Assembly: GCA_016938655.1 (NCBI GenBank)
Contig: JAFGUG010000011.1
Coordinates: forward strand, 124,001 to 188,000
Direction of reading: 5' to 3'
DNA from: Thiotrichales bacterium
GTDB lineage: Bacteria > Pseudomonadota > Gammaproteobacteria > Thiomicrospirales > Thiomicrospiraceae
DNA: 64,000 nucleotides
Part shown: piece after piece, positions 1 to 64,000 of the stretch
How the letters are laid out: every line of letters begins with the position of its first letter
Position numbering within the stretch: position 1 is the stretch's first letter
Notes under the pieces: generated by a model
What the model saw: the letters and a program-made list of their open reading frames with translations, nothing else
Told to the model about the DNA's origin: nothing
Database searches by the model: none
Position numbers and translations under genes: made by a program

Positions 1-120
1 TTTCGGGTGTAAATAATTAACAACCAGACTAAAAGAGTTAGCCATTAAGGTAAGCTTTTTGACGAATGGGTTGTTTTTTTAAAGCTTAAAAAATAGTTAC
101 AGATAAATCTGCGTTATTGG

Positions 121-149
121 TTTACAAGCCGCGCTATAACTTGTATCAT
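121..149 (+). promoter_or_regulatory. Sigma-70 promoter of tRNA-Ser
   Basis: A -35 TTTACA (121-126) and a -10 TATCAT (144-149) are separated by 17 bp. The predicted start near 157 lies a few bases before the tRNA-Ser 5' end at 164. The assignment rests on matches to the consensus and on position only. Confidence 0.5.
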
Positions 150-163
150 ACGCGCAGAAATTT

Positions 164-256
164 GGAGACGTGGCCGAGCGGCTGAAGGCGCTCCCCTGCT
201 AAGGGAGTATAGGGTTTGTAGCTCTATCGAGGGTTCGAATCCCTCCGTCTCCACCA
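164..256 (+). tRNA. tRNA-Ser (GCT)
   Basis: A 7-bp acceptor stem (GGAGACG with CGTCTCC), an anticodon stem CTCCC/GGGAG with loop CTGCTAA (anticodon GCT, reading AGC/AGU), a long variable arm typical of class II tRNAs, and a T arm with GGTTCGAATCC are all visible. The CCA end is encoded at 254-256. The base before CCA is A, whereas E. coli tRNA-Ser species carry G there. Confidence 0.95.
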
Positions 257-291
257 TTTCTTTTTTGTTGAAAATAAAGATTAAATATTGG

Positions 292-319
292 TTGACACTT
301 AATAGATTCTCTTTATAAT
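292..319 (+). promoter_or_regulatory. Sigma-70 promoter of tRNA-Arg
   Basis: A perfect -35 TTGACA (292-297) and a perfect -10 TATAAT (314-319) are separated by 16 bp. The predicted start is about 10 bases before tRNA-Arg. Two consensus hexamers at near-ideal spacing mark a strong promoter, as expected for a stable RNA gene. Confidence 0.85.
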
Positions 320-336
320 ACGCACCAACCAAACAC

Positions 337-413
337 GCGCCCGTAGCTCAATTGGATAGAGTACTCGGCTACGAACCGAGCGGTTAGGGGTTCGACTCCC
401 TTCGGGCGCACCA
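337..413 (+). tRNA. tRNA-Arg (ACG)
   Basis: The acceptor stem GCGCCCG/CGGGCGC, the D arm, the anticodon arm CTCGG-CTACGAA-CCGAG (anticodon ACG, normally deaminated to ICG and reading CGU/CGC/CGA) and the T arm GGTTCGACTCC form a complete class I tRNA. The discriminator is A410 and CCA is encoded at 411-413. The 3' end is the left edge of a 68-bp direct repeat repeated at 2974, so this tRNA may be, or may have been, an integration site. Confidence 0.95.
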
Positions 414-476
414 TATTTGAAACCTCGTTTAGTCCTAGATTAAACGGGGTTTTTTATTGTCTAAAATTTATATACC
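409..476 (+). repeat. Direct repeat, left copy (possible attL)
   Basis: These 68 bases are identical to 2974-3041. The match begins at the CACCA end of tRNA-Arg, includes its terminator, and continues in diverged form for about 45 more bases on both sides. The two copies bracket about 2.5 kb of AT-rich accessory DNA. Attachment sites of tRNA-integrating elements look like this, although the tRNA body itself is not duplicated here. Confidence 0.8.
421..454 (+). terminator. Rho-independent terminator after tRNA-Arg
   Basis: An inverted repeat (CCTCGTTTA pairing with TAAACGGGG, one G-T pair) is followed by a run of T. It sits 8 bases after the tRNA CCA end and should end the tRNA transcript. 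The same terminator is present a second time at about 2986-3019 as part of the flanking direct repeat. Confidence 0.85.
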
Positions 477-1122
477 CTAAAATATACCCTAATCTTGTTT
501 AGCCACTTTTGTGGTTTTTAATTATAGAACCTATCTTTAATTTTTTCTAAAGCAATAACTACACTCAATAGGTTTTAATCTCCTTCGGAGTTTAATCATC
601 ACTCACCTTGGGCCTTGGCCTGCCTTCTTCGCAAGGTTCGAGCTTTGCTCTGCGCCGTTACTCAGCAGACGCAACGGCACAGGTTCATGATGACTTCTTT
701 ATAAGTCAGGGTTGGTAGGATTTGTTAGTACTTAAGATTGTTGCCTTATCTAGACCACTGCATAGGCTTATTTGTAATTTTAAAATCAAAGCTTTTATCA
801 AAATCGTATAACTATTTTTAATAATTACTATATTGTTTCGTTTCAGTATTAATGATTGTCCTTGTAAAGAAAAATGAAATTACTTTAGATTGGCTGTACT
901 GTAATCAGTTTTACTTAATAAAACTAGTTTTTAAAGGTTTATTAAAAATAAATAAAATATACATCGTGATGCTTGTAATTACTTATTATTTAGGTAAGGT
1001 AAGCATTAATACTTTAATTTTTAATAGGCTTAAAACGATAAATTTTGGTTTTAAGAGCTATAAACATAATTAAACCTATAAAAAAGTCATTGAAAAATAC
1101 ATTTAAATTGAGACGGATTATT
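477..1122. other. Intergenic, AT-rich, with a GC-richer patch
   Basis: No convincing gene was found. At 471-494 the bases TATACCCTAA are tandemly repeated. At about 600-700 there is a distinctly GC-richer patch, possibly a fragment of foreign or decayed coding sequence on the minus strand; I do not recognise it. The ORF at 852-1073 is AT-rich, has no ribosome binding site and resembles no family I know, so I do not call it. Confidence 0.5.
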
Positions 1123-1632
1123 ATGAAATTATTAAAAGCTGTGTTTGCTACTTTTATTTTTGCACTAACTAATTCTGCGAATGCAGATACATATTATTTT
1201 CAACAAGATGGTTTTGATTATGGTGCTTATGTTTCAGGTTCTTTTAGTGGAAGTGATCTCAATGGCGATGGATTGTTATCAGGTACAGAAGTTACTGACT
1301 TTAACATGCGTTTTTCTGGAGGTGCTGTTGAAGCGTTTGTAATGGATGTATTTAGTTATTCTGTTACTTATGATTTTGATGGAGTAATTGATACAGATAA
1401 TGAAGGGATATATGCCATCGGTAATTCATTTAACTATACAGGGGAATATTCAGATGGAATACCAGATAGTTCTGGATGGGGTGAAGTAAATAAGGATAAT
1501 GACATTTTTTCTTATTCTACTAGTTTTATTACAGTCACGACATCTCCAGTTCCAGAACCGTCAACTTACGCGTTGATGTTGGCTGGTTTAGGTTTGGTTG
1601 GCTTTATGGCCAGACGTCGTAAGCAAGCTTAA
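1123..1632 (+). CDS. PEP-CTERM sorting domain protein (copy 1)
   Basis: A secreted surface protein of 169 residues. It has an N-terminal signal peptide ending near NSANA, a calcium-binding-type loop DLNGDGLLSGTE of the EF-hand/dockerin kind, and a C-terminal PEP-CTERM signal: VPEPSTYALMLAGLGLVG followed by MARRRKQA. Proteins of this class are processed and anchored by an exosortase, which is not encoded in this window. The ATG at 1123 is chosen because the signal peptide begins there and the same start context recurs at copy 2; the upstream extension to 1045 has no signal-peptide character. Copy 2 lies 64 bases downstream and repeats the leader and the first ~60 residues almost exactly, so this is a recent tandem duplication. 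The passenger domain is of unknown function. Confidence 0.8.
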   Translation: MKLLKAVFATFIFALTNSANADTYYFQQDGFDYGAYVSGSFSGSDLNGDGLLSGTEVTDFNMRFSGGAVEAFVMDVFSYSVTYDFDGVIDTDNEGIYAIGNSFNYTGEYSDGIPDSSGWGEVNKDNDIFSYSTSFITVTTSPVPEPSTYALMLAGLGLVGFMARRRKQA

Positions 1633-1696
1633 AACTTACTTGTTTAGACCCAATAAAAAGTTAATGAAGAATGCATTTAAATTGAGAAGGATTATT

Positions 1697-2329
1697 ATGA
1701 AACTATTAAAAGCTGTGTTTGCTACTTCTATTTTTGCACTAACTAATTCTGCCAATGCAGATACATATTATTTTCAACAAGTTGGATTTAGTGGTGGCGC
1801 TTATGTTTTAGGTTCTTTTAGTGGAAGTGATCTCAATGGTGATGGATTGTTATCGGGTACAGAGGTTACTGACTTTAACATGCGTTTTTCTGGAGGAGAT
1901 GGTGTTCCAGGATTTGTAATTGTTGAAGCTAGTTATTATGATGTTACTTATGATTTTGATGGAACAATTGATACAGATAATGAGATCCTAAGAGCTATCG
2001 GAGTAAGTGGTGTTTCAGCATTTATAACTGATGATTCTAATTATTATGATTTTACTTATAATTCTGATGGAACAATTGATACAGATAATGACGTGTTAAA
2101 GGATAGCGATGGTACATTTTCATATGTAGCGGCTAATGGAGGGTTTAGGTCTGATCCTGAGGTATGGGGTGAAGTAACTGTCGATAGCTACAATTTTAAT
2201 AATACTGCTAGTTATGCTACAGTCACGACATTTCCAGCTTCAGTTCCAGAGCCTTCAACTTACGCGTTGATGTTGGGTGGTCTAGGTTTAGTTGGTTTTA
2301 CGGCTTCACGTCGTCGTAAGCAAGTTTAA
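1697..2329 (+). CDS. PEP-CTERM sorting domain protein (copy 2)
   Basis: A 210-residue paralogue of the preceding gene. It has the same signal peptide, the same DLNGDGLLSGTE loop and a C-terminal VPEPSTYALMLGGLGLVG plus SRRRKQV sorting signal. It is longer because an internal unit is repeated: DVTYDFDGTIDTDNE is followed about 35 residues later by DFTYNSDGTIDTDND. GAGAAGGA upstream of ATG 1697 is a better ribosome binding site than in copy 1. The internal repetition and tandem arrangement suggest ongoing expansion of a surface protein. Export and sorting would need an exosortase elsewhere in the genome. No biochemical function can be assigned. Confidence 0.8.
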   Translation: MKLLKAVFATSIFALTNSANADTYYFQQVGFSGGAYVLGSFSGSDLNGDGLLSGTEVTDFNMRFSGGDGVPGFVIVEASYYDVTYDFDGTIDTDNEILRAIGVSGVSAFITDDSNYYDFTYNSDGTIDTDNDVLKDSDGTFSYVAANGGFRSDPEVWGEVTVDSYNFNNTASYATVTTFPASVPEPSTYALMLGGLGLVGFTASRRRKQV

Positions 2330-2635
2330 GATTGATTAAATCTTACAATTAAGAGTCAGGATTAATTTCGGGCTTTTTTTGTTTCTAATAGCTTTAATCA
2401 GTCATGTACTAAATGATAAAATTTTCCATGAGTCGTCAGTTACTTACTCATGTCTGAATTCTGTCAAATAGCCCCCTCCTAATTTTGAATATAGATTTAA
2501 AATTAAGCACTATTACCAAATCCCTTTTTATCAAAGATTATTTTTTGGTACATTTATTATCTAAATTTATTAAGCGTTAGTTTGATGCTAGCAACTTCAT
2601 TAGAGTTATTTTTTATAGATTGAAAGCCAGGCGGC

Positions 2636-3008
2636 ATGTTAATAGCTGAAGTCTTTTGGTGGACTGAAGACATATTGGTTGCTCCAAGACAAGGTTGGCT
2701 GCAGTCTTAAAAAGAAATGAAAGTAGCTTACAGGAGTATAGATTCTTCTAGATGATCAAGAGGATTTGCTGGCTTACATTGGTGAAGGTGAGAAAATATC
2801 TAACCGTAAAAGACATGATGCAAAGAAAAACTGATGGAATAAAGTTGTTTTAATAACATCTACAGCCAATAACCTTCATAAAGCCCATGCGCAGTATCTA
2901 GAGGATCGATTAGTTCAACTAGCCCTAGATGCCCATAACGTTGCATTAGAAAATAATACAAAGCCTGAATCGCCACCATATTTGAAACCTCGTTTAGTCC
3001 TAGATTAA
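2636..3008 (+). pseudogene. Decayed GIY-YIG / DUF4357-type protein
   Basis: In one frame (2733-3008) the translation reads TGV-stop-ILLDDQEDLLAYIGEGE, then HDAKKN-stop-WNKVVLITSTAN, then KAHAQYLEDRLVQLALDAHN and VALENNTKPESP. This resembles the GIY-YIG nuclease-like proteins that carry a YIGE motif followed by a KAHxxYLExRL segment. In-frame stops at 2739-2741 and 2832-2834 break it, and the segment 2636-2710 (an ATG ORF reading FWWTEDILVAPRQGW) is in another frame. The C terminus runs into the right direct repeat and stops there. Family recognition is from memory of the motif. The gene is clearly non-functional as written. Confidence 0.55.
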
Positions 3009-3041
3009 ACGGGGTTTTTTATTGTCTAAAATTTATATACC
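2974..3041 (+). repeat. Direct repeat, right copy (possible attR)
   Basis: Identical to 409-476, including the tRNA-Arg terminator hairpin, but without any tRNA sequence upstream beyond CACCA. The upstream neighbour is the 3' end of a decayed GIY-YIG-type reading frame, which runs into the repeat before stopping. Confidence 0.8.
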
Positions 3042-3149
3042 TTAATATATACCCTAATCCTATTTACTCACTCTCGTGGCCTTAATTTTCTAAGATAACT
3101 TTTTGTATAATTTTCAATTTCATCGTGTGATGGTTTTCTAACTTTATTT

Positions 3150-3161
3150 AGCAGGCCTGCT
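3150..3161. repeat. AGCAGGCCTGCT palindrome
   Basis: An exact copy of the 12-bp iterated palindrome, in the intergenic region upstream of the amidohydrolase gene. See the findings for the whole family. Confidence 0.95.
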
Positions 3162-3290
3162 GATTTTGAGTTGTTTTGTGTGATGAGCATTATTGGCCAA
3201 TTGTTTTAAGTTTGTTTTACTTTTTTGTGACTTTTGAGTGTGTTTTAATGGTGTTTCATTTTACGTAATAATTTGAGTATGGGAGTGCAA

Positions 3291-4148
3291 ATGCCGTGTT
3301 TCAATCAGTCGTTTAATTGGATTAAGCAGGCCTGCTTAGTTTGCGTTTTAGTTGGGTTTGCCAGTATTGCCAGCGCACAACAGCCTTTGTTTGATAGTCA
3401 TCTGCATTATGGTGGTGAGGACGTTAAGGCGTATTCGCCTAAGCAGGTGATTGAAATCTTTGATCGCAATCAGGTGGAATATGCGTTGGTGTCGAGTACG
3501 CCGAATGATGGAACCGAGGCGCTGTATGAGTATGCGCCAAAGCGGATTATTCCATTTTTGGGGTTGTACCGAACCTTAATCGATAAACGTTATTGGATGT
3601 TTGACAAGTCGGTCATTCCACGTTTAGAAAAAGCCTTAGAGAGTGGAATTTACAGAGGGATTGGTGAACTTCATATTTTTGCCAAAGATCGCAAAAGTCC
3701 GGTGTTAAAACGGGTGGTTGACATTGCCGTGGAGCGCAATTTAATGTTGCAGGTACATGGGGATGCTGCAATTTTAGATGAGATTTTTTCGCAAGCGCCG
3801 AATGTGACAATTTTGTGGGCGCATTTGGGTACTCGACCCGATCCTGACTTTTTGCGAGCGGTCTTAAAACGCCATCCAAATAATTTGTATATTGATACCT
3901 CGGTGCGTGATAAGCAATTGTTACAAACTGGAACCTTAGCACCGGAGTGGAAAGACTTGTTTATTGATTATCAAGACCGTTTTATGATTGCGGTGGACAC
4001 CTTTAGTGTCAACCGTTGGAACACCTTTGATTCGGTGGTGGCCGATATTCACAGATGGTTAAACGATTTACCGCCAGAGGTGTCTAAAAAGCTCGCTTAT
4101 GACAATGCTTATAACCTCCTAATTGGCTCGTCTGAAACCAAGAAGTAG
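3291..4148 (+). CDS. Exported amidohydrolase family (TIM-barrel) protein
   Basis: A predicted metal-dependent hydrolase of about 285 residues with a signal peptide (hydrophobic ACLVCVLVGFASIASA, cleavage before QQP). The mature protein opens with FDSHLHYGG, whose HxH pair is the first metal ligand motif of the amidohydrolase-2/TatD-like superfamily. Later elements are GIGELH, a histidine in MLQVHGD, WAHLGTRPD and MIAVDTF, matching the strand-end ligand order of the barrel. The substrate cannot be told. ATG 3291 is preferred because GGGAG lies 6-10 bases upstream; ATG 3279 and TTG 3273 are in frame. An AGCAGGCCTGCT palindrome (3325-3336) lies inside the signal-peptide coding region. The gene is followed by a 26-bp perfect palindrome and a shared terminator. 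Confidence 0.75.
   Translation: MPCFNQSFNWIKQACLVCVLVGFASIASAQQPLFDSHLHYGGEDVKAYSPKQVIEIFDRNQVEYALVSSTPNDGTEALYEYAPKRIIPFLGLYRTLIDKRYWMFDKSVIPRLEKALESGIYRGIGELHIFAKDRKSPVLKRVVDIAVERNLMLQVHGDAAILDEIFSQAPNVTILWAHLGTRPDPDFLRAVLKRHPNNLYIDTSVRDKQLLQTGTLAPEWKDLFIDYQDRFMIAVDTFSVNRWNTFDSVVADIHRWLNDLPPEVSKKLAYDNAYNLLIGSSETKK
3325..3336. repeat. AGCAGGCCTGCT palindrome inside a signal peptide
   Basis: An exact copy within the amidohydrolase gene, coding Gln-Ala-Cys-Leu in the hydrophobic signal segment. The symmetry extends to 16 bp (3323-3338). Confidence 0.95.
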
Positions 4149-4149
4149 C

Positions 4150-4175
4150 AAAAGTGAGCAGGCCTGCTCACTTTT
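4150..4175. repeat. 26-bp perfect palindrome centred on AGCAGGCCTGCT
   Basis: The 12-bp core at 4157-4168 is extended symmetrically by AAAAGTG on the left and CACTTTT on the right. The same AAAAGTG left arm flanks the copy at 20527, and the CACTTT right arm flanks the copy at 35304. It begins 2 bases after the amidohydrolase stop codon and could form a hairpin in RNA as well as bind a dimeric protein as DNA. Confidence 0.95.
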
Positions 4176-4197
4176 ATTTTGAGTTTTAACATGGCAT

Positions 4198-4226
4198 AAA
4201 AAAACCTCGCTTAGACGAGGTTTTTT
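4198..4226. terminator. Bidirectional terminator, amidohydrolase / trpS
   Basis: The stem AACCTCG/CGAGGTT has a 6-base loop, an A run on its left and a T run on its right, so it can act on both strands. It lies between two convergent genes. Confidence 0.9.
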
Positions 4227-4251
4227 GCTTTTGGACATCGATTAAAGTTGA

Positions 4252-5262
4252 TTAGGGCAAAACAAAGCCAATCGCTTCATGAACCGATTTTAAGGTTTGT
4301 GAGGCTTGGCTACGTGCTTGTTCAGCCCCTTGTTTTAAAACGTCATGTAGGTAGCTTTCATCTTCTCGAATTGCGTGGAAGCGAGATTGCATGGGTTCTA
4401 AGTAGTCAGCAACCAATTCACCCAGTTCGACCTTTAGATGACCATACATTTTGCCTTCAAAATGCTTTTCGACTTCTGGAATAGGTTTGCCACTGATCAC
4501 CGAGTAAATGGTTAGCAGGTTGGACACGCCGGGTTTGTTCTCTAAGTCGTAATGAATCTCTGAGCCTGAGTCAGTCGTGGCTTTTTTAAACTTTTTAAGG
4601 ATGGTTTTTGGGTCGTCTAACAGGCCGATAAAGTTGTTTTTGTTTTCGTCTGATTTAGACATTTTAGAGAGCGGGTTTTGCAAGCTCATGATGCGTCCAC
4701 CGGATGTAGTCGGCGGAATAAATGGCTCAGGTACTTTAAACAACTCTTTTTCAAAGCGGTTGTTGTAACGCGTGGCTAAATCACGAGTCAGTTCTAAGTG
4801 CTGTTTTTGGTCGGCACCCACCGGTACCATTTCGGCTTGATAGAGCAGAATGTCGGCGGCCATTAGAACCGGATAATTGAACAACCCAACATTAATATTT
4901 TGCGAATGCTTTTGTGATTTGTCTTTAAATTGCGTCATGCGATTTAACTCGCCCATGTAGGTTGAGCAGTTTAAAATCCAAGCTAATTCTGCGTGTTCAG
5001 GAACATGCGATTGAATAAAAACCGTGCTTTTTTCTGGGTTAATGCCGGCTGCCAAATACAGGGCCACAAAATCCAAGCTGCGTTTATGTAATTCTTTTGG
5101 GTCTTGCTCAACGGTAATCGCATGCATGTTCACCAATGAAAACAAGCAGTTGTAGTCGTCCTGCATCTTTACCCAGTTTTTAATGGAGCCGATGTAGTTG
5201 CCAAGCATTAGGTCGCCAGAAGGTTGGATGCCGCTTAAAAGAGTGGGTTTGGTGTTTGTCAT
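4252..5262 (-). CDS. trpS: Tryptophan-tRNA ligase
   Basis: Charges tRNA-Trp with tryptophan using ATP. The 336-residue protein has the usual length for bacterial TrpRS. The class I signatures are visible: [13 protein letters not shown] near residues 14-26 (the HIGH-motif variant of this family) and KMSKS near residue 199. Intermediate family segments such as [19 protein letters not shown] and [15 protein letters not shown] are also present. It is a single gene ending at the shared terminator at 4198-4226. The assignment is secure. Confidence 0.96.
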
Positions 5263-5392
5263 AAAAGGTCTTATCTTTGGTTTCTTAAAAATTAATGGCC
5301 ACTATTTTCGCACTTTATGGCCGCAAACACTAGGGTCAAAGCCACGGTAAAGTGGGTTCTTTGTGTTTGTTTAGGGTGTTTGTTTACGAAGT

Positions 5393-5839
5393 TTAGAGAA
5401 CAAACGGAATCAGACGTTTGGTGACTTTTTGGTAGATTTCGTAATCTTCCAGTTTTTCAACTAGAAGATGCTCTTCGTAAGTGAGCTTAATGAATAGCGT
5501 CACGAATAGAGCCGCATACAGACCAATGTTGATCCAGTTTAAATTCAGCACGACGAGTGGTAAAAAGAACAGCACAATCGAAAAGTACATCGGGTGACGA
5601 ATAAATTGATAAGGGCCGTCTGTGACCAACTCTATGTCTGGCATGGGGTCTGGGACGATATTAAAGTGCCCCAAATGCATGCTTTGCACGGCCCAAAGCC
5701 CTAATAAAATGGCGATTGCTTGAACAATTAAAACCACCGTGTTTAAGCTTAGTGGCAGCACTAACAGCAAAATCCCAATCAGCGTAAATTGCAGTGTGAC
5801 CAAGCTGAAAGAGACAATAGGGTGTTTCATTTGAGTCAT
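5393..5839 (-). CDS. Isoprenylcysteine methyltransferase-like membrane protein
   Basis: A 148-residue integral membrane protein with about four hydrophobic segments. It has the motif GPYQFIRHPMYFSI followed by a conserved acidic C-terminal segment, YEEHLLVEKLEDYEIYQK. That arrangement is typical of the ICMT/phospholipid methyltransferase family, which binds S-adenosylmethionine at the membrane face. The natural substrate of bacterial members is generally unknown, and nothing here settles it. ATG 5830 is an alternative start three codons downstream. It is transcribed in the same direction as trpS, with 130 bases between them. Confidence 0.75.
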   Translation of the reverse strand: MTQMKHPIVSFSLVTLQFTLIGILLLVLPLSLNTVVLIVQAIAILLGLWAVQSMHLGHFNIVPDPMPDIELVTDGPYQFIRHPMYFSIVLFFLPLVVLNLNWINIGLYAALFVTLFIKLTYEEHLLVEKLEDYEIYQKVTKRLIPFVL

Positions 5840-5892
5840 GTAAAAGTTCCAGTTTAAAAATTGGTTTTAAGCAGGTTTGCGTTTGCTAAAGC

Positions 5893-5927
5893 AAAAAAAG
5901 CGTTAAGGCTTATATTACCTTAACGCT
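5893..5927 (-). terminator. Terminator of the TetR/MBL operon
   Basis: The stem GCGTTAAGG/CCTTAACGC (5900-5908 and 5918-5926) is followed on the minus strand by seven T residues. It ends the minus-strand transcript from the metallo-hydrolase gene. Confidence 0.85.
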
Positions 5928-5991
5928 TGAGGGAGCATGTAACCTTTATCTTTGGGAGTCGGTTACGTTGAGGGGCTAAGCCATGCTTTAC

Positions 5992-7119
5992 TTACTCAAA
6001 ACTTTCCCCAAGGTCACCACCGGTGAGCTCTTTATAAATGTGCACGGCATTGTTTTGGTGGGTTTGTTCATACACTGGACGGTCTTTATAGGCCGACTGA
6101 TCAATTTTAGCCATGTCCGCTTCTGTGCCGCCGGCATCAATTAACGCTTGTACCTCTTTATGCATAAACTTTAGGTAGTCGTAGGTATCTTCTTTAACTT
6201 TTTGCATTGTCGTGGGGCTACCGTGTCCCGGGATAACAAGCACATCTTCTGGCATGGCTTCCATAAACACTTCAAAGGTTTCTGTCCATTTTTGAGTGTC
6301 GGTGTAAGAGAATAGGGCGAGCATACGACCGTTATAGGCTAAGTCACCAGGAAGCACTACATTGCGTTTTGGAAGATAAACAATCGTAGAACCTGGTGTG
6401 TGACCTGGGCCAAAGTTTAAAATTTCAACCTGTTCCCCACCGCCAACATCGACCACCAGTTTATCGTCAAAGGTCGTGAATTTGTCAGATACATCACGAG
6501 CTGACTCAGTGATTTCATGGCCAACACGGCTTCCCCAGCTTGCTTTGATGTTTTCGTAACCATTGTTAAAGTCACGGTTCGCAACACTGTGCGAATACAG
6601 ATTTTTGACCCCTTGGTCGACCCAGTAACTGGCGCCTAAATACGCGTGGCCTTGACTGTTTTCAACTGCGACCCATTTAACCGGTTTGTCTGTAATGGCT
6701 TTAATTTGTTGATGAAATGAGTAGGCTACTGCAGGGTTAGGGCCGGCATTAAATACGAACACGCCATCTTCAAAAATAATAAACGTTAGGTTGTTATTTA
6801 GACCGAAGTTACTTGGGTTGTGCCAAATCAAACTGCCGACGACGGTATAGATGCCATCCGCTACTTTAATGGGTGCGGGTAACGCCAGTTTTTTACCGAT
6901 GTAACCAGCCTTTTTTTGTGTTTTAGCCACATCCGCTTGATAGGCATTGATGCTGTTACCTAGCATTTCTCCTCCCGGAAAGGCTTTCAGTTCTGCGGCA
7001 TAAGCCTTAAAGCTGTCGGTGTAAGCGTCTTCACCTTTTGCTTGAATCGTACTTGAAAAAGTCAGAGCGAGCGCGATGCTAGAAAGCGTAATGGTCTGGC
7101 TGAGGCGTTTTGTTATCAT
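5992..7119 (-). CDS. Exported metallo-beta-lactamase-fold protein with degenerate metal site
   Basis: A 375-residue protein with an N-terminal signal peptide (SIALALTFSSTIQA) and a metallo-beta-lactamase fold. Recognisable parts are the VFVFNAGPNPA strand, FGPGHTPGST (third metal-binding His), VVLPGDLAYNG (bridging Asp) and VIPGHGSP (last His). The expected HxHxDH signature is replaced by the run NSQGHAYLGA, in which only one of the three histidines and no aspartate remains. Zinc binding and hydrolysis are therefore doubtful, or metal is bound differently. It lies 13 bases downstream of a TetR-family gene on the same strand, so the two probably form one unit controlled by that regulator. Confidence 0.75.
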   Translation of the reverse strand: MITKRLSQTITLSSIALALTFSSTIQAKGEDAYTDSFKAYAAELKAFPGGEMLGNSINAYQADVAKTQKKAGYIGKKLALPAPIKVADGIYTVVGSLIWHNPSNFGLNNNLTFIIFEDGVFVFNAGPNPAVAYSFHQQIKAITDKPVKWVAVENSQGHAYLGASYWVDQGVKNLYSHSVANRDFNNGYENIKASWGSRVGHEITESARDVSDKFTTFDDKLVVDVGGGEQVEILNFGPGHTPGSTIVYLPKRNVVLPGDLAYNGRMLALFSYTDTQKWTETFEVFMEAMPEDVLVIPGHGSPTTMQKVKEDTYDYLKFMHKEVQALIDAGGTEADMAKIDQSAYKDRPVYEQTHQNNAVHIYKELTGGDLGESFE

Positions 7120-7132
7120 GGCGAATAATCCT

Positions 7133-7732
7133 TTATTGAGTTTGATTTGTGTTGCTGATACTTGACCAACAGGTTTTTGTAATTGAGTCTAAGTAAGAGT
7201 TAAACGGGGCATCGAGTAAACCATCTAAACCGAGCTGTATCAGGCGCAGTACGCCACCATAAGCAACCGCTGCGGCGACCATAATATCCATCTCTTTAAG
7301 ATCGCCTTGCTCCATGCCTTGCTGAATAACGGCGCGTAAAGTGGTAAACGGTTTGGCTGAACAGATGGGGAGAAGGTCGGGCAAAAACTCTTTGTGGCGA
7401 GCATTCAGAATAAACTGCATCACATCAGGGTAGGTTTCGGCTGTTTGAAACATCCATTCGCACAGGTGATAAAAGCGTGCCCAGCTTGATGTGTGGTTCG
7501 CTAAAATTTGGTTTTGTTCACACTCTATTTGACTAAGTAAGCTCTCCATTAATGTGTTGGCAATGGCTTCTTTATCTTTAAAACTGTGATAAATAGAACC
7601 CGTGCTGACACCAGAGTGCTTGACCAAATCGGGGATAGAGGTATTGAAATAGCCTTTTTCAACGAACAAGTTGAGTGCACTGTTTAAGATGGCTTGTTTG
7701 GTTTGGCTAAGCTCGTTGTTTTGTATAAACAT
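7133..7732 (-). CDS. TetR/AcrR family transcriptional regulator
   Basis: A 199-residue repressor-type protein. Its N-terminal ~55 residues form the TetR helix-turn-helix: AILNSALNLFVEKGYFNTS followed by LVKHSGVSTGSIYHSFKDKE. The C-terminal ligand domain is diverged, so the inducer is unknown. It is the first gene of a two-gene unit with the metallo-beta-lactamase-fold gene. Two inverted repeats lie just upstream (7738-7777) and are good candidates for its own operator, which would make the unit autoregulated. Confidence 0.85.
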   Translation of the reverse strand: MFIQNNELSQTKQAILNSALNLFVEKGYFNTSIPDLVKHSGVSTGSIYHSFKDKEAIANTLMESLLSQIECEQNQILANHTSSWARFYHLCEWMFQTAETYPDVMQFILNARHKEFLPDLLPICSAKPFTTLRAVIQQGMEQGDLKEMDIMVAAAVAYGGVLRLIQLGLDGLLDAPFNSYLDSITKTCWSSISNTNQTQ

Positions 7733-7737
7733 AGAAC

Positions 7738-7777
7738 GTTACTCGTAACATAAAAAGTCTAGAATCTTTATTCTAGA
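7738..7777 (-). promoter_or_regulatory. Candidate TetR operator (two inverted repeats)
   Basis: TCTAGAAT (7758-7765) and ATTCTAGA (7770-7777) form a perfect 8-bp inverted repeat with a 4-bp spacer. GTTAC/GTAAC (7738-7749) forms a second, smaller one. Both lie within 45 bases upstream of the tetR start codon, where a TetR dimer would block its own promoter. Binding is inferred. Confidence 0.5.
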
Positions 7778-8052
7778 ATGAGTGTTCTATATTAAGGCTT
7801 TTTAAGTTGCTGTTTGCAGAATCGCTATTAAAAGTTTTTAGGCGTGATGAATGAAATTTATACGTTCTTTAAAACGCTTGTTTGGATGTTTTGCAGAGTC
7901 AGATTGCGTTAATAACAAGAAAAGCGCTTATCTAAAAGGATTAATTGGCTTAAAACCCTAATTCCCTTGCCTAAATTGATCTAAAACTTTGAACTTGGTG
8001 CAAAAGTCGCTAAAATGGGTGACTAATTTCAGAGGCTCATCTACGGCACTTT

Positions 8053-9504
8053 ATGCAACGAATTATTCGTAAAATCTCATCCTTTTTTTCAAAACAAGCA
8101 TCTTCTTCTCGCGCCATCTCTTATGAAGATAATCTTCCTCCCGTTATTCTTTCTCGCGACGAGCATAATATTTCACGTAACGATATTGATAAGCCTGCGT
8201 TGGATGTTTTATACGGTTTAAAACGCGCCGGTTACGACGCTTATTTAGTAGGCGGTTGTGTTCGTGATCTACTGTTAGGCTTGGAACCCAAAGACTTTGA
8301 CGTGGTCACGAATGCCGAACCAGAGCAGATAAAAGCGGTGTTTAAACGCAACTGCCAATTAATTGGCCGCCGTTTTCGTTTGGCGCATGTTCGTTTTGGA
8401 CGCACCGTGATTGAGGTGGCGACGTTTCGTGGTCAAGGTAACGGTCAAAACCGCCAAGATTATTTTGGACGCAACGGTAAAAAGAGCGGTAAGGCCCGGG
8501 AGGTTGATGATACAGGGCGCTTAGTGCGAGACAATGTGTATGGCACCATTGAAGAGGACGTTTGGCGTCGTGACTTCACTGTGAATGCCCTTTACTACAA
8601 TATTCGCGATTACAGTATTGTTGATTACACCGGTGGTTTGAAAGACATTAAGCTGGGTGAGTTGCGCCTGATTGGTGACCCAGAGACTCGTTACCGTGAA
8701 GACCCGGTTCGTATGATTCGAGCGATTCGTTTTGCCGCAAAACTGGGCTTTAAGATTGAAAAGCACACTGAAAAGCCGATTATGGAATTGGCCGGTCTAT
8801 TTGACGATGTGTCTAATGCACGTTTGTTTGAAGAGGTCTTAAAACTCTTTCACAGTGGCGTGGCAGTTCAAGTATTTGAAAAGCTTCGCCATTTTGGTTT
8901 GTTTGGCTATCTGTTTCCGCTTACTGAACAGATGCTCGAAGGGGAGTCGGAAGGCTTTCCTAGAATGTTGGTCATTGAAGCCTTAAAGAGCACCGATGAG
9001 CGCATTCGTTCCGGAAAGACGGTCAACCCTTCATTCTTATTTTCTGCGATGCTGTGGGAGTCAATGCAGCAACGCAAAAAGGTGCATTTGGCTGATGGCT
9101 TAGCGCCTCAAGATGCGTTTCATGCCGCGGCAAATGATGTGATTGATCAGCAGATTAAGCGTACCGCAATTCCGAAGCGTTTTACCGCTCAAATGCGTGA
9201 TATTTGGAATCTTCAACACCGCTTACCCAAACGCCACGGCAGTAAAGCTCAAAAACTGCAAGAGCACCCTCGTTTTAGAGCGGCTTATGACTTTTTAGGG
9301 ATACGTGTTGCGGCTGGCGAAACCGATTTAAAAGAACTGTTTGATTGGTGGACAGAATACCAAGAGAAAGACTTGGTGGATCAAGTGGCCTTTGCCAATA
9401 AGCTTGGTCGGGAAGAGAAAAAACCACGCCGTCGTCGTAACCGTAATTTCTACCGCAAACGCAGCCAATCCGGTTCGGGTGATGCGGGCTCTTCGGCTGG
9501 TTAG
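8053..9504 (+). CDS. pcnB: Poly(A) polymerase I
   Basis: Adds 3' poly(A) tails to RNA and so promotes RNA decay. The 483-residue protein has the class II nucleotidyltransferase signature AYLVGGCVRDLLLGLEPKDF, with the catalytic acidic pair in DFDVV, then RRFRLAHVRFG and the second acidic element WRRDFTVNALYYN. The RNA-binding segment RYREDPVRMIRAIRFAAKLGF distinguishes this family. The C terminus is strongly basic (KKPRRRRNRNFYRKRSQSG), as in gammaproteobacterial PcnB. It is followed after 2 bases by folK, as in E. coli, which supports PcnB over CCA-adding enzyme. Confidence 0.95.
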   Translation: MQRIIRKISSFFSKQASSSRAISYEDNLPPVILSRDEHNISRNDIDKPALDVLYGLKRAGYDAYLVGGCVRDLLLGLEPKDFDVVTNAEPEQIKAVFKRNCQLIGRRFRLAHVRFGRTVIEVATFRGQGNGQNRQDYFGRNGKKSGKAREVDDTGRLVRDNVYGTIEEDVWRRDFTVNALYYNIRDYSIVDYTGGLKDIKLGELRLIGDPETRYREDPVRMIRAIRFAAKLGFKIEKHTEKPIMELAGLFDDVSNARLFEEVLKLFHSGVAVQVFEKLRHFGLFGYLFPLTEQMLEGESEGFPRMLVIEALKSTDERIRSGKTVNPSFLFSAMLWESMQQRKKVHLADGLAPQDAFHAAANDVIDQQIKRTAIPKRFTAQMRDIWNLQHRLPKRHGSKAQKLQEHPRFRAAYDFLGIRVAAGETDLKELFDWWTEYQEKDLVDQVAFANKLGREEKKPRRRRNRNFYRKRSQSGSGDAGSSAG

Positions 9505-9506
9505 TT

Positions 9507-9998
9507 GTGGCTACGCATTCAGTTTATATTGGCTTAGGCAGTAATTTAGCCGGTCCTGAGGAACAAGTTCAATTGGCATTTAAAGCCCTTGACGCTTTAC
9601 CTAAGACGGCGGTGATTCAGTGCTCTCAGCTGTATGCCTCTAAACCTCAAGGGCCACAAGATCAACCGGACTTTGTAAATGCGGTCTGTTTGATTGAGAC
9701 TGAGTTAGAGCCTTTAATGTTGCTTGATGCATTGCAAGCGATTGAGCAGTCGCAAGGACGGGTCAAAATTCGTCGTTGGGGTGAACGGAATATTGATTTA
9801 GATATTTTGTTGTTTGATGAGGCGGTCATCTCTTCTGAACGTTTAACGGTTCCGCATCCGCAAATCGCCCATCGTGATTTTGTATTACTGCCTTTGGCGG
9901 AAATTTCAGCAGGCCTGCTGATTCCGAATTTAGGCTGTGTGGATGACCTTATCAGCCAACTTGACACCACTTACGTTAAACCTTGGCAAGCCACGTAA
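9507..9998 (+). CDS. folK: HPPK, 2-amino-4-hydroxy-6-hydroxymethyldihydropteridine pyrophosphokinase
   Basis: Transfers pyrophosphate from ATP to 6-hydroxymethyl-dihydropterin in folate synthesis. The 163-residue protein shows the family pattern YIGLGSNL near residues 7-14, QGPQDQPDFVNAVC, and the magnesium and ATP site RRWGERNIDLDILLFD followed by PHPQIAHRDFVLLPLAEI. It starts at GTG 9507, two bases after the pcnB stop, so it is cotranscribed and probably coupled. An exact AGCAGGCCTGCT palindrome (9908-9919) codes Ser-Ala-Gly-Leu-Leu near the C terminus. Confidence 0.95.
   Translation: MATHSVYIGLGSNLAGPEEQVQLAFKALDALPKTAVIQCSQLYASKPQGPQDQPDFVNAVCLIETELEPLMLLDALQAIEQSQGRVKIRRWGERNIDLDILLFDEAVISSERLTVPHPQIAHRDFVLLPLAEISAGLLIPNLGCVDDLISQLDTTYVKPWQAT
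9908..9919. repeat. AGCAGGCCTGCT palindrome inside folK
   Basis: An exact copy within coding sequence, read as Ala-Gly-Leu-Leu in the context ISAGLLIPN. The symmetry extends to 16 bp with TC and GA. Confidence 0.95.
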
Positions 9999-10097
9999 CA
10001 CGCTTCTCTTTTCCACGTTAATCAATGTTAAGCCCGTTGAGTCAATGAAGCGGACACTTTACAATTCAATTACTGAATCGACTTATTGGACTTTATC

Positions 10098-10889
10098 ATG
10101 CGCAAAACGCTCTCTCAATTAAAAAAACAGTATCAGAATAACGATAAGATTGTCTGTTTGACCGCTTACGATGCAAGCAGTGCTCACTGGGTTGCCGAAG
10201 CTGGCGTAGAGGTTATTTTGGTTGGTGATTCATTAGGGATGGTTGTGCAAGGGCATACCACGACGTTGCCTGTATCGCTTGATGATATGGTTTATCACAC
10301 ACAAATGGTGCAACGTGGAAATCAGCAGGCCTGGTGTATTGCAGACTTGCCTTTTATGGCGGATGCGACCCTTGAAAGTGCTTTGAATGCTTCTGCACGC
10401 TTAATGAAAGAGGGCGGGGCGAATATGGTGAAGTTAGAAGGGGGCGAGCGGGTTGTGCCGATTGTGAACGCTTTATCGGCGCTGGGTGTTCCAGTTTGCG
10501 GTCACTTAGGTTTGCTACCACAATCGGTTCAAAAGCAAGGTTATAAAGTAAAAGGCAGAGATGCCTCTTCCGCTGAGCACCTGCTAAATGAAGCCATTAC
10601 CTTGCAAGCCGCGGGTGCGGACATGTTGGTGTTAGAGTGCGTACCGAGTAAGTTGGCAAAACAGATTACAGGGCAGTTGTCGATTCCGGTTATTGGGATT
10701 GGTTCTGGAAAAGACACCTCAGGGCAGGTGTTGGTTTACCATGACCTATTAGGTTTAACGGTGGGTAAAGCACCTGCATTTAGCAAAAATTTTCTAATCG
10801 AAAATGCCTCCATTCAAGCTGCGATTCAAGCGTATGTTAAAGCGGTAAAAGCACAGACCTTTCCTGAAGCTTGTCATGAGGTTGGCTGA
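10098..10889 (+). CDS. panB: 3-methyl-2-oxobutanoate hydroxymethyltransferase
   Basis: First committed enzyme of pantothenate synthesis: it adds a hydroxymethyl group from methylene-tetrahydrofolate to ketoisovalerate. The 263-residue protein carries the family motifs [32 protein letters not shown] and [23 protein letters not shown], and IGIGSG. ATG 10098 is preferred over the in-frame TTG at 10086. It overlaps panC by one base (TGATG), so the two are translationally coupled. It follows folK, which links folate cofactor supply and pantothenate synthesis in one gene group. Confidence 0.96.
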
Positions 10890-11746
10890 TGCAAGTATTT
10901 AAAACAATTAAGTCCCTTCGTGAGCAGGTTCAAGCTTGGAAAAGTCAAGGGTTGACAGTTGGCTTTGTCCCCACAATGGGAAACTTGCATGCTGGGCATT
11001 TAAGCTTGATTCACGTGGCTCGAGAACAGTGTGACCGCGTGATTGCCAGCATATTTGTGAACCCATTACAGTTTGGCCCCAATGAAGATTTTGATAGTTA
11101 TCCACGTACATTTGACGCAGACCAATCCAAACTTAAAGCACAAATGGTGGATGGGCTGTTTTTTCCGTCTGTTGATGAGATGTATCCGAGTGGCGAGATC
11201 CAAACAACCGTTCATGTGCCTGCTGAACTTACTGGATTGTTAGAAGGTGCCAGTCGTCCTGGGCATTTTGATGGCGTGACCACGGTGGTGAATAAGTTGT
11301 TTAATATGGTTCAACCCGATGTGGCCGTATTTGGTCAAAAAGATTTTCAGCAATTTGCCGTGATTTCAAAAATGGTCACTGATTTAGCCATGCCGGTTAA
11401 GCTCATTCGCGCGCCGATTGGGCGAGATGAAGATGGGTTAGCGTTGAGTTCGCGTAATCAATACTTAACCCAAGAGCAGCGCGCTATTGCACCAAAGTTA
11501 TACACCACATTGCTTGATATTGAGCTGGCAATTAAGTCCGGTAATCGAGATTTTACTGCTTTGACAATGGCAGCAAGTAAGCAATTACTGCTTCATGGGT
11601 TTGATTTTGTCGATTACATTCATGTGGTAAACCCGATTACCTTAATGGCATCAAAAGCTTGTGATGGCTCTTTTGTTATTCTTGCGGTTGCTAAATTAGG
11701 TAACACTCGTCTTTTGGATAATATTTTGCTAAGTAAACTTGATTAA
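10889..11746 (+). CDS. panC: Pantothenate synthetase
   Basis: Joins pantoate and beta-alanine with ATP to give pantothenate. The 285-residue protein shows VGFVPTMGNLHAGHLSLI (the HIGH-like ATP motif), SIFVNPLQFGPNEDFDSYPR, RPGHFDGVTTVVNKLFN, VFGQKDFQQ and DGLALSSRNQYL (the KMSKS-like element). It directly follows and overlaps panB. The beta-alanine-producing gene panD lies 1.6 kb away on the opposite strand. The stator gene pomA follows after 34 bases in the same direction. Confidence 0.96.
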   Translation: MQVFKTIKSLREQVQAWKSQGLTVGFVPTMGNLHAGHLSLIHVAREQCDRVIASIFVNPLQFGPNEDFDSYPRTFDADQSKLKAQMVDGLFFPSVDEMYPSGEIQTTVHVPAELTGLLEGASRPGHFDGVTTVVNKLFNMVQPDVAVFGQKDFQQFAVISKMVTDLAMPVKLIRAPIGRDEDGLALSSRNQYLTQEQRAIAPKLYTTLLDIELAIKSGNRDFTALTMAASKQLLLHGFDFVDYIHVVNPITLMASKACDGSFVILAVAKLGNTRLLDNILLSKLD

Positions 11747-11780
11747 TTACCTGTAAAAACAAGTTAAGGTTCCCCATTTT

Positions 11781-12554
11781 ATGAGTTTCTCTACCCTAAT
11801 CGGATTAGTGGCCGGTCTAAGCATTGTGTTACTTGCAATGTCCTTAGGTTCGTCAATCTCGATGTTTTTCAATGTCCCCGGTTTAATGATTGTGTTTGGT
11901 GGCACGATCGCTGCCACCATGATTCGTTACTCAATGGAAAACAGTTTTAAAGCAATCGGCATGTCTTTTAGTGTGCTTAAGGTTAATTCAGAAGTAAAAG
12001 ATTTGAATGAGCTTGTGGATATTACCGAGGATTTGCTAAGAATTGTGCGCTCTAAAGGGGTGCTTGGCATGGAAAGCTACGAGGTGAATAACGCTTTTTT
12101 TCAGTCTGGCGTTCGAATGTTGGTGGATAGTTATTCCCTTGATCTAGTCAAGCAGACACTGGTTGAAAAAAATAAATTGCTGGTCGATAAGGCTGAAACA
12201 AGTGCGGGAGTTTTTCGTTCAATTGGGGATGCGGCGCCAGCTTTTGGGATGATAGGTACTTTAGTAGGCTTAATTCAGATGCTATCAAACTTAAGTAACC
12301 CAGATGCGATTGGTCCGGCGATGGCCGTGGCCATGTTAACAACTTTATATGGTGCGATGATTGCAAACCTCTACGCATTACCAATGGCCGATAAAATAGA
12401 ATCTTGGGCTCAAAATGAATCGTATCGTCAAATGCTCATCATCGAAGCGATTGACAGTATTGGCCAAGGTCATAATCCAGCGGTAATGAGAGACTTACTC
12501 GCACCTTATTTGCAAAATACTAAAAAGGGTCAGAGCAGTGGCGAAGAAAGTTAA
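11781..12554 (+). CDS. pomA: Flagellar motor stator protein PomA/MotA
   Basis: The 257-residue membrane subunit of the flagellar stator, a MotA/TolQ/ExbB-type ion channel component. Four hydrophobic segments are visible (residues about 3-25, 28-50, 150-172 and 182-203). The conserved AAPAFGMIGTLVGLIQML and MAVAMLTTLYGAMIANLYALPMADK segments line the ion path. The sequence is closest in style to sodium-type PomA, consistent with the H-ring genes flgT and flgP in this window, but the coupling ion cannot be proven here. It overlaps the downstream pomB start by 17 bases. Confidence 0.92.
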   Translation: MSFSTLIGLVAGLSIVLLAMSLGSSISMFFNVPGLMIVFGGTIAATMIRYSMENSFKAIGMSFSVLKVNSEVKDLNELVDITEDLLRIVRSKGVLGMESYEVNNAFFQSGVRMLVDSYSLDLVKQTLVEKNKLLVDKAETSAGVFRSIGDAAPAFGMIGTLVGLIQMLSNLSNPDAIGPAMAVAMLTTLYGAMIANLYALPMADKIESWAQNESYRQMLIIEAIDSIGQGHNPAVMRDLLAPYLQNTKKGQSSGEES

Positions 12555-13262
12555 GCCCTGCCCGGGATGGCTTGCAACCTTTGCTGACTTGATGTCCTTA
12601 CTGATGGCATTGTTTGTTTTGTTGTTTGCCATGTCGACTATTGATGTTCCAAAATACAAGTCCGTGGTTGAGTCTTTGACAGAGGCGCTTGGTCATGGTG
12701 AAACTTTATCTGAAGCGCAAATTGCCTATTTTGAAAAGATGATTAAGCAAGAACAACTGCAAGAATCGGAAGTTGAAAAAAAAAAATTGAAGACCTTAGA
12801 CCACTTTATGACAGTTTGATAGAAACCTTTTCTAAAAAACAGAGTGAATCAAGTTCGATTCAAATTGAATACGATGAAAGTCAAGATCAGATTAGAGTGA
12901 CCTTTCCGGAGCAGATTGCTTTTGACACAGGGCGAGCAGATTTAAAGCCAGGTTTTGCTCAGATGCTCTCAAGTTTTGAAGGTTTTAAACGGCCTGATAT
13001 TGTTTTAAAAGTCATAGGGCATACAGATAAACGACCGGTTGCGGGTGGACGCTTTGTATCAAACTGGGAGCTTTCAAGCGCACGTGCTTCGAGTGTGATA
13101 GTGGAACTCTTGCGTCAGAATTTAGTTCAACAAAATCAAGTTGAGGCGATTGGTGTGGCAGATACGATGCCTTTGATTGATGAAGATACCGTTCAAGCAT
13201 ATGCTAAAAACCGCAGGGTGGAAGTATTAATTTCATCTCTTAATAAGTCGGTCGTAAAGTAG
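12538..13262 (+). CDS. pomB: Stator protein PomB/MotB, interrupted by a -1 frameshift at an A11 tract
   Basis: The N-terminal part (GTG 12538 to about 12786) encodes PGWLATFADLMSLLMALF, the single transmembrane helix with the ion-binding Asp of PomB, and then the plug and linker. The C-terminal part, in the -1 frame, encodes KIEDLRPLYDSLIETF followed by the OmpA-like peptidoglycan-binding domain (FDTGRADLKPGF, VIGHTDKRP, NWELSSARASSV, KNRRVEVLI). The frames meet in a run of 11 A residues (12776-12786); without a shift, translation stops at 12817-12819 after 93 residues. A -1 slip would give a normal protein of about 241 residues. This is a mutation, a homopolymer sequencing error, or programmed slippage. 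Confidence 0.85.
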
Positions 13263-13318
13263 GGTTTAGTTTGCAGAGCTTAAAATTTAAGTAAGACTTA
13301 TTGCATTCTTAACTGCAT

Positions 13319-13356
13319 AAAAAAGCCGCTAGAGATGAGATCTTTAGCGGCTTTTT
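13319..13356. terminator. Bidirectional terminator, pomB / panD
   Basis: The stem GCCGCTA/TTAGCGGC is flanked by an A run on the left and a T run on the right, between the convergent pomB and panD genes. Confidence 0.9.
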
Positions 13357-13374
13357 GGTCTGTTCTACTCTAGT

Positions 13375-13764
13375 TTAGCTAGCATTCGCAATATGAACAG
13401 GAATGGTGTTGCGGGTATGAGTGATTTTATTTTCGCCATCGACATAAACAAGCTTGGGCGCAAATTGATCGGCTTCGGCTTCATCCATTGAGGCGTAAGC
13501 GGCAATAATAAGCAAGTCTTGCGGATTTGCTAAATGGGCGGCTGCCCCATTGACAGAGATCATTCCGCTGTGTGCTTCAGCACGAATGGCGTAAGTGGTA
13601 AAACGCTGACCATTATTGACGTTATAAATCTGAATTTGTTCGTATTCACGAATCCCAGCAGTGTCTAATAAGTGACTATCAATTGCACACGAGCCTTCGT
13701 AATCGAGTTCCGAATGGGTGGTTGTGACACGATGTAATTTACATTTTAAAAGTGTGACTTGCAT
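13375..13764 (-). CDS. panD: Aspartate 1-decarboxylase
   Basis: Makes beta-alanine from aspartate for the PanC reaction. The 129-residue proenzyme contains the self-cleavage site Gly24-Ser25 in YEGSCAID, which generates the pyruvoyl cofactor, and the conserved [20 protein letters not shown] start. Family features RFTTYAIRA and [13 protein letters not shown] are also present. The length is normal. It is separated from panBC and read in the opposite direction, so its expression is probably set independently. Confidence 0.96.
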
Positions 13765-13890
13765 AATAACTCACTGCAGTTAGATTAAATAAATCGCTGA
13801 TTCTAATATGGTTTTCACTATATTAGTATTTATTAATACGACTTTCTAAATTAAGTTGCTCATTATACTGGATTTTTTTAAAAAACGTAA

Positions 13891-13926
13891 AAAAAAGCCC
13901 CTTAGTAATTAAACTAAGGGGCTTTC
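13891..13926 (-). terminator. Terminator of ppc
   Basis: The stem CCCCTTAG/CTAAGGGG is followed on the minus strand by a T run. It lies 34 bases beyond the ppc stop codon. Confidence 0.9.
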
Positions 13927-13959
13927 ATATAAGGTTTAAAATGGCTTTTGAGTCCTTTT

Positions 13960-16752
13960 TTAACCTGTATTTCGCATCCCTGCGGCAATGGCATTAATGC
14001 TGTTTAACAATGGTGTTAACCAGTGATTACGCTCCTCTTCGGTTGAGTCAACCGATTTGTAACGTGCCAGAAGTGCCACTTGAATGTTATTAAGTGGTTC
14101 TAAATACGGCGTTCTGCGGTTTAGTGAAAGCGCGACCGTTGGGGTTTCTGCCATCAAATATTCGTTACCCGATATTTCTAAGATGTGATTAACGGCACGC
14201 TTGTGTTCGTCTGAAATAAGGGTATAGATTTTTTGAGCATCCGCTTGGTTTCTTCCGAGTTTGCTGTATTCAGCACCAATTTGTAAATCAGTCTTGAATA
14301 GTGCCATCTGGATATTGCTTAATAATCCGCGGAAATAAGGCCAGTTTTCGTACATCTCTTTCAGTTGCGAATCGCCGTTTTCTTTGATCCAGTTATCCAA
14401 TGCGTAGCCTGTTCCTTGCCAAGCTGGGAAGGTCATGCGTGCTTGAGCCCAGCCAAAAATCCATGGGATAGCACGAATTGAGGACTTAGATAAATTGCCA
14501 ACCTTACGGTGTGAAGGACGCGAACCAATGTTCAATAAACCAATTTCCGTAACCGGCGTGGATTCATAGAAAAACTCAAAGAAACCGGGTGTTCTATCGG
14601 TTAACTCTCGGAAGTTTTCTTCCCCTTGTTCCGCCAGCTTTTGCATGGTTTCAAGGAACACTGGGTTATCTTTAGGTGTCTTTTCAACTAAACAGGTACT
14701 GGCTTTCATCAGGCCTGTTACACCCAAGGATAGTTCGTACATGGCGGTTTCAGAGTTGCTGTATTTAAACGATAAAACTTCACCTTGTTCTGTGAATTTA
14801 ATAGAGCCTCTAACCGTGCCTGTTGGTTGAGAAAGGATTGCATGGTGAGTAGGGCCGCCGCCACGTCCAACCGTTCCACCACGTCCGTGGAATAGACGAC
14901 AGTCAATACTGTATTTGTCAGCCACTTCCATAATTTCTTGTTGCGCTTGGTATAGGCTCCAAGAAGAGGAAAGGTTTCCACCATCTTTGGCTGAGTCGGA
15001 ATAGCCGAGCATAATCTCTTGTTGATTGCCTGAAGCTTGCAACATATCTCGGTAAGTGACGTTATTAAACAATGCTTCTGTCACAGGAACAATGTGCTTC
15101 AAATCTTCAATCGTTTCAAACAATGGGCTGACTTCGATATCGCAATATGGTTTGCCGGCATTGAAACCAGCCAGGCCTGCTTGGTGCGCCAAGAACATGA
15201 CTTCCATGACGTGACTTGCTTCATGTGTCATTGAGATAACATAATTATTAAAGGCTTTAGGGCTGATCTCTTTACGCATTTCACGAATAACATTGAAGAC
15301 TTCCAGTACTTCTTGGGTCATGTCTTGTAGTTCAATGTGTTGGGTATCAATGATGGTGGCAGAACCAATATGTTTAGCCAGTAATGTAATTTTGTCGGCT
15401 TCTGGTAACGATGCATAATCAATGTTCAGATGCGAAAGTAAATCGATCACCGCATCGGTATGAACGTTCGATTCTTGACGGATGTCCAAACGCATTAAAT
15501 AGAAACCAAAGGTTTGTACAAGGCGAATTAAATCTTTAAGGTCCGCGTTGGCTACGCTCTCATCACCATGTTCACACAATGAGCGGTGAATGAGCTGCAA
15601 GTCTTCAAGTAGTTCATCTTCAGAAGCGTAGGCAAACGAAGACTTAGTAACATTAAGGGTACCGTTTAATTTCTCTTCGATATAGTTGATGTTTTGCTGA
15701 AGTTTGCCGCGGATGATGTATAGAAAACGGCGGTAAGGTTCGTCTTTGAAACGCTCAGGACGCTTTTTAAAGACCGCTTCTTGGAGCTCAGAATCAACAA
15801 TCGTCGCTTTATTCATTAGCTCTTGGTTGATGTTGCTGATGAATTTTGAGTGTGTCAATTTATGGCTTAAGTCGAATACACGGTTTTGGTATTCATACAT
15901 GGCAGAGCGTGACTGCAATAACAGTGCTTTAACGGTGGTATCGTGCTTCACATAAGGGTTTCCGTCACGGTCACCGCCAATCCAAGAACCAAACGTTAAA
16001 AAGTTAGGGATTTGGACATTATCGTTTGGATAAAAACGTGATATTGCACGTTCCATATAGCGGTACACAGTCGGAACTGCAGTAAATAGCGATTGACGGA
16101 AGTAGTAAATACCATTACGAATTTCATCTTCAACCGTTGGTTTGCTACGACGAACTTCGTCTGTTTTCCAGAGCACTTGAATTTGATACTGAAGTTTTTT
16201 AATGACCTCTTCTTGCGCATAAGGATTATTGTAGGCTTCAGCTTCATTAAGCTCGCCTAACGTAATAAAGATTTTACGCAAGTTTTCCATCACAGCACGA
16301 CGTTTTGATTCGGTCGGGTGTGCGGTAAAGACAGGAATATAATTCAGCTTATTTAATAACGTCTGAACTTGATCTGAGGTAAAGCCTTTATTTTTAAACT
16401 CTTCAACGGTTTTTAAAACAGACCCTTCCCACAATGGACCGTCTGATTTTAACTGACTGGTTCGTTCATGGTATTGGTGTTCTTCTTCAGCGAGGTTAAC
16501 TAAGCTGAAGTAGAGGTTGAAGGCGCGAATGATAAGAACCAGTTCGTCTGCAGATTGCTTTTCGATAAACGCTTTAAGTTCGGAGCGTAGGGCGGCATCT
16601 TCTTGATCATGAAGTTTTATGTAACCTTTACGCAGCGTTTCAACTGCGTCAAGAACCGGTTTACCAACTTGGGTTTCAATGATTTCACCTAGTAGGCTCC
16701 CGAGTAATTTTACTCGTGCTCTAAGTTGCTTATCTCGCTTTTCTGCAGCCAT
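13960..16752 (-). CDS. ppc: Phosphoenolpyruvate carboxylase
   Basis: Carboxylates phosphoenolpyruvate with bicarbonate to oxaloacetate, the main anaplerotic route, and especially important in an autotroph that must fill an incomplete citric acid cycle. The 930-residue length fits the family. The catalytic histidine region PVFTAHPTESKRRAV is near residue 140. The glycine-rich loop FHGRGGTVGRGGGPTH is near 625, with GYSDSAKDGG before it, and the C terminus ends MRNTG as is typical. It stands alone with its own terminator. The neighbouring ppa and fbp genes, read in the same direction, also serve central carbon metabolism. Confidence 0.97.
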   Translation of the reverse strand: MAAEKRDKQLRARVKLLGSLLGEIIETQVGKPVLDAVETLRKGYIKLHDQEDAALRSELKAFIEKQSADELVLIIRAFNLYFSLVNLAEEEHQYHERTSQLKSDGPLWEGSVLKTVEEFKNKGFTSDQVQTLLNKLNYIPVFTAHPTESKRRAVMENLRKIFITLGELNEAEAYNNPYAQEEVIKKLQYQIQVLWKTDEVRRSKPTVEDEIRNGIYYFRQSLFTAVPTVYRYMERAISRFYPNDNVQIPNFLTFGSWIGGDRDGNPYVKHDTTVKALLLQSRSAMYEYQNRVFDLSHKLTHSKFISNINQELMNKATIVDSELQEAVFKKRPERFKDEPYRRFLYIIRGKLQQNINYIEEKLNGTLNVTKSSFAYASEDELLEDLQLIHRSLCEHGDESVANADLKDLIRLVQTFGFYLMRLDIRQESNVHTDAVIDLLSHLNIDYASLPEADKITLLAKHIGSATIIDTQHIELQDMTQEVLEVFNVIREMRKEISPKAFNNYVISMTHEASHVMEVMFLAHQAGLAGFNAGKPYCDIEVSPLFETIEDLKHIVPVTEALFNNVTYRDMLQASGNQQEIMLGYSDSAKDGGNLSSSWSLYQAQQEIMEVADKYSIDCRLFHGRGGTVGRGGGPTHHAILSQPTGTVRGSIKFTEQGEVLSFKYSNSETAMYELSLGVTGLMKASTCLVEKTPKDNPVFLETMQKLAEQGEENFRELTDRTPGFFEFFYESTPVTEIGLLNIGSRPSHRKVGNLSKSSIRAIPWIFGWAQARMTFPAWQGTGYALDNWIKENGDSQLKEMYENWPYFRGLLSNIQMALFKTDLQIGAEYSKLGRNQADAQKIYTLISDEHKRAVNHILEISGNEYLMAETPTVALSLNRRTPYLEPLNNIQVALLARYKSVDSTEEERNHWLTPLLNSINAIAAGMRNTG

Positions 16753-16930
16753 GGTTAACTCTCAGTTTAAAATACAATAATGCGGGGATTATACCAGAAC
16801 TTAAGGTCTTTTTAAGGGGCTCTTTATTTTGGAAAATAGTTTTAAAAAGAGTCTGATACGATTGAATGGCGACGCTGCCATAGACGTGTTTAATGCCCTC
16901 TGAGGAAGAGGGCAATCGGTATGAAAGGGC

Positions 16931-17461
16931 TTACGCTTTTTCTTGGTAAGCTTTTGCTCCGTTTAAAATCTCAGTGCGGGCTTCTTCGATATCGCCCCAA
17001 CCATCTACCTTAACCCATTTGCCAGGTTCAATGTCTTTGTAGTGGCTAAAGAAGTGCTCTACTTGCTCTTTTAAAAGTGGAATGTCTTCAACTTTTTCAA
17101 TTTTTGAGTAGATTGGCGTTAATTTATCAACTGGAACCGCAATCACTTTTGCATCTTGCCCGCCGTCATCGGTCATTTTAAAAATACCGATTGGACGACA
17201 ACGAATAACCGAGCCAACCATTAATGGGTGCGGTGTAACGACTAATACGTCAACGGGATCACCATCGTCAGATAGGGTGTCGTTAATGTAACCGTAGTTA
17301 GCAGGGTAAGACATAGTTGCACCCTGAAGGCGGTCAACCCAGACGAGATCGGTGTCTTTGTCTACTTCGTATTTAATTGGTGATGCAAAAGCTGCAATCT
17401 CGATAATAACGTTAATATCGTTTGGTAAGTCTTTACCAGCTGGAACAGCAGAATAACCCAT
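16931..17461 (-). CDS. ppa: Inorganic pyrophosphatase (family I)
   Basis: Hydrolyses pyrophosphate to phosphate and so drives biosynthetic reactions. The 176-residue size is typical of the hexameric bacterial enzyme. The active-site signature is [11 protein letters not shown] near residues 65-75, with the upstream SYPANYGYI segment and [12 protein letters not shown] 17461 is supported by the conserved [18 protein letters not shown] start. It follows fbp on the same strand but is separated by the fbp terminator at 17497-17522. A GC-rich hairpin without a T run lies just downstream (16895-16913). Confidence 0.96.
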
Positions 17462-17496
17462 GGTTGATTCCTTTTATAAATTTTATATTTAAAAGC

Positions 17497-17522
17497 AAAA
17501 CACCCGCGGTTGCGGGTGTTTT
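17497..17522 (-). terminator. Terminator of fbp
   Basis: AAAACACCCGC and GCGGGTGTTTT form an 11-bp stem with a GGTT loop; the outer A/T pairs give a T run on either strand. It lies just beyond the fbp stop codon. Confidence 0.85.
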
Positions 17523-17543
17523 GTAACGTTGTAACCGTTTAAC

Positions 17544-18512
17544 TTACTTGTGGTAAGCAACAACCTTTGCTACTTCATTTTTAGAACCAAGTACGACTGG
17601 TACACGGTCGTGAATACCTTTAGGTTGAACGTCCATGATGTCCATACGACCAGTTGAAGAAGCACCGCCAGCTTGTTCAACAATCATAGACATTGGGTTA
17701 CCTTCGTACATTAAACGAAGTTTACCCGCTTTTGATGGATCACGGCTGTCGTATGGGTACATGAAAATACCGCCACGAATAAGAATACGGTGAACTTCAG
17801 CAACCATAGAAGCAACCCAACGCATGTTGTAACGCTTACCTAATGGCCCCTCTTCACCTTGAAGACAGTCATCGATGTACTGCTTCATCTCTGGTTCCCA
17901 GAAGCGCTGGTTAGACATGTTGATCGCAAATTCAGCTGTATCTTCAGGAATCTGAAGGGCTTCTTTCGTTAGAACGAATTCACCGATGTTTGTATCTAGA
18001 GTGAATAAGTTCACCCCTTTACCGGTTGTCATAACTAATAACGAAGAAGGACCGTAAAGAACATAACCCGCAGCTACTTGCTTACGACCATTTTGTAAAA
18101 ATACTTCTTGGTTGTCGCCAGCTGTATCATCTTGAGCTTCAAGAACTGAGAAGATCGTACCAACAGAAAGGTTAACGTCGATGTTTGAAGAACCATCTAA
18201 TGGGTCAAACGTAACTAGGTACTTACCGCCAGCGTTTGCAGCGATAGTGTAATCTTCTTCTTCAGAACCCACACCGCGAACATAAGGGTTAGCGACTAGG
18301 ATGTCTTTTAATAGATCGTTAGAGATAACGTCCAACATCTTTTGAGTTTCACCCTGAACGTTTTCATCTTCAGTCGCGCCTAGGATACCGGCTAATTCAC
18401 CTTGACCTAATTTATAAGCGATGTCTTTACAGGCAACCATAACGTCTTTAATAACGAGTTCTAATTCAGCGTTTACACCTTCACTCGCTAGGACTTGATC
18501 TAATCTTTTCAT
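17544..18512 (-). CDS. fbp: Fructose-1,6-bisphosphatase class I
   Basis: Dephosphorylates fructose-1,6-bisphosphate in gluconeogenesis and, in an autotroph, in the Calvin cycle. The 322-residue protein shows the metal and substrate site KYLVTFDPLDGSSNIDVN near residue 100, VGSEEED before it, and RILIRGGIFMYPYDSRDPSK with KLRLMYEGNPMSMIVEQAGG toward the C terminus. ATG 18512 (MKRLDQVL) is chosen because the upstream extension to 18581 does not look like the family. It is adjacent to ppa in the same direction. Confidence 0.95.
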   Translation of the reverse strand: MKRLDQVLASEGVNAELELVIKDVMVACKDIAYKLGQGELAGILGATEDENVQGETQKMLDVISNDLLKDILVANPYVRGVGSEEEDYTIAANAGGKYLVTFDPLDGSSNIDVNLSVGTIFSVLEAQDDTAGDNQEVFLQNGRKQVAAGYVLYGPSSLLVMTTGKGVNLFTLDTNIGEFVLTKEALQIPEDTAEFAINMSNQRFWEPEMKQYIDDCLQGEEGPLGKRYNMRWVASMVAEVHRILIRGGIFMYPYDSRDPSKAGKLRLMYEGNPMSMIVEQAGGASSTGRMDIMDVQPKGIHDRVPVVLGSKNEVAKVVAYHK

Positions 18513-18842
18513 CGAGGGTCTCTCTATGTTTAGTGGAAATAAAATTTGCACAATTCTAACACTACCCTTGGCTAGGTTCAAGTTATCAAAAACTGTAGGG
18601 TTATTTTGTTAATTCATCCCTTGTGTTTATTTTAGAAATCGAACTTTAAATAACTTGATTTGATTTCGTTAGGTTGTGGCCAGCTTTTTATTTAATTTGC
18701 CAAGTGATCATTGTGATAGGCACCGCTAAATTGTTCTATGAAGTCATGAGTTAGGGTTGATTCTGTCAAGAAGAAGGTAAATTTAAACAGGACAAGTAAG
18801 GGCTAATATTCAGAGTGATCGTGCAGTCGCTAAAGTAATTGA
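18513..18842. other. Intergenic between the fbp start and the mltF-like stop
   Basis: AT-rich and without a credible reading frame. It must contain the fbp promoter on the minus strand, but I cannot single out a convincing one. I see no terminator for the MltF-like gene here. Confidence 0.5.
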
Positions 18843-20390
18843 TTAAGGGGTTATTGAGGTTTGCTCTGGTTCGCTTCCGTTTTTGATTTCGTCAGCGTTT
18901 GTGGCGGTTTTGGTGTCTTGTTCAATCCGTTCTTGAATTTGCTGTTTGGTTTGTAATCGTTTTTTGGCTAAATTCTCATAACTCTCTAAGGCAATTTTAG
19001 TTTTTTGAATATTAGTCACGTAATCAACGGTTTCGTGTCCGATGGTGTTGCGGGCCACTATCTCAACGTTATAAAACCATTTCTTTGGATTTAACCCCAT
19101 CTTCTCAGCTTTTGCTTGCATGCGTCTGACGCGACCAGGACCGGCGTTATAGGCGGCTAATGCAAAATTAATTTTCTCTTCGGGCGAGTAGTCATCGCTC
19201 GCAAAGTACTGGTCTCGCAAAAACGCTAAGTACTTTACGCCTGCATGAATATTGTTCTCCATACTCTTAATGTTTTTGATACCAACATTTTTTGAGCTTG
19301 CTGTTGAGGGTTTAATTTGCATGATGCCGGTCGCTCCAGCATGACTCGTTAACTTCTGATTAAAGTTGGATTCTTGGTAGGCTTGCGCGGCAATTAAAAA
19401 CCAATCAAATTCATAAAACTCTGAATACAGTTGCAAATAATAGGATAAGCACTCGACTCGGTCTAACTCAGAGATGAGATTGGCTTTTTTAATCCAGTAG
19501 GTGTTTTCAAAATATTTTTTATAGACACTGTTACCTAATAGGCGGCCAGGTTTGGCATAAGATTGAATAAAGTCGTTAAGTGAATTTTTTAGGTTGGGTA
19601 AGTTTGGGTTGATGGCCCAAGCAATCTTGCCGCCGTAGTGAAACACCATCTCTTTTTGGAGTTGGATGTTGGGTAAGGTGCTTTGATAAATTTCGGCAAC
19701 ATGGTCATCCACAACGGTGTATTGGTATATGCCCGCGTTGACCATCTCTAAAATATCTTCGGATTCTAAAATAGGATCGACTTGAATGATTTCCATAGGC
19801 TCTAAACTATAAAGGCCTAATAATTGGTTGAAAATACCGAGGTGCACCACATAGCTGCTATTGGCAACCACGGCCACTGATTTTCCAGACAGGTCTTCTA
19901 AGCGACCGATTTTGGGCGCTTCGTTATTGGAAACCAAAATTTCATTGACGTTGTTGATGTAGGGTTTTGTGAAGTCCAAAAAAGCCTTGCGTTCGGGGGT
20001 AATGGTTAGGCCTGATGCAATAATGTCGCCTCTTCCAGCCAACAATTCCGTAAACAGTTGGTCAAATGGGCGAACTAAGAAAACCACATGGGTTTTATAA
20101 CGCTCCTCTCTTGGGCCACGGTTTAGGTATGTTTCGTAGGCTTTGATAAGGTCGTGTTCAATCCCACGTTTACCGTATTTGGTATCAAAAAAATTGGTTC
20201 GGCTATGACTGACCAAAACACGTAAAATTCGACGTTCACGAATGGCTTCAAGGTCGCCAATAAAGGGTTGGTTAATGCGGCTGTTAACGGAGTCGTCTTC
20301 AATGGATTGGGCATACGAAGGCAGGCTTAAGATGAATAAGCTAAATAGGGCTAAAGAGAGCCAAAAAGTAACTGGTTTTGCTATGTGCAA
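18843..20390 (-). CDS. mltF: MltF-like membrane-bound lytic transglycosylase
   Basis: A two-domain peptidoglycan enzyme of 515 residues that cleaves the MurNAc-GlcNAc bond. After a signal peptide (FSLFILSLPSYAQS) comes an extracellular solute-binding domain (residues about 50-300, with ILRVLVSHSRTNFF and SGLTITPERKAFLDFTKPY). A C-terminal SLT domain follows, with the catalytic Glu in AAQAYQESNFNQ, then AGATGIMQIKPSTA, HAGVKYLAFLRDQYF and FALAAYNAGPGRV. The order matches MltF, whose first domain senses muropeptides. The last ~45 residues are a charged tail not found in all members. It stands alone. Confidence 0.88.
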   Translation of the reverse strand: MHIAKPVTFWLSLALFSLFILSLPSYAQSIEDDSVNSRINQPFIGDLEAIRERRILRVLVSHSRTNFFDTKYGKRGIEHDLIKAYETYLNRGPREERYKTHVVFLVRPFDQLFTELLAGRGDIIASGLTITPERKAFLDFTKPYINNVNEILVSNNEAPKIGRLEDLSGKSVAVVANSSYVVHLGIFNQLLGLYSLEPMEIIQVDPILESEDILEMVNAGIYQYTVVDDHVAEIYQSTLPNIQLQKEMVFHYGGKIAWAINPNLPNLKNSLNDFIQSYAKPGRLLGNSVYKKYFENTYWIKKANLISELDRVECLSYYLQLYSEFYEFDWFLIAAQAYQESNFNQKLTSHAGATGIMQIKPSTASSKNVGIKNIKSMENNIHAGVKYLAFLRDQYFASDDYSPEEKINFALAAYNAGPGRVRRMQAKAEKMGLNPKKWFYNVEIVARNTIGHETVDYVTNIQKTKIALESYENLAKKRLQTKQQIQERIEQDTKTATNADEIKNGSEPEQTSITP

Positions 20391-20526
20391 AAGCCTTCCC
20401 TGCGTTAATAATTCGCTATTATTCTAATCGACTTTATTCATGTTACGAAACCAATTTTTTTTAGGTAGAAGATGGGTACTTTATAAAGGGTTTATTTGTA
20501 ACGGTTAATTAATCAAGTTAAAAGTG

Positions 20527-20538
20527 AGCAGGCCTGCT
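20527..20538. repeat. AGCAGGCCTGCT palindrome upstream of lpd homologue
   Basis: An exact copy, extended to 16 bp (TGAGCA...TGCTCA) and preceded by the same AAAAGTG arm as the copy at 4157. It is intergenic, 84 bases before the dehydrogenase start and between two divergent genes. Confidence 0.95.
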
Positions 20539-20621
20539 CAAATATCTGTTTTTGGGGTTGCAAGCAGGAATTCGAGGCGTAGAATCTGTATTAATTATTT
20601 CTAATATTTGGGGCGAAAAGT

Positions 20622-22034
20622 ATGCGTAATGTAAAGTATGTCATTTTAGGTGCAGGAACGTCTGGATTAACCGCATTGAGCACCATCCAAAAAGAGACGG
20701 ATGATTTTGTCATGATCAATGGTGGTGCTTACGGAACCACGTGTGCACGAGTGGGTTGTATGCCTTCAAAAGCGTTAATCCAATCTGCCAATGTGTTCCA
20801 TAAACGTCATCACTTTGAAGAGTTTGGTATTCAAGGTGCAGAATCCATATCCGTGGATGTTGAAGCCGTATTAAACCGTGTTCGACGTTTGCGTGATCGT
20901 TTTACCGGTGGTGTAAAATCTGGTACCACTGAAAACTTAAAAGAAGGCCAGTTAATTAGTGGTTACGCCAAGTTTGTTGGTGAAAATCAGCTCGAGGTGA
21001 ATGGCGAAATTATTCAGGCTGAGCGTGTGATTATTGCCACGGGTTCTCGTCCTGTGGTGCCTGCACCGTGGGAGGCGTTTAGCGATGTGCTGTATACCAG
21101 TGATGAAATTTTTGAACAGCCAACCTTGCCAAAGCGTGTTGCCGTAATTGGTTTAGGCATTATTGGCTTAGAGTTGGGGCAGGCTATTTCTCGCTTAGGC
21201 GTAGAAGTCACTGGGTTTGAATTGGCTGAAAAAATTGGCGGCTTATCGGTTCCCGAAGTAAACGCAAAAGCCATTGAATTGATGTCAAACGAATTTACGA
21301 TTCACTTGGGTGAAGCGGCACAACTTGAGCGAACCGCCACGGGCGTCATCGTTAAAACCTCTAAAGCCAGTGTCGAAGTGGATGCGGTTTTGGCCTCATT
21401 AGGTCGTCGTCCAAATATAGATAAGTTGGGTCTAGAAAATGCCGGCATTACCTTGGATGAACGCGGCATGCCAAAGTTTAATGTGCACACCTCACAAATT
21501 GAAGATAAACCGCTGTTTATTGCGGGGGATGTGAATGTCTTTAGACCGATTTTGCATGAAGCAGGCTATGAAGGGAAAATGGCAGGCCTTAATGCGATTA
21601 GCTACCCAGAAATCAGCGCTTACAAACGTAAAACACCGTTAGGTATTGCGTTTACCGACCCAGATATTGGTTTTTTTGGTCAAAGCTACCGTGATTTAGA
21701 CCATGAGAATGTCGCCAAAGTGACGTTTAACCTAGAACGTAATAATGGCCGTGCGATTGTCATGCATGAAGACCATGGCTTAATTTGTTTGTTTGCCGAC
21801 AAATCCACCAAGCAATTATTGGGCGGAGAGATGGTCATGCCGCACGCAGAACATTTCACGCATTTATTAAACTGGGCGGTGGAGCAAGAGATGACTGTTG
21901 CGCAGTTAATGCGCATGCCGTTTTATCACCCGGTGCTAGAAGAAGCCATTCAATCTGCGATTCGTTCTTTGTACTTTGCAATCTATTCTGAAGCCGAACA
22001 AACCGCCGCACCGGAATTAACGCTAATCTCATAA
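20622..22034 (+). CDS. Dihydrolipoyl dehydrogenase-family flavoprotein
   Basis: A 470-residue FAD/NAD-linked disulfide oxidoreductase. It has an N-terminal FAD site (YVILGAGTSGLTAL), a redox disulfide in TTCARVGCMPSKAL (two Cys four residues apart), an NAD-binding GLGIIGLELGQAISRLG, the second FAD element PLFIAGDVN near residue 300, and a C-terminal dimer domain with the catalytic His-Glu pair in FYHPVLEE. It is a stand-alone gene rather than part of a 2-oxoacid dehydrogenase operon, so it may have another disulfide substrate. Dihydrolipoyl dehydrogenase is the nearest family by motif. Confidence 0.82.
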   Translation: MRNVKYVILGAGTSGLTALSTIQKETDDFVMINGGAYGTTCARVGCMPSKALIQSANVFHKRHHFEEFGIQGAESISVDVEAVLNRVRRLRDRFTGGVKSGTTENLKEGQLISGYAKFVGENQLEVNGEIIQAERVIIATGSRPVVPAPWEAFSDVLYTSDEIFEQPTLPKRVAVIGLGIIGLELGQAISRLGVEVTGFELAEKIGGLSVPEVNAKAIELMSNEFTIHLGEAAQLERTATGVIVKTSKASVEVDAVLASLGRRPNIDKLGLENAGITLDERGMPKFNVHTSQIEDKPLFIAGDVNVFRPILHEAGYEGKMAGLNAISYPEISAYKRKTPLGIAFTDPDIGFFGQSYRDLDHENVAKVTFNLERNNGRAIVMHEDHGLICLFADKSTKQLLGGEMVMPHAEHFTHLLNWAVEQEMTVAQLMRMPFYHPVLEEAIQSAIRSLYFAIYSEAEQTAAPELTLIS

Positions 22035-22052
22035 AATTAAACCAATTTTTGG

Positions 22053-22058
22053 TATAAT
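22053..22058 (+). promoter_or_regulatory. Extended -10 promoter of rnr-rlmB
   Basis: TGGTATAAT is an extended -10 element with a consensus TATAAT hexamer. No good -35 is seen at 17 bases upstream, as is common for extended -10 promoters. It implies a leader of roughly 95 bases before the rnr GTG. Confidence 0.6.
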
Positions 22059-22077
22059 ACGGCTCAATTTTAAAATT

Positions 22078-22139
22078 AGCCCTTTGATTACTCTCCCCTC
22101 AACGACAATGAAACCGAGCAGGAGAGCGGTCTTAGGGCT
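22078..22139 (+). promoter_or_regulatory. Structured 5' leader of rnr
   Basis: Two nested complementary pairs lie in the leader: AGCCCT (22078-22083) with AGGGCT (22134-22139), and CTCTCC (22091-22096) with GGAGAG (22121-22126). Together they could fold the leader into one long interrupted hairpin ending about 20 bases before the start codon. Its role is unknown; RNase R mRNA control is an obvious possibility. Confidence 0.45.
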
Positions 22140-22158
22140 TTAACTTAGATGGTATCGA

Positions 22159-24525
22159 GTGACTAATCAGCAAACTGAAGTACAACGTGACCCTCATGCT
22201 CAAAGAGAGTCTGAGAAATATGACAACCCAATTCCTAGTAGAGAGTTTCTTTTAGAAGCACTTGAAGAAGCACAAAAACCCTTGCGACTTTACCAAGTGG
22301 CCAAGATTGTAGATGTGTCTGAGGAAGATGAAGAACGTTTTGAAGCACTTTCACGCCGTTTAAAAGCGATGGTTCGCGACGGACAATTAATACGTAATCG
22401 CCGTGGTGCATTTGGCATTTTACAGAAAATGGACTTAATTAAAGGCCGTGTTCTGGGGCACCCTGATGGGTTTGGTTTTTTGATTCCTGAAGATGGTACC
22501 AAAGACCTGTTCTTATCTGAAAAAGAGATGCAAAAAGTTTTGCATGGCGATATCGTTATCGCCTCTGTTGCCGGAGAAGATCGCCGTGGCCGTCGTGAAG
22601 GGGTCATTGTTGAGGTGGCCGAGCACTCAAACAAACAGATTTTAGGTCGTTTAAGTTATGAAGATGGCTTAGCTTGGGTTCGTCCTAACAACACTCGCAT
22701 TACCCAAGATGTGTTTATTCCAAATGACGGAATTTTAGAAGCCATTGAAGAGCAGGTTGTGTTGGTTGAAGTATTACACCAACCGTCTATGCGTTCTGGC
22801 CCAATCGGTAAAATCATCGAAGTATTAGGTGACTATATGTCTCCCGGTATGGAAATTGATTCTGCGATTCATGATCACAATATCCCAAATACCTGGTCTG
22901 AAGAGTTATTGGCCGAATTGGCTCAGATTCCAGATGAAGTGACCGAAGCCGATTTAGAAGATCGAAAAGATTTACGTGCTTTACAGTTGGTGACCATTGA
23001 TGGTGCCGATACCAAAGATTTCGATGACGCGGTTTTTGCAAAACGTCGTAAAAACGGCTGGCGTTTAGTGGTGGCGATTGCCGATGTTTCGCATTACGTC
23101 AAGCCAGGCACTGCACTGGATAAAGAAGCCTTAAACCGTGGTAACTCGGTTTACTTCCCGCAGCGCGTGGTTCCCATGTTGCCATCAAAGCTTTCTGATG
23201 GTTTGTGTTCTTTGAACCCGCACGTTGACCGCTTATGCATGGTCGCCGACCTTTCAATTAGTGATGACGGAAAGTTAGAGCGCAGTCAATTCTATCAAGG
23301 TGTCATGAACTCAAAAGCGCGTTTAACTTACACGCAAGTTCATGAAATGCTAACCGATAAAAACTGCGATGCACGCAAAGAGTTTGCAGAGCAAGTGCCA
23401 CACGTTGAAGCTTTATATGAGCTTTATAAAGTGCTGCAAGTTGCCCGTGAAGAACGCGGTGCGTTAGAGTTTGATACCACAGAAACACGCATTGTGTTTG
23501 ACGCTGAACGTAAGATTGAAGCGATTGTGCCGGTTTACCGTAACGATGCTCACAAGCTAATTGAAGAGTGTATGTTGATGGCCAACGTTGCGACAGCGCG
23601 TTACCTAAAATGGCACAAACTTCCAATTGTTTATCGTGTTCACGAATCGCCACTTGAAGAGCGCTTAAAGAACTTAAGAACGTTCTTGTCTGACTTTAGT
23701 TTAGAGTTAGGCGGGGGGAATGAGCCTACAGCAATTGATTATGCGGCTGTGACTGAAAAAGTCAAAGGTCAGCCTTATGAACACTTAGTCTCAACGGTTC
23801 TGTTGCGTAGCATGAATCAGGCTGTTTATTCGCCAGATAACAAAGGTCACTTTGGTCTGAACTACGAGCACTACACGCACTTTACGTCGCCTATTCGTCG
23901 TTACCCAGATTTGTTGGTTCACCGTGCGATTCGTCATGCGTGGTTGAAGCAGGGTACAGAGGGCTATATTTACGATGAAGCTAAGATGGCTCAACTTGGC
24001 GCGCATTGTTCCGATACGGAACGTCGCGCGGATGAAGCGACCCGTGATGCGGTTACTTTCTTGAAGTGTGAATACTTGTCTCATCGTTTAGGCGAAGAGT
24101 ATGAAGCTGTGATTGGTTCAGCGACTAACTTTGGTCTGTTTGTTGAGTTACAACCGTTATATGTAGAAGGGCTCGTGCACATTACTGAATTAGGTGATGA
24201 TTACTTCCACTACGATAACGCACGTCACTGTCTGAAAGGCGAGCGTACAGGAAAGGTTTACCGTTTAGGGGATCGTATTCGTGTGCAGATTGCGCAAGTG
24301 AATCTTGATGAGCGTAAAGTGGATTTACGTTTCATTGGTGATGATTTGCCAACAGAAGAGCCGGTTGATGAAGTGAAAGCTGAATCGGTTGATAGTAAGG
24401 TTGATTCAGCCGAAACAACAAATGACACAGCCAATGAGTCTGGTGACACCGAAACTAAAAAACGTCCTAAAAAACGCTATTACCGCAGTAAGAAAAAACG
24501 CCCAAATAAAGGCGGTGGTGAATAG
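22159..24525 (+). CDS. rnr: Ribonuclease R
   Basis: A processive 3'-5' exoribonuclease that degrades structured RNA, 788 residues. The order is an N-terminal winged-helix region (residues about 25-90), cold-shock domains (GRVLGHPDGFGFLIPEDG), the RNB catalytic domain with the metal-binding DGADTKDFDDAVFAKR near residue 280 and HFTSPIRRYPDLLVHR, an S1 domain (GSATNFGLFVELQPLYVEG), and a basic, low-complexity tail ending KKRPNKGGGE. It starts at GTG 22159 after a structured leader. The stop codon overlaps the GTG of rlmB by one base, as in other gammaproteobacteria. Confidence 0.96.
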   Translation: MTNQQTEVQRDPHAQRESEKYDNPIPSREFLLEALEEAQKPLRLYQVAKIVDVSEEDEERFEALSRRLKAMVRDGQLIRNRRGAFGILQKMDLIKGRVLGHPDGFGFLIPEDGTKDLFLSEKEMQKVLHGDIVIASVAGEDRRGRREGVIVEVAEHSNKQILGRLSYEDGLAWVRPNNTRITQDVFIPNDGILEAIEEQVVLVEVLHQPSMRSGPIGKIIEVLGDYMSPGMEIDSAIHDHNIPNTWSEELLAELAQIPDEVTEADLEDRKDLRALQLVTIDGADTKDFDDAVFAKRRKNGWRLVVAIADVSHYVKPGTALDKEALNRGNSVYFPQRVVPMLPSKLSDGLCSLNPHVDRLCMVADLSISDDGKLERSQFYQGVMNSKARLTYTQVHEMLTDKNCDARKEFAEQVPHVEALYELYKVLQVAREERGALEFDTTETRIVFDAERKIEAIVPVYRNDAHKLIEECMLMANVATARYLKWHKLPIVYRVHESPLEERLKNLRTFLSDFSLELGGGNEPTAIDYAAVTEKVKGQPYEHLVSTVLLRSMNQAVYSPDNKGHFGLNYEHYTHFTSPIRRYPDLLVHRAIRHAWLKQGTEGYIYDEAKMAQLGAHCSDTERRADEATRDAVTFLKCEYLSHRLGEEYEAVIGSATNFGLFVELQPLYVEGLVHITELGDDYFHYDNARHCLKGERTGKVYRLGDRIRVQIAQVNLDERKVDLRFIGDDLPTEEPVDEVKAESVDSKVDSAETTNDTANESGDTETKKRPKKRYYRSKKKRPNKGGGE

Positions 24526-25268
24526 TGAAGCAGGAATTAATTTACGGCTTGCACACGGTTGAGAAATTTCTCAAGCAAGCCCCTCACTTGGTTTATCAAC
24601 TGACCGTTATTAAAGGTAAGTTGAATCAGCGTCAGCAGGATTTGGTTAACCAAGCCAAATCACTTGGCGTACAAGCCACATTTGAAGCCAAAACCGCGTT
24701 TAATAAAGTCGATGGCAATCACCAAGGTGTGATGGCACTTGTGTCACCCATGCCGGAAATGAATGAATCTGATTTGCAAACGATTATGGAAAAGGCGGAC
24801 CAACCGCTTTTCTTGTTTTTGGATGAAGTGACCGACCCACATAACTTAGGTGCCATTTTGCGAACCGCCGATGCCATTGGTGTGGATGCGGTGATTATTC
24901 CAAAACATAAGTCGGTGGGTATGAATGCAACGGTTCGTAAAGTGGCTTCGGGTGCCGCTGACAATGTTAAGTTAATTGTGGTCAGCAACTTGGTTCGCAG
25001 CATTAAAACCATGCAAGAAGCCGGTATGTGGATGACAGGCTTAGCTGGCGAAACGGACCAAACCATCTACGATCAAAACTTTACCGGTTCGGTGGGGATT
25101 GTGATGGGTGCAGAGGGCAGTGGATTACGTCAGTTAACCAAGGAAACATGTGATCACTTAGCCGCCATTCCAATGGTTGGTGTGGTTGAAAGTTTAAATG
25201 TCTCTGTGGCAACCGGCGTGGTGCTTTACGAAGCGTTTCGTCAACGAAAGGTCGCAGGTTCAAAGTAG
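24525..25268 (+). CDS. rlmB: 23S rRNA (guanosine-2251-2'-O-) methyltransferase
   Basis: Methylates the ribose of G2251 in the peptidyl-transferase P loop of 23S rRNA. The 247-residue SPOUT-class protein has an N-terminal substrate-binding domain beginning IYGLHTVEKFL. The knotted catalytic domain follows, with LDEVTDPHNLGAILRTADAI, GIVMGAEGSGLRQLT and IPMVGVVESLNVSVATGVVLYE. It starts at GTG 24525 inside the rnr stop codon, so it is translated together with rnr. The usual partnership with rnr supports RlmB over other SpoU paralogues. Confidence 0.95.
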   Translation: MKQELIYGLHTVEKFLKQAPHLVYQLTVIKGKLNQRQQDLVNQAKSLGVQATFEAKTAFNKVDGNHQGVMALVSPMPEMNESDLQTIMEKADQPLFLFLDEVTDPHNLGAILRTADAIGVDAVIIPKHKSVGMNATVRKVASGAADNVKLIVVSNLVRSIKTMQEAGMWMTGLAGETDQTIYDQNFTGSVGIVMGAEGSGLRQLTKETCDHLAAIPMVGVVESLNVSVATGVVLYEAFRQRKVAGSK

Positions 25269-25300
25269 CCAATGACAAACTGGCTTTATCGCTAGGCATT

Positions 25301-25360
25301 AAAAAAGCCCCTAATTGAAGTTAAGCAGGCCTGCTCATTTTCAATTAGGGGCTTTTTTTT
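25301..25360. terminator. Bidirectional terminator with AGCAGGCCTGCT palindrome in the loop
   Basis: A 19-bp perfect stem (25301-25319 with 25340-25358; core GCCCCTAATTGAA/TTCAATTAGGGGC) has an A run on one side and a T run on the other, between convergent rlmB and the sugar kinase gene. Its 20-base loop contains the complete 12-bp iterated palindrome (25324-25335). The loop could form a second hairpin on top of the terminator stem. An ordinary terminator loop is 4-8 bases, so the element looks inserted. Confidence 0.93.
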
Positions 25361-25394
25361 GGCTTAAAAATCGTTTTCTGTTCATGCAGCTTGA

Positions 25395-26600
25395 TTAAGA
25401 GGCTAAAAAGATATCGCCGTTTTCATCAACCTCCACATCGACGGTTTTTAAGGCTTCATCCCAGCAGGGACCTTCAATGCACAATCCGTCTTCTATTCTA
25501 AAGAATGCGTCGTGTACCGAGCACTTCATGGTTTTCTCAAACGGATTTACATCAATCTTATAGGCTTCATTTAAAGGTACATTTTGATGCGGGCAGTTAT
25601 TTAAATACGCCTTAACCTCACCCTCATATTTAATTAATACTACGGCTTGTTGTAAGCCTTTGGCTTGTACTACGGTGGTTTTTGAATTACTTAATTGACT
25701 GATATTCGCTATGGCGCTGGCCACTTCGGGTTCCGCTAAAATATCGTCTAGGCCCATTTTCATGCATTTTTTAGCTGCTAACTGACTGGCCTGCTGAACC
25801 GCTTCTAAAAGTGACTTGCCCTCTATTAAATGATGAATCACAGCCGCATTAAAGGTATCCCCCGCACCTAGGGTGTCAATAATCGGTGAAACGTTTTCTG
25901 CCGGCACGTGATGAATAACGCCATCGCTAGAGCAAAGCCAAGCGCCTTTCGTGCCCCAGGTACAAATCAGGTTGCTGGCAGGGGCTTGTGCTTGCATTGC
26001 TTTTAACAGGGTTTCACCGTCTTTAAAACCTTTACTGCTCGCATAATGGTGTGAAAAGAATATGAGGTTTGCTTGTGGTAGTAACGCTTCAATGCCATCA
26101 CGGGGCTTTTCAACTTCCAGAGAGATTGGTTGATGGGTTAAAAAGGTTTTGGCAATGTTCAGCATGCCTTTTAGATTTTCAATGTTACGCCCTTCAAAGT
26201 GCAACCAATCAAAGTCCTCGATCTCTATTTTGGCAAAGTGATCAAAGCTTAATTCAGGTAGGTCACGATAATGCACGATGGCACGGTGACCGTTTTCGGC
26301 GTTCAACGAAACATAAGAGGTCGGGGTGCGACCTTTAATAAAGCGTTGAATATGCTCAACCTCAATGTGACGATCTTTTAAGCCTGTAAGCAGTTGTTTG
26401 GCTTCGCTGTCTCCGCCCATGGTCGTGCATAACGAGGTGTCGTGTCCGAGTTGATTTAAGATATAGAGGCTGTTGCTGACATTTCCGCCCACTTGAATGT
26501 GTCTTTGAGTTGCTCTGAGCTCTTCATCATCGTGAAGAGCGTGAGGGACGTTTAATACAATATCGAGTACTGCATTACCAATTCCGAGAACTTTTGCCAT
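25395..26600 (-). CDS. PfkB-family sugar kinase fused to a Rieske [2Fe-2S] domain
   Basis: A 401-residue fusion protein. Residues 1-300 are a ribokinase/PfkB-type kinase, closest in feel to ketohexokinase-like members: HIQVGGNVSNSLYIL (sugar site, near 34-48) and IDTLGAGDTFNAA (anion hole, catalytic Asp248). Residues about 309-401 are a Rieske-like domain with Cys336-Pro-His338 and Cys360-Ser-Val-His363, the CxH...CxxH pattern that binds a [2Fe-2S] cluster, in a fold like nitrite reductase small-subunit or dioxygenase ferredoxin domains. Both parts keep their key residues, so both may be active. The reading frame is continuous. The substrate and the redox role are unknown. It stands alone between a terminator and a long intergenic region. 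Confidence 0.85.
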   Translation of the reverse strand: MAKVLGIGNAVLDIVLNVPHALHDDEELRATQRHIQVGGNVSNSLYILNQLGHDTSLCTTMGGDSEAKQLLTGLKDRHIEVEHIQRFIKGRTPTSYVSLNAENGHRAIVHYRDLPELSFDHFAKIEIEDFDWLHFEGRNIENLKGMLNIAKTFLTHQPISLEVEKPRDGIEALLPQANLIFFSHHYASSKGFKDGETLLKAMQAQAPASNLICTWGTKGAWLCSSDGVIHHVPAENVSPIIDTLGAGDTFNAAVIHHLIEGKSLLEAVQQASQLAAKKCMKMGLDDILAEPEVASAIANISQLSNSKTTVVQAKGLQQAVVLIKYEGEVKAYLNNCPHQNVPLNEAYKIDVNPFEKTMKCSVHDAFFRIEDGLCIEGPCWDEALKTVDVEVDENGDIFLAS

Positions 26601-27096
26601 TTGTTACCTTTAGACCGATTTGATTGAAAATTAAATTTTAAGAATTTTAGCATAAATGCAAAAAAACCTGTGATTTTGACTTGACAGACAAAAAAGAAAT
26701 TAAAAGTGAATAAAGTTGTAAAAAAGCTTGACACGGTTTTGAGTATCTTTATTTTTTATTTTTATAAGTGACATTAATTTATTTCTTTAACACGTTGATA
26801 AATAAGCTTTATAAATATTATTTAGGCAGTGTTTAATAATCATTAGGGTTTGTGTGCATTATCCACAAAAACTGTGGATAACTTTGTGAATAATGTTAAC
26901 AAAAGAGGCATAAGTGCTTTAATCTAGCGAATAAATATTAAACTGCTCAATTTTTAATCAACGGCCGTTCTGGTCATTTTTTACATATCAATCAAGACTG
27001 AATTTATGCGCTTAAAATTCACAACAGTGCAATTTTTATGTGTAATTCTGTGAAATAAAATTTAAACACGTTACAATCTCTAATTGAGTTCAATAC
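26601..27096. other. AT-rich intergenic region with DnaA boxes
   Basis: About 500 bases without a gene, very AT-rich at 26690-26830. It contains three DnaA-box sequences (26859-26893, listed separately) and must hold the promoters of the divergent kinase and fnr genes. A possible promoter reading toward fnr is TTGACA (26728-26733) with TATTTT (26750-26755). The region could be a replication-related locus or only a long regulatory spacer. Confidence 0.6.
26859..26893. promoter_or_regulatory. Cluster of three DnaA boxes
   Basis: TTATCCACA on the plus strand (26859-26867) is followed by two boxes on the minus strand: 26873-26881 (TTATCCACA) and 26885-26893 (TTATTCACA). All three fit the strict consensus TTATNCACA, within 35 bases and next to an AT-rich tract. 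DnaA clusters like this occur at replication origins, at DnaA-titrating sites and in DnaA-regulated promoters. The neighbouring genes are not the usual origin neighbours. Confidence 0.75.
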
Positions 27097-27110
27097 TTGA
27101 TACAAATCAA
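27097..27110 (+). promoter_or_regulatory. FNR box upstream of fnr
   Basis: TTGAT-ACAA-ATCAA matches the FNR/Anr consensus TTGAT-N4-ATCAA exactly. It ends 17 bases before ATG 27128, a position that suggests repression by FNR of its own gene if transcription starts upstream. Confidence 0.8.
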
Positions 27111-27127
27111 TAAAAGTGGCGAAAGTT

Positions 27128-27877
27128 ATGACGGAAATGAAAACAGCATTTAATGCAAGTTGCTTAAATTGTGGTTTACAAAAAATTTGTTTTCCTACGG
27201 GATTGGACAAAGATGAGATGGATCGATTGGATGCGATTGTGCAAAGAAAAGCGCCGCTCCAAAAAAACCAAGCTCTTTTTTCAGCCGGCGATAAGTTTAG
27301 TTCCTTGTATGCTATTCGAGCGGGCGTAGTAAAAGTATTTTCCTTTTCCGATAGCGGTGAAGAGATCATCCATGGTTTTTATCTGCCAGGTGATGTGGTG
27401 GGAATAGACGCCCTATCTTCTAAAAAACATTTGTTTAATGCAACGGCACTGGATGTGACTAGCATTTGCACCTTACCATTTGAAGAGTTGAGTGAACTGT
27501 CTACAAAAATCCCACACCTCAGTTCACAGGTTTTAAGCATTATGAGTAAAGAGGTGGTTGAGGGGCGTTTGCATTCCGAACTTTTAACAAAAAAGAATGC
27601 AGATCAGCGGATTGCCCAGTTTATTTGGAGTATGGCAGATCGCTATCGAAGTCGAGGTTACCACTATCTAGAGTTTCGTCTGAGCATTCTTCATCGTGAT
27701 GTTGCGACCTATTTAGGGCTCACGCCGGAGACTGTATCGCGTATTTTAGCCAAACTGCATAATGACAAGATAGTTACGTGGAAGAAAAAAGAGGTTTCAA
27801 TTCATAATGAAGCTGCTTTAAGAGGGTTAGCAGGCCTGGCAGAAAGTGATCTTATTTCTTGTTATAAGGTGGTTTAG
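27128..27877 (+). CDS. fnr: FNR/Anr-type oxygen-sensing regulator
   Basis: A CRP-family regulator of about 249 residues that senses oxygen through a [4Fe-4S] cluster. The three N-terminal cysteines are present in CLNCGLQKIC (Cys12, 15 and 21 from this start), and the fourth is Cys114 in TSICTLPFEE. A cyclic-nucleotide-like beta barrel follows, then a dimer helix and a helix-turn-helix whose recognition helix has ETVSR, the pattern that reads TTGAT half-sites. GTG 27116 and ATG 27137 are possible alternative starts. The exact FNR box just upstream implies autoregulation. The protein would switch the cell between oxic and low-oxygen metabolism. Confidence 0.93.
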   Translation: MTEMKTAFNASCLNCGLQKICFPTGLDKDEMDRLDAIVQRKAPLQKNQALFSAGDKFSSLYAIRAGVVKVFSFSDSGEEIIHGFYLPGDVVGIDALSSKKHLFNATALDVTSICTLPFEELSELSTKIPHLSSQVLSIMSKEVVEGRLHSELLTKKNADQRIAQFIWSMADRYRSRGYHYLEFRLSILHRDVATYLGLTPETVSRILAKLHNDKIVTWKKKEVSIHNEAALRGLAGLAESDLISCYKVV

Positions 27878-27989
27878 TTTCAGCTCACATTGCGAATAGA
27901 TTCTTTGCGTCTGCGGCTAGTTTTACGGGCTTTGCTTTCGTATAATGTTTTTAACTTATTATTTACTCAATTATTAAAAAGGTGTTCTC

Positions 27990-28517
27990 ATGAGTTTAAA
28001 TCACTTAACAAAGCTTTTTACTGCTGGATTATTAGCTACTGCCATGGTGGGTTGTAGTTCTACCCCCAAAACTGAAGAGGGTGCTGATAATACCAGTGCC
28101 GATGTGATGGAAAAAGCGGTTGTCGAAACGGCCATTGCACAACCTAATGAAAATGCAGATGCTGTCGATTTAGATAGTATGAAAGCAATGTTAGCCAGTA
28201 AGGTGGTTCGATTTGAGTTTGATCGCTCAGAAGTCACGTCTGAATTTTACGATACGATTAATGCACATGCGGATTATATGATGGCCAACAGCTCGGCCAA
28301 TGTTTTGATTAGCGGGCATTGCGATGAGCGTGGGACGCGTGAATACAACCTAGCCCTAGGTGAGCGCCGTGCCAATGCCGTTAAAGATGCGTTGATTGCA
28401 AAAGGCATCAGCCCAAACCGCATTGACGTGGTAAGTTTTGGTGAAGATAATCCTGTTGCCATGGGACATAATGAATCTGCTTGGTCACAAAATCGTCGTG
28501 CAGAGTTTAAGTATTAA
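27990..28517 (+). CDS. pal: Peptidoglycan-associated lipoprotein Pal
   Basis: An outer-membrane lipoprotein of 175 residues that tethers the membrane to peptidoglycan and works with Tol proteins in cell division. The signal sequence ends in a lipobox, AMVGC. The OmpA-like domain shows VVRFEFDRSEV and GHCDERGTREYNLALGERR, the Asp and Arg residues that bind diaminopimelate, and ends SQNRRAEFKY. The other tol genes are not adjacent, which is unusual because pal normally sits in the tolQRAB-pal cluster. It has its own terminator. Confidence 0.9.
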   Translation: MSLNHLTKLFTAGLLATAMVGCSSTPKTEEGADNTSADVMEKAVVETAIAQPNENADAVDLDSMKAMLASKVVRFEFDRSEVTSEFYDTINAHADYMMANSSANVLISGHCDERGTREYNLALGERRANAVKDALIAKGISPNRIDVVSFGEDNPVAMGHNESAWSQNRRAEFKY

Positions 28518-28536
28518 GTTTCATTTGTGGCGCTTT

Positions 28537-28576
28537 TAAAAGCCTTCCTAGCCTTTGTGTTAGGAAGGCTTTTTTG
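28537..28576 (+). terminator. Terminator of pal
   Basis: The stem AAAAGCCTTCCTA/TAGGAAGGCTTTT has a 10-base loop and is followed by a T run. Confidence 0.92.
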
Positions 28577-28635
28577 TTTTAACAACGTCAATTAACCTAG
28601 CCAATTTTTCATCTTCAGAGTTAAAAGAGTGTGAT

Positions 28636-31278
28636 ATGACAAGTAATGCCCCAACAGTAAATTTTTTAAAAGACTATCAAGCACCGCAGTTTGAGATTGA
28701 TTCCGTTTATTTAGAGTTTGACTTGAAACCTTCGGAAACGGTGGTCACCAATACGATGATGATTCGTGCCAAAGAGGGGGCACAGATTCTTGAACTTGCG
28801 GGTGAGCAACTTGAATTGATTTCTATCAAAATTAATGATGAAGACGTTCTGTCAAAATGCCAAATTACCGATGAGAGTTTAACGATTTCAGCAGGCCTGC
28901 CAGAATTCAAGTTGGAAGTTGTCACGCAAGTTTCCCCCCAACAGAATACCTCATTAGAAGGGTTGTATCGCACAAGCGGCAACTATTGCACCCAGTGCGA
29001 AGCTGAGGGCTTTAGAAAGATTACCTACTTTTTGGATCGTCCGGATGTTTTGACGCTATACACCACAAAAATCATTGCAGATAAGCAAGATAACGCCGTG
29101 TTGTTATCAAATGGTAATTTAATTGAGTCAGGTGAGTTAGAGGGCGACCGCCATTATGCGGTTTGGCAAGACCCTTTCAAAAAACCTTGTTATCTATTTG
29201 CTTTGGTGGCAGGTAATCTGGAGTGCATTGAAGATGTCTACACCACGGCAGATAATCGTGATGTGGTGTTACGCATATATGTTGAGGCTCGAAATATTGA
29301 TAAGTGTGAACACGCCATGCAATCACTTAAAAAGTCGATGCAGTGGGATGAAGAGCGTTTTGGGTTAATCTATGATTTAGATATCTACATGATTGTTGCG
29401 GTAGACGATTTTAATATGGGGGCGATGGAGAACAAAGGCCTTAATGTCTTTAACTCAAAGTTTGTATTGGCCAACCCAGACACGGCAACCGATGTCGATT
29501 ATGAAGGTATTGAAGCGGTGATTGGGCATGAGTACTTTCATAACTGGACGGGAAATCGGGTCACGTGTCGAGATTGGTTTCAGCTAACCCTAAAAGAGGG
29601 GTTAACGGTTTTTCGTGATCAAGAGTTCACGGCAGACATGCTCTCCCCGGCGGTAAAACGTATTGAAGATGTGAAAAAGGTTCGGAACAACCAATTTCCA
29701 GAAGATGCGGGACCCATGGCGCATCCGATTCAGCCGCAATCGTACATTGAGATGAACAACTTTTATACCATGACCGTCTATGAAAAGGGGGCTGAAGTTG
29801 TGCGTCTCTATCACACTTTGTTAGGTGAAGAGGGCTTCCAAAAGGGGATGAAACTCTATTTTGAACGCCATGATGGTGATGCAGTCACCGTAGAAGATTT
29901 TAGAAATGCGATGGCTGATGCGAATGACGTAGATTTGTCGCAGATGCATAACTGGTATATTCAGTCTGGAACACCGACGTTAAAGGTGACTGAGTATTAC
30001 GATGCCGATCAGCAGGCCTATACGCTGACCTTTGAACAAAGCCTGCCAAAGCAGGCTGAACCATTTAAACCGCTATTATTACCAGTTAAGTTGGGGTTGT
30101 TATCAGAAACAGGCGCTGCGTTACCTTTGAACATTGAAACAAACGGCGCGCGTGTGGATATTAAAAATCAGCAGGCCTTATTGTGGATGACTGAACAGAA
30201 GCAATCCTTAACCTTTACTCAGCTTGCAGACAAACCGGTTCCGTCCTTGTTACGAGGCTTTTCTGCACCAGTATATTTAGAATTTGATTACTCTGATGAG
30301 GCTTTGAGTCTGTTGACTCAAGCGGATCAAGATTCATTTAATCGTTGGGAAGCGTTTCAAACCTTGGCATTAAACGAGATTAAAAACAATATCCAGCGCT
30401 TTGAGTCTGGTCAAGCGTTGCAGCTTTCGGACGCACTCATGAAGGCTTTTAAGGCCGTGCTTGAGGACGCCAATGCCGATAAAGCGCTGATTGCCTTAAC
30501 CCTTACCTTGCCAAGCTTAACGTATGTGGGAGAGCAATATGATGTGGTGAATGTTGATGCTATCTATGAGGCACATCAGTGGTTACGTGTGCAATTAGCG
30601 ACTCAGAATGAGGCCGGTCTATTGTCGTTATATACTCAGTTAGCATCTGACCATAGCGCTTATCGTTACCATAAAGAGGATATTGCAAAGCGAATGTTAA
30701 AAAATGCCTGCTTGAGTTATCTCTCATTGTTGGAAAAAAATGCGGCCCTAGTGAAGGCTCAATTTGATGCACAGGCCAATATGACTGATGTTTTGGCTGC
30801 TCTTCAGAGTATTGCTAACAGCGAACACCCGCAACGGGTAGACTGTTTGCAAGCGTTTTACGATAAGTGGCAAGCCGATCCTTTGGTATTAGATAAATGG
30901 TTTGCGCTCCAAGCCAGTTCGCATCATGAGCACGCTCTACAGCAAGTTAAAGCATTGGTAGAGCATGCAGACTTTAGCTACGAAAATCCAAATAGAGTAC
31001 GCAGTGTCATTGGTGTATTTGGACGAATGAATTTATTGGGATTCCATCGTGCCGATGGCTCAGGTTATGCTTTTTTAGCTGAGCAGGTTATGAAGGTGGA
31101 TAAACTCAATCCTCAAGTTGCTGCTCGTATTGTTGCACCGTTTACCCATTGGCAGCGTTTTGATGAGGCACGTCAAACAAAAATGAAAGCCGCATTGAAC
31201 ACTGTTTTAGCCATGGACGGGCTTTCTAAAGACGTGTATGAGATTGTCTCTAAGTCACTGGCTGTGCAATCATTTTAA
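28636..31278 (+). CDS. pepN: Aminopeptidase N
   Basis: A cytoplasmic M1-family zinc aminopeptidase of 880 residues, the normal length. The substrate-recognition motif GAMENKGLNVF precedes the zinc site HEYFHNWTGNRVT, with His298, Glu299 and His302; Glu321 in LKEGLTVFRDQEF is the third zinc ligand. The C-terminal alpha-helical domain is complete. The gene contains several near copies of the iterated palindrome (for example 28890-28900 and around 30011 and 30171), mostly where Gln-Gln-Ala or Ala-Gly-Leu is encoded. The LppC-like gene follows after 28 bases. Confidence 0.96.
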   Translation: MTSNAPTVNFLKDYQAPQFEIDSVYLEFDLKPSETVVTNTMMIRAKEGAQILELAGEQLELISIKINDEDVLSKCQITDESLTISAGLPEFKLEVVTQVSPQQNTSLEGLYRTSGNYCTQCEAEGFRKITYFLDRPDVLTLYTTKIIADKQDNAVLLSNGNLIESGELEGDRHYAVWQDPFKKPCYLFALVAGNLECIEDVYTTADNRDVVLRIYVEARNIDKCEHAMQSLKKSMQWDEERFGLIYDLDIYMIVAVDDFNMGAMENKGLNVFNSKFVLANPDTATDVDYEGIEAVIGHEYFHNWTGNRVTCRDWFQLTLKEGLTVFRDQEFTADMLSPAVKRIEDVKKVRNNQFPEDAGPMAHPIQPQSYIEMNNFYTMTVYEKGAEVVRLYHTLLGEEGFQKGMKLYFERHDGDAVTVEDFRNAMADANDVDLSQMHNWYIQSGTPTLKVTEYYDADQQAYTLTFEQSLPKQAEPFKPLLLPVKLGLLSETGAALPLNIETNGARVDIKNQQALLWMTEQKQSLTFTQLADKPVPSLLRGFSAPVYLEFDYSDEALSLLTQADQDSFNRWEAFQTLALNEIKNNIQRFESGQALQLSDALMKAFKAVLEDANADKALIALTLTLPSLTYVGEQYDVVNVDAIYEAHQWLRVQLATQNEAGLLSLYTQLASDHSAYRYHKEDIAKRMLKNACLSYLSLLEKNAALVKAQFDAQANMTDVLAALQSIANSEHPQRVDCLQAFYDKWQADPLVLDKWFALQASSHHEHALQQVKALVEHADFSYENPNRVRSVIGVFGRMNLLGFHRADGSGYAFLAEQVMKVDKLNPQVAARIVAPFTHWQRFDEARQTKMKAALNTVLAMDGLSKDVYEIVSKSLAVQSF

Positions 31279-31306
31279 CGATTCAATCAAGGAGTGGTGT
31301 ATTCCT

Positions 31307-32806
31307 ATGCGCAAACATGGCATGTTGGCTGATTGGTTTACTCCTTTATTTGTTCTTAAAAAGGCGCGATTGCTGCAACTGAATCGTCTAACCTGTATGA
31401 ATGTAAACTCTGCAGGTCGGCTTTTGGCGGCAGCCGTGTTTTGTTGCGCGTTCGGTTTTTACAGTGCGGCAAGCTTTGCCGTTATAGTGCCTCCCAGTAA
31501 TGAATCTCTTGAAGCTCAGATTGAGTTTATTGATCAAGAGATTCTCTTATTACGAGCAGAGCTTGCTCAATCCAATCAAGACATCCCCGCCTTTCAACGG
31601 TATTTGCAACAGTTGAATGCGCTGAATAATCTAGCGCCTATTTTTCAACCACGTTTAGAGTCTTTACAACAGTTTAATCAACAGGTCTCTCAGTTAGGTT
31701 TAAAGGTTCCTAAAGAGGCTAAGCTTGCTGAAAACATCGAGTTTAAGATGCCGTCAGAGGGCAGTCAGGTTTTGGTGTTGTTGCCACTCAGTGGCGATTA
31801 TCAAGCGGCTGGGCAATCTATTTTGCAGGGCTTGCAAGCCGCTTGGCCCTTAAACAAGGCGTTTACTGTGATTGATAGCGGGCTTTATGAGTCAATGAAC
31901 GAGTTGTGGGAGTTGGTTAAGCTATATCAACCCGATTTTATCATTGGGCCATTAGAGCCTAATAAAGCGCGCGCTTTCCAGACTTTGGCAGTGCAGGTGC
32001 CAACGCTGTATTTAAATCAATTAGATACTTATCGTGCCAATGAAAAAGGACTGTCCCCTAGCAAAGTTTTGGGGTTGGATCAACTGAAGGCGTTTGTTGA
32101 TACCTTAGGTTTGGAGCGTGTTTTGGTTCTCTCTGATGCTTCAAACAGTGCACTAAGTTTGCAAAATGGATTTCAGCAGGCCTGGTCAACTTTGGAAGGG
32201 CATCGAACCTTTGAAGCTGTAAACCTCGATAAAGGCGTGCATCAATCTATGGCAAAGGCATTGAATGTTCAACGTTCGAATGCCCGAAAGAACTGGATTC
32301 AAAAAACCGTGGGCCTTGAACTGGAGTTTGAGGCTCGCGCACGTCAAGATATTGAAGCCGTGATCTTTTTCTCATCCATTGATGAAGCCATTCAAATAAA
32401 ACCGATTTTAGATTTTTACCATTTAAACAGCGTGTTTAGTTTATGGTACCCCTCAACCTATCCCACCGCTGAAGAACTTCTTTCTCAACAGCACAATTGG
32501 CAGCAAACTTATGCCTTCCTTCCCCCTTATCTTGTTCAAGTTCATTCAGACAAGATGGACTCTATTGCACAAGACTTTTCAACCCCGATTAACGACGATG
32601 ATTTGAGTGTTCCAAAAAGTGGCCTATTTTATGCTTTAGGAGAGTTGGTGGCGGAAATCGTCAAGAACTCGCGTATAAACCAAGCCAATCAACCGATAGC
32701 TGACTCTACGCTGGGTACCCTGATTACCAATCAAGAAGGGCGCTTGAGTATTTTGCCAAATGTGTTTTGGTTGGACGATAAACAGATTCAACCGGTTAAC
32801 GAATAA
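31307..32806 (+). CDS. LppC/LpoA-like penicillin-binding protein activator
   Basis: A periplasmic protein of about 499 residues. An N-terminal membrane-export segment (LLAAAVFCCAFGFYSAASFA) is followed by a helical repeat-like region (QQLNALNNLAP, LESLQQFNQQVSQLG) and a substrate-binding-protein-like domain. That domain opens VLVLLPLSGDYQAAGQSILQ and continues FIIGPLEPNKARAFQTLA. The layout is that of LpoA (LppC), which activates the peptidoglycan synthase PBP1a at the outer membrane. The usual lipobox cysteine is not clear, and the start is uncertain: 31307 follows AAGGAG at a long distance, and 31397 would begin directly at the signal peptide. The LppC family is assigned from the domain layout. 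Confidence 0.7.
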   Translation: MRKHGMLADWFTPLFVLKKARLLQLNRLTCMNVNSAGRLLAAAVFCCAFGFYSAASFAVIVPPSNESLEAQIEFIDQEILLLRAELAQSNQDIPAFQRYLQQLNALNNLAPIFQPRLESLQQFNQQVSQLGLKVPKEAKLAENIEFKMPSEGSQVLVLLPLSGDYQAAGQSILQGLQAAWPLNKAFTVIDSGLYESMNELWELVKLYQPDFIIGPLEPNKARAFQTLAVQVPTLYLNQLDTYRANEKGLSPSKVLGLDQLKAFVDTLGLERVLVLSDASNSALSLQNGFQQAWSTLEGHRTFEAVNLDKGVHQSMAKALNVQRSNARKNWIQKTVGLELEFEARARQDIEAVIFFSSIDEAIQIKPILDFYHLNSVFSLWYPSTYPTAEELLSQQHNWQQTYAFLPPYLVQVHSDKMDSIAQDFSTPINDDDLSVPKSGLFYALGELVAEIVKNSRINQANQPIADSTLGTLITNQEGRLSILPNVFWLDDKQIQPVNE

Positions 32807-32902
32807 CAATTTCCATTTAATTAAACAGTTAACTTAACGTTTTATTAAATGTGATGAGTTTTAACACATTTAAAAAGCGAAGCGTTTTAAAAGGAAAGTA
32901 TC

Positions 32903-34027
32903 GTGGCATCTGTAGATGACAACTTTGATCCCAATGACTTAGACAGTATTGATGCGCTTCTAGATGAGGCGGAACAAGAAGTGTCTGAAAACCTAGGTTC
33001 AGACCCTGTTATGGATGACCTGGATAATTTAGACGGTTTGGATGACCTAGAGTTAGGCGATCTATCAGATGACTTAGGCTCTAATGAACTGTCTGAGGTT
33101 GAGGTTGATTCGCTGGAAGATAAGCCGCTTCCTGACAATGACGAGAGTGCTTTAGAACAATTGCCCGAAGAGGCTGCGGCAGCAGCGCCAATCGCAAAAG
33201 AAAAGCAGTCTTCTGCAAAATCAATGGCAGAACCTGAAGAGGAATTTGTCTCAAAACGTGCTAAATCAAACAAAACTTCCCCTAATGAAGTATCGGTGGC
33301 AGAAATGGATTCAATTAAAAAACTGGTTATTATTTTTGGTTCGGTATTGATTGTGTTGGTTCTTACCGCAATTGGTATGGGGGTTTGGAGTGCTTTAGCG
33401 GCTTCAGGTGGGCTTGATGAAGAGACTCAAACCATGATTGAAGACATAAAAGCAGGTACTGAAACCAATACCATGGCCACTTCAGAAAGTACTAAAACGG
33501 TTAAGTCGGTTGAGAAAAAACTGGATGCACTCAGTTTTCAACTTGAGCAGCTCACTGCAGACATTGCGGCATTAGAGACGTCTTCAAAAAGTAAGGCATC
33601 AGCAGAGGCACCTGTTCCAGCCGTTATTTCGCCTATATTAGATTCACACGGCAAACCAATAGCAGGTAACCATACTCAGCCAGCACCCGTTGCAGTGGCG
33701 GCACCGGTAGCACATGTTGCCCCGGTATCAGATCAGGTGGTACTGGAAAAATTAAACGTTGTGAGTAGCAAAATGGCCTCTGCACAGAAGCGTATTGATG
33801 AGGTGAATAGACGTGTTAAGTCAATTCAGAGCCAATACGGACAATTAATGCACAGTGTTAAGGTGGTTGAAAAACAGATGGTAGACCAGCAAGCAAAAGA
33901 AGCAAAAGATGCAAAAGTGGCGAAAGAAAAAGAGAAGCCCGTTACGGATGAACGCTCTAACTATCAATACAATCGAACGCCTGATGCTATGTACTATGAC
34001 CAATCAAACCCAGATTCTTATCCGTAA
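32903..34027 (+). CDS. Acidic single-pass membrane protein, flagellar region, unknown
   Basis: A 374-residue protein I do not recognise. Residues 1-100 are very acidic and repetitive (DLDNLDGLDDLELGDLSDDL) and open with an IDALLDEAEQE motif. A single transmembrane helix is at about 142-168 (KKLVIIFGSVLIVLVLTAIG). Two predicted coiled-coil stretches (about 195-235 and 278-330) flank an Ala/Pro-rich linker, and the tail is Lys/Ala-rich. It starts at GTG 32903 after AAGGAAAG. It heads an operon with two lipoproteins, one of them FlgP, so a cell-envelope role linked to the flagellum is inferred. Confidence 0.6.
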   Translation: MASVDDNFDPNDLDSIDALLDEAEQEVSENLGSDPVMDDLDNLDGLDDLELGDLSDDLGSNELSEVEVDSLEDKPLPDNDESALEQLPEEAAAAAPIAKEKQSSAKSMAEPEEEFVSKRAKSNKTSPNEVSVAEMDSIKKLVIIFGSVLIVLVLTAIGMGVWSALAASGGLDEETQTMIEDIKAGTETNTMATSESTKTVKSVEKKLDALSFQLEQLTADIAALETSSKSKASAEAPVPAVISPILDSHGKPIAGNHTQPAPVAVAAPVAHVAPVSDQVVLEKLNVVSSKMASAQKRIDEVNRRVKSIQSQYGQLMHSVKVVEKQMVDQQAKEAKDAKVAKEKEKPVTDERSNYQYNRTPDAMYYDQSNPDSYP

Positions 34028-34052
34028 ATTGATGTGAGTAAGGTAGCGAAAA

Positions 34053-34307
34053 ATGACAACCGTAACCATTAAGGCCTTACTAATTGGCTTGAGTCTAATG
34101 ATTCTAAGTGGCTGCGGTGTATTGAATAAGGGATCACAATATCAGATTCCAGATTATTACGAAGCGGGGCTTATTGTTAAGCAACCTATTGTGGGTAAGT
34201 CCTATTATATTAATGACTTACGATGCAGCGAACGTTCAGGTGGTTGTCACCAAGAAGAAGTCGTTCAGCATCGTCGTTATGAAAAACCATATTATTTGAG
34301 TAAATAA
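34053..34307 (+). CDS. Small lipoprotein, flagellar region, unknown
   Basis: An 84-residue protein with a lipoprotein signal peptide ending LMILSGC, so Cys21 is predicted to be acylated. The mature part has two cysteines in LRCSERSGGC that could form a disulfide, and several Tyr residues. It lies 26 bases after the acidic membrane protein and ends 11 bases before the FlgP start. I do not recognise the family. Its place next to flgP makes it a candidate outer-membrane component around the flagellar basal body, but FlgO similarity is not evident. Confidence 0.6.
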   Translation: MTTVTIKALLIGLSLMILSGCGVLNKGSQYQIPDYYEAGLIVKQPIVGKSYYINDLRCSERSGGCHQEEVVQHRRYEKPYYLSK

Positions 34308-34318
34308 TGGAGTCCATC

Positions 34319-34882
34319 ATGAAAAATCGCACGTTATTATTCGCAGGCATCATAAGTGCCGCGACCTTAACAGGCTGTGCATCAACATCATTGATGCCAA
34401 ACGCAACTAACTCTGCCCCAGCGGCGGCAGCGGCTCAACCTGCTGCGCCGATGGCGGTTGCACAAGTTACTTATAAAAAACCGGAGCGCATAAAAATTGC
34501 GGGGATCGGTTATGGTGCAGAAAGTACATTCTCTGCCTATACACCGGGACAGCGACGTTTAATGGCGATTAGAGCCTCCAAGCTTGATGCCTATCGTGCG
34601 CTTGCTGAACAGTTGTACGGTATTAAAATCGACAGTAATACGGCAATTTCAACCCTGACGGCAAAAAACGATAGCTTTAGAGCGCGTGTCAATGCGGTAG
34701 TACGCGGTGCACGTGTTGTCAGTGTTACTCCTATGGCAGACAATAACTATGAAACGGTGTTAGAAGTTTACGTTGATCAGCGTTTCTTTGACGATACCTT
34801 TGTCTACAGTTCGGCTAATGAACAAGGGGTTTTAACACCCGCTGAAGTGTGTGTTCAATGCCGCGATGCCAGTTCTTATTAG
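34319..34882 (+). CDS. flgP: FlgP, LPP20-family outer-membrane lipoprotein
   Basis: A 187-residue lipoprotein (lipobox LTGC) followed by an Ala/Pro-rich linker and an LPP20 domain (GIGYGAESTFSAYTPGQRRL, then AIRASKLDAYRALAEQLYG). In Vibrio, FlgP is part of the H ring and related outer-membrane disks around polar flagellar basal bodies and is needed for motility. ATG 34319 is chosen over 34307 because GGAG lies 6-9 bases upstream and the signal peptide starts there. flgT, another H-ring gene, lies 4.2 kb downstream. Confidence 0.85.
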   Translation: MKNRTLLFAGIISAATLTGCASTSLMPNATNSAPAAAAAQPAAPMAVAQVTYKKPERIKIAGIGYGAESTFSAYTPGQRRLMAIRASKLDAYRALAEQLYGIKIDSNTAISTLTAKNDSFRARVNAVVRGARVVSVTPMADNNYETVLEVYVDQRFFDDTFVYSSANEQGVLTPAEVCVQCRDASSY

Positions 34883-34956
34883 ATCGAGATCCTTCTAGGC
34901 TCTCTAGATTATCTTTCTTAAGAGCGTAAATGGGTATCAAGATAGGAGTGATTAAG

Positions 34957-35244
34957 ATGCAACGCCGAACAGTAGGACTCAGTTTGTTTATTGTGCTATT
35001 TATTTGGATGGGTGTGGCTGAGGCTGCCAGTATCAGTACACGTGTCAGAATATTAGAGAGTAAAGTTTCTAAGTTTGATAAAAAAGCCGCAACAGAGAGC
35101 AGTGCCCGACAGGCCCTTGAAAAGAAGGTCGAAGAAAAACTGACCTCGGTTGACGATCTCAAGCTGCAAGTCGAAAAGATTAGTAAGCAGATGGAACAGA
35201 AAAATAAAGGCCCTTTAGAGGACAAGCGTTACGCTTTCCCATAG
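34957..35244 (+). CDS. Exported coiled-coil protein, flagellar region, unknown
   Basis: A 95-residue protein with a signal peptide (LSLFIVLFIWMGVAEAA) and a mature part that is almost entirely a charged heptad-rich helix (RILESKVSKFDKKAA, VEEKLTSVDDLKLQVEKISK). It is probably periplasmic and oligomeric. ATG 34957 has AGGAGT 8 bases upstream; the in-frame ATG at 34930 lies outside the signal peptide. It is the last gene of the operon beginning at 32903 and is followed by an iterated palindrome and a bidirectional terminator. The family is not recognised. Confidence 0.6.
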   Translation: MQRRTVGLSLFIVLFIWMGVAEAASISTRVRILESKVSKFDKKAATESSARQALEKKVEEKLTSVDDLKLQVEKISKQMEQKNKGPLEDKRYAFP

Positions 35245-35303
35245 CGGGTTTTACGATAACATGGTTCCTATTATCAATAGTTATAAAGAGTGAATTGGTA
35301 TTG

Positions 35304-35315
35304 AGCAGGCCTGCT
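35304..35315. repeat. AGCAGGCCTGCT palindrome
   Basis: An exact intergenic copy extended to TGAGCA...TGCTCA (16 bp) and followed by CTTT, the same right arm as the copy at 4157. It lies about 60 bases beyond the last gene of the envelope operon. Confidence 0.95.
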
Positions 35316-35397
35316 CACTTTGCCCTGTTAACTTTGCATTAGGTATTTAAATATGATTTGATTAACCATGTTATTGAAAAGAATTATCTTACTCAAA

Positions 35398-35438
35398 TAA
35401 AAAGAGCCCCAAGAATGGTTGTCTTGGGGCTCTTTTTT
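35398..35438. terminator. Bidirectional terminator, envelope operon / pilZ
   Basis: The stem AAAGAGCCCCAAGA/TCTTGGGGCTCTTT has a 7-base loop and a long T run on the right, with an A run on the left. It lies between convergent genes. Confidence 0.92.
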
Positions 35439-35461
35439 TATGCTCTCGATTTATGCTTGTA

Positions 35462-36040
35462 TTACGATTCTGTGCTACGAGCCTGGTTTGCTTGCTCAAT
35501 CTCTTTGGCTTGAATAAAGTAGACTAGCTTGCGACGGTCTTCTTCTGGTAAAGATTGGAACTGTAAAGACACTCGGTATGCATCGTCGTCTTTGCTTAAG
35601 GCGGCTGAACTGATAATGTCGCATCGAACTAAGATGGGTTTTTCACTGGAGATGGGATGAATCAGTAAATCCATTTTATTGCGCGTATCTACGTGTTCAT
35701 TGACCACAAAAGAGATGCCGCCACCGCTAAGGTTTACAAGGCGTTGAGGGATGGCACGGGTCAGTTGATCGGCATCAATGGTTTGCATCATAAAATTGAG
35801 TTTGCTGTTCATCGCACTTAATGCAGAAGCCAGTAAACTACTTTTAACGTTTATTTGACTGATCACTTCACTAATCTGATCATCCAGTTCGTTAAGGTCT
35901 TTCATGAAGTAGTCTTCGATGTACTTAGAGTCAGGATGGCTGGGCAGCACGTCCGTGTCTAGTGTTTCGTGCGATACAATTCTGAAACTGCATGGCATCA
36001 TGACATCAATTCTATAAAACAAACGTTTATCGTTTTTCAT
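35462..36040 (-). CDS. PilZ-domain c-di-GMP binding protein
   Basis: A 192-residue protein starting with KNDKRLFYRIDVMMPCSF. This supplies the RxxxR motif of PilZ domains, and NLSGGGISF near residue 108 supplies the second (D/N)xSxxG motif. Between them lies an inserted helical region of ~80 residues, so the PilZ barrel is split in sequence or preceded by an extra N-terminal module. Located beside flgN-flgM-flgA, it is likely to couple the second messenger to flagellar function, as YcgR-type proteins do. The exact partner is unknown. Confidence 0.82.
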   Translation of the reverse strand: MKNDKRLFYRIDVMMPCSFRIVSHETLDTDVLPSHPDSKYIEDYFMKDLNELDDQISEVISQINVKSSLLASALSAMNSKLNFMMQTIDADQLTRAIPQRLVNLSGGGISFVVNEHVDTRNKMDLLIHPISSEKPILVRCDIISSAALSKDDDAYRVSLQFQSLPEEDRRKLVYFIQAKEIEQANQARSTES

Positions 36041-36204
36041 CTATTACTCACTTAAATCTTATTTCGAGCATGACCATTCAGTGAATGAATGATATGGATT
36101 CTGGTAGAAAAACTACAGAAGTATGTGAAATAGGTTAGCAGAATTTAGGCCAACTGTAACTATTAAAGGTGCGCTTTAATGAAGAAGGATTGGTGCTGAA
36201 GGGA

Positions 36205-36699
36205 TTAAGCTTTACCCAAGCTAGATTTGGATTTGTTTTGGGTGGTAACGCCAGATGCGCCATAAAGATTGGCATCTGCCTGTGTTTGGCCGGTTAATAT
36301 TTGCAGTGATACCTGATTAATATTTGTCAGAATTTGTATTGCCATCCCATTGGCCATGTTTAAGTCGTGGCATGACTGAGTAAGAGACATGGTTTTATCA
36401 ACTTGGTTTTGCAGGGTTGTTGAGATGTCAGAAAACATTTTTTTATCTGCCAGTTCAAAAAAATGCTCACTGATACTGTTTTTAGGCAAGTTATTGTTTA
36501 TTTCATTAACGAGAATATCAATTTTTTCAGTTACGAGGCTTTTTGTTTGGGTAGAGCTAGATAGGGCTGTTGCGTCGCTCTTTTTTAAAAGCGTGGATTC
36601 TGTTTCTAAAAGGGCTTGAAATTCAAGCAATAGCTGATTCAGCTCATCAATTTGTGAGGAAAATTGAGGAATGTCTAAACTGGCTAGTGCTTGCGTCAT
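36205..36699 (-). CDS. flgN: Flagellar export chaperone FlgN
   Basis: A 164-residue mostly helical protein encoded 5 bases after flgM. FlgN is the export chaperone for the hook-filament junction proteins FlgK and FlgL. The sequence shows the expected N-terminal helices (LNQLLLEFQALLETES) and a conserved C-terminal segment with NMANGMAIQILTNIN and QTQADANLYGASG, followed by a flexible tail. Sequence conservation in this family is low, so the call leans on the flgMN arrangement. The apparent absence of flgK from this cluster makes its client set of interest. Confidence 0.85.
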   Translation of the reverse strand: MTQALASLDIPQFSSQIDELNQLLLEFQALLETESTLLKKSDATALSSSTQTKSLVTEKIDILVNEINNNLPKNSISEHFFELADKKMFSDISTTLQNQVDKTMSLTQSCHDLNMANGMAIQILTNINQVSLQILTGQTQADANLYGASGVTTQNKSKSSLGKA

Positions 36700-36704
36700 T
36701 TAAT

Positions 36705-37013
36705 TTAGATTTTTGACAAAAATGATTCAGATTGCATGAATTTTTCTGCAATGTTCTGAGCATTCACTTGGTAAGATCCATCTGCAATGGCCGCTTTAAG
36801 AGTGGCAATGCGGTCAGAGTTGTCAATATTGACGTTTTCTGTTTTTTGCTCAAGATCACGAACCTGCGTTAAGGTGCCTGTTAAGGTCACTTTGTCTGTT
36901 GGTGCATTATCAACGCTTTGATTAGCGTCTTGTTTGCCACTTCGCTCTTGGGCACGAACCTGATCTGGCGCACGTCCAGATGTTACGTTGGCATTTAAAT
37001 TTTTAATATCCAT
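36705..37013 (-). CDS. flgM: Anti-sigma-28 factor FlgM
   Basis: A 102-residue protein that binds and inhibits the flagellar sigma factor FliA until the hook-basal body is complete, when FlgM is exported. The N-terminal half is disordered-looking and polar, as in the family. The C-terminal half holds the FliA-binding helices (NIDNSDRIATLKAAIADGSY and NAQNIAEKFMQSE). A very good FliA promoter lies just upstream (37076-37102 on the minus strand), giving the known negative feedback loop. Confidence 0.92.
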   Translation of the reverse strand: MDIKNLNANVTSGRAPDQVRAQERSGKQDANQSVDNAPTDKVTLTGTLTQVRDLEQKTENVNIDNSDRIATLKAAIADGSYQVNAQNIAEKFMQSESFLSKI

Positions 37014-37075
37014 AATCTTGGCCTCACACCATTAATGGTCGTTATTCTATCAATCTTTTCTGCTTTCTAACAAGG

Positions 37076-37102
37076 ATATCGGCAGCGATTGGATTCACTT
37101 TA
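37076..37102 (-). promoter_or_regulatory. Sigma-28 (FliA) promoter of flgMN
   Basis: On the minus strand TAAA (37102-37099) and GCCGATAT (37083-37076) are separated by exactly 15 bases, matching TAAA-N15-GCCGATAA at all but one base. It lies 63 bases before the flgM start. Confidence 0.85.
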
Positions 37103-37140
37103 ACTTTATTTCGTATTTTTTTACATTATTTTTTGACGCT

Positions 37141-37860
37141 TCATGGCACCATAACGGTGTTAGGAGCAATAACAATGCCTCTTATGGTTTTTTGAGAGGA
37201 AATGTTTTTAATATCAACTTGTTGGTTCTCGACACCATCTTCTAACGCAATGCCTCGAGCACTGATTTCAATTTGACCAATTTTAGTAATGATTCGCACC
37301 GGCTGCTTTTTAAAGACCCAGTAAGGGGGCTGTAAGTTGCGTAAGGTTAAAACAGTATTGGCAGAGATCGCTTTTTTAGCGCGCATACCAATTGCGGTAT
37401 CAATGGAAATGAGTGCGTCATTAGGAACACTTTTGAAGTGGATGTTCTCTAATGCAATATCTTCCTTTTTTATAACGGCCTGCTTGAGGATTCCTTGAGT
37501 AGAGACCACCACCGATAATTTACCATCGATATAAGCACTCACAAATGTTTGCCAACTCGGTTGAGGGCATTTTATGCCAATAGTCGTTCTGCCAGCTAGT
37601 TTAGACGGCGTTCGATCAATGAACTCAAGCGAAGCCTGGCAAGCAGGCAATTGGATTCGTGGGTTCAGTTTTTTAAGTTGGATCTGTGGTTCAATTAATT
37701 TTTGGTCAACTTTTTGCTTAAGGAATTCCATTGCTTCTGAATGCAGCACCTCAAGTGATTGATATTTTGAAGTGTCTGAGCTCGAATCACCAGCGTTTAA
37801 AACGCTGGATGTTAGGAGTAAAAAGAGGCCAAATAAGACCATGTTTATTCTATTAATCAT
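37141..37860 (-). CDS. flgA: Flagellar P-ring assembly chaperone FlgA
   Basis: A 239-residue periplasmic chaperone that helps FlgI form the P ring in peptidoglycan. It has a signal peptide (VLFGLFLLLTSSVLNAG), an N-terminal domain with PACQASLEF and TIGIKCPQPSWQTFVSAYI, and a C-terminal SAF domain ending NQQVDIKNISSQKTIRGIV, all typical of FlgA. It is read divergently from cheV. A possible sigma-70 promoter on the minus strand is TTGACA (37962-37957) with TTATTT (37939-37934). Confidence 0.93.
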   Translation of the reverse strand: MINRINMVLFGLFLLLTSSVLNAGDSSSDTSKYQSLEVLHSEAMEFLKQKVDQKLIEPQIQLKKLNPRIQLPACQASLEFIDRTPSKLAGRTTIGIKCPQPSWQTFVSAYIDGKLSVVVSTQGILKQAVIKKEDIALENIHFKSVPNDALISIDTAIGMRAKKAISANTVLTLRNLQPPYWVFKKQPVRIITKIGQIEISARGIALEDGVENQQVDIKNISSQKTIRGIVIAPNTVMVP

Positions 37861-38053
37861 AGGGGCAGTCTAACATGACTTTGTACAACTTTTTAAAGTC
37901 CTTGCGTTATAGTATCGACTCTAAAGTGTTTCAAAATAAGTGTGTCAGGCGTTAGGTGTCAATTTTTTGATCGTTCGTTTATAAAACGCTCGTTTTTGTC
38001 TTGTTAAAATGGCAAAAGCATCAGCACAACAATTGAGGATAAGGTGGGTAACC

Positions 38054-39010
38054 ATGTCTAGCTTTTTAAAAGGGGTTGACCAAAGAACGTCGCTTGCGGG
38101 TATGAACCGCATGGAACTGTTATTGTTTACAATTAAGGGTTCGCAGTTGTTTGGGATTAACGTGTTTAAAGTGCGAGAAGTGATTCGCACCCCACCCATT
38201 TCGCCAGTGCCAAAGTCTGATCCTCGCGTGGTTGGCGTTTCCGATATCCGAGGTAATACCATGCCGATGATTGATCTGGCAAAGGCTTTGGATTTAGAAC
38301 CGGTACCCGTTGAACGCTATTCGCAAACCTTAACCATCGTGACGGAATTTAATAGTTCGATTCAGGGCTTTTTGGTTGAAGACGTTGACCGAATTGTTCA
38401 CCTGCGCTGGGAAGATATTCTTGCGCCACCAGCCAGTTTACAAGGTGTCAATTATTTAACGGGCATTACCCGTGCGCGAGATCAGATTGTAGAAATAGTG
38501 GATGTTGAGAAGGTGTTGTCTGAGGTGTCTGGTATTTCTGAAGAACTTTCTGATGATTTAGCGGCCTCGGTTAAGCCGGTTTTAAATTCAGGTGATTATT
38601 TTGTGTTGGGTGCCGACGATTCAACGGTTGCTCGCAGCAAGTTAAAAGGGATTCTAGATAAGCTTGGACTGCGCAGTAAAATTGTAAACAATGGCAAAAT
38701 TGCACTTGATTTGTTAAAGAAAATGGCCGATGAAGCCGACGCGGGTATTGGTGAACCGGTAAGTGACCGCGTATTTATGGTGATTTCAGATATAGAGATG
38801 CCAGAGATGGATGGTTACACCTTAACCACCAGTATCCGTAAAGATGAGCGATTAAAAGATTTGTATGTGGTTTTAAACTCCTCTTTAAGTGGCGGTTTTA
38901 ATGACACTTTAACCGATAAGGTTGGCGCAAATAAATTCTTGTCTAAATGGCATGGTGACGAATTGGCTAAAGCGATTGTCGATCGAATTAATACCAGTGA
39001 CGAAGGTTAA
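38054..39010 (+). CDS. cheV: Chemotaxis coupling protein CheV
   Basis: A 318-residue protein with an N-terminal CheW-like coupling domain (LLLFTIKGSQLFGINVFKVR, then GVSDIRGNTMPMIDLAKAL) and a C-terminal response-regulator domain (phosphoacceptor Asp in MVISDIEMPEMDGYTL). It couples receptors to CheA and may tune sensitivity by phosphorylation. ATG 38054 is chosen because AAGGTGGG lies upstream and the family begins there; the longer frame from 38009 lacks support. cheR often follows cheV at the start of flgB-type clusters in related bacteria but is not present here. Confidence 0.95.
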   Translation: MSSFLKGVDQRTSLAGMNRMELLLFTIKGSQLFGINVFKVREVIRTPPISPVPKSDPRVVGVSDIRGNTMPMIDLAKALDLEPVPVERYSQTLTIVTEFNSSIQGFLVEDVDRIVHLRWEDILAPPASLQGVNYLTGITRARDQIVEIVDVEKVLSEVSGISEELSDDLAASVKPVLNSGDYFVLGADDSTVARSKLKGILDKLGLRSKIVNNGKIALDLLKKMADEADAGIGEPVSDRVFMVISDIEMPEMDGYTLTTSIRKDERLKDLYVVLNSSLSGGFNDTLTDKVGANKFLSKWHGDELAKAIVDRINTSDEG

Positions 39011-39082
39011 GCGTTTGTCATTAAAAGCGTGGTTATTTTATAAATGACTTGCAGTCGTTTCATAACGTTAGGTGAGGGTAAT

Positions 39083-40447
39083 ATGGTAACAACTTGGCAG
39101 CGTTTGGCTTGGATACTTGGTTTTGTTTTTGTTCATGCGGTGCAGGCAGAAAATAGTCAAAATACACCGGTTTTACTGGCTCAAGTTCCATCAAGCTGTG
39201 TAACCATTGATTGCCGCGTTCCGTCAGTCGCACCAAAACCAGCGACCCCTTTAAAAACCAATTTCCAAGAACCTGAGGTAGAAAACAACTGTATTACCGT
39301 TACCGGCACCGCCAGTTCAGAGAATGTTGATGAGGCGTTTGCGCGACAAATGGCGATTCGTAATGGCTTAAATTTTGCCAGTATCAATAATAATGTCACG
39401 GTATCTTCTGACCAATCCGTAGAAAATTATGAACTCACTCGAACCAATACCCGTTTTACGTCCAGTAGTAAGGTTGAGAGTTACAAAATTTTGAGTGAAG
39501 GCTTTGAGGAAGCTTATGATACTTATGGTGAGGAGAAGACGCGTCCACTGAATTATCAGGTAAAGATGGAAGTGTGTTTGACCGAAAACCCAATGGTGTG
39601 TGAGAACTTATCAGGCAATCACTACCAACCGCGTTTAGTGGTTGCCCCTCTAGTGGTGGCACATAATTACGAAACACGTGATATTTCTAATCTGATTCCC
39701 GGTTTCCAAACTGAATTGAACCGCCGTTTAATCGATTCCGATTATCGCAATTTAACCATGCTCAATCAATCAATTGGCATAGACACTCAGGCCACGATTT
39801 ATCCGAACACGTCTCCTGAACTGCTTAATCCAATTCGAGACCAAACGGGTGCCCAATATATGTTGATGACGGTGTTGCGTTCCGCTTCTGCACACACACA
39901 GCCCAGTTCTCTGACCAATCCCATCAACCCAATCAAACGTTTTTATAATTTACCGGTTGAGAATGACGCACGGTTTATTGAGCTGGATTGGTACTTGGTT
40001 GATTTAATGCAGCACACGGTTGTCCATCAACAGCGCCAAGGATTTGATATTAAAGGCGATGTTCGAGTGGGACGTGACCGACCTTTTGGAAGCAATGCCT
40101 TTTTTGCCACTGATACTGGCATGACGTTTCATGCGTTATTAACTACGCAAGTTCAACTGGTTGTGGAAGCATTAAAGTGTAAAGAGTTGAATACGCAAAT
40201 TATTGATGTGCGTGGTGAAGAGTATGTGCTTTATTTAAATGCGGCATCAGGGGCAAAAGTAGGGGACGAACTTGCCGTTTATGAACGCCGAGGTCGTCCT
40301 GTTCAGTTTCAGGGCATCGATTTAGGTGTGGATGAATTGCCCAGTGCCTTTCTTAAAATTAAACGTATTATGCCGCGCTTTGCCGTTGCTGAGTTAGTTG
40401 CTAAAAAGGGTGTAGTCCAAGTGGGCGATACCGTTAAAGCTTGGTAA
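39083..40447 (+). CDS. flgT: Flagellar H-ring protein FlgT
   Basis: A periplasmic protein of 454 residues with a signal peptide (LAWILGFVFVHAVQAEN). FlgT forms the inner part of the H ring around the polar flagellar basal body and stabilises LP-ring and stator assembly in Vibrio. The characteristic N-terminal domain is visible in ITVTGTASSENVDEAFARQM and AIRNGLNFASINNNVTVSSD. The middle domain has a TolB-N-like character, and the C-terminal domain ends GVVQVGDTVKAW. ATG 39083 follows GAGGG. Together with PomAB-type stators it points to a high-torque, probably sodium-driven motor. Confidence 0.9.
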   Translation: MVTTWQRLAWILGFVFVHAVQAENSQNTPVLLAQVPSSCVTIDCRVPSVAPKPATPLKTNFQEPEVENNCITVTGTASSENVDEAFARQMAIRNGLNFASINNNVTVSSDQSVENYELTRTNTRFTSSSKVESYKILSEGFEEAYDTYGEEKTRPLNYQVKMEVCLTENPMVCENLSGNHYQPRLVVAPLVVAHNYETRDISNLIPGFQTELNRRLIDSDYRNLTMLNQSIGIDTQATIYPNTSPELLNPIRDQTGAQYMLMTVLRSASAHTQPSSLTNPINPIKRFYNLPVENDARFIELDWYLVDLMQHTVVHQQRQGFDIKGDVRVGRDRPFGSNAFFATDTGMTFHALLTTQVQLVVEALKCKELNTQIIDVRGEEYVLYLNAASGAKVGDELAVYERRGRPVQFQGIDLGVDELPSAFLKIKRIMPRFAVAELVAKKGVVQVGDTVKAW

Positions 40448-40458
40448 ATGCCAAGCTT
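40437..40458 (+). other. Hairpin over the flgT stop codon
   Basis: AAGCTTGG and CCAAGCTT form a perfect 8-bp stem with a 6-base loop that spans the flgT stop codon. There is no T run, so it is not a clear terminator; it may protect the mRNA 3' end. Confidence 0.45.
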
Positions 40459-40621
40459 AAAGTTTCATGTAATTCGCATCTTTAGTGGTTACATTTCTGT
40501 TCAATCTTTTTCTTAATCTGATTCAGCCGTTTTATGCTCGATCACGATGTTTCGTCTTTTTCATCCACACTTGAATGAAGTTTCATTAATCTGACTCCCT
40601 TTTTATATTTGGTGAATCTGT

Positions 40622-40658
40622 GTTTTTAAAAGTCAGCAGGCCTGCTTGTTTTTAAAAG
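40622..40658. repeat. Palindrome element flanked by GTTTTTAAAAG direct repeats (upstream of flgB)
   Basis: GTTTTTAAAAG occurs on both sides of an exact AGCAGGCCTGCT (40635-40646). A related element lies upstream of flgI at 47010-47049. The flank is itself nearly symmetric, so it can be read as a direct or an inverted repeat. Confidence 0.85.
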
Positions 40659-40785
40659 AGCCATTCGTTTATTTAAATTAACCGTTAACAATCACCTCTG
40701 CCATCAAGGCAAAATTTGTACATATCGGCAGGTCTGTCAAAAACTTTAGTTAAAAACCCAATAAAACTTATATTAATTTTGTTAT

Positions 40786-40801
40786 TGGCATTTGAATTGC
40801 T
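40786..40801 (+). promoter_or_regulatory. Sigma-54 promoter of flgBCDE
   Basis: TGGCATTTGAATTGCT matches the -24/-12 pattern TGGCA-N6-TTGC(A/T), with 10 bases between the invariant GG and GC. The predicted start is near 40812, giving a leader of about 60 bases before flgB. Confidence 0.85.
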
Positions 40802-40871
40802 AAATACCAAGCATCGAAACAAAGGGTTAAAAACTGTCAACCTTTTGTCTGGTTTAACTGGGGAAGAGAAA

Positions 40872-41270
40872 ATGGGCGAATCAATTTTTGGTATTCATGA
40901 AAAAGCATTGCACGTTCGTACACAGCGTGGCGAAGTATTGGCTAATAATTTAGCCAATGCGGATACGCCAATGTATAAAGCGCGCGATATTGATTTTAGA
41001 AAAGCCATGGCCGATGCTCAAGATGAGTTGTCGACCTCCAAGCCGGATATGGTGACAACCAATTCTCGTCATATTGAAGGCTTTGCTGAGGCAACAACCG
41101 AAAATTATTTAAAGTATCGCATGCCAACGCAACCTGCACTGGATGGTAACACCGTTGAAACGCACATTGAAAAAGCCAAGTTTATGGAAAATGCCATGCA
41201 ACATGAAGTAACGTTAGAGTTTATTAATAGCAAAATCAGTGGAATTCGCGGCGCATTGCGTGGTGAATAG
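40872..41270 (+). CDS. flgB: Flagellar proximal rod protein FlgB
   Basis: A 132-residue rod subunit. It has the typical N-terminal motif RGEVLANNLANADTPMYKARDIDF, near residues 18-41, which begins the shared axial-protein family, and the C-terminal helix MENAMQHEVTLEFINSKISG. ATG 40872 follows GGGGAAGAG; the longer frame upstream is untranslated leader beyond a sigma-54 promoter. It is the first gene of the flgBCDE operon. Confidence 0.95.
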   Translation: MGESIFGIHEKALHVRTQRGEVLANNLANADTPMYKARDIDFRKAMADAQDELSTSKPDMVTTNSRHIEGFAEATTENYLKYRMPTQPALDGNTVETHIEKAKFMENAMQHEVTLEFINSKISGIRGALRGE

Positions 41271-41304
41271 ACGGCTTTAAGTTAAGGTTTTTAGGAGCAC
41301 TATT

Positions 41305-41715
41305 ATGTCGATGTTTACAATTTTAGATATTTCAGGAACGGCCATGCATGCCCAGACGGTGCGCTTAAACACCGTTGCTTCAAATATGGCGAATGCCGAT
41401 AGCATCAGTTCCAATAAAGACGAAACATACCGCTCTAAACAGCCAGTTTTTCAGACGATTTTGGATCAAACCACACTTGAGCCAAAAGGCGGTGTGCGTG
41501 TTAAAGAGATTGTTGAGAGTCAGGCGCCCTTAAAAATGGAATACAACCCTAACCACCCGATGGCAAATGAAGAAGGGTACATCTATCGCCCCAATGTCAA
41601 TGTGGTGGAGGAGATGGCGAACATGATGTCTGCATCGCGTTCATACGAAACCAATATTGAAGTCATGAATACCTCTAAGCAATTACTGCTTAGAACCATT
41701 CAGCTTGGTAAATAA
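41305..41715 (+). CDS. flgC: Flagellar proximal rod protein FlgC
   Basis: A 136-residue rod subunit. The N-terminal VRLNTVASNMANADSISSNK and the internal Tyr-rich YRSKQPVFQTIL are typical. The C-terminal motif is NVNVVEEMANMMSASRSYET. It begins after AGGAGC and lies 34 bases downstream of flgB in the same operon, with flgD 11 bases beyond. Confidence 0.95.
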   Translation: MSMFTILDISGTAMHAQTVRLNTVASNMANADSISSNKDETYRSKQPVFQTILDQTTLEPKGGVRVKEIVESQAPLKMEYNPNHPMANEEGYIYRPNVNVVEEMANMMSASRSYETNIEVMNTSKQLLLRTIQLGK

Positions 41716-41726
41716 GGAGACACCTC

Positions 41727-42419
41727 ATGGCAGATTTTTTCCCAGATATTACCACCGGTAATACCGACTATTTTGCTGCAATGCAGCAGAACACGAACCC
41801 AAAATCAAATGCACCGAGTCAGGCACTGGGTCAAGCTGAGTTCTTAATGCTGTTGACCACTCAAATGCAAAACCAGGATCCCTCTAAACCGATGGATCCA
41901 ACCAATTTTGTCTCCGATTTAACGGCGATGAGTCAACTTGAGTCGACCACGCAAATGAATGCGTCAATTGCGGCTATGACACAGGGTTTTCAGAGTTTGC
42001 AAACGCTGCAAGGCGCGACTTTAATCGGCAAAAATGTTCAGGTTTCAGGTGAGGTGTTTTCTCATGTTCAAGGCCAGGCTTCGCAATTAACGCTTAATGC
42101 AAATGAGCCTTTGAATGATGTGACTGTCGTGTTGTCTGATGAAAACGGCATTGTAAAAGAGATTAATGTCGGCACCATGCAATCCGGTGACAAGTTAGTT
42201 GATTGGAACGGTTTGGATAATTCGGATGTTGAGCGCCCAACTGGCGAGTATTCGATTACTGCTTACGGCACCGATGAAGATGGCAATTTACAAACAGTCG
42301 GAACGATTGTGCCTTCACGAGTTAATACAGTGGGTATTAACAGTGATGGCACCATAACACTCACATTGGCAACAGGCGAAAAAGTAGGCTTGGAAAGTGT
42401 GCGTGAAATTAGCGGTTAG
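41727..42419 (+). CDS. flgD: Hook assembly cap protein FlgD
   Basis: A 230-residue scaffold that caps the growing hook and is later removed. The conserved N-terminal segment is QAEFLMLLTTQMQNQDPSKP, followed by DPTNFVSDLTAMSQLESTTQMN. A FlgD tudor/Ig-like C-terminal region follows (DWNGLDNSDVERPTGEYSIT). It begins after AAGGAGACACC and is in the flgBCDE operon. Confidence 0.95.
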   Translation: MADFFPDITTGNTDYFAAMQQNTNPKSNAPSQALGQAEFLMLLTTQMQNQDPSKPMDPTNFVSDLTAMSQLESTTQMNASIAAMTQGFQSLQTLQGATLIGKNVQVSGEVFSHVQGQASQLTLNANEPLNDVTVVLSDENGIVKEINVGTMQSGDKLVDWNGLDNSDVERPTGEYSITAYGTDEDGNLQTVGTIVPSRVNTVGINSDGTITLTLATGEKVGLESVREISG

Positions 42420-42510
42420 CGGTGCGCTATACACAAGAAACACAGCAAAAAAATAGATAAATTTTAGGTTTATAACCGTGCTTTGTTAGAGCACAGATTA
42501 GGAGAAGATC

Positions 42511-44106
42511 ATGGGCGTAGCATATGATTTAAATGCCTTAAGTGGCATTAACGCAGCTTCAAACGGATTAGGCGTTATTTCAAATAACTTAGCGAACTCA
42601 CAAACGGTCGGCTTTAAAAGTTCGCGTGCCGAGTTTGCCGACATGTTCTCTGGGTCGCAAAACTCACCCGGTAACGGGGTACGAGTCGAAGCGGTCACGC
42701 AAGACTTTAACCAAGGAACCATTACGGGTACCGGTCGAGAGTTGGACATGGCGGTTGACGGAGAAGGCTTCTTTATCTTGGAAGATAAAACCGGAAAGTA
42801 CGACGCGGTTTACACGCGTAACGGTTCCTTTAAGTTGGATAAGGATGGGTTTTTAACCGATCAGACCGATAACAAAGTTCAAGGCTATCTATTAAACGCC
42901 GAGCTATCAACCGAAACCACCCCCGTTTTTGACACCACGCTGAGTTCGATTGATTTGGATGACGTTAACAAAAACCCACGTGCTACGGATGAGATGAACT
43001 TTGACATCAATCTTGATGGTCAGCAGGCCAATAATGTGGATCCAAATGCCATTGATACCAACGCCAGTGGCTCAGCACTGGATGAGGATTCGGTCGGTTT
43101 GGAAGCCAATCTTTATAAGTTAATTGATCCAGAAAACAACGGTGCTTATGACGGTTTTCCAGACTTTTCGACCAATAAAATTATTCACGATACATTAGGG
43201 GGCGAGCACCGTTTAACGGCTAACTTCTATAAGCGAGATGTGATTCCGGAAGGGGTTTCAACGGTAGACCAAGACGCTGATGGGAATACTGAGAAATACA
43301 CCTCTTGGATTGTGCAATACACCATGCAGGATTACAACGAAGACACGGCCACTTGGGTAACCAGTGGGCACCGTTTTGATCAAGCGGCATTTGCAGGTGG
43401 GGCATTGCCTGCCGTTGCTGTAACCCCAGAAGCGGGGCAAATTTTTGAACTGCGTTTTGATACTAACGGCGATTTAATTGACGTTCGCCAGCCGGATGAT
43501 GGTGCAGGTAACTATTCAACGGCCGTTGGTTTGGTGGGTGGCACCGATGATGATACCGATGCTGAGTTACCTTGGGTTTCTTTGGGTAAGCAAGCCGGTT
43601 TGGATTTTATGGTGGATTCGCCATTAACGGGCGCGTTTGACCCATTAGGTGATCCACTGGATGCGACGGTGTCGATTGCCATGAATTTTGATGATATGAC
43701 GCAGTTCTCGGGAACCTATAGTATTCGTGGTGTGACACAAAACGGTTACAAAGTTGGGGACTTGGTGGGCTTAACCACCGGTTTAGATGGCGTGATTCAA
43801 GCACGTTACTCAAATGGTCGCTCAATTCCAGTGGCACAGATAGCGTTAGCAAACTTTACCGATAAAAACGCCATGGAAAAACTGGGTGGACAAACCTATG
43901 CAGAGACCTTCTCATCAGGTACTCGTCAGTTAGGTGCGCCACAGTCAGTTGGTTTAGGAACCATTAACGCAGGGTCACTGGAGTATTCCAACGTCGATGT
44001 GGCGGGTGAGTTGGTGAACATGATTCAAACCCAAAGAACCTATCAGGCTTCTGCTCAGGTTATTTCTACCTCACAGACCTTAACGCAAACCATTCTAAAC
44101 TTATAA
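42511..44106 (+). CDS. flgE: Flagellar hook protein FlgE
   Basis: The hook subunit, 531 residues. The N-terminal axial motif is LSGINAASNGLGVISNNLAN followed by QTVGFKSSRAEFADMFSG. A long variable outer domain rich in Asp and Gly comes next, and the C-terminal helix ends SAQVISTSQTLTQTILNL. It is longer than the E. coli protein (about 400 residues) because of the variable domain (residues about 150-380). It begins after AGGAG and closes the operon, with a terminator at 44138-44161. Confidence 0.96.
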   Translation: MGVAYDLNALSGINAASNGLGVISNNLANSQTVGFKSSRAEFADMFSGSQNSPGNGVRVEAVTQDFNQGTITGTGRELDMAVDGEGFFILEDKTGKYDAVYTRNGSFKLDKDGFLTDQTDNKVQGYLLNAELSTETTPVFDTTLSSIDLDDVNKNPRATDEMNFDINLDGQQANNVDPNAIDTNASGSALDEDSVGLEANLYKLIDPENNGAYDGFPDFSTNKIIHDTLGGEHRLTANFYKRDVIPEGVSTVDQDADGNTEKYTSWIVQYTMQDYNEDTATWVTSGHRFDQAAFAGGALPAVAVTPEAGQIFELRFDTNGDLIDVRQPDDGAGNYSTAVGLVGGTDDDTDAELPWVSLGKQAGLDFMVDSPLTGAFDPLGDPLDATVSIAMNFDDMTQFSGTYSIRGVTQNGYKVGDLVGLTTGLDGVIQARYSNGRSIPVAQIALANFTDKNAMEKLGGQTYAETFSSGTRQLGAPQSVGLGTINAGSLEYSNVDVAGELVNMIQTQRTYQASAQVISTSQTLTQTILNL

Positions 44107-44137
44107 AATTTAATTAGATTTATCCTTTTCTGGTCTT

Positions 44138-44161
44138 GCCGGCAACTTTGCCGGCTTTTTT
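44138..44161 (+). terminator. Terminator of flgBCDE
   Basis: GCCGGC and GCCGGC pair around an AACTTT loop and are followed by six T residues. Confidence 0.88.
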
Positions 44162-44478
44162 GCCACCCGGCAATAACTTCCTATATAAGCTTATCGGCTG
44201 CTTTCTGAAACCTTTAGTTCTAAATATCTTTTTTTTGGCATAAACCCTGCTAAATACTTTTCGATAGTAAAAAAAGTGTCAAAACGCTAACACACAAGGA
44301 ATCGAAACTTTTCTATTGGCCACACAAAAATAAACAGGCCTGCTTCATTGAATAGTTTCAACATGGGTTAATGCTTCGCTTTTATTCATTGCTGTTTTTA
44401 AGCATTAATCCTTTTTTACCGAATTTTATAAATCAAAAGTTGAAGCCGAGATTTTAAGGTTTTAACAGGAGTGTTCAC
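44162..44478. other. Intergenic region before flgF
   Basis: A spacer of about 317 bases that holds the sigma-54 promoter at 44236-44251 and a near copy of the iterated palindrome (CAGGCCTG core at 44335-44342, AACAGGCCTGCTT). The latter lies in the transcribed leader of flgF. Confidence 0.7.
44236..44251 (+). promoter_or_regulatory. Sigma-54 promoter of flgFGH
   Basis: TGGCATAAACCCTGCT has the invariant GG and GC separated by 10 bases, as sigma-54 requires. It leads a long leader of roughly 215 bases to flgF. Confidence 0.78.
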
Positions 44479-45222
44479 ATGGATCGCATGCTATACGTTT
44501 CAATGAGTGGTGCGAAAGAGGTCATGCTGTCACAGGGCAATAACGCCAATAATTTGGCCAATGCCAGTACAGATGGCTTTAAGCAAGACTTCAATGAATT
44601 TAGAGCGCAACATGTTCAAGGTCCGGGTTGGGCCTCTCGTACCTTTTCACTCGATGAACGACCTGCGACCGACTTTACACCCGGCGCCGCCAAGGTAACT
44701 GGACGAGAATTGGATGTGATGACCAAAGGCAACGGTTTTATGGCGGTGCAAACTCCAGCCGGTGACGAAGGTTTGATTCGTACCGCCAGTATGCAATTAA
44801 CCCCTGAAGGGGATTTAGTCGATATTGTTGGTAACCCGATTCTTAATACGGGTGGCATACCCATTAATATTCCGCCATCAAAAAACATTACCATTGGCGA
44901 TGACGGAACCATTTCGATTGTGCCGGATGGGTCACCCAGTAATGAACTGGTTATTTTAGATCAGTTGCGTTTGGTAGAGCCGGATATGAAAACTCTAACC
45001 AAAGGCGAAGATGGGTTTATCAGACCCATTGCCGGTACACCCGAACTTGGACAGGCGAATATTCGCGTTTTAAGTGGCGCGCTAGAGACCAGTAATGTGA
45101 ATACCGCACAAGCCTTGGTCAATATGATTGAGTTATCTCGAAAGTATGAGATGCAGGTCAAAATGATGGCCACCGCCAAAAATCACGCGCAAAAATCCGA
45201 CTCCATCTTATCGCTTAGATAA
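44479..45222 (+). CDS. flgF: Flagellar rod protein FlgF
   Basis: A 247-residue proximal rod subunit. The axial motif is SQGNNANNLANASTDGFKQD, and the family feature TGRELDVMTKGNGFMAVQTP follows. The C-terminal segment SGALETSNVNTAQALVNMIE is shared with FlgG. It begins after AGGAGTG. flgG follows after 40 bases. Confidence 0.95.
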   Translation: MDRMLYVSMSGAKEVMLSQGNNANNLANASTDGFKQDFNEFRAQHVQGPGWASRTFSLDERPATDFTPGAAKVTGRELDVMTKGNGFMAVQTPAGDEGLIRTASMQLTPEGDLVDIVGNPILNTGGIPINIPPSKNITIGDDGTISIVPDGSPSNELVILDQLRLVEPDMKTLTKGEDGFIRPIAGTPELGQANIRVLSGALETSNVNTAQALVNMIELSRKYEMQVKMMATAKNHAQKSDSILSLR

Positions 45223-45262
45223 GGATTAGGGTCACAGCAAGTCAGGAACTAGGAGAGACACC

Positions 45263-46054
45263 ATGAATCACGCACTGTATATCGCAAAAACCGGTTTAGA
45301 GGCTCAGCAAACTCGCTTGGCCGCTATATCCAATAACTTGGCGAATGCGAACACTTATGCCTATAAATCGGGTCGTGCCGAGTTTCATGACTTAATGTAT
45401 CAAAACGTACGTCAACCGGGGGCGCAAGCCACGCAGGATGAAGCCAATACCTTACCTTCTGGATTGCAGTTAGGAATGGGGGTGAAAACCGTCGGGATTC
45501 AAAAAATCCACACCCAAGGGAATATGATTATTACCGACAACCAACTGGATATTGCGATTGAAGGCAAGGGCTTTTTTCAAGTGTTGGATGCCAATGGCAA
45601 TATGATGTACACCCGTGATGGGTCGTTTGAAGTGAATCAAAATGGCGATGTGGTCACCTCTTCGGGTTACCTATTAGAACCGAATATTAATATTCCGCAA
45701 GATGCCACCGAAATCTCCATTACTCGAGACGGTGCGGTGTTTGTGTCACAACCCGGAAACGTTCAGCAGCAGCAGGTTGGTCAGATTGATTTAGCGACCT
45801 TTATTAACCCAGCCGGCCTGGAAGCGTTGGGCAGTAACTTCTACAGCGAAACCACCGCCAGCGGCGTGCCCAATATTAACAACCCGCAAACCGCCGAAGC
45901 GGGCAGTGTGTTACAGGGCGCGTTAGAGGCCTCCAATGTCAACACGGTAGAAGAGCTGATTGGCATGATTGAAGCACAGCGAACCTATGAGATGAACTCA
46001 AAAGCGATCTCTGCCGCCGATGGCATGATGCAGTATTTAAACAACAATACATAA
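45263..46054 (+). CDS. flgG: Flagellar distal rod protein FlgG
   Basis: A 263-residue distal rod subunit, with the usual length of about 260. The N-terminal motif is TGLEAQQTRLAAISNNLANA and then NTYAYKSGRAEFHDLMYQN. Conserved QLDIAIEGKGFFQVL and the C-terminal QGALEASNVNTVEELIGMIE complete the family pattern. It begins after AGGAGAGACACC, and flgH follows 82 bases downstream. Confidence 0.96.
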   Translation: MNHALYIAKTGLEAQQTRLAAISNNLANANTYAYKSGRAEFHDLMYQNVRQPGAQATQDEANTLPSGLQLGMGVKTVGIQKIHTQGNMIITDNQLDIAIEGKGFFQVLDANGNMMYTRDGSFEVNQNGDVVTSSGYLLEPNINIPQDATEISITRDGAVFVSQPGNVQQQQVGQIDLATFINPAGLEALGSNFYSETTASGVPNINNPQTAEAGSVLQGALEASNVNTVEELIGMIEAQRTYEMNSKAISAADGMMQYLNNNT

Positions 46055-46136
46055 CAGCAATAGAAAAACGACATAACAGCAACTAACTATTTTTTAGAAA
46101 ATTCACTCAGCTTTCGTTAAGCGAAAGGGGTTAAAG

Positions 46137-46823
46137 ATGTTAATTAAAGAGATTAAAAACGCAAAACTAATTGGGTTAGCCGTGCTTTCAAGCGTGCTTT
46201 TATCAGGATGCAGCTCGACGCCAGAGCGCATTCAAAATATGACCTTTGAACCGAGTTTTCCATTGAATATTCCGCAACAAGTGGAAACCCAGAATGGTTC
46301 TTTGTATCAAGTGGGAGCAATGACATTGTTTAACGATTCGCGTGCGCATCGTATTGGTGACATTATTACCATCGCCTTGACCGAAAGTTTTGACGCCAAG
46401 AAAAAAGACGAAGCCAAATACGATAAGTCGAACAGCCAAGATTTTGGGGTTTCGGTACCGTTAAACGTATTTGGACAAACCCAAAACTTAGGTGTGGGTT
46501 ATGGCTCAACCGGTAAGTTTGCCGGTAAATCAGATGTAAAACAAAACTCGAGTATGTCCGGATCCATTGCGGTGACCGTGGTTGAGGTAATTAGTAATGG
46601 CAACTTGATTGTGCGGGGAGAAAAGCGCCTAACCATTCATGAGGGCGACGAGTTGATTCAGTTTGCGGGCATTATACGCCCTCAAGATATTCGACCCGAT
46701 AACACCATTGACTCCACCAAGGTAGCGGATGTCCGCCTTGTGTATAAAGACGTTGGGGTGTCGGGTGATACGAACCGTCCAAGTGCGTTAACCCAGTGGA
46801 TGAACAAATACTGGCCGATTTAA
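46137..46823 (+). CDS. flgH: Flagellar L-ring protein FlgH
   Basis: A 228-residue outer-membrane lipoprotein that forms the L ring. The signal peptide ends in a lipobox, LLSGCSS. Family features are GSLYQVGAMTLFNDSRAHRI, GDIITIALTESFDAKKK, and NGNLIVRGEKRLTIHEGDEL toward the C terminus. It is followed by its own terminator, so flgIJ is separately transcribed. Confidence 0.96.
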   Translation: MLIKEIKNAKLIGLAVLSSVLLSGCSSTPERIQNMTFEPSFPLNIPQQVETQNGSLYQVGAMTLFNDSRAHRIGDIITIALTESFDAKKKDEAKYDKSNSQDFGVSVPLNVFGQTQNLGVGYGSTGKFAGKSDVKQNSSMSGSIAVTVVEVISNGNLIVRGEKRLTIHEGDELIQFAGIIRPQDIRPDNTIDSTKVADVRLVYKDVGVSGDTNRPSALTQWMNKYWPI

Positions 46824-46877
46824 CACGACCCAGAATGTTCAAACTTTCAATGGCATTTGTCTATGGCGATTGAAAAC

Positions 46878-46921
46878 ACCTTTAGCGGTGGCCCATTAAC
46901 GGTCGCCGCTAAAGGTTTCTA
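46878..46921 (+). terminator. Terminator of flgFGH
   Basis: ACCTTTAGCGG and CCGCTAAAGGT form a perfect 11-bp stem with a 17-base loop and a short T-rich tail. Confidence 0.75.
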
Positions 46922-47009
46922 AGCTTCTTATCCTGTTTGAATCGCTTTTTTAGGCCGATTCTATTTCTATATTCCTCTTTTTAAATGACACCAAAAGGAT
47001 TTCAAAAGC

Positions 47010-47049
47010 GTTTTTTGAAAAGTCGGCAGGCCTGTTTACTTTTTGAAAG
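47010..47049. repeat. Palindrome element related to the one upstream of flgB
   Basis: GTTTTTTGAAAAGTC, a near-core GGCAGGCCTGTTT (CAGGCCTG at 47027-47034) and CTTTTTGAAAGG follow one another. Order and flanks match the element at 40622-40658, so the two are probably copies of one ~40-bp element. Confidence 0.75.
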
Positions 47050-47122
47050 GTGTTGAAAATAGGGAGGAATATCGGCCAAGGTCTTTAAATCTTTAGCTTT
47101 TATTTCGGTTTATTTCACTTGT

Positions 47123-47138
47123 TGGCGTGTCCATTGCT
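47123..47138 (+). promoter_or_regulatory. Sigma-54 promoter of flgIJ
   Basis: TGGCGTGTCCATTGCT has GG and GC 10 bases apart and TTGC at -12. The leader to flgI would be about 80 bases. Confidence 0.75.
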
Positions 47139-47229
47139 ATGTATTCGGTAGAACAGAATTTTATTGTGATTTTGACGCTTAAAATCACAAGTAAAACAGA
47201 GACTTAATTATCCTAAATGGAGAAGTACG

Positions 47230-48330
47230 ATGTCGACCAGAAAAATCGTTATGATTTTGACAATCTCACTGCTATGGGGCACGGCCTCTTACGCTGAGCG
47301 CGTTAAAGATATCGCTAATGTTGCCGGAGTGCGTGATAACCAGTTAGTCGGTTACGGCTTGGTGGTGGGTTTAAATGGTTCTGGGGATAAAACCCCGTTT
47401 GCCGAACAAAGCTTACTGAGCATGCTGAATAAATTTGGTATTCATGTGCCTGCCGGTGTTAAAACCAACTCTAAAAACATTGCCGCCGTTGCAGTACATG
47501 CTGACTTACCGGCGTTTGCAAAACCGGGTCAAAAAATTGATATTACCGTTTCGTCGCTTGGTAACGCAAAAAGCCTACGTGGTGGTGCGTTGTTGATGAC
47601 CCCTCTAAAAGCAGTGGATGGCAATGTGTATGCGATTGCGCAAGGTAATTTGGTCGTGGGTGGTCTGGACGCCAGTGGTGCGGATGGTTCACGAATTACG
47701 ATTAATGTGCCGAGTGTGGGGCGTATTCCGGACGGCGCCATGGTCGAAAAAACCGTCAATACTGGATTTGACTTGGGTAATACCATTACCCTTAACTTAA
47801 AAAATTCAGACTTTACCACGGCGACGAATATGGTGAACTCGATCAATCAATTATTGGGTGAGGGGACGGCAAACGCTTTAGATGCCGAATCGGTTGAGGT
47901 GATGGCACCGCGTTTACCCAATCAGCGTGTTGCGTTTTTATCGGTGTTAGAGAATATTGAGGTGACCCCAGGACAAGATGCAGCCAAAGTGATTGTCAAT
48001 TCTCGAACGGGTACCGTGGTAATTGGTCAGCACGTGAAAGTGAAACCCGCCGCGGTCACTCACGGTGGATTAATTGTCAAAATTGGCCAAAAATTTGATG
48101 TCTCTCAACCCAATCCATTTGCGGGTGGGGAAACGGCGGTGACGCCTGAAACCTCGGTAGATGTGACCACCACCGGCAATGGTCGTATGTTTGAGTTTCC
48201 AGAGGGCGCGTCTTTGAATGACATTGTGCAAGCCGTGAATAAAGTGGGCGCAGCACCGGGTGATTTAGTGGCGATTCTTGAAGCCTTAAAACAAGCGGGT
48301 TCTTTGAAAGCCGATTTGTTGATTATCTAG
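47230..48330 (+). CDS. flgI: Flagellar P-ring protein FlgI
   Basis: A 366-residue periplasmic protein that forms the P ring in the peptidoglycan layer. It has a signal peptide ([18 protein letters not shown]), the starting motif [39 protein letters not shown], and the C-terminal [20 protein letters not shown] followed by LKADLLII, all diagnostic. It begins after GGAGAAG. flgJ follows after 9 bases. Confidence 0.97.
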
Positions 48331-48339
48331 GAGATTAAG

Positions 48340-48822
48340 ATGGCCTCTTTAACGATTGCCCCCAATCAAGCAAGCGCAACACAAAACTATAACAACTATA
48401 CCGACGTGAACGCGTTAAACGACCTAAAAAAGCAAGCGCGTGATGATGAGCGTTCTGCTTTACGTCCTGTGGCCGAGCAGTTTGAAGCATTATTTGTTCA
48501 GCAAGTCTTAAAAGAGGCCCGTAAGGTCAGTTTTGATGACGGTTGGTTGGACGGGGACAGCGGTGATTTTTACAAAGATTGGTATGACAAACAGCTCTCT
48601 CAAGACTTGTCCGCTAAAGGAACCTTAGGCTTTGCCGATAAAATAGTAGAGCAACTTGCGCCGAAAGCATTAAACTTAGATTTAAAGTCGGATAAAAACA
48701 GAGCGGGGATGGGTGAAAAAGCGTTAAATCCGCTTGATCTTCCAAACCAAGCAGGCCTGCCAAAACAAACGCAAGTAAGCACCACCGAACAAATCGTGTC
48801 TTTAAGGCAGCTAAAACCTTAA
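48340..48822 (+). CDS. flgJ: Single-domain FlgJ (rod scaffold, no muramidase)
   Basis: A 160-residue protein containing only the N-terminal rod-capping domain (VAEQFEALFVQQVLKEARKV, then SGDFYKDWYDKQLSQDLS). The C-terminal glucosaminidase domain of E. coli FlgJ is absent, so another enzyme must open the cell wall for the rod. A lytic transglycosylase gene lies just downstream of flgL (50135) and is a good candidate. A near copy of the iterated palindrome (AGCAGGCCTGCC at 48750-48761) encodes Ala-Gly-Leu-Pro in the tail. Confidence 0.92.
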   Translation: MASLTIAPNQASATQNYNNYTDVNALNDLKKQARDDERSALRPVAEQFEALFVQQVLKEARKVSFDDGWLDGDSGDFYKDWYDKQLSQDLSAKGTLGFADKIVEQLAPKALNLDLKSDKNRAGMGEKALNPLDLPNQAGLPKQTQVSTTEQIVSLRQLKP

Positions 48823-48864
48823 TAATACCGTGACCTGTATTTGACCAGAATAAGGAATGAAAAG

Positions 48865-48981
48865 ATGGCTGACATGTTAACAATGGGTTCAACGACCGCC
48901 AATCCCTTCAAAACTGCCGTCCAGATTATTGCGACCTCACAGTCGATTTTCCAAACGCGATTAGGCGCGGTAAGAGGATAA
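48865..48981 (+). CDS. 38-residue ORF resembling an axial-protein C-terminal helix (flgK remnant?)
   Basis: It begins after AAGGAA at ATG 48865 and ends 4 bases before flgL. The translation contains FKTAVQIIATSQSIFQTRLG, which aligns with the C-terminal helix of FlgE in this window (AQVISTSQTLTQTILNL) in the pattern Q-x-I-x-T-S-Q-x-x-x-Q-T-x-L. This helix closes every flagellar axial protein, including FlgK. Gene order flgJ-[flgK]-flgL predicts flgK exactly here, but no full flgK is present. It is either the last piece of a deleted flgK or a small gene in its own right. Confidence 0.55.
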   Translation: MADMLTMGSTTANPFKTAVQIIATSQSIFQTRLGAVRG

Positions 48982-48985
48982 GGGT

Positions 48986-50047
48986 ATGAGAATTTCAACC
49001 AATATGTTTCACAATAACAGTGTGAGTTCCATTCAAAATCATCAAAGTGACTTACTAGATATCCAACTTAAGTTGAGCACCGGAAAGCGCATTAATAGAC
49101 CCAGTGATGACCCGGTTGCTTTAGCTCAGGTACACAGCTTGAATAGAACCATTAATACAATTGATCAATACTCTTACAATGGCGAGTTTGCAAAATCAAA
49201 ACTGGTGCAAGAAGAGACCGCCGTGACCGATAGCATCGATGGTCTGCAGCGTGCGCGTGAGTTGGGCATTCAAATGATGAATGGCACTTACAGTGAGTCG
49301 AACCGTATTGCCACATCGGAAGAGATTGGACAGATCATTAATCAACTGAAAAACATGATGAACTTTACCGATTCGGAAGGTGAAAAGTTGTTTGCAGGAA
49401 ACAATGTAAATGCTGAATTTGCCTTTGTTGATGATGTTAATAATCCGGGTTACTACTCCTATATTGGTAGCCCAAATGCCGATGATGGAACTGCAACCAC
49501 ACCTTACGATCCACTTGCTAACTTTGGTTCGCGTTTTGTGCAAATCGGCTTTGATGCCGACAACAAGTTGCAAGCCGATGATATGGGGGATCCAAGTCGT
49601 GTTCGTGTGACAGACAATGGCAACAGAGTCTTTAGTGTACCGAATGCCACCTCCACGTTCGCCTACAATACCGACGACCAAACAACGACGGGGACGCCTG
49701 TGGGTGGCACACCGGATGATAATATTCTGAATGTCTTAGTTGAATTTCAACGCGCATTAGAAGCGGGCGATCCGCCACCTGATTACGTGATTGATGACAT
49801 AGATTCTTCAATTAAAAATCTCTCGTTAGTGCGAGCTGAAATTGGTGGTCGTCAAAATCGCATTGAAACTCAATATGACGCAGGTGAATCTTTTAAGTTG
49901 GCGTTGCAAGAGCGCAAAATGAACTTAGAAGAGATGGATATTGTGGAAGGGGTGACCGAGCTGACACAAAAAGAGAATGCCCTGCAAATGGCGCAACAGG
50001 TGTTCACTCGTGTACAAGATTTGAGTCTGTTTAACTATTTAAGATAA
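48986..50047 (+). CDS. flgL: Hook-filament junction protein FlgL (HAP3)
   Basis: A 353-residue flagellin-like junction protein that joins hook to filament above FlgK. The N-terminal coil is MRISTNMFHNNSVSSIQNHQ, LKLSTGKRINRPSDDPVALA; the C-terminal coil is QKENALQMAQQVFTRVQDLS, LFNYLR. The variable middle has Asp/Pro-rich repeats. The normal partner FlgK is not encoded next to it. A terminator follows. Confidence 0.95.
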   Translation: MRISTNMFHNNSVSSIQNHQSDLLDIQLKLSTGKRINRPSDDPVALAQVHSLNRTINTIDQYSYNGEFAKSKLVQEETAVTDSIDGLQRARELGIQMMNGTYSESNRIATSEEIGQIINQLKNMMNFTDSEGEKLFAGNNVNAEFAFVDDVNNPGYYSYIGSPNADDGTATTPYDPLANFGSRFVQIGFDADNKLQADDMGDPSRVRVTDNGNRVFSVPNATSTFAYNTDDQTTTGTPVGGTPDDNILNVLVEFQRALEAGDPPPDYVIDDIDSSIKNLSLVRAEIGGRQNRIETQYDAGESFKLALQERKMNLEEMDIVEGVTELTQKENALQMAQQVFTRVQDLSLFNYLR

Positions 50048-50096
50048 GTTTTAGAGGACTTTATTGCATTTTGGTGTAATTGGCCTTTGACTTGCT

Positions 50097-50134
50097 AAAA
50101 ACCTCCTAGCGAAAGCGTTAACGGAGGTTTTTTT
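50097..50134 (+). terminator. Terminator of flgIJL, overlapping the next gene's ribosome binding site
   Basis: AACCTCC and GGAGGTT form the ends of a hairpin followed by seven T residues. The GGAGG of its right arm is 7 bases before the GTG start of the downstream transglycosylase, so the same bases serve as that gene's Shine-Dalgarno. Confidence 0.8.
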
Positions 50135-51385
50135 GTGTCCATTTCAAAGTCATTATTTTCTGCACTGATCGCCTCTTTTTTATTGGTCATGATTGCAGGC
50201 AGCGCATTTACAGGGTTTCAAGGCTGGGTGTCGTTGCAAACCAGTGCTCAAAACAAAAGCAGTGCGCCCATTTTTATCTCATCGAGTCTGCGCATTGCCC
50301 CTACACCGGTTTCGGTACACGTTGTTAAAACTAGCCAAACCGTTGTGGAAACACTGGGAGCTGTCAAAAATTCAACGGTTGAATTGATTGCTCCACCTCA
50401 AGTAGCACTTAAAAGTGAAAATGTTCAGCCAGTTGAGAGTAATCCGATTATTTCACCCATGGATAATATCAGCAGGCCTGCTGATGTTAAAACAGCGCCA
50501 CACTCAAATGTTCACTTAGAGCCGAGTATTGTGGTCTATGATAATGAGATCGCGGTTGAATTCCCAAGAGCGATTGCCGATTTTAAGACCATTAAAAAGT
50601 CTTTGGCCCGTCTTATTTTGAGCCCAGAGCCCTTTAGTGAACCCTTAATGAGTTCTGCATCTTTGTCATTTAAAAAGACGCCTTATTTTTATAAAAAAGT
50701 AATCGATCAAAAAGGGCGGGCGATTCGTTATCCAGCGAATGCGCTTGCCTATATTGATGCCTTAATCAAAACCGATGCTTTAGAAGAGGTAAAAGATGCC
50801 GAAGGTGAATTTACCGTGGTGCGCATCCCTTTAACACAACCTCGCTACCCAAAACCTATTGAGCGTTACAAAGGTTGGGTGGAGAGTTATGCCAAAGAGT
50901 TTTCAGTCTCGCCCTCACTTATTTTTGCGATTATGGAAACTGAAAGTGGGTTTCGACCTGAGGCAGTGAGTAAGTCGAATGCCATGGGGTTAATGCAACT
51001 GAAAGCCGAGGCGGCGGGGCGAGATGTGTTTGCGCAAGTGGATAAAAAAATGGGGCAACCTAATCAAGGGCAACTGTTTGATGAGCAAGAGAATATTCGC
51101 ATGGGAACGGCTTATTTAGGGTTGTTGAAACACGACTATTTTGGCCTGATTCGTAACCCAAAGAATAAAGAACTCGTGACGATTGCCTCATACAATGGGG
51201 GCTTATCAACCGTATTGAAGTTATTTGGTAACACCCATGAGCTGGCGTTAGCGCAGATTAATCGCTTGCACCCTCGTCAGGTTTATCGTAAATTACGGTT
51301 TGAACATCAGTCTAAGGAAACCCGAGAGTACCTCGACAAGGTGTTGCAAGCCAAAAATCGCTATCAATCCATCTTAGATGCTTAA
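50135..51385 (+). CDS. MltC-like lytic transglycosylase
   Basis: A 416-residue exported peptidoglycan enzyme. A signal or anchor segment (SALIASFLLVMIAGSAFTG) is followed by a long linker, then an N-terminal domain resembling that of MltC (YFYKKVIDQKGRAIRYPANA), and an SLT domain. That domain has the catalytic Glu in SLIFAIMETESGFRPEAVSK, then AMGLMQLKAEAAGRDVF, IRMGTAYLGLLKHDYF and TIASYNGGLSTVLKLF. It starts at GTG 50135 with GGAGG supplied by the upstream terminator. Being next to the flagellar genes and beside a muramidase-less FlgJ, it may clear the wall for rod passage. An AGCAGGCCTGCT copy (50471-50482) encodes Ser-Arg-Pro-Ala-Asp in the linker. Confidence 0.85.
   Translation: MSISKSLFSALIASFLLVMIAGSAFTGFQGWVSLQTSAQNKSSAPIFISSSLRIAPTPVSVHVVKTSQTVVETLGAVKNSTVELIAPPQVALKSENVQPVESNPIISPMDNISRPADVKTAPHSNVHLEPSIVVYDNEIAVEFPRAIADFKTIKKSLARLILSPEPFSEPLMSSASLSFKKTPYFYKKVIDQKGRAIRYPANALAYIDALIKTDALEEVKDAEGEFTVVRIPLTQPRYPKPIERYKGWVESYAKEFSVSPSLIFAIMETESGFRPEAVSKSNAMGLMQLKAEAAGRDVFAQVDKKMGQPNQGQLFDEQENIRMGTAYLGLLKHDYFGLIRNPKNKELVTIASYNGGLSTVLKLFGNTHELALAQINRLHPRQVYRKLRFEHQSKETREYLDKVLQAKNRYQSILDA
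50471..50482. repeat. AGCAGGCCTGCT palindrome inside the transglycosylase gene
   Basis: An exact copy in the low-complexity linker region, read as SRPAD. Confidence 0.95.
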
Positions 51386-51419
51386 ATTTTTATCAGTTTT
51401 ATATTGATACATAACACCT

Positions 51420-51446
51420 TAAATCTTCTGCGGTTTTAGCCGTTAA
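51420..51446 (+). promoter_or_regulatory. Sigma-28 (FliA)-like promoter of the leg operon
   Basis: TAAA (51420-51423) and GCCGTTAA (51439-51446) are separated by exactly 15 bases. The consensus is TAAA-N15-GCCGATAA, so 11 of 12 informative bases match. It lies 34 bases before legB. Confidence 0.75.
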
Positions 51447-51479
51447 TTACCAGATAATAAAATAACATAAAGATTACAT

Positions 51480-52475
51480 ATGAACTATTGGCAAGGGAAA
51501 CAAGTTTTAGTCACCGGTGCGGACGGGTTTATTGGGTCGCACCTTGTTGAGTCATTGGTCGCGGCGGGCGCAAAAGTACGTGCTTTAGCACTCTACAATT
51601 CGTTTAACGATTGGGGCTGGCTGGATCAAAGTCCCGTTTTAAATGAAGTGGAAGTGGTCAGTGGCGATGTGCGTGATCCGTTTCTTTGCAAAAAAATCAC
51701 CCAAGATTGTCATACCGTGTTTCATTTGGCCGCACTGATTGCCATTCCATACTCGTATGTTGCGCCCAATTCGTATGTGGAAACCAACGTCAACGGCACC
51801 TTAAATATGGCGCAGGCCTGTCTAGAAAATGGCGTCAGTCGTTTTATGCACACGTCCACCTCGGAGGTGTATGGTACAGCGCAATATGTGCCGATTGATG
51901 AGAAGCACCCAACCCAACCCCAGTCGCCATACAGTGCCAGTAAAATTGGTGCCGATGCTATGGCGATGTCTTACTATAACGCGTTTGAAATGCCGGTTTC
52001 CATTGCGCGCCCGTTTAACACTTATGGTCCACGCCAATCGGCACGTGCCGTTATTCCGACCATCATTACGCAAATTGCCAATGGTAAAAAAGAGATTCAA
52101 TTAGGGGATACTTCGCCGACCCGTGACTTTAACTTTGTGACCGATACTTGCCGCGGCATGATGGCAATTGCCCAGTCGGAAAAGACCATTGGGCAAACGG
52201 TGAACATCGGTTCTAATTTTGAGATTTCGGTGCAAGACACGTTGGATTTAATTAAAGAGATTATGGGCAGTGACGTGGTGTTTGTGCAGGATGAACAGCG
52301 CCTTCGGCCTAAAGATTCCGAGGTCTTTCGCTTGTGGTGTGACAACACGTTAATTAACGAGTTAACCGGCTTTGAACCGAAATTTGATATTCGAGCAGGC
52401 CTGTCAGAAACCATTGATTGGTTTACCCAACCTAATAACTTAAAACGCTATAAAGCGGATATTTATAATGTCTAA
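51480..52475 (+). CDS. legB: LegB-type NAD-dependent 4,6-dehydratase
   Basis: A 331-residue SDR sugar dehydratase that starts legionaminic acid synthesis by forming a 4-keto-6-deoxy nucleotide sugar from a GlcNAc nucleotide. The NAD site is VLVTGADGFIGSHL near residue 10; the catalytic residues lie in STSEVYGTA and PYSASKIGADAMA (Tyr and Lys). RPFNTYGPRQSARAVIPTII and GDTSPTRDFNFVTD are shared with related dehydratases. The identification as LegB rests on the complete leg gene set downstream. It overlaps legC by 8 bases. Confidence 0.88.
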   Translation: MNYWQGKQVLVTGADGFIGSHLVESLVAAGAKVRALALYNSFNDWGWLDQSPVLNEVEVVSGDVRDPFLCKKITQDCHTVFHLAALIAIPYSYVAPNSYVETNVNGTLNMAQACLENGVSRFMHTSTSEVYGTAQYVPIDEKHPTQPQSPYSASKIGADAMAMSYYNAFEMPVSIARPFNTYGPRQSARAVIPTIITQIANGKKEIQLGDTSPTRDFNFVTDTCRGMMAIAQSEKTIGQTVNIGSNFEISVQDTLDLIKEIMGSDVVFVQDEQRLRPKDSEVFRLWCDNTLINELTGFEPKFDIRAGLSETIDWFTQPNNLKRYKADIYNV

Positions 52476-53658
52476 AGCGACAACCGATATTCAACCCTTA
52501 GCAACCGATTTTATTGCGTTAGTGCAACAGCACTACCAAACCACGGACTTTATCCCTCTGCACGCTCCGTGCATTGGTCAGCCCGAAAAACTCAAGCTCA
52601 ACGCCTGCATTGACTCCACCTTTGTCTCTTCGGTCGGGCAGTTCGTTACCGACTTTGAACAGCAATTTATCGATTATACCCAAGCTAGGCATGCGGTTGC
52701 CGTGGTTAATGGCACCATGGGGTTGTTTTTAGCGCTTAAAACGGTGGGGGTCGAATCTAATGATTTGGTCATCACGCAATCACTGACCTTTGTTGCCACG
52801 CCCAACGCCATTAAAATGTTAAATGCTGACCCGCTGTTTCTGGACGTGGATAAAAGCAGCTATGGTCTGTCTGCCGATTGTTTACAAACGTTTTTAAATG
52901 AACGCACTCATCAACAAAACGGGCAGTGTGTGCACACCGAAACTGGACGCAGAGTGTCTGCTTGTGTACCGATGCATACCTTAGGGTTCTCGGTAGAGAT
53001 TGAACGCATTGTGAAACTTTGCAAACAGCACAACCTAAAGTTAGTCGAAGATGCCGCAGAGAGTTTAGGGTCATTTTATCAAGGGAAACACACCGGAACC
53101 TTTGGCGATATTGGTGTGTTTAGTTTTAACGGCAATAAAATCATCACCACCGGCGGCGGTGGCATGTTGGTGACCAATAATACGGAATACGCCGAGCGTG
53201 CAAAACATTTAAGTACCACCGCAAAAGTCCCGCACGCGTGGTTATTTGAGCACGATGAAATTGCCTACAACTTACGTATGCCCAACTTAAACGCCGCATT
53301 AGGTGTGGCGCAGTTTGAACAGTTAGAGGTGTTTTTAACCGAGAAAAAAGCCCTAGCAACTTGCTATACGCAGTTTGTGGAACACAATCAAAATGCAAAG
53401 TCAGCAGGCCTGCTGATTTTGCAAAACGTACACCATGGCGATGCAAACTTTTGGCTAAATGGCTTTATTTTTGATCACCAAACGCAACGCGATGCCTTTT
53501 TAGCACAAACCAATCAAGCGGGGATTCAAACCCGTCCTTTGTGGACACCTATGCACCAACTGGCTATTTACCAAGACGCAATTCGTACCGAGTTACCCCA
53601 TACCGAATGGCTCGCAGAGCGCATTGTCAACATTCCCAGTGGCGTAAAATGCCACTGA
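52468..53658 (+). CDS. legC: LegC-type PLP aminotransferase
   Basis: A 396-residue DegT/DnrJ/EryC1-type aminotransferase that transaminates the 4-keto sugar. The PLP-binding lysine is in VFSFNGNKIITTGGGGMLV. An internal aldimine-family helix LVEDAAESLGSFYQGKHTG precedes it. It overlaps legB by 8 bases and legH by 10 bases. An exact AGCAGGCCTGCT (53403-53414), with partial symmetry well beyond the core, encodes KSAGLLIL in the C-terminal domain. Confidence 0.9.
   Translation: MSKATTDIQPLATDFIALVQQHYQTTDFIPLHAPCIGQPEKLKLNACIDSTFVSSVGQFVTDFEQQFIDYTQARHAVAVVNGTMGLFLALKTVGVESNDLVITQSLTFVATPNAIKMLNADPLFLDVDKSSYGLSADCLQTFLNERTHQQNGQCVHTETGRRVSACVPMHTLGFSVEIERIVKLCKQHNLKLVEDAAESLGSFYQGKHTGTFGDIGVFSFNGNKIITTGGGGMLVTNNTEYAERAKHLSTTAKVPHAWLFEHDEIAYNLRMPNLNAALGVAQFEQLEVFLTEKKALATCYTQFVEHNQNAKSAGLLILQNVHHGDANFWLNGFIFDHQTQRDAFLAQTNQAGIQTRPLWTPMHQLAIYQDAIRTELPHTEWLAERIVNIPSGVKCH
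53403..53414. repeat. AGCAGGCCTGCT palindrome inside legC
   Basis: An exact copy with further imperfect symmetry on both sides (TGCAAAGTC on the left, GATTTTGCA on the right). It is read as Ser-Ala-Gly-Leu-Leu. Confidence 0.95.
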
Positions 53659-54326
53659 CGGTTTTGGCTAAAACGCCTCTCTTACTCATAGGCGGTGGTG
53701 GTCATTGCGCCGCAGTTATTGACGTGATTGAAAGCACAGGCATTTATGACATTGTGGGTATTGTCGAAGCCCCCGGTGTTACTCAAACTGAATTTATGGG
53801 CATTTCGGTTGTGGGTACGGATGACCATTTAGAAGCCTTAATTAAAAAAACACCGCATTGCGTGATTACCGTTGGCCAATTAAAAAATGCGCAACTACGC
53901 AAAAACTTATTTAACAAAGTCTTAGCGTTTGGCGGCCAACTGCCGGTGATTATTTCACCGTTAGCACGGGTTGCCAGTCAAACGGAAATCGGTGCGGGTA
54001 CCGTAGTGATGCACTTTGCGCTGGTGAACAGTTTGGCGACCATTGGTGAAAATTGCATTATTAACAGTTACGCATCAGTGGAGCACGGTTCAAGCTTAGG
54101 TTCTCACAGTCACTTATCGACCCGTGCCACGTTAAATGGCGATTGTCACATTGGTCACAGTACGTTTATTGGTTCAGGTGCGACGGTACTTCAAGGCCTC
54201 TCGGTTGCCCCTGAAAGTCTTATTGGTGCCGGCGCGTTGGTCACGAAAGCAATTTTGCAAAAGGGCACGTATTTAGGTTCGCCTGCGCGTTTAAGTATTC
54301 AAAATCCTAAGGATTCTGCGTGTTAA
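53649..54326 (+). CDS. legH: LegH/NeuD-type acetyltransferase (left-handed beta helix)
   Basis: A 225-residue sugar N-acetyltransferase of the PglD/NeuD type. The N-terminal Rossmann-like part starts PLLLIGGGGHCAAVIDVIES; the C-terminal part is a hexapeptide-repeat beta helix (GAGTVVMHFALVNSLATIGE, HLSTRATLNGDCHIGHSTFI) with a catalytic-type His in NSYASVEHGSSLG. It would acetylate the 4-amino sugar made by LegC. ATG 53649 is chosen because the family begins there; the frame upstream runs through legC. It overlaps both neighbours. Confidence 0.88.
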   Translation: MPLTVLAKTPLLLIGGGGHCAAVIDVIESTGIYDIVGIVEAPGVTQTEFMGISVVGTDDHLEALIKKTPHCVITVGQLKNAQLRKNLFNKVLAFGGQLPVIISPLARVASQTEIGAGTVVMHFALVNSLATIGENCIINSYASVEHGSSLGSHSHLSTRATLNGDCHIGHSTFIGSGATVLQGLSVAPESLIGAGALVTKAILQKGTYLGSPARLSIQNPKDSAC

Positions 54327-55534
54327 CTTCGCAACAGAAAGTCACGTTTGCCACGACGCCTGATTTTGAATTAGGGTTTGAACACGGTTCTCGTCAAACC
54401 GATTACTTTATCTCTCTTCCCGAAAATAAAGCGCAAAGCCAACTACAAGGCTTGGTGGTTTACATTCCGGGTTTTGGTGATGATGCAGGGGACTATCGAC
54501 ATGTATTTTGTAAAAAGGTTGCCGAACAGTTTGGCTTAGCGGCGCTTACGGTTGATTACCACTGTTTTTACAGCCGTCCTAAAAATCCAGAATCCACTGT
54601 TTATGAGCCTGAAGACATTGCCTTAATAGAGAAACTGTTTTTAACCTTTAAACTGCCGTTTTCTGGAAATACAGTGGAGGAGGGCTTGGATTTTTTAAAT
54701 GCCTATTTGGTCAAAAGCAAGCAAGCTGCACAGATTACTGCAACACTGTTACCGGGTAAAAATGAGTACCAAAACGGCGGCGTAATGCAGGCATTGGACA
54801 TTATTAATGCGGTCGGTCACGCCTTACAGACTCAGAATATTTCTGCGGATAATGTCATTTTGGTCGGCTCTTCTTATGGCGGTTACATCGCTAATTTAGC
54901 CAGTAAGTTTGCGCCCAAAACGTTTCGTGCGGTGTTTGATAACTCTTCGTGGGCGAATCCGCATTTTGGCTACATTGTGGGCAGAGAAAAAGGCTTTGCG
55001 GAGTTTACGAGTTGTCGTCACAGTCATATTCAAACCAACTTTTACCTGCGCAGTGCCTGGACCTTAAAAAAAGGCTTGCCCAATACCTTTGATGGCAAAC
55101 GTTTTCATGTGCGTGCATTTTCGCAAGCACAAATTGCACAGTTTGCGGCGTATCAACCTGACACCTATTATTACTTTATTCATGCCGAGAACGATAAGGT
55201 TGCCATAACCGAGGATAAAGTGCAGATGGCTAGGCAGATGATTGCGCATAATTTACCCGTGCAAATGGAAGTGATCGAGGCGGCGGATGTGGATGGCCGT
55301 TATATTAAAACCATTGGTCACGGTATGGATTTATCGATGTTGACCTTTTTTGAACGCGCTTATACACACATTCAAACCCATCAAGTTAGTTTAGAAAATG
55401 ATTTCACCCAGCAATCCGTGGTGCGGTACGACTCGGCGGAGTGCCGCTATCAATTCGATTTTTCAAGCTTGCCCGTTAAAGGGCAAGTGATTTGTTTTAA
55501 CATGACGAACCCTACGGAACAGTTACAAGCATGA
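54320..55534 (+). CDS. DUF2920-like alpha/beta hydrolase
   Basis: A 404-residue protein of unknown function with an alpha/beta hydrolase core. A G-F-G-D loop follows VVYIPGFGDDAGDYRHVF, then the conserved TVDYHCFYSRP. The nucleophile elbow GSSYGGYIANLAS comes after it, a candidate acid in HAENDKVAIT, and a candidate His in IGHGMDLS. The opening segment and the DYHC feature recall DUF2920, a family best known from the flagellar glycosylation loci of Campylobacter. It starts at GTG 54320 overlapping legH and overlaps legI, so it belongs to the pathway operon. It could add or remove an acyl group on the nonulosonate; that is inference. Confidence 0.65.
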   Translation: MLTSQQKVTFATTPDFELGFEHGSRQTDYFISLPENKAQSQLQGLVVYIPGFGDDAGDYRHVFCKKVAEQFGLAALTVDYHCFYSRPKNPESTVYEPEDIALIEKLFLTFKLPFSGNTVEEGLDFLNAYLVKSKQAAQITATLLPGKNEYQNGGVMQALDIINAVGHALQTQNISADNVILVGSSYGGYIANLASKFAPKTFRAVFDNSSWANPHFGYIVGREKGFAEFTSCRHSHIQTNFYLRSAWTLKKGLPNTFDGKRFHVRAFSQAQIAQFAAYQPDTYYYFIHAENDKVAITEDKVQMARQMIAHNLPVQMEVIEAADVDGRYIKTIGHGMDLSMLTFFERAYTHIQTHQVSLENDFTQQSVVRYDSAECRYQFDFSSLPVKGQVICFNMTNPTEQLQA

Positions 55535-56532
55535 GTGTCTTTATTATTGCCGAAGCCGGCGTGAATCATAATGGTTCATTAACCATGGCCAAACAACTGG
55601 TGGATGCGGCAAAGGAAGCGGGAGCCGATGCGGTGAAGTTTCAGACCTTTAAAGCGGCAAATTTAGTCACCAAAGAAGCCGAACAGGCTAGCTACCAAAC
55701 GGAAAATACTGGCGTTAAAGAGAGCCAGTTTGATATGCTCAAACGACTTGAACTGGACGAAGCCGCACACTTGGAGTTAGTGGACTACTGCAAACAAAAA
55801 CAGATCGAATTTATGTCGACCGCGTTTGACGATGACAGCATTCAATTACTGCACTCACTGGGCATGCAACGTTGGAAAATCCCATCAGGTGAGCTGCTGT
55901 CGATTCCGTATTTACGAAAAATCGCCGCCTTTAACCAACAAACGATTTTATCGACTGGTATGGGCAACCTAAGCGAAGTGGGGTTGGCGATTCAAACCTT
56001 ATTAGAAGCGGGCTTAGAAAAATCCAATTTAATTGTATTACACGCCAATACCGCTTATCCAACACCGTATGCCGATGTGAACTTACGCGCGATGCAAACC
56101 TTAGCAGGCGAGTTTCAAGTGTCAACAGGCCTGTCCGACCACTCGTTAGGCATCGAAGTGCCCATCGCCGCAGTGGCATTAGGCGCGAGCGTGATTGAGA
56201 AGCATTTTACCCTCGATAAAACCTTACCAGGCCCCGACCACAAAGCCAGTTTAGAACCTCATGAACTTAACGCCATGGTGCAAGCGATTCGTCACATTGA
56301 AGTGGCACTAGGCAGCGGACAGAAAGTGGCGTCTGCCTCAGAGTCGGCAAATAAATCGGTTGCCAGAAAACGCATCGTTGCACTACAACCGATTCAAAAA
56401 GGTCAGGTTTTTACCGAACAAAACCTCACCTTAAAACGCAGTGCTAGTGGCCTGTATGCAGAGCGTTGGGACAGTGCTATAGGCCAAACTGCCTGTCAAG
56501 ATTTTGCAACCGGTGAAGGCATCATTTTATGA
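55531..56532 (+). CDS. legI: Legionaminic acid synthase (NeuB family)
   Basis: A 333-residue sialic-acid-synthase-type enzyme that condenses phosphoenolpyruvate with a 6-carbon amino sugar to give a nine-carbon nonulosonic acid. The TIM barrel begins FIIAEAGVNHNGSLTMAKQL; the active-site pieces KFQTFKAANLVT, KIPSGELLSIP and STGMGNLSEV are present. The C-terminal antifreeze-like SAF domain (RIVALQPIQKGQVFTEQNLT) closes the fold. It overlaps both neighbouring genes (ATGA junctions). The neighbouring dehydratase, aminotransferase and acetyltransferase make legionaminic rather than sialic acid the likely product. Confidence 0.92.
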   Translation: MSVFIIAEAGVNHNGSLTMAKQLVDAAKEAGADAVKFQTFKAANLVTKEAEQASYQTENTGVKESQFDMLKRLELDEAAHLELVDYCKQKQIEFMSTAFDDDSIQLLHSLGMQRWKIPSGELLSIPYLRKIAAFNQQTILSTGMGNLSEVGLAIQTLLEAGLEKSNLIVLHANTAYPTPYADVNLRAMQTLAGEFQVSTGLSDHSLGIEVPIAAVALGASVIEKHFTLDKTLPGPDHKASLEPHELNAMVQAIRHIEVALGSGQKVASASESANKSVARKRIVALQPIQKGQVFTEQNLTLKRSASGLYAERWDSAIGQTACQDFATGEGIIL

Positions 56533-57731
56533 ACGTTTTGAATCGGTTGAATCATAAGTACAACAAACATCGAAAAATTTGTGTCGTTACCGGCACCCGT
56601 GCTGAATACGGTTTACTTACCAATGTGATGAAAGAAATTCAAAACCATCCGGCATTGCAGCTGCAAGTGGTCGCCTGTGCCGCGCACCTCTCTGAAAAGC
56701 ATGGTATGACGGTCAACCAGATTATTACCGATGGGTTTAGTGTGGATGCGCGTATTGAGATGTTAGATGAAAATGCGGACTCTCGATTATCGGTTGCAAA
56801 AGCAGTGGCCAAAGGTGTGAGTGGATTTGCCGATGTCTTTGAGAGGTTACAACCGGACTGTGTTTTAGTGTTAGGCGACCGTTACGAGATATTGGCAGCG
56901 GCTGAAACAGCTTTGCTGCTTAACATTCCACTTGCACACATTCATGGTGGCGAAGTCACCGAAGGCGCGGTTGATGAAGCGATTCGCCATGCCATTACCA
57001 AAATGGCGAGCCTGCATTTTACCGCCGCGGAGGCTTATCAGAACCGGGTGATTCAAATGGGGGAACAGCCCGATTGTGTGTTTAATGTCGGCGCCCCGGG
57101 ATTGGATGTGATTCAAACCATGCCCATGCTTTCACAAACCGAACTTGAACAAACCCTTAATTTAAAACTTAACAGGCCTGTCTGTTTGGTTACCTATCAC
57201 CCTGTAACTTGGTCAAACGGATTGGGTTTAAGTGCATTAAACGCTTTGTTTGCCGCTTTAGATAACCTGCAAGATGCCACGGTTATATGGACAGGCGCCA
57301 ATGCCGATGAACAAGGGCAGCAAATTAACACCGCCGTTCAAGCTTGGATGCAAACCTCTACTTTAAGCACTAAGTTTGTTACCTCACTGGGGTCACAACG
57401 CTATTTAAGTCTGATGGCTTTGGCCGATATCGTAATAGGTAACTCATCGAGTGGCATTATTGAAGCCCCTGCGATGGGGGTGCCTACGGTGAATATTGGC
57501 ACGCGTCAGCAAGGACGATTACGTTCGCCTTCAGTGATTGATTGTGAAGAGAGTCAACGGGCAATAGAAGCGGCATTAAAGCAGGCTTTATCAGCCAAAT
57601 TTAAACAGTTGGCACAACAAAAGCTTAGTGTATATGGTCATGGCCAAACTGCCCAACTCATTGCCGAAAAATTGGCTACGTTTCCGTTTGAATCGCGCAC
57701 GGGTAAAGTTTTTTACGACTTAACTAGATAA
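56529..57731 (+). CDS. legG: LegG/NeuC-type hydrolysing 2-epimerase
   Basis: A 400-residue enzyme that removes the nucleotide and epimerises C2 of the diacetamido sugar, giving the substrate of LegI. It shows the NeuC/WecB-type features VVTGTRAEYGLLTNVM, LVLGDRYEILAAAETALLL, HIHGGEVTEGAVDEAIRHAI and GNSSSGIIEAPAMGVPTVNI. It is the last gene of the overlapping legB-to-legG run. 85 bases separate it from the next gene. Confidence 0.92.
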   Translation: MNVLNRLNHKYNKHRKICVVTGTRAEYGLLTNVMKEIQNHPALQLQVVACAAHLSEKHGMTVNQIITDGFSVDARIEMLDENADSRLSVAKAVAKGVSGFADVFERLQPDCVLVLGDRYEILAAAETALLLNIPLAHIHGGEVTEGAVDEAIRHAITKMASLHFTAAEAYQNRVIQMGEQPDCVFNVGAPGLDVIQTMPMLSQTELEQTLNLKLNRPVCLVTYHPVTWSNGLGLSALNALFAALDNLQDATVIWTGANADEQGQQINTAVQAWMQTSTLSTKFVTSLGSQRYLSLMALADIVIGNSSSGIIEAPAMGVPTVNIGTRQQGRLRSPSVIDCEESQRAIEAALKQALSAKFKQLAQQKLSVYGHGQTAQLIAEKLATFPFESRTGKVFYDLTR

Positions 57732-57816
57732 ACCTATAAATTAACAGCGTGAATGCAACCAGCTAAAGAGCAGGGGATGTCACGCTTAACAGACTTTAAA
57801 TCCCAAGGAGTAGAGC

Positions 57817-58887
57817 ATGGATCTTTTCGATTGGCATCGCATTTCTGTCAATGAGCAGGCCTCCATCCGTCAGGCTTTAACCGTATTAGATAGAGAAGCC
57901 TTGCAAATTGTATTGGTGGTGGGAGATGCTTCTCGATTATTGGGCACCTTAACGGATGGGGATGTACGCCGAGCGTTATTACGTGGCGAAGGGCTCGATG
58001 GCCCAGTCACCGCCGCCATGAACACCAAACCGTTAGTGGGCTTAAGCCTTCAAAGTGAAACCGCTTGGAAAAGAGCCATGGTCGAACACTCAATTCGACA
58101 CCTACCAATTGTTGATTCTGACAATGGAATTGTAGGGCTTTTTTACGATAAAAAAGAGGTGAAAAAACGTTTAAACCCCGTGGTTCTTATGTTGGGCGGG
58201 TTAGGCACACGACTGCGTCCGTTAACTGAAACCATTCCAAAACCCATGTTAATGGTGGGCAATAAACCGATTTTAGAGACCATCGTGACCCACATTGCCG
58301 AACAGGGGTTTGTAAACTTTTACTTCTGTATTAACTACTTAGGTGAACAAATTCGCAGCTATTTTGGTGATGGCAGTCAGTGGGGCATACACATTGAGTA
58401 TATTGAAGAGAATGAACGAATGGGCACCGCTGGCGCCTTAAGTTTGTTGCCTGAAAAGCCCACCATGCCCTTTGTAGTGATGAATGGAGACCTGCTCACT
58501 AAAGTGGATTTAACCGCATTAATTGATTTTCATATTGAACACCAAAACATCACGACTGCGTGCGTTCGAGAATACGCTCAGCAAGTGCCTTACGGCGTGG
58601 TGGAGGTCGAGGGGCACCAGGTTACTCAACTGGTTGAAAAACCGGTCTATCGTTATTTTGTGAATGCAGGCATTTATGCCTTATCTCCCGAAGCGATGGA
58701 TAAAATACCCGAAGCGGCGTTTTACGATATGCCTACCCTGATTGAGGAGGTGTTAGTCGAGAAAGGCAATGTGGGTGGTTTTCCGATTACCGAATACTGG
58801 ATGGACATCGGCCAAATGCCCGATTACGAACAAGCGCAAGCAGACTACGAAGTGCATTTTCAGAAACGCTCAAAAAAATTGTCATGA
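57817..58887 (+). CDS. ptmE: CBS-domain nucleotidyltransferase (PtmE-like)
   Basis: A 356-residue protein with a pair of CBS domains (residues about 1-120, TLTDGDVRRALLRGEG and HLPIVDSDNGIVGLF) and a sugar-nucleotidyl transferase domain (VVLMLGGLGTRLRPLTETIP followed by KPMLMVGNKPILETI, with MNGDLLTKVD). This architecture is that of Campylobacter PtmE, which makes the GDP-amino-sugar that feeds legionaminic acid synthesis. It starts after AAGGAG. The CBS pair suggests control by an adenine nucleotide. Confidence 0.82.
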   Translation: MDLFDWHRISVNEQASIRQALTVLDREALQIVLVVGDASRLLGTLTDGDVRRALLRGEGLDGPVTAAMNTKPLVGLSLQSETAWKRAMVEHSIRHLPIVDSDNGIVGLFYDKKEVKKRLNPVVLMLGGLGTRLRPLTETIPKPMLMVGNKPILETIVTHIAEQGFVNFYFCINYLGEQIRSYFGDGSQWGIHIEYIEENERMGTAGALSLLPEKPTMPFVVMNGDLLTKVDLTALIDFHIEHQNITTACVREYAQQVPYGVVEVEGHQVTQLVEKPVYRYFVNAGIYALSPEAMDKIPEAAFYDMPTLIEEVLVEKGNVGGFPITEYWMDIGQMPDYEQAQADYEVHFQKRSKKLS

Positions 58888-58960
58888 CTGCGCATAAGCC
58901 ATCCAAAAAACCTATTTAAAAATCAAACTTCCCTCTCAGGGTAAAAAGGCCTGTTTAACT

Positions 58961-59677
58961 ATGAGTAAGCTTCAAGCAAAAAAGGTATTAGGATTAATTC
59001 CCGCTCGCGGAGGGTCAAAAGGTATTCCCAAGAAAAATCTGTTCCCCATTATGGCCAAACCATTGGCACAGTACACCTTTGAAGCTGCAAAAGAGTGCGC
59101 TGCATTACATCATGTGATGATCTCTTCTGAAGACGAAGAAATTCTGCATTTTGCACAACTGCATGGCATTGATACGCGTTACCGTCGCCCACGTGAATTA
59201 GGCAGTGACTTCTCTAAAACGGCTGATGTAGTTGAGGACGTTCTGAACTGGTTAGAAAAAGTGGGTGAATACCCAGATGTTTTGGTGTTGTTACAACCAA
59301 CCTCGCCGTTACGTTCTGCAGACGATATTGAGCATGCCATTAATAAATTTATTGAACTAGAAGCCGACTCGATGGTGAGTGTTCATAAGATGACTGAGCA
59401 CCCCTATAAAAGCATGTACAGAGATGAAGAGGGGGATTGGCGCTATCTGGCTAAACCTTCCGAAAAAGCCCATCGTCGTCAAGACTATGACGACAACTAC
59501 TTTACCGTCAATGGCGCTTTGTATTTGGTGAAGCCCGACTGGTTTAGAAAGCATAAAACCTTTGTGATTGAGGGCGAAACCGAGCTGTTTGAGATGAGCC
59601 CGATTGCCGGAATGGATGTTGACGAACTCGTGGATGTGTTTAAAGTAGAAGCCTATTTGAAAATGCTTTCAAATTAA
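58961..59677 (+). CDS. legF: CMP-legionaminic acid synthetase (PtmB/LegF type)
   Basis: A 238-residue CMP-nonulosonate synthetase that activates the sugar with CTP. The start VLGLIPARGGSKGIPKKNLF is the cytidylyltransferase signature; PDVLVLLQPTSPLRSADDIE and NGALYLVKPDWFRKHK follow, with GMDVDELVDVF near the C terminus. It is the final pathway step before glycosyl transfer. It lies 73 bases after the PtmE-like gene; the maf gene follows after 115 bases that contain an iterated palindrome. Confidence 0.9.
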   Translation: MSKLQAKKVLGLIPARGGSKGIPKKNLFPIMAKPLAQYTFEAAKECAALHHVMISSEDEEILHFAQLHGIDTRYRRPRELGSDFSKTADVVEDVLNWLEKVGEYPDVLVLLQPTSPLRSADDIEHAINKFIELEADSMVSVHKMTEHPYKSMYRDEEGDWRYLAKPSEKAHRRQDYDDNYFTVNGALYLVKPDWFRKHKTFVIEGETELFEMSPIAGMDVDELVDVFKVEAYLKMLSN

Positions 59678-59719
59678 GGATCTTAAATTAAGCTTCTCTT
59701 AGGAAAACGATTAAAACTT

Positions 59720-59731
59720 AGCAGGCCTGCT
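59720..59731. repeat. AGCAGGCCTGCT palindrome upstream of maf
   Basis: An exact intergenic copy in TTAGCAGGCCTGCTTAA context, 62 bases before the maf start codon. Confidence 0.95.
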
Positions 59732-59792
59732 TAATTTGAGATTGCCCAAACACTGCCTGCTCTAATTAACCTGCAAAAGGATTACCCAACCC

Positions 59793-62249
59793 ATGAACTT
59801 TGATTTTGATCCCGGTGACGCTATTACGAATGCTTACGGTGAACGTTTTTTTCCCAGCATTAACGGCAACCTGTTTGAAAAAAGTTCAGCTGCAACCGTA
59901 TTTGGTCGTTACTTTAAAGAGACCTTCAATAGAAAAGATACCCTATACATTATTGGGGGGAGTGATTCAGGTTTACTGCCTTTTTACCTAGCAGATTTCT
60001 ACAAAACGGGACGTGGTGGGCGCAAGTTTATCTTTCTAGACTTTAAGGCGGTGTTTAAAGAGATTGATATTTCCGGTCTGCCGAGTTGGATTGAGTGTTA
60101 TCCCGCTGACTTCTCAATGGGATTGCTGAGCCAGACCGAAGTGGAATATATGGCCTCAGGCAGAATGGCATTGATTAAGTCACTCGCGATGATTGATGCC
60201 AAATACCAAGACGTGTACGGTCAGTTTTTAGCTTACCTTGAAGGGGAATATCGCAAGCTGATGTTTGCTGAAAACGTCACCAGTGTCACGCGCTCCTTTG
60301 TCGATGCACAACTGATGAACATTCACCGTAATATCAAACCCATTAAATTACTGCGTGGCAAACTCAAGCAACGCGATGTGCTAATGATTGGCGGTGGCCC
60401 CTCTCTGGATGACTCGATTGATTGGATTAAGGCCAATGCTGATAAATTCATTATTTTTGCTGCCGCGCGAACCGCGCCAAGAATGTTGAAAGAGGGGATT
60501 AAACCGGATTTTTTAGTGTCGGTAGACCCACACGATTTGAGCTTTGATAACTCCAAGCGCATGTTGGAATTTGAGCAAGATACCATCTTGATGAACTGTC
60601 ATCACATTAATCCGAAACTGTTAAACCAGTGGGCGCTCAACAGTGTCTATTTTGGTGGCTCATTACCGTGGGGCGAATCCGAAGAGAACTCCAGTTCACC
60701 GGGCCCAACGGTCATTCATAGTGCCTTGCACCAAGCGGTGTTTATGGGGGCGTCTAACGTCTATTTAACGGGCGTTGATTTGTGTTTTTACAACGGACAA
60801 ACGCACGCCTCGGGCAGTGCCGAGAGTGAGATTGGTAAGTTGGGGGTGAAACATTTAACCCAAGTAGAAACCTATGCTGGTGAGATGGCTGAAACCGACC
60901 AAGCGTTCTCCAGTGGGGTTGACTCTTTGGCTTGGCTTGTAAAAGGTTATAAAACGCACTCACCCGACTGTTCAATCTACAATTTGAGCCAAAATGCCGC
61001 TCGCGTTGATGGTGTTGAGTTTAAAGATAAATCCACGGTACCCGTGGATGGATTATCCAGTAAGCATGGGTTAATGGATGAGATGAATGACATTTTAACG
61101 GTTGACCTAAAAACCATGCAAAGTCATCAAAAAAAGCATCTAACGCTTTTTCAGAAAAAACGTCTGTTATTAAAAGAGGCAATTAAGCTTGCAGAACAAG
61201 GGTTAAAACTAACTGCAAAATACTCTGAAACCACGCCCGACTCAAACAAACTGGTTAAAGTAAAAATTAAGCTCGATAAAAAACTTGGCGAGTTGGGGGA
61301 GATGCTTTATCACTATGGCATTGATTATTTTCGTGATGTGTTTCGCCCAGTGGAAGACGAAACACAGATGACGCAAGATGAGATTAGCTCAACCTTAGAA
61401 GGTTACTTTAAAGGTATGAAGGCGAGTTGCACCGATTTTATCGCCCGTTTAGACAAATCGATGATTGTGCTTAAAAACCGCATTGAAGAGTACCGTGAAA
61501 CCAGCAGGCCTGCTGATTTATTGCCCGCGTGGATGAATCAATTTGAAATTGGTCGTTACCGTATTTGGATGCATTATCATCCCAATGTTGAATTGACCAC
61601 AGAAGATCAAGCGGCGTTAGATCAAGCGGCTCAAATTTTACAAAAAAACATTTTGCACACCAATACCAAACAGGCGCAACTATTAAAAGACCGCAGCTTA
61701 TCGCCGGTGGAGTTGCATGGTAAAGCGATGGGGGCTTTCACTAAGCAAGACCTAGATGCGTTAAAAGATATTCAAACTCAGCTTAAAAAAGTACCGGGTT
61801 ATGAAGGTCAGCAACTTGCCTGTTTGGTGAAGGGTATGATTGCCGATTTGCAGGAAGAATCAGAAGTCGCGATTGAGGCCTATGCCGCCATTAGCTTTAA
61901 ACCGTTTAAACTGCTAGCCTTAAAACGCCAGTTGCATTATGCCATGTTGGCTGATCAGCAAGATCAGGTGCTGATTCACTTTGAACATCTCTGTGAGTTT
62001 TCAATTGAATATATGTTGCCGTATGCCGATTATTTAACGTTATTGGGGCAAAACGAATTTGCCTTTGCGGTGATGCACGCCTTTATTCAAAAATCGCCCG
62101 AACATTTTTCAGGGTTATTAAAGTTGGCCGAGTTGGCTTTAAAGGTCGGTAAGGCGGCCGAGGCATTAGATGCACTTAAACAAGCAGAAGCATTGCAACC
62201 CAATAACCCGCAAGTTAAACAGATGATTCAGCTTTTGACGTCCAATTAA
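59793..62249 (+). CDS. Motility accessory factor (Maf, DUF115/MptE-like) flagellin glycosyltransferase
   Basis: An 818-residue protein. Its central domain (residues about 190-420) has the DUF115/MptE-like features DVLMIGGGPSLDDSIDW, FIIFAAARTAPRMLKEGIKP and DFLVSVDPHD, with an ASNVYLTGVDLCF strand. This is the domain shared by Maf proteins, which transfer nonulosonic acids to flagellin in the cytoplasm. The C-terminal ~250 residues are helical and TPR-like (FSGLLKLAELALKVGKAAEA, then LDALKQAEALQPNNPQV). It sits between the CMP-sugar genes and the flagellins, as expected. An exact AGCAGGCCTGCT (61503-61514) encodes SRPAD within it. Confidence 0.87.
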   Translation: MNFDFDPGDAITNAYGERFFPSINGNLFEKSSAATVFGRYFKETFNRKDTLYIIGGSDSGLLPFYLADFYKTGRGGRKFIFLDFKAVFKEIDISGLPSWIECYPADFSMGLLSQTEVEYMASGRMALIKSLAMIDAKYQDVYGQFLAYLEGEYRKLMFAENVTSVTRSFVDAQLMNIHRNIKPIKLLRGKLKQRDVLMIGGGPSLDDSIDWIKANADKFIIFAAARTAPRMLKEGIKPDFLVSVDPHDLSFDNSKRMLEFEQDTILMNCHHINPKLLNQWALNSVYFGGSLPWGESEENSSSPGPTVIHSALHQAVFMGASNVYLTGVDLCFYNGQTHASGSAESEIGKLGVKHLTQVETYAGEMAETDQAFSSGVDSLAWLVKGYKTHSPDCSIYNLSQNAARVDGVEFKDKSTVPVDGLSSKHGLMDEMNDILTVDLKTMQSHQKKHLTLFQKKRLLLKEAIKLAEQGLKLTAKYSETTPDSNKLVKVKIKLDKKLGELGEMLYHYGIDYFRDVFRPVEDETQMTQDEISSTLEGYFKGMKASCTDFIARLDKSMIVLKNRIEEYRETSRPADLLPAWMNQFEIGRYRIWMHYHPNVELTTEDQAALDQAAQILQKNILHTNTKQAQLLKDRSLSPVELHGKAMGAFTKQDLDALKDIQTQLKKVPGYEGQQLACLVKGMIADLQEESEVAIEAYAAISFKPFKLLALKRQLHYAMLADQQDQVLIHFEHLCEFSIEYMLPYADYLTLLGQNEFAFAVMHAFIQKSPEHFSGLLKLAELALKVGKAAEALDALKQAEALQPNNPQVKQMIQLLTSN
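61503..61514. repeat. AGCAGGCCTGCT palindrome inside maf
   Basis: An exact copy read as Ser-Arg-Pro-Ala-Asp, the same reading phase as the copy at 50471. Confidence 0.95.
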
Positions 62250-62275
62250 TTCGTTGTCATAAGAGAATAACCCAT

Positions 62276-62307
62276 AAAAACGTACTTTAATCAGTGCGTT
62301 TTTTTTT
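62276..62307 (+). terminator. Terminator after maf
   Basis: AAAAACGTACT and AGTGCGTTTTT pair (one G-T) around a 6-base loop, followed by a T run. Confidence 0.85.
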
Positions 62308-62412
62308 GTCCATCCCTCCTGTAAAGCATCCTGTGAACCACCCTTAAGCCTCCTGTTAAGCCTTCCAAACTGATACCCCTACAAAAAAATGACAAAAAAA
62401 GGTTAAAAAAAC

Positions 62413-62438
62413 TAAAGAAAGAAGTCTCGTGCCGTTAC
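62413..62438 (+). promoter_or_regulatory. Sigma-28 (FliA) promoter of the first flagellin gene
   Basis: TAAAG (62413-62417) and GCCGTTAC (62431-62438), with 14 bases between TAAA and GCCG, fit the FliA consensus closely. It lies about 85 bases before the flagellin start. Confidence 0.78.
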
Positions 62439-62523
62439 ATAAATTGAAGGTAAGAAACATTACCTCATAAATATAAGAAATGTAAAAACACAACACACAA
62501 AAAGAGACAAGGGAGAACTTATC

Positions 62524-63474
62524 ATGGCTATGGTAATTAACACAAATATGGGATCTTTAAACGCAGTTCGTTTATTGGATCAAACCTCGGGTGAACAGAA
62601 AACGACAATGGAGCGTTTAACATCCGGTTTAAGAATTAACCGTTCAGCAGATGATGCAGCTGGTTTAGCGGTAGCAGAAGGGATGAACTCGCAGATTCGT
62701 GGAACGGACATGGCGATTCGTAATACCAATGATGGTATCTCTTTAGTGCAGACCTTAGATGGTGCAGCTGAAGAAGTAGTAAGCATGCTACAGCGTATGC
62801 GTGAATTATCGGTTCAGTCTTTAAACGGCACTTACAGTGCCGAAAACCGTTTACAAATGGACCAAGAAGTCCAACAGTTAATGACGGAAATTGACCGAGT
62901 TGCGGTGACCACCAAATTTAACGAAGTGAATATTATGCAAAATGTTGCGGCATCGGGATCGATTTTATCAGCGGCGCCTTCGGCATTAAATATTCATGCC
63001 GGTTGGGAAACAGGGATGGACAATAAAATCCCAGTATCCATTGGTAACTTTAATACCGGTTTGTCTGGTTCAGCGGGTGGAGCGAATGTATTTGGATATT
63101 TCACACACTACAGCACACAAGTTGCAGGTGGAGCGCAGGTTGCGATTTCCATTCGTGAGTCGGCTTTTAGTACGGCAGACATCACAACCGTTACCGGTGC
63201 CTCAATTGCATTGATGAAAGTAGATGGGGCTCTGTCCAACATCAATACTCTAAGATCAAAATGGGGTGCTTTGCAAAATCGTATGGAATCAACCGTATCG
63301 AACTTAAGTAACGTAAATGAAAACATGAACGCTGCACGTTCACAGATTATTGATGCCGATTTTGCAAGAGAAAGTGCAAACCTAGCAAGAACGCAGGTTC
63401 TTCAACAAGCAGGGATGAGTATGCTCTCTCAAGCCAATCAGCAGTCACAGAATGTACTTCAGTTGCTGCAGTAA
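62524..63474 (+). CDS. fliC: Flagellin (copy 1)
   Basis: A 316-residue filament subunit. The conserved N-terminal helices (VINTNMGSLNAVRLLDQTSG, then ERLTSGLRINRSADDAAGLA) and the C-terminal helices (ARSQIIDADFARESANLART, then MLSQANQQSQNVLQLLQ) are complete. The exposed middle (residues about 145-230) is short and rich in Ser, Thr and Asn, the likely site of Leg glycosylation by Maf. It follows GGGAGAA and is read from a FliA promoter. It is followed 149 bases later by a second flagellin. Confidence 0.95.
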   Translation: MAMVINTNMGSLNAVRLLDQTSGEQKTTMERLTSGLRINRSADDAAGLAVAEGMNSQIRGTDMAIRNTNDGISLVQTLDGAAEEVVSMLQRMRELSVQSLNGTYSAENRLQMDQEVQQLMTEIDRVAVTTKFNEVNIMQNVAASGSILSAAPSALNIHAGWETGMDNKIPVSIGNFNTGLSGSAGGANVFGYFTHYSTQVAGGAQVAISIRESAFSTADITTVTGASIALMKVDGALSNINTLRSKWGALQNRMESTVSNLSNVNENMNAARSQIIDADFARESANLARTQVLQQAGMSMLSQANQQSQNVLQLLQ

Positions 63475-63543
63475 AACAGAATTCGAGCGAATCAGTTTTC
63501 TGATGGACTCAAATAGGATTTGGGACTCAACCCAAACAGAATT

Positions 63544-63588
63544 CGCCACCTAGTTGGCGGATAACTTAAAGTTAGCAACCCAACTAGG
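63544..63588 (+). promoter_or_regulatory. Alternative hairpins in the leader of the second flagellin
   Basis: CGCCA/TGGCG (63544-63559) and CCTAGTTGG/CCAACTAGG (63549-63557 with 63580-63588) share bases and cannot form together. The pair lies 36 bases before the second flagellin start. A 12-base direct repeat AAACAGAATTCG (63474-63485 and 63534-63545) precedes it. Confidence 0.5.
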
Positions 63589-63623
63589 GCAAGACTAACA
63601 TTTTCTAAAAAAGGAGATTTATC

Positions 63624-64000
63624 ATGGCAATGGTAATCAATACAAATATGGGTTCGGTGAATGCCAACCGTATTTTAGAAAGAACCTCTGGTGAGCAGAT
63701 GACCGCTATGGAGCGTCTAACCTCCGGTAAACAGATCAACAGTGCCGCGGATAACGCAGCGGGTCTGGCAATCTCTACTGGTATGACATCACAGATTATG
63801 GGTACAGATCAGTCCATTCGTAATGCGAATGACGGTATCTCACTTGTCCAGACGCTTGATGGAGCAGCAGAAGAAGTTGTTAGCATGTTGCAGCGTATGC
63901 GTGAACTGTCAGTTCAGTCTTTGAACGGAACCTACAGTACTGAAAACCGTGGACAGATGCAGGAAGAGTATGCTCAGTTAACGACTGAGATTAATCGTGT
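63624..64000 (+). CDS. fliC: Flagellin (copy 2), cut by the window edge
   Basis: The first 125 codons of a second flagellin, nearly identical to copy 1 in the N-terminal helices (VINTNMGSVNANRILERTSG, LVQTLDGAAEEVVSMLQRMR, LSVQSLNGTYSTENRGQMQE). It begins after AAGGAG at ATG 63624 and runs off the end of the window. Multiple flagellin genes are common in polar flagella. No clear FliA promoter is seen in the 149-base spacer, so it may be cotranscribed with copy 1 or use the leader at 63544. Confidence 0.93.
   Translation, partial: MAMVINTNMGSVNANRILERTSGEQMTAMERLTSGKQINSAADNAAGLAISTGMTSQIMGTDQSIRNANDGISLVQTLDGAAEEVVSMLQRMRELSVQSLNGTYSTENRGQMQEEYAQLTTEINR

What the first reader, a model, noticed from the sequence alone, without database searches (positions are those of the whole stretch)
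3150..61514. Highly iterated 12-bp palindrome AGCAGGCCTGCT
The exact 12-mer occurs at 3150, 3325, 4157, 9908, 20527, 25324, 35304, 40635, 50471, 53403, 59720 and 61503: 12 copies where about 0.004 is expected in 64 kb of random sequence. At least a dozen near copies with an 8-11 base match (for example 10324, 15171, 27829, 28890, 32174, 44335, 47027, 48750, 51812, 52394, 56134, 57174) show a family with variation at the edges. Copies lie both between and inside genes. This is reminiscent of the cyanobacterial HIP1 palindrome or of neisserial uptake sequences, but with a different, longer core. The function is unknown: protein binding, methylation, uptake, or DNA end repair are possible.
Basis: seen in the sequence. 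Interest (0 to 1): 0.85.

Follow-up and report, generated by a model that had tools for sequence, protein, structure and literature searches.

The report
Palindromic DNA self-recognition signal with dialects
A sulfur-oxidising bacterium carries hundreds of copies of one 12-letter DNA palindrome, and its relatives carry species-specific spellings of the same signal, much like the signals by which some bacteria recognise and take up DNA of their own kind.

Summary
In detail: 12 exact copies in the window, 411 in the 2.93-Mb genome. The organism is Thiomicrorhabdus-like. The 12-mer is one dialect of a family-wide signal, ANCNGGCCNGNT, flanked in most well-sampled species by A/T tracts 10-12 bp from the dyad. 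Other species spell it ACCAGGCCTGGT, AACAGGCCTGTT or TACCGGCCGGTA; T. cannonii has a directional form that pairs into inverted repeats. In the family 21 of 37 sampled genomes carry it; of 271 sampled genomes from other families of the class, none exceeds 22 copies of ANCAGGCCTGNT. Some sites keep their place between species in the local dialect. The cytosine-methyltransferase families surveyed do not track it, and its flanks do not follow transcription, which argues against HIP1-type and plain-terminator accounts. Best explanation: a dyad-symmetric lineage of DNA uptake (self-recognition) sequences. Confidence is moderate: no receptor was found, competence genes occur with and without the motif, and ComP-type and canonical PilM genes gave no over-cut-off match. 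A chromosomal binding site is the main rival. No report of the motif was found.

The parts
3150..3161 (.). exact 12-mer, between tandem genes
3325..3336 (.). exact 12-mer, near the start of ORF 3273-4148 (TTG start uncertain, so it may lie upstream of the gene)
4157..4168 (.). exact 12-mer inside a 26-bp perfect palindrome AAAAGTG-core-CACTTTT (4150-4175... same letters on both strands) between convergent genes; terminator-like on both strands
9908..9919 (.). exact 12-mer inside the HPPK (folK-like) gene; core at the same place in L004 and, as ACCAGGCCTGGT, in L024
20527..20538 (.). exact 12-mer between divergent genes; not kept in L003, L004, L005 or L024
25324..25335 (.). exact 12-mer at the tip of a long hairpin between convergent genes; L003, L004, L032 and L005 carry their own dialect in the corresponding interval
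35304..35315 (.). exact 12-mer between convergent genes
40635..40646 (.). exact 12-mer between tandem genes, long imperfect palindrome
50471..50482 (.). exact 12-mer inside a lytic transglycosylase gene (PF01464)
53403..53414 (.). exact 12-mer inside a DegT/DnrJ aminotransferase gene (PF01041)
59720..59731 (.). exact 12-mer between tandem genes
61503..61514 (.). exact 12-mer inside an MptE-like/TPR gene (PF01973)
10324..10335 (.). near copy AGCAGGCCTGGT in the ketopantoate hydroxymethyltransferase gene; core kept in 5 of 6 relatives compared
14708..14719 (.). near copy ATCAGGCCTGTT in the PEP carboxylase gene; core kept in 0 of 6 relatives compared
15170..15181 (.). near copy GCCAGGCCTGCT in the PEP carboxylase gene; identical in L024, core lost in the 5 other relatives compared
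27829..27840 (.). near copy AGCAGGCCTGGC
28890..28901 (.). near copy AGCAGGCCTGCC
32175..32186 (.). near copy AGCAGGCCTGGT
44333..44344 (.). near copy AACAGGCCTGCT
47025..47036 (.). near copy GGCAGGCCTGTT
48750..48761 (.). near copy AGCAGGCCTGCC
51811..51822 (.). near copy CGCAGGCCTGTC
52394..52405 (.). near copy AGCAGGCCTGTC
56124..56135 (.). near copy AACAGGCCTGTC
57171..57182 (.). near copy AACAGGCCTGTC

Best explanation
The palindrome is this species' dialect of a DNA uptake (self-recognition) sequence. Inferred mechanism: during natural transformation a pilus-associated DNA receptor on the cell surface binds the central GGCC and its near neighbours, reading one or both half-sites, helped by A/T tracts 10-12 bp from the centre. 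The pilus then retracts, and ComEA and ComEC carry the DNA in. Fragments that carry the signal are taken up and recombined preferentially, so copies multiply and are kept in the species' spelling wherever the sequence tolerates them: above all downstream of genes and between convergent genes, where some are reused as transcription terminators. When receptor specificity drifts, the dialect of the whole genome follows. Shown here: the iteration, the dyad structure, the dialects, some in-place replacement, the gene context, the lack of a matching methyltransferase in the two families surveyed, and the presence in this genome of an MSHA-type pilus operon, PilT/PilU-like ATPases, ComEA and ComEC. 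Inferred: that uptake is the function, and that a minor pilin is the receptor.
For: Copy number of the uptake-sequence order: 411 exact 12-mers, 1064 RNCAGGCCTG on one strand. Dialects on a near-constant skeleton with sharp presence/absence: ANCNGGCCNGNT is 140-877 in 20 of 37 family genomes and 5-62 in 16, while G023 (44) bears its own 10-mer. A/T tracts at the same distance from the dyad in G000, G030, G023 and the zzn3/ZW0627 pool, in coding copies too. T. cannonii's form is directional, with 4 inverted pairs among 42 distinct sites. Intergenic excess: 61 of 84 exact copies in 13% of the sequence; convergent regions 3.66 core copies per kb against 0.74 in divergent ones. In-place conservation: 8 of 18 aligned cores kept in five relatives against 312 of 4517 control 8-mers, plus the 25324 interval in four relatives. 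The empty 20-kb sample of G030 is a defence island. ComEC, ComEA, PilT/PilU-like and MSHA-type pilus genes are in this genome. G035, the one motif-bearing genome of 12 checked without a PilT/PilU-like pair, has no A/T tracts, weak intergenic bias, and an excess of central one-base variants (52 against 25.5 expected) where G000 and G030 show a deficit. A dyad-symmetric uptake sequence has a precedent: overlapping DUS pairs in Simonsiella muelleri (PMC3630211 section 11).
Against: No receptor identified. PF16732 (ComP_DUS) has no over-cut-off match in any of 37 family genomes (one sub-cut-off match, G019), and TIGR01175 (PilM) has none either; sub-cut-off PilM matches occur in all 37, nearly full length only in G012 and G036. 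ComEC, ComEA and PilT/PilU-like genes also occur in most motif-free relatives, so they do not explain presence. No report of natural transformation in this group was recognised in the search listings. The palindromic form also suits an ordinary dimeric DNA-binding protein. G035 keeps a high core density (195 in 400 kb) despite lacking a PilT/PilU-like pair. In-place conservation is partial: 0 of 4 cores kept letter for letter in T. cannonii, five of the eight kept cores are one site in one gene, and the 20527 site is absent from the corresponding interval in L003, L004, L005 and L024.
Confidence: 0.55

Rival explanations
1. Binding sites for a dimeric chromosomal protein (nucleoid-associated, segregation or nucleoid-occlusion type). 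The protein reads the dyad and the flanking A/T tracts, and sites are selected one by one.
For: Dyad symmetry with A/T tracts about one helical turn from the centre. Sites are sparse in coding and divergent (promoter) regions. Family-wide, with the specificity drift expected of a protein and its sites.
Against: T. cannonii's form is directional with one strong half, hard to reconcile with an obligate dimer. Half-sites combine nearly as expected for independence in coding copies of G000 and G035. No excess or lack, by eye, near the GC-skew switches in G030, and Poisson-like scatter in G000, unlike ori- or ter-linked systems. Hundreds of copies per genome would have to be re-spelled with each dialect change.
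Confidence: 0.22
2. Transcription terminators or REP-like 3' elements: the palindrome is a favoured hairpin that spread because it ends transcripts.
For: 61 of 84 exact copies intergenic, convergent regions richest. Some are hairpins with T tails (4150-4175; the 25324 hairpin). The T. cannonii inverted pairs look like terminators.
Against: 23 of 84 exact and 114 of 207 core copies lie in ORFs, where even the expectation for the whole 448 kb is only 5.0 cores. A and T flanks are strong whatever the gene direction (mean of 3: forward 2.61 A left and 2.78 T right, reverse 2.00 and 2.48, the reverse of what terminators would need). Positions 7 and 9 from the dyad pair in only 43% and 41% of intergenic copies. 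Coding copies keep the flanks in weaker form.
Confidence: 0.1
3. HIP1-type palindrome created by methylation-directed repair, with a cognate methyltransferase acting on GGCC or AGGCCT.
For: GC-rich palindrome; deviations concentrate at the outer positions, as reported for HIP1 (PMC4390886 abstract); dialect replacement resembles alternate HIPs.
Against: 11 of 21 motif-bearing genomes have no over-cut-off PF00145 or PF01555 match; PF00145 is no commoner with the motif (7 of 21) than without (8 of 16). Strong intergenic bias and A/T flanks. Other methyltransferase families were not surveyed, but no adenine position is shared by all the dialects listed.
Confidence: 0.07

Closest known systems
DNA uptake sequences (DUS) and their dialects, Neisseriaceae
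   Same: About a thousand or more copies, constant inner core with species dialects, tail-to-tail and terminator association, inverted pairs (PMC1852404 passages; PMC3630211 passages); [quoted passage not shown]
   Different: Unrelated sequence; palindromic in most bearing species of a family; ComP family and canonical PilM not found over cut-off; uptake not shown.
Uptake signal sequences (USS), Pasteurellaceae
   Same: Core plus A/T tracts at fixed distance, present even where no hairpin forms; inverted pairs used as terminators (PMC1852404 and PMC7811141 passages).
   Different: USS is directional with its A/T tracts downstream of the core; here tracts lie on both sides except in T. cannonii.
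HIP1 and alternate HIPs, cyanobacteria
   Same: Highly iterated GC-rich palindrome; outer positions vary; replaced by other palindromes in some relatives (PMC4390886 abstract and Discussion part 1 of 3).
   Different: No over-cut-off match to the two methyltransferase families surveyed in 11 of 21 bearing genomes; strong intergenic bias; A/T flanks; lower density (207 cores in 448 kb, about 460 per Mb).
REP/BIME elements of enterobacteria (recalled)
   Same: Palindromic, at 3' ends of genes, hundreds of copies.
   Different: 114 of 207 core copies lie in ORFs; conserved core far shorter.

Membership tests
DNA uptake sequence (DUS/USS type) | Hundreds to thousands of copies far above expectation | tested here: met
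   411 exact copies, control 0; 84 against 0 expected in 448 kb
DNA uptake sequence (DUS/USS type) | Species dialects around a shared inner core | tested here: met
DNA uptake sequence (DUS/USS type) | Inverted pairs usable as terminators, tail-to-tail enrichment | tested here: met
   4 inverted pairs among 42 T. cannonii sites; convergent enrichment in G000 and G030
DNA uptake sequence (DUS/USS type) | Competence and type IV pilus machinery present | tested here: inconclusive
   At E <= 0.001: ComEC in 19 of 21 and ComEA in 20 of 21 bearing genomes (ComEA below its cut-off in several); PilT/PilU-like pair in 11 of 12 checked, one of them (G015) with a stop inside the match. Also in most motif-free genomes (14 of 16, 12 of 16, 6 of 8). 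PilM not over cut-off in any
DNA uptake sequence (DUS/USS type) | ComP-family receptor (neisserial type only) | tested here: not met
   PF16732 over cut-off in 0 of 37 family genomes
DNA uptake sequence (DUS/USS type) | Preferential uptake of DNA that carries the sequence | not testable with these tools
   needs experiment
HIP-type palindrome | Highly iterated palindrome | tested here: met
   not met in T. cannonii, whose form is asymmetric
HIP-type palindrome | Cognate methyltransferase in every bearing genome | tested here: not met
   PF00145 and PF01555 both without over-cut-off match in 11 of 21; other methyltransferase families not surveyed
Intrinsic terminator element | T tail on the downstream side of the transcript | tested here: not met
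   flanks do not follow gene direction; individual sites such as 4150-4175 do qualify
Origin- or terminus-linked chromosomal site | Uneven distribution along the replication axis | tested here: not met
   20 evenly spaced 20-kb samples of G030: no trend with GC skew by eye, though more uneven than Poisson (mean 7.55, variance 18.2)

The most novel reading that the evidence does not exclude
A further, independently evolved lineage of DNA uptake sequences, in sulfur-oxidising gammaproteobacteria: dyad-symmetric in most bearing species, directional in T. cannonii, read by an unknown receptor on an MSHA-type pilus system that lacks ComP and canonical PilM. It would give a family in which the change between palindromic and directional self-recognition, and repeated loss of the signal, can be followed.
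Probability: 0.5. Interest if true: 0.85.

Novelty: new variant of a known kind. Interest (0 to 1): 0.75.

Why it matters
Self-specific DNA uptake signals are well documented in two bacterial families (papers read, and general knowledge), and how they arise and change is open. Here a family of free-living chemolithoautotrophs shows at least five spellings, presence and absence interleaved on a one-protein tree, some re-spelled orthologous sites, and a directional form beside symmetric ones. If it is uptake, the receptor can be sought by comparing the 21 bearing and 16 lacking genomes. If it is not, a genome-wide dyad signal with dialects and no known binder is itself unexplained.

Tried and rejected
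HIP1 model: weakened by two methyltransferase surveys. Neisserial receptor model: PF16732 has no over-cut-off match in the family. Canonical T4aP: PilM has no over-cut-off match in the family, but an MSHA-type operon is present in this genome. Competence genes as the explanation of presence/absence: ComEC and ComEA occur on both sides. Chi-like function: set aside because the site is symmetric and largely intergenic (Chi features recalled). Even spacing: not seen, intervals are roughly exponential, with some excess of close pairs on one contig. A prepilin pattern search on 448 kb gave no convincing pilin. A plasmid search with 361 bases around two copies found nothing.

Literature: exact dialect strings gave no paper or three unrelated ones. 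'Thiomicrospira' with 'DNA uptake sequence' gave none. A wider search held 68 papers, of which 20 listed, none relevant by its listing. 'Thiomicrospira' or 'Hydrogenovibrio' with 'natural transformation' gave 6 and 2 papers, and 'Thiomicrorhabdus' with 'competence' gave 1; judged by title and start of abstract only, none reports transformation of these bacteria. PMC13020248 (passages) reports uptake sequences in terminators of Neisseriaceae and Pasteurellaceae and does not contain 'Thiomicro' or 'Hydrogenovibrio' in its main text.

Only 10 of the 16 lacking genomes were read for other iterated words, 7-40 kb each, and a repeat array hid weaker words in G019. The G020 logo counts two sites twice because L005 and L169 overlap. 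The own assembly has 7.72% estimated contamination. Calling matches PilT/PilU-like rests on match length and adjacency. Loci returned were not read further.
Full report
Observation. The window holds 12 exact copies of AGCAGGCCTGCT at the stated places and 25 of the core CAGGCCTG, against Markov expectations of 0.003 and 0.68. The whole genome (2,933,684 bases, 108 contigs) holds 411 exact copies and none of the reversed control. In 448 kb of it there are 84 exact copies against a Markov mean of 0; 65 of 69 single-mismatch copies differ at position 1, 2, 11 or 12.

Organism. The query, a PEP carboxylase (named), returned Thiomicrorhabdus species as nearest named genomes, with 83-84% identical protein.

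Family of dialects. Word counts in relatives gave the same skeleton with other letters: ACCAGGCCTGGT (Milos-T2, Hydrogenovibrio sp. SC-1, G030 and others), AACAGGCCTGTT (UBA650, with mixtures in zzn3 and ZW0627), RRCAGGCCTGYY (T. chilensis), ASCAGGCCTGST (G035), TACCGGCCGGTA (G023), and in T. cannonii an asymmetric AACAGGCCGGGT. Several of these rest on 20-60 kb. ANCNGGCCNGNT counts split the 37 sampled family genomes: 20 have 140-877, 16 have 5-62, and G023 (44) carries its own 10-mer, 85 in 220 kb. I therefore count 21 bearing and 16 lacking; some are incomplete assemblies. Of 274 genomes drawn from the class, only G000 (697) and G035 (522) exceed 22 copies of ANCAGGCCTGNT; 271 of the 274 are from other families, and the third family member drawn, G026, has 3. 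A one-protein tree of 30 rows has bearing and lacking species interleaved in several clades, which fits an old signal lost several times, but this was not formally tested.

Anatomy. Around the core lie A/T tracts 10-12 bp from the dyad on both sides: in G000 intergenic copies A is 81, 89 and 80% at three successive positions, in coding copies 49, 54 and 48%. The same tract at the same distance occurs in G023, the zzn3/ZW0627 pool and, weaker, in G030; in G018 it is faint. G035 lacks it. In T. cannonii only the left half keeps the tract and the right half reads CCGGGT. Of 44 rows listed two repeat an overlap, leaving 42 sites, of which 8 form 4 inverted pairs with loops of 10-12 bases and T runs. 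In coding copies, sites with two, one or no good half number 23/57/34 in G000 (23.3/56.5/34.3 if the halves were independent), 89/65/13 in G035 (88.4/66.2/12.4) and 34/41/20 in G030 (31.3/46.5/17.3). In G000 intergenic copies they number 61/24/8 (57.3/31.4/4.3), a looser fit.

Gene context. 61 of 84 exact copies lie in the 13% of sequence outside ORFs (binomial 9e-36). Core copies per kb of intergenic DNA: convergent 3.66, tandem 1.4-1.5, divergent 0.74 in G000; 1.73, 1.0-1.4 and 0.21 in G030. Still, 114 of 207 core copies are in ORFs, spread along the gene. A and T flanks do not follow the direction of transcription, and the base pairs at distances 7 and 9 from the dyad form in only 43% and 41% of intergenic copies, so hairpin formation is probably not what keeps the sequence. 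Some copies are good bidirectional terminators (4150-4175).

Distribution. Per 20 kb in G000: mean 9.6, variance 9.4 (19 stretches). In G030: mean 7.6, variance 18.2 over 20 evenly spaced stretches, without visible relation to GC-skew switches. The one empty stretch of G030 is a defence island with Wadjet JetA/JetD, a BsuBI/PstI-type restriction protein and a GmrSD protein. The poorest stretch of G000, with one core, holds carboxysome and RuBisCO genes, not an evident island.

Re-spelling in place. In aligned orthologous DNA the core is kept at 8 of 18 window sites over five relatives, against 312 of 4517 control 8-mers of equal GC (Fisher 1e-5). Five of the eight are one site in the pantoate gene and may reflect protein constraint. 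In T. cannonii, left out of that count, 0 of 4 are kept letter for letter, but at 9910 it has ACCAGGCCGGGT, its own right half. At 9908-9919 the window has AGCAGGCCTGCT and Milos-T2 has ACCAGGCCTGGT. In the convergent interval at 25324 the relatives carry GACAGGCCTGTC (L003), GGCAGGCCTGCC (L004), two copies (L032) and AACAGGCCGGG (L005); this rests on coordinates between aligned genes, and for L032 and L005 only one flank is aligned because the loci end there. Against this, the 20527 interval has no core in L003, L004, L005 or L024; L032 has GTCAGGCCTGAA there.

Machinery. The genome has an operon with a secretin over the MshL cut-off, a PilB/MshE-like ATPase and a PilC-like protein, two PilT/PilU-like pairs, ComEA and ComEC. 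At E <= 0.001, ComEC is found in 19 of 21 bearing and 14 of 16 lacking genomes, ComEA in 20 of 21 and 12 of 16. PilT/PilU-like pairs are in 11 of 12 bearing genomes checked (that of G015 with a stop inside the match) and 6 of 8 lacking ones. ComP_DUS and PilM have no over-cut-off match in any of the 37. Machinery therefore permits uptake but does not explain who bears the motif.

A possible natural experiment. G035 has only two T2SSE-family matches, one with a stop inside the match, and no PilT/PilU-like pair. Its motif lacks A/T tracts, has weak intergenic bias (0.74 against 0.46 per kb), and shows 52 central one-base variants where 25.5 are expected, while G000 and G030 have 10 against 21.4 and 10 against 19.3. 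This is what decay after loss of upkeep would look like, but it is one genome of another genus, chosen after the fact, and its core density is still high.

Methylation. C5 methyltransferases (PF00145, over cut-off) are in 7 of 21 bearing and 8 of 16 lacking genomes; 11 of 21 bearing genomes have no over-cut-off match to PF00145 or PF01555 (G015 and G036 have one sub-cut-off match each). The rule reported for HIP palindromes, a predicted methyltransferase in every genome (PMC4390886, Discussion part 1 of 3 read), is not met for these two families.

Comparison. DUS/USS share copy number, dialects around a small core, A-rich extension, tail-to-tail preference and inverted-pair terminators (PMC1852404 passages; PMC3630211 passages and section 11; PMC7811141 passages). 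Section 11 of PMC3630211 also reports overlapping dyad DUS pairs in Simonsiella muelleri and suggests dimer-based recognition, the nearest precedent for a palindromic form. For Pasteurellaceae a minor pilin, ComN, has been proposed as receptor (PMC12616744, outline and abstract only).

Verdict. Real, genome-wide, shared by much of the family, and not explained by composition, by the methyltransferases surveyed or by termination alone. Uptake/self-recognition is the best account at 0.55; a chromosomal dimeric binder is the main rival at 0.22.

Noticed in passing
L141 (G030:C1:1224001-1244000): Defence island with Wadjet JetA/JetD, a BsuBI/PstI-type restriction protein with a methylase domain, GmrSD and a ResIII helicase; carries no copy of the core.
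   Followed up: partly
L042 (G000:C3:160001-180000): Carboxysome and RuBisCO genes in the stretch poorest in the motif (one core in 20 kb, mean 9.6).
   Followed up: partly
G025:C1:1234225-1526887: In T. chilensis, whose own dialect is RRCAGGCCTGYY, 12 of the 28 AGCAGGCCTGCT copies lie in this 0.3 Mb of 2.44 Mb, which might mark DNA from a donor of another dialect.
   Followed up: no
window 419-453 and 2984-3018: The same 35-base terminator-like hairpin occurs twice with the same tail, which suggests a duplicated segment at the left end of the window.
   Followed up: no
G035:C1:1324266-1325285: Type II/IV secretion ATPase match with a TAG inside it, and no PilT/PilU-like pair in this one-contig genome.
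   Followed up: partly
L078-L079 (G018) and L060-L061 (G019): Short words repeated 37-39 times and about 97 times, which look like CRISPR-type arrays (label from recall).
   Followed up: no
window 1598-2329: 243-aa ORF ending in a PEP-CTERM motif.
   Followed up: no
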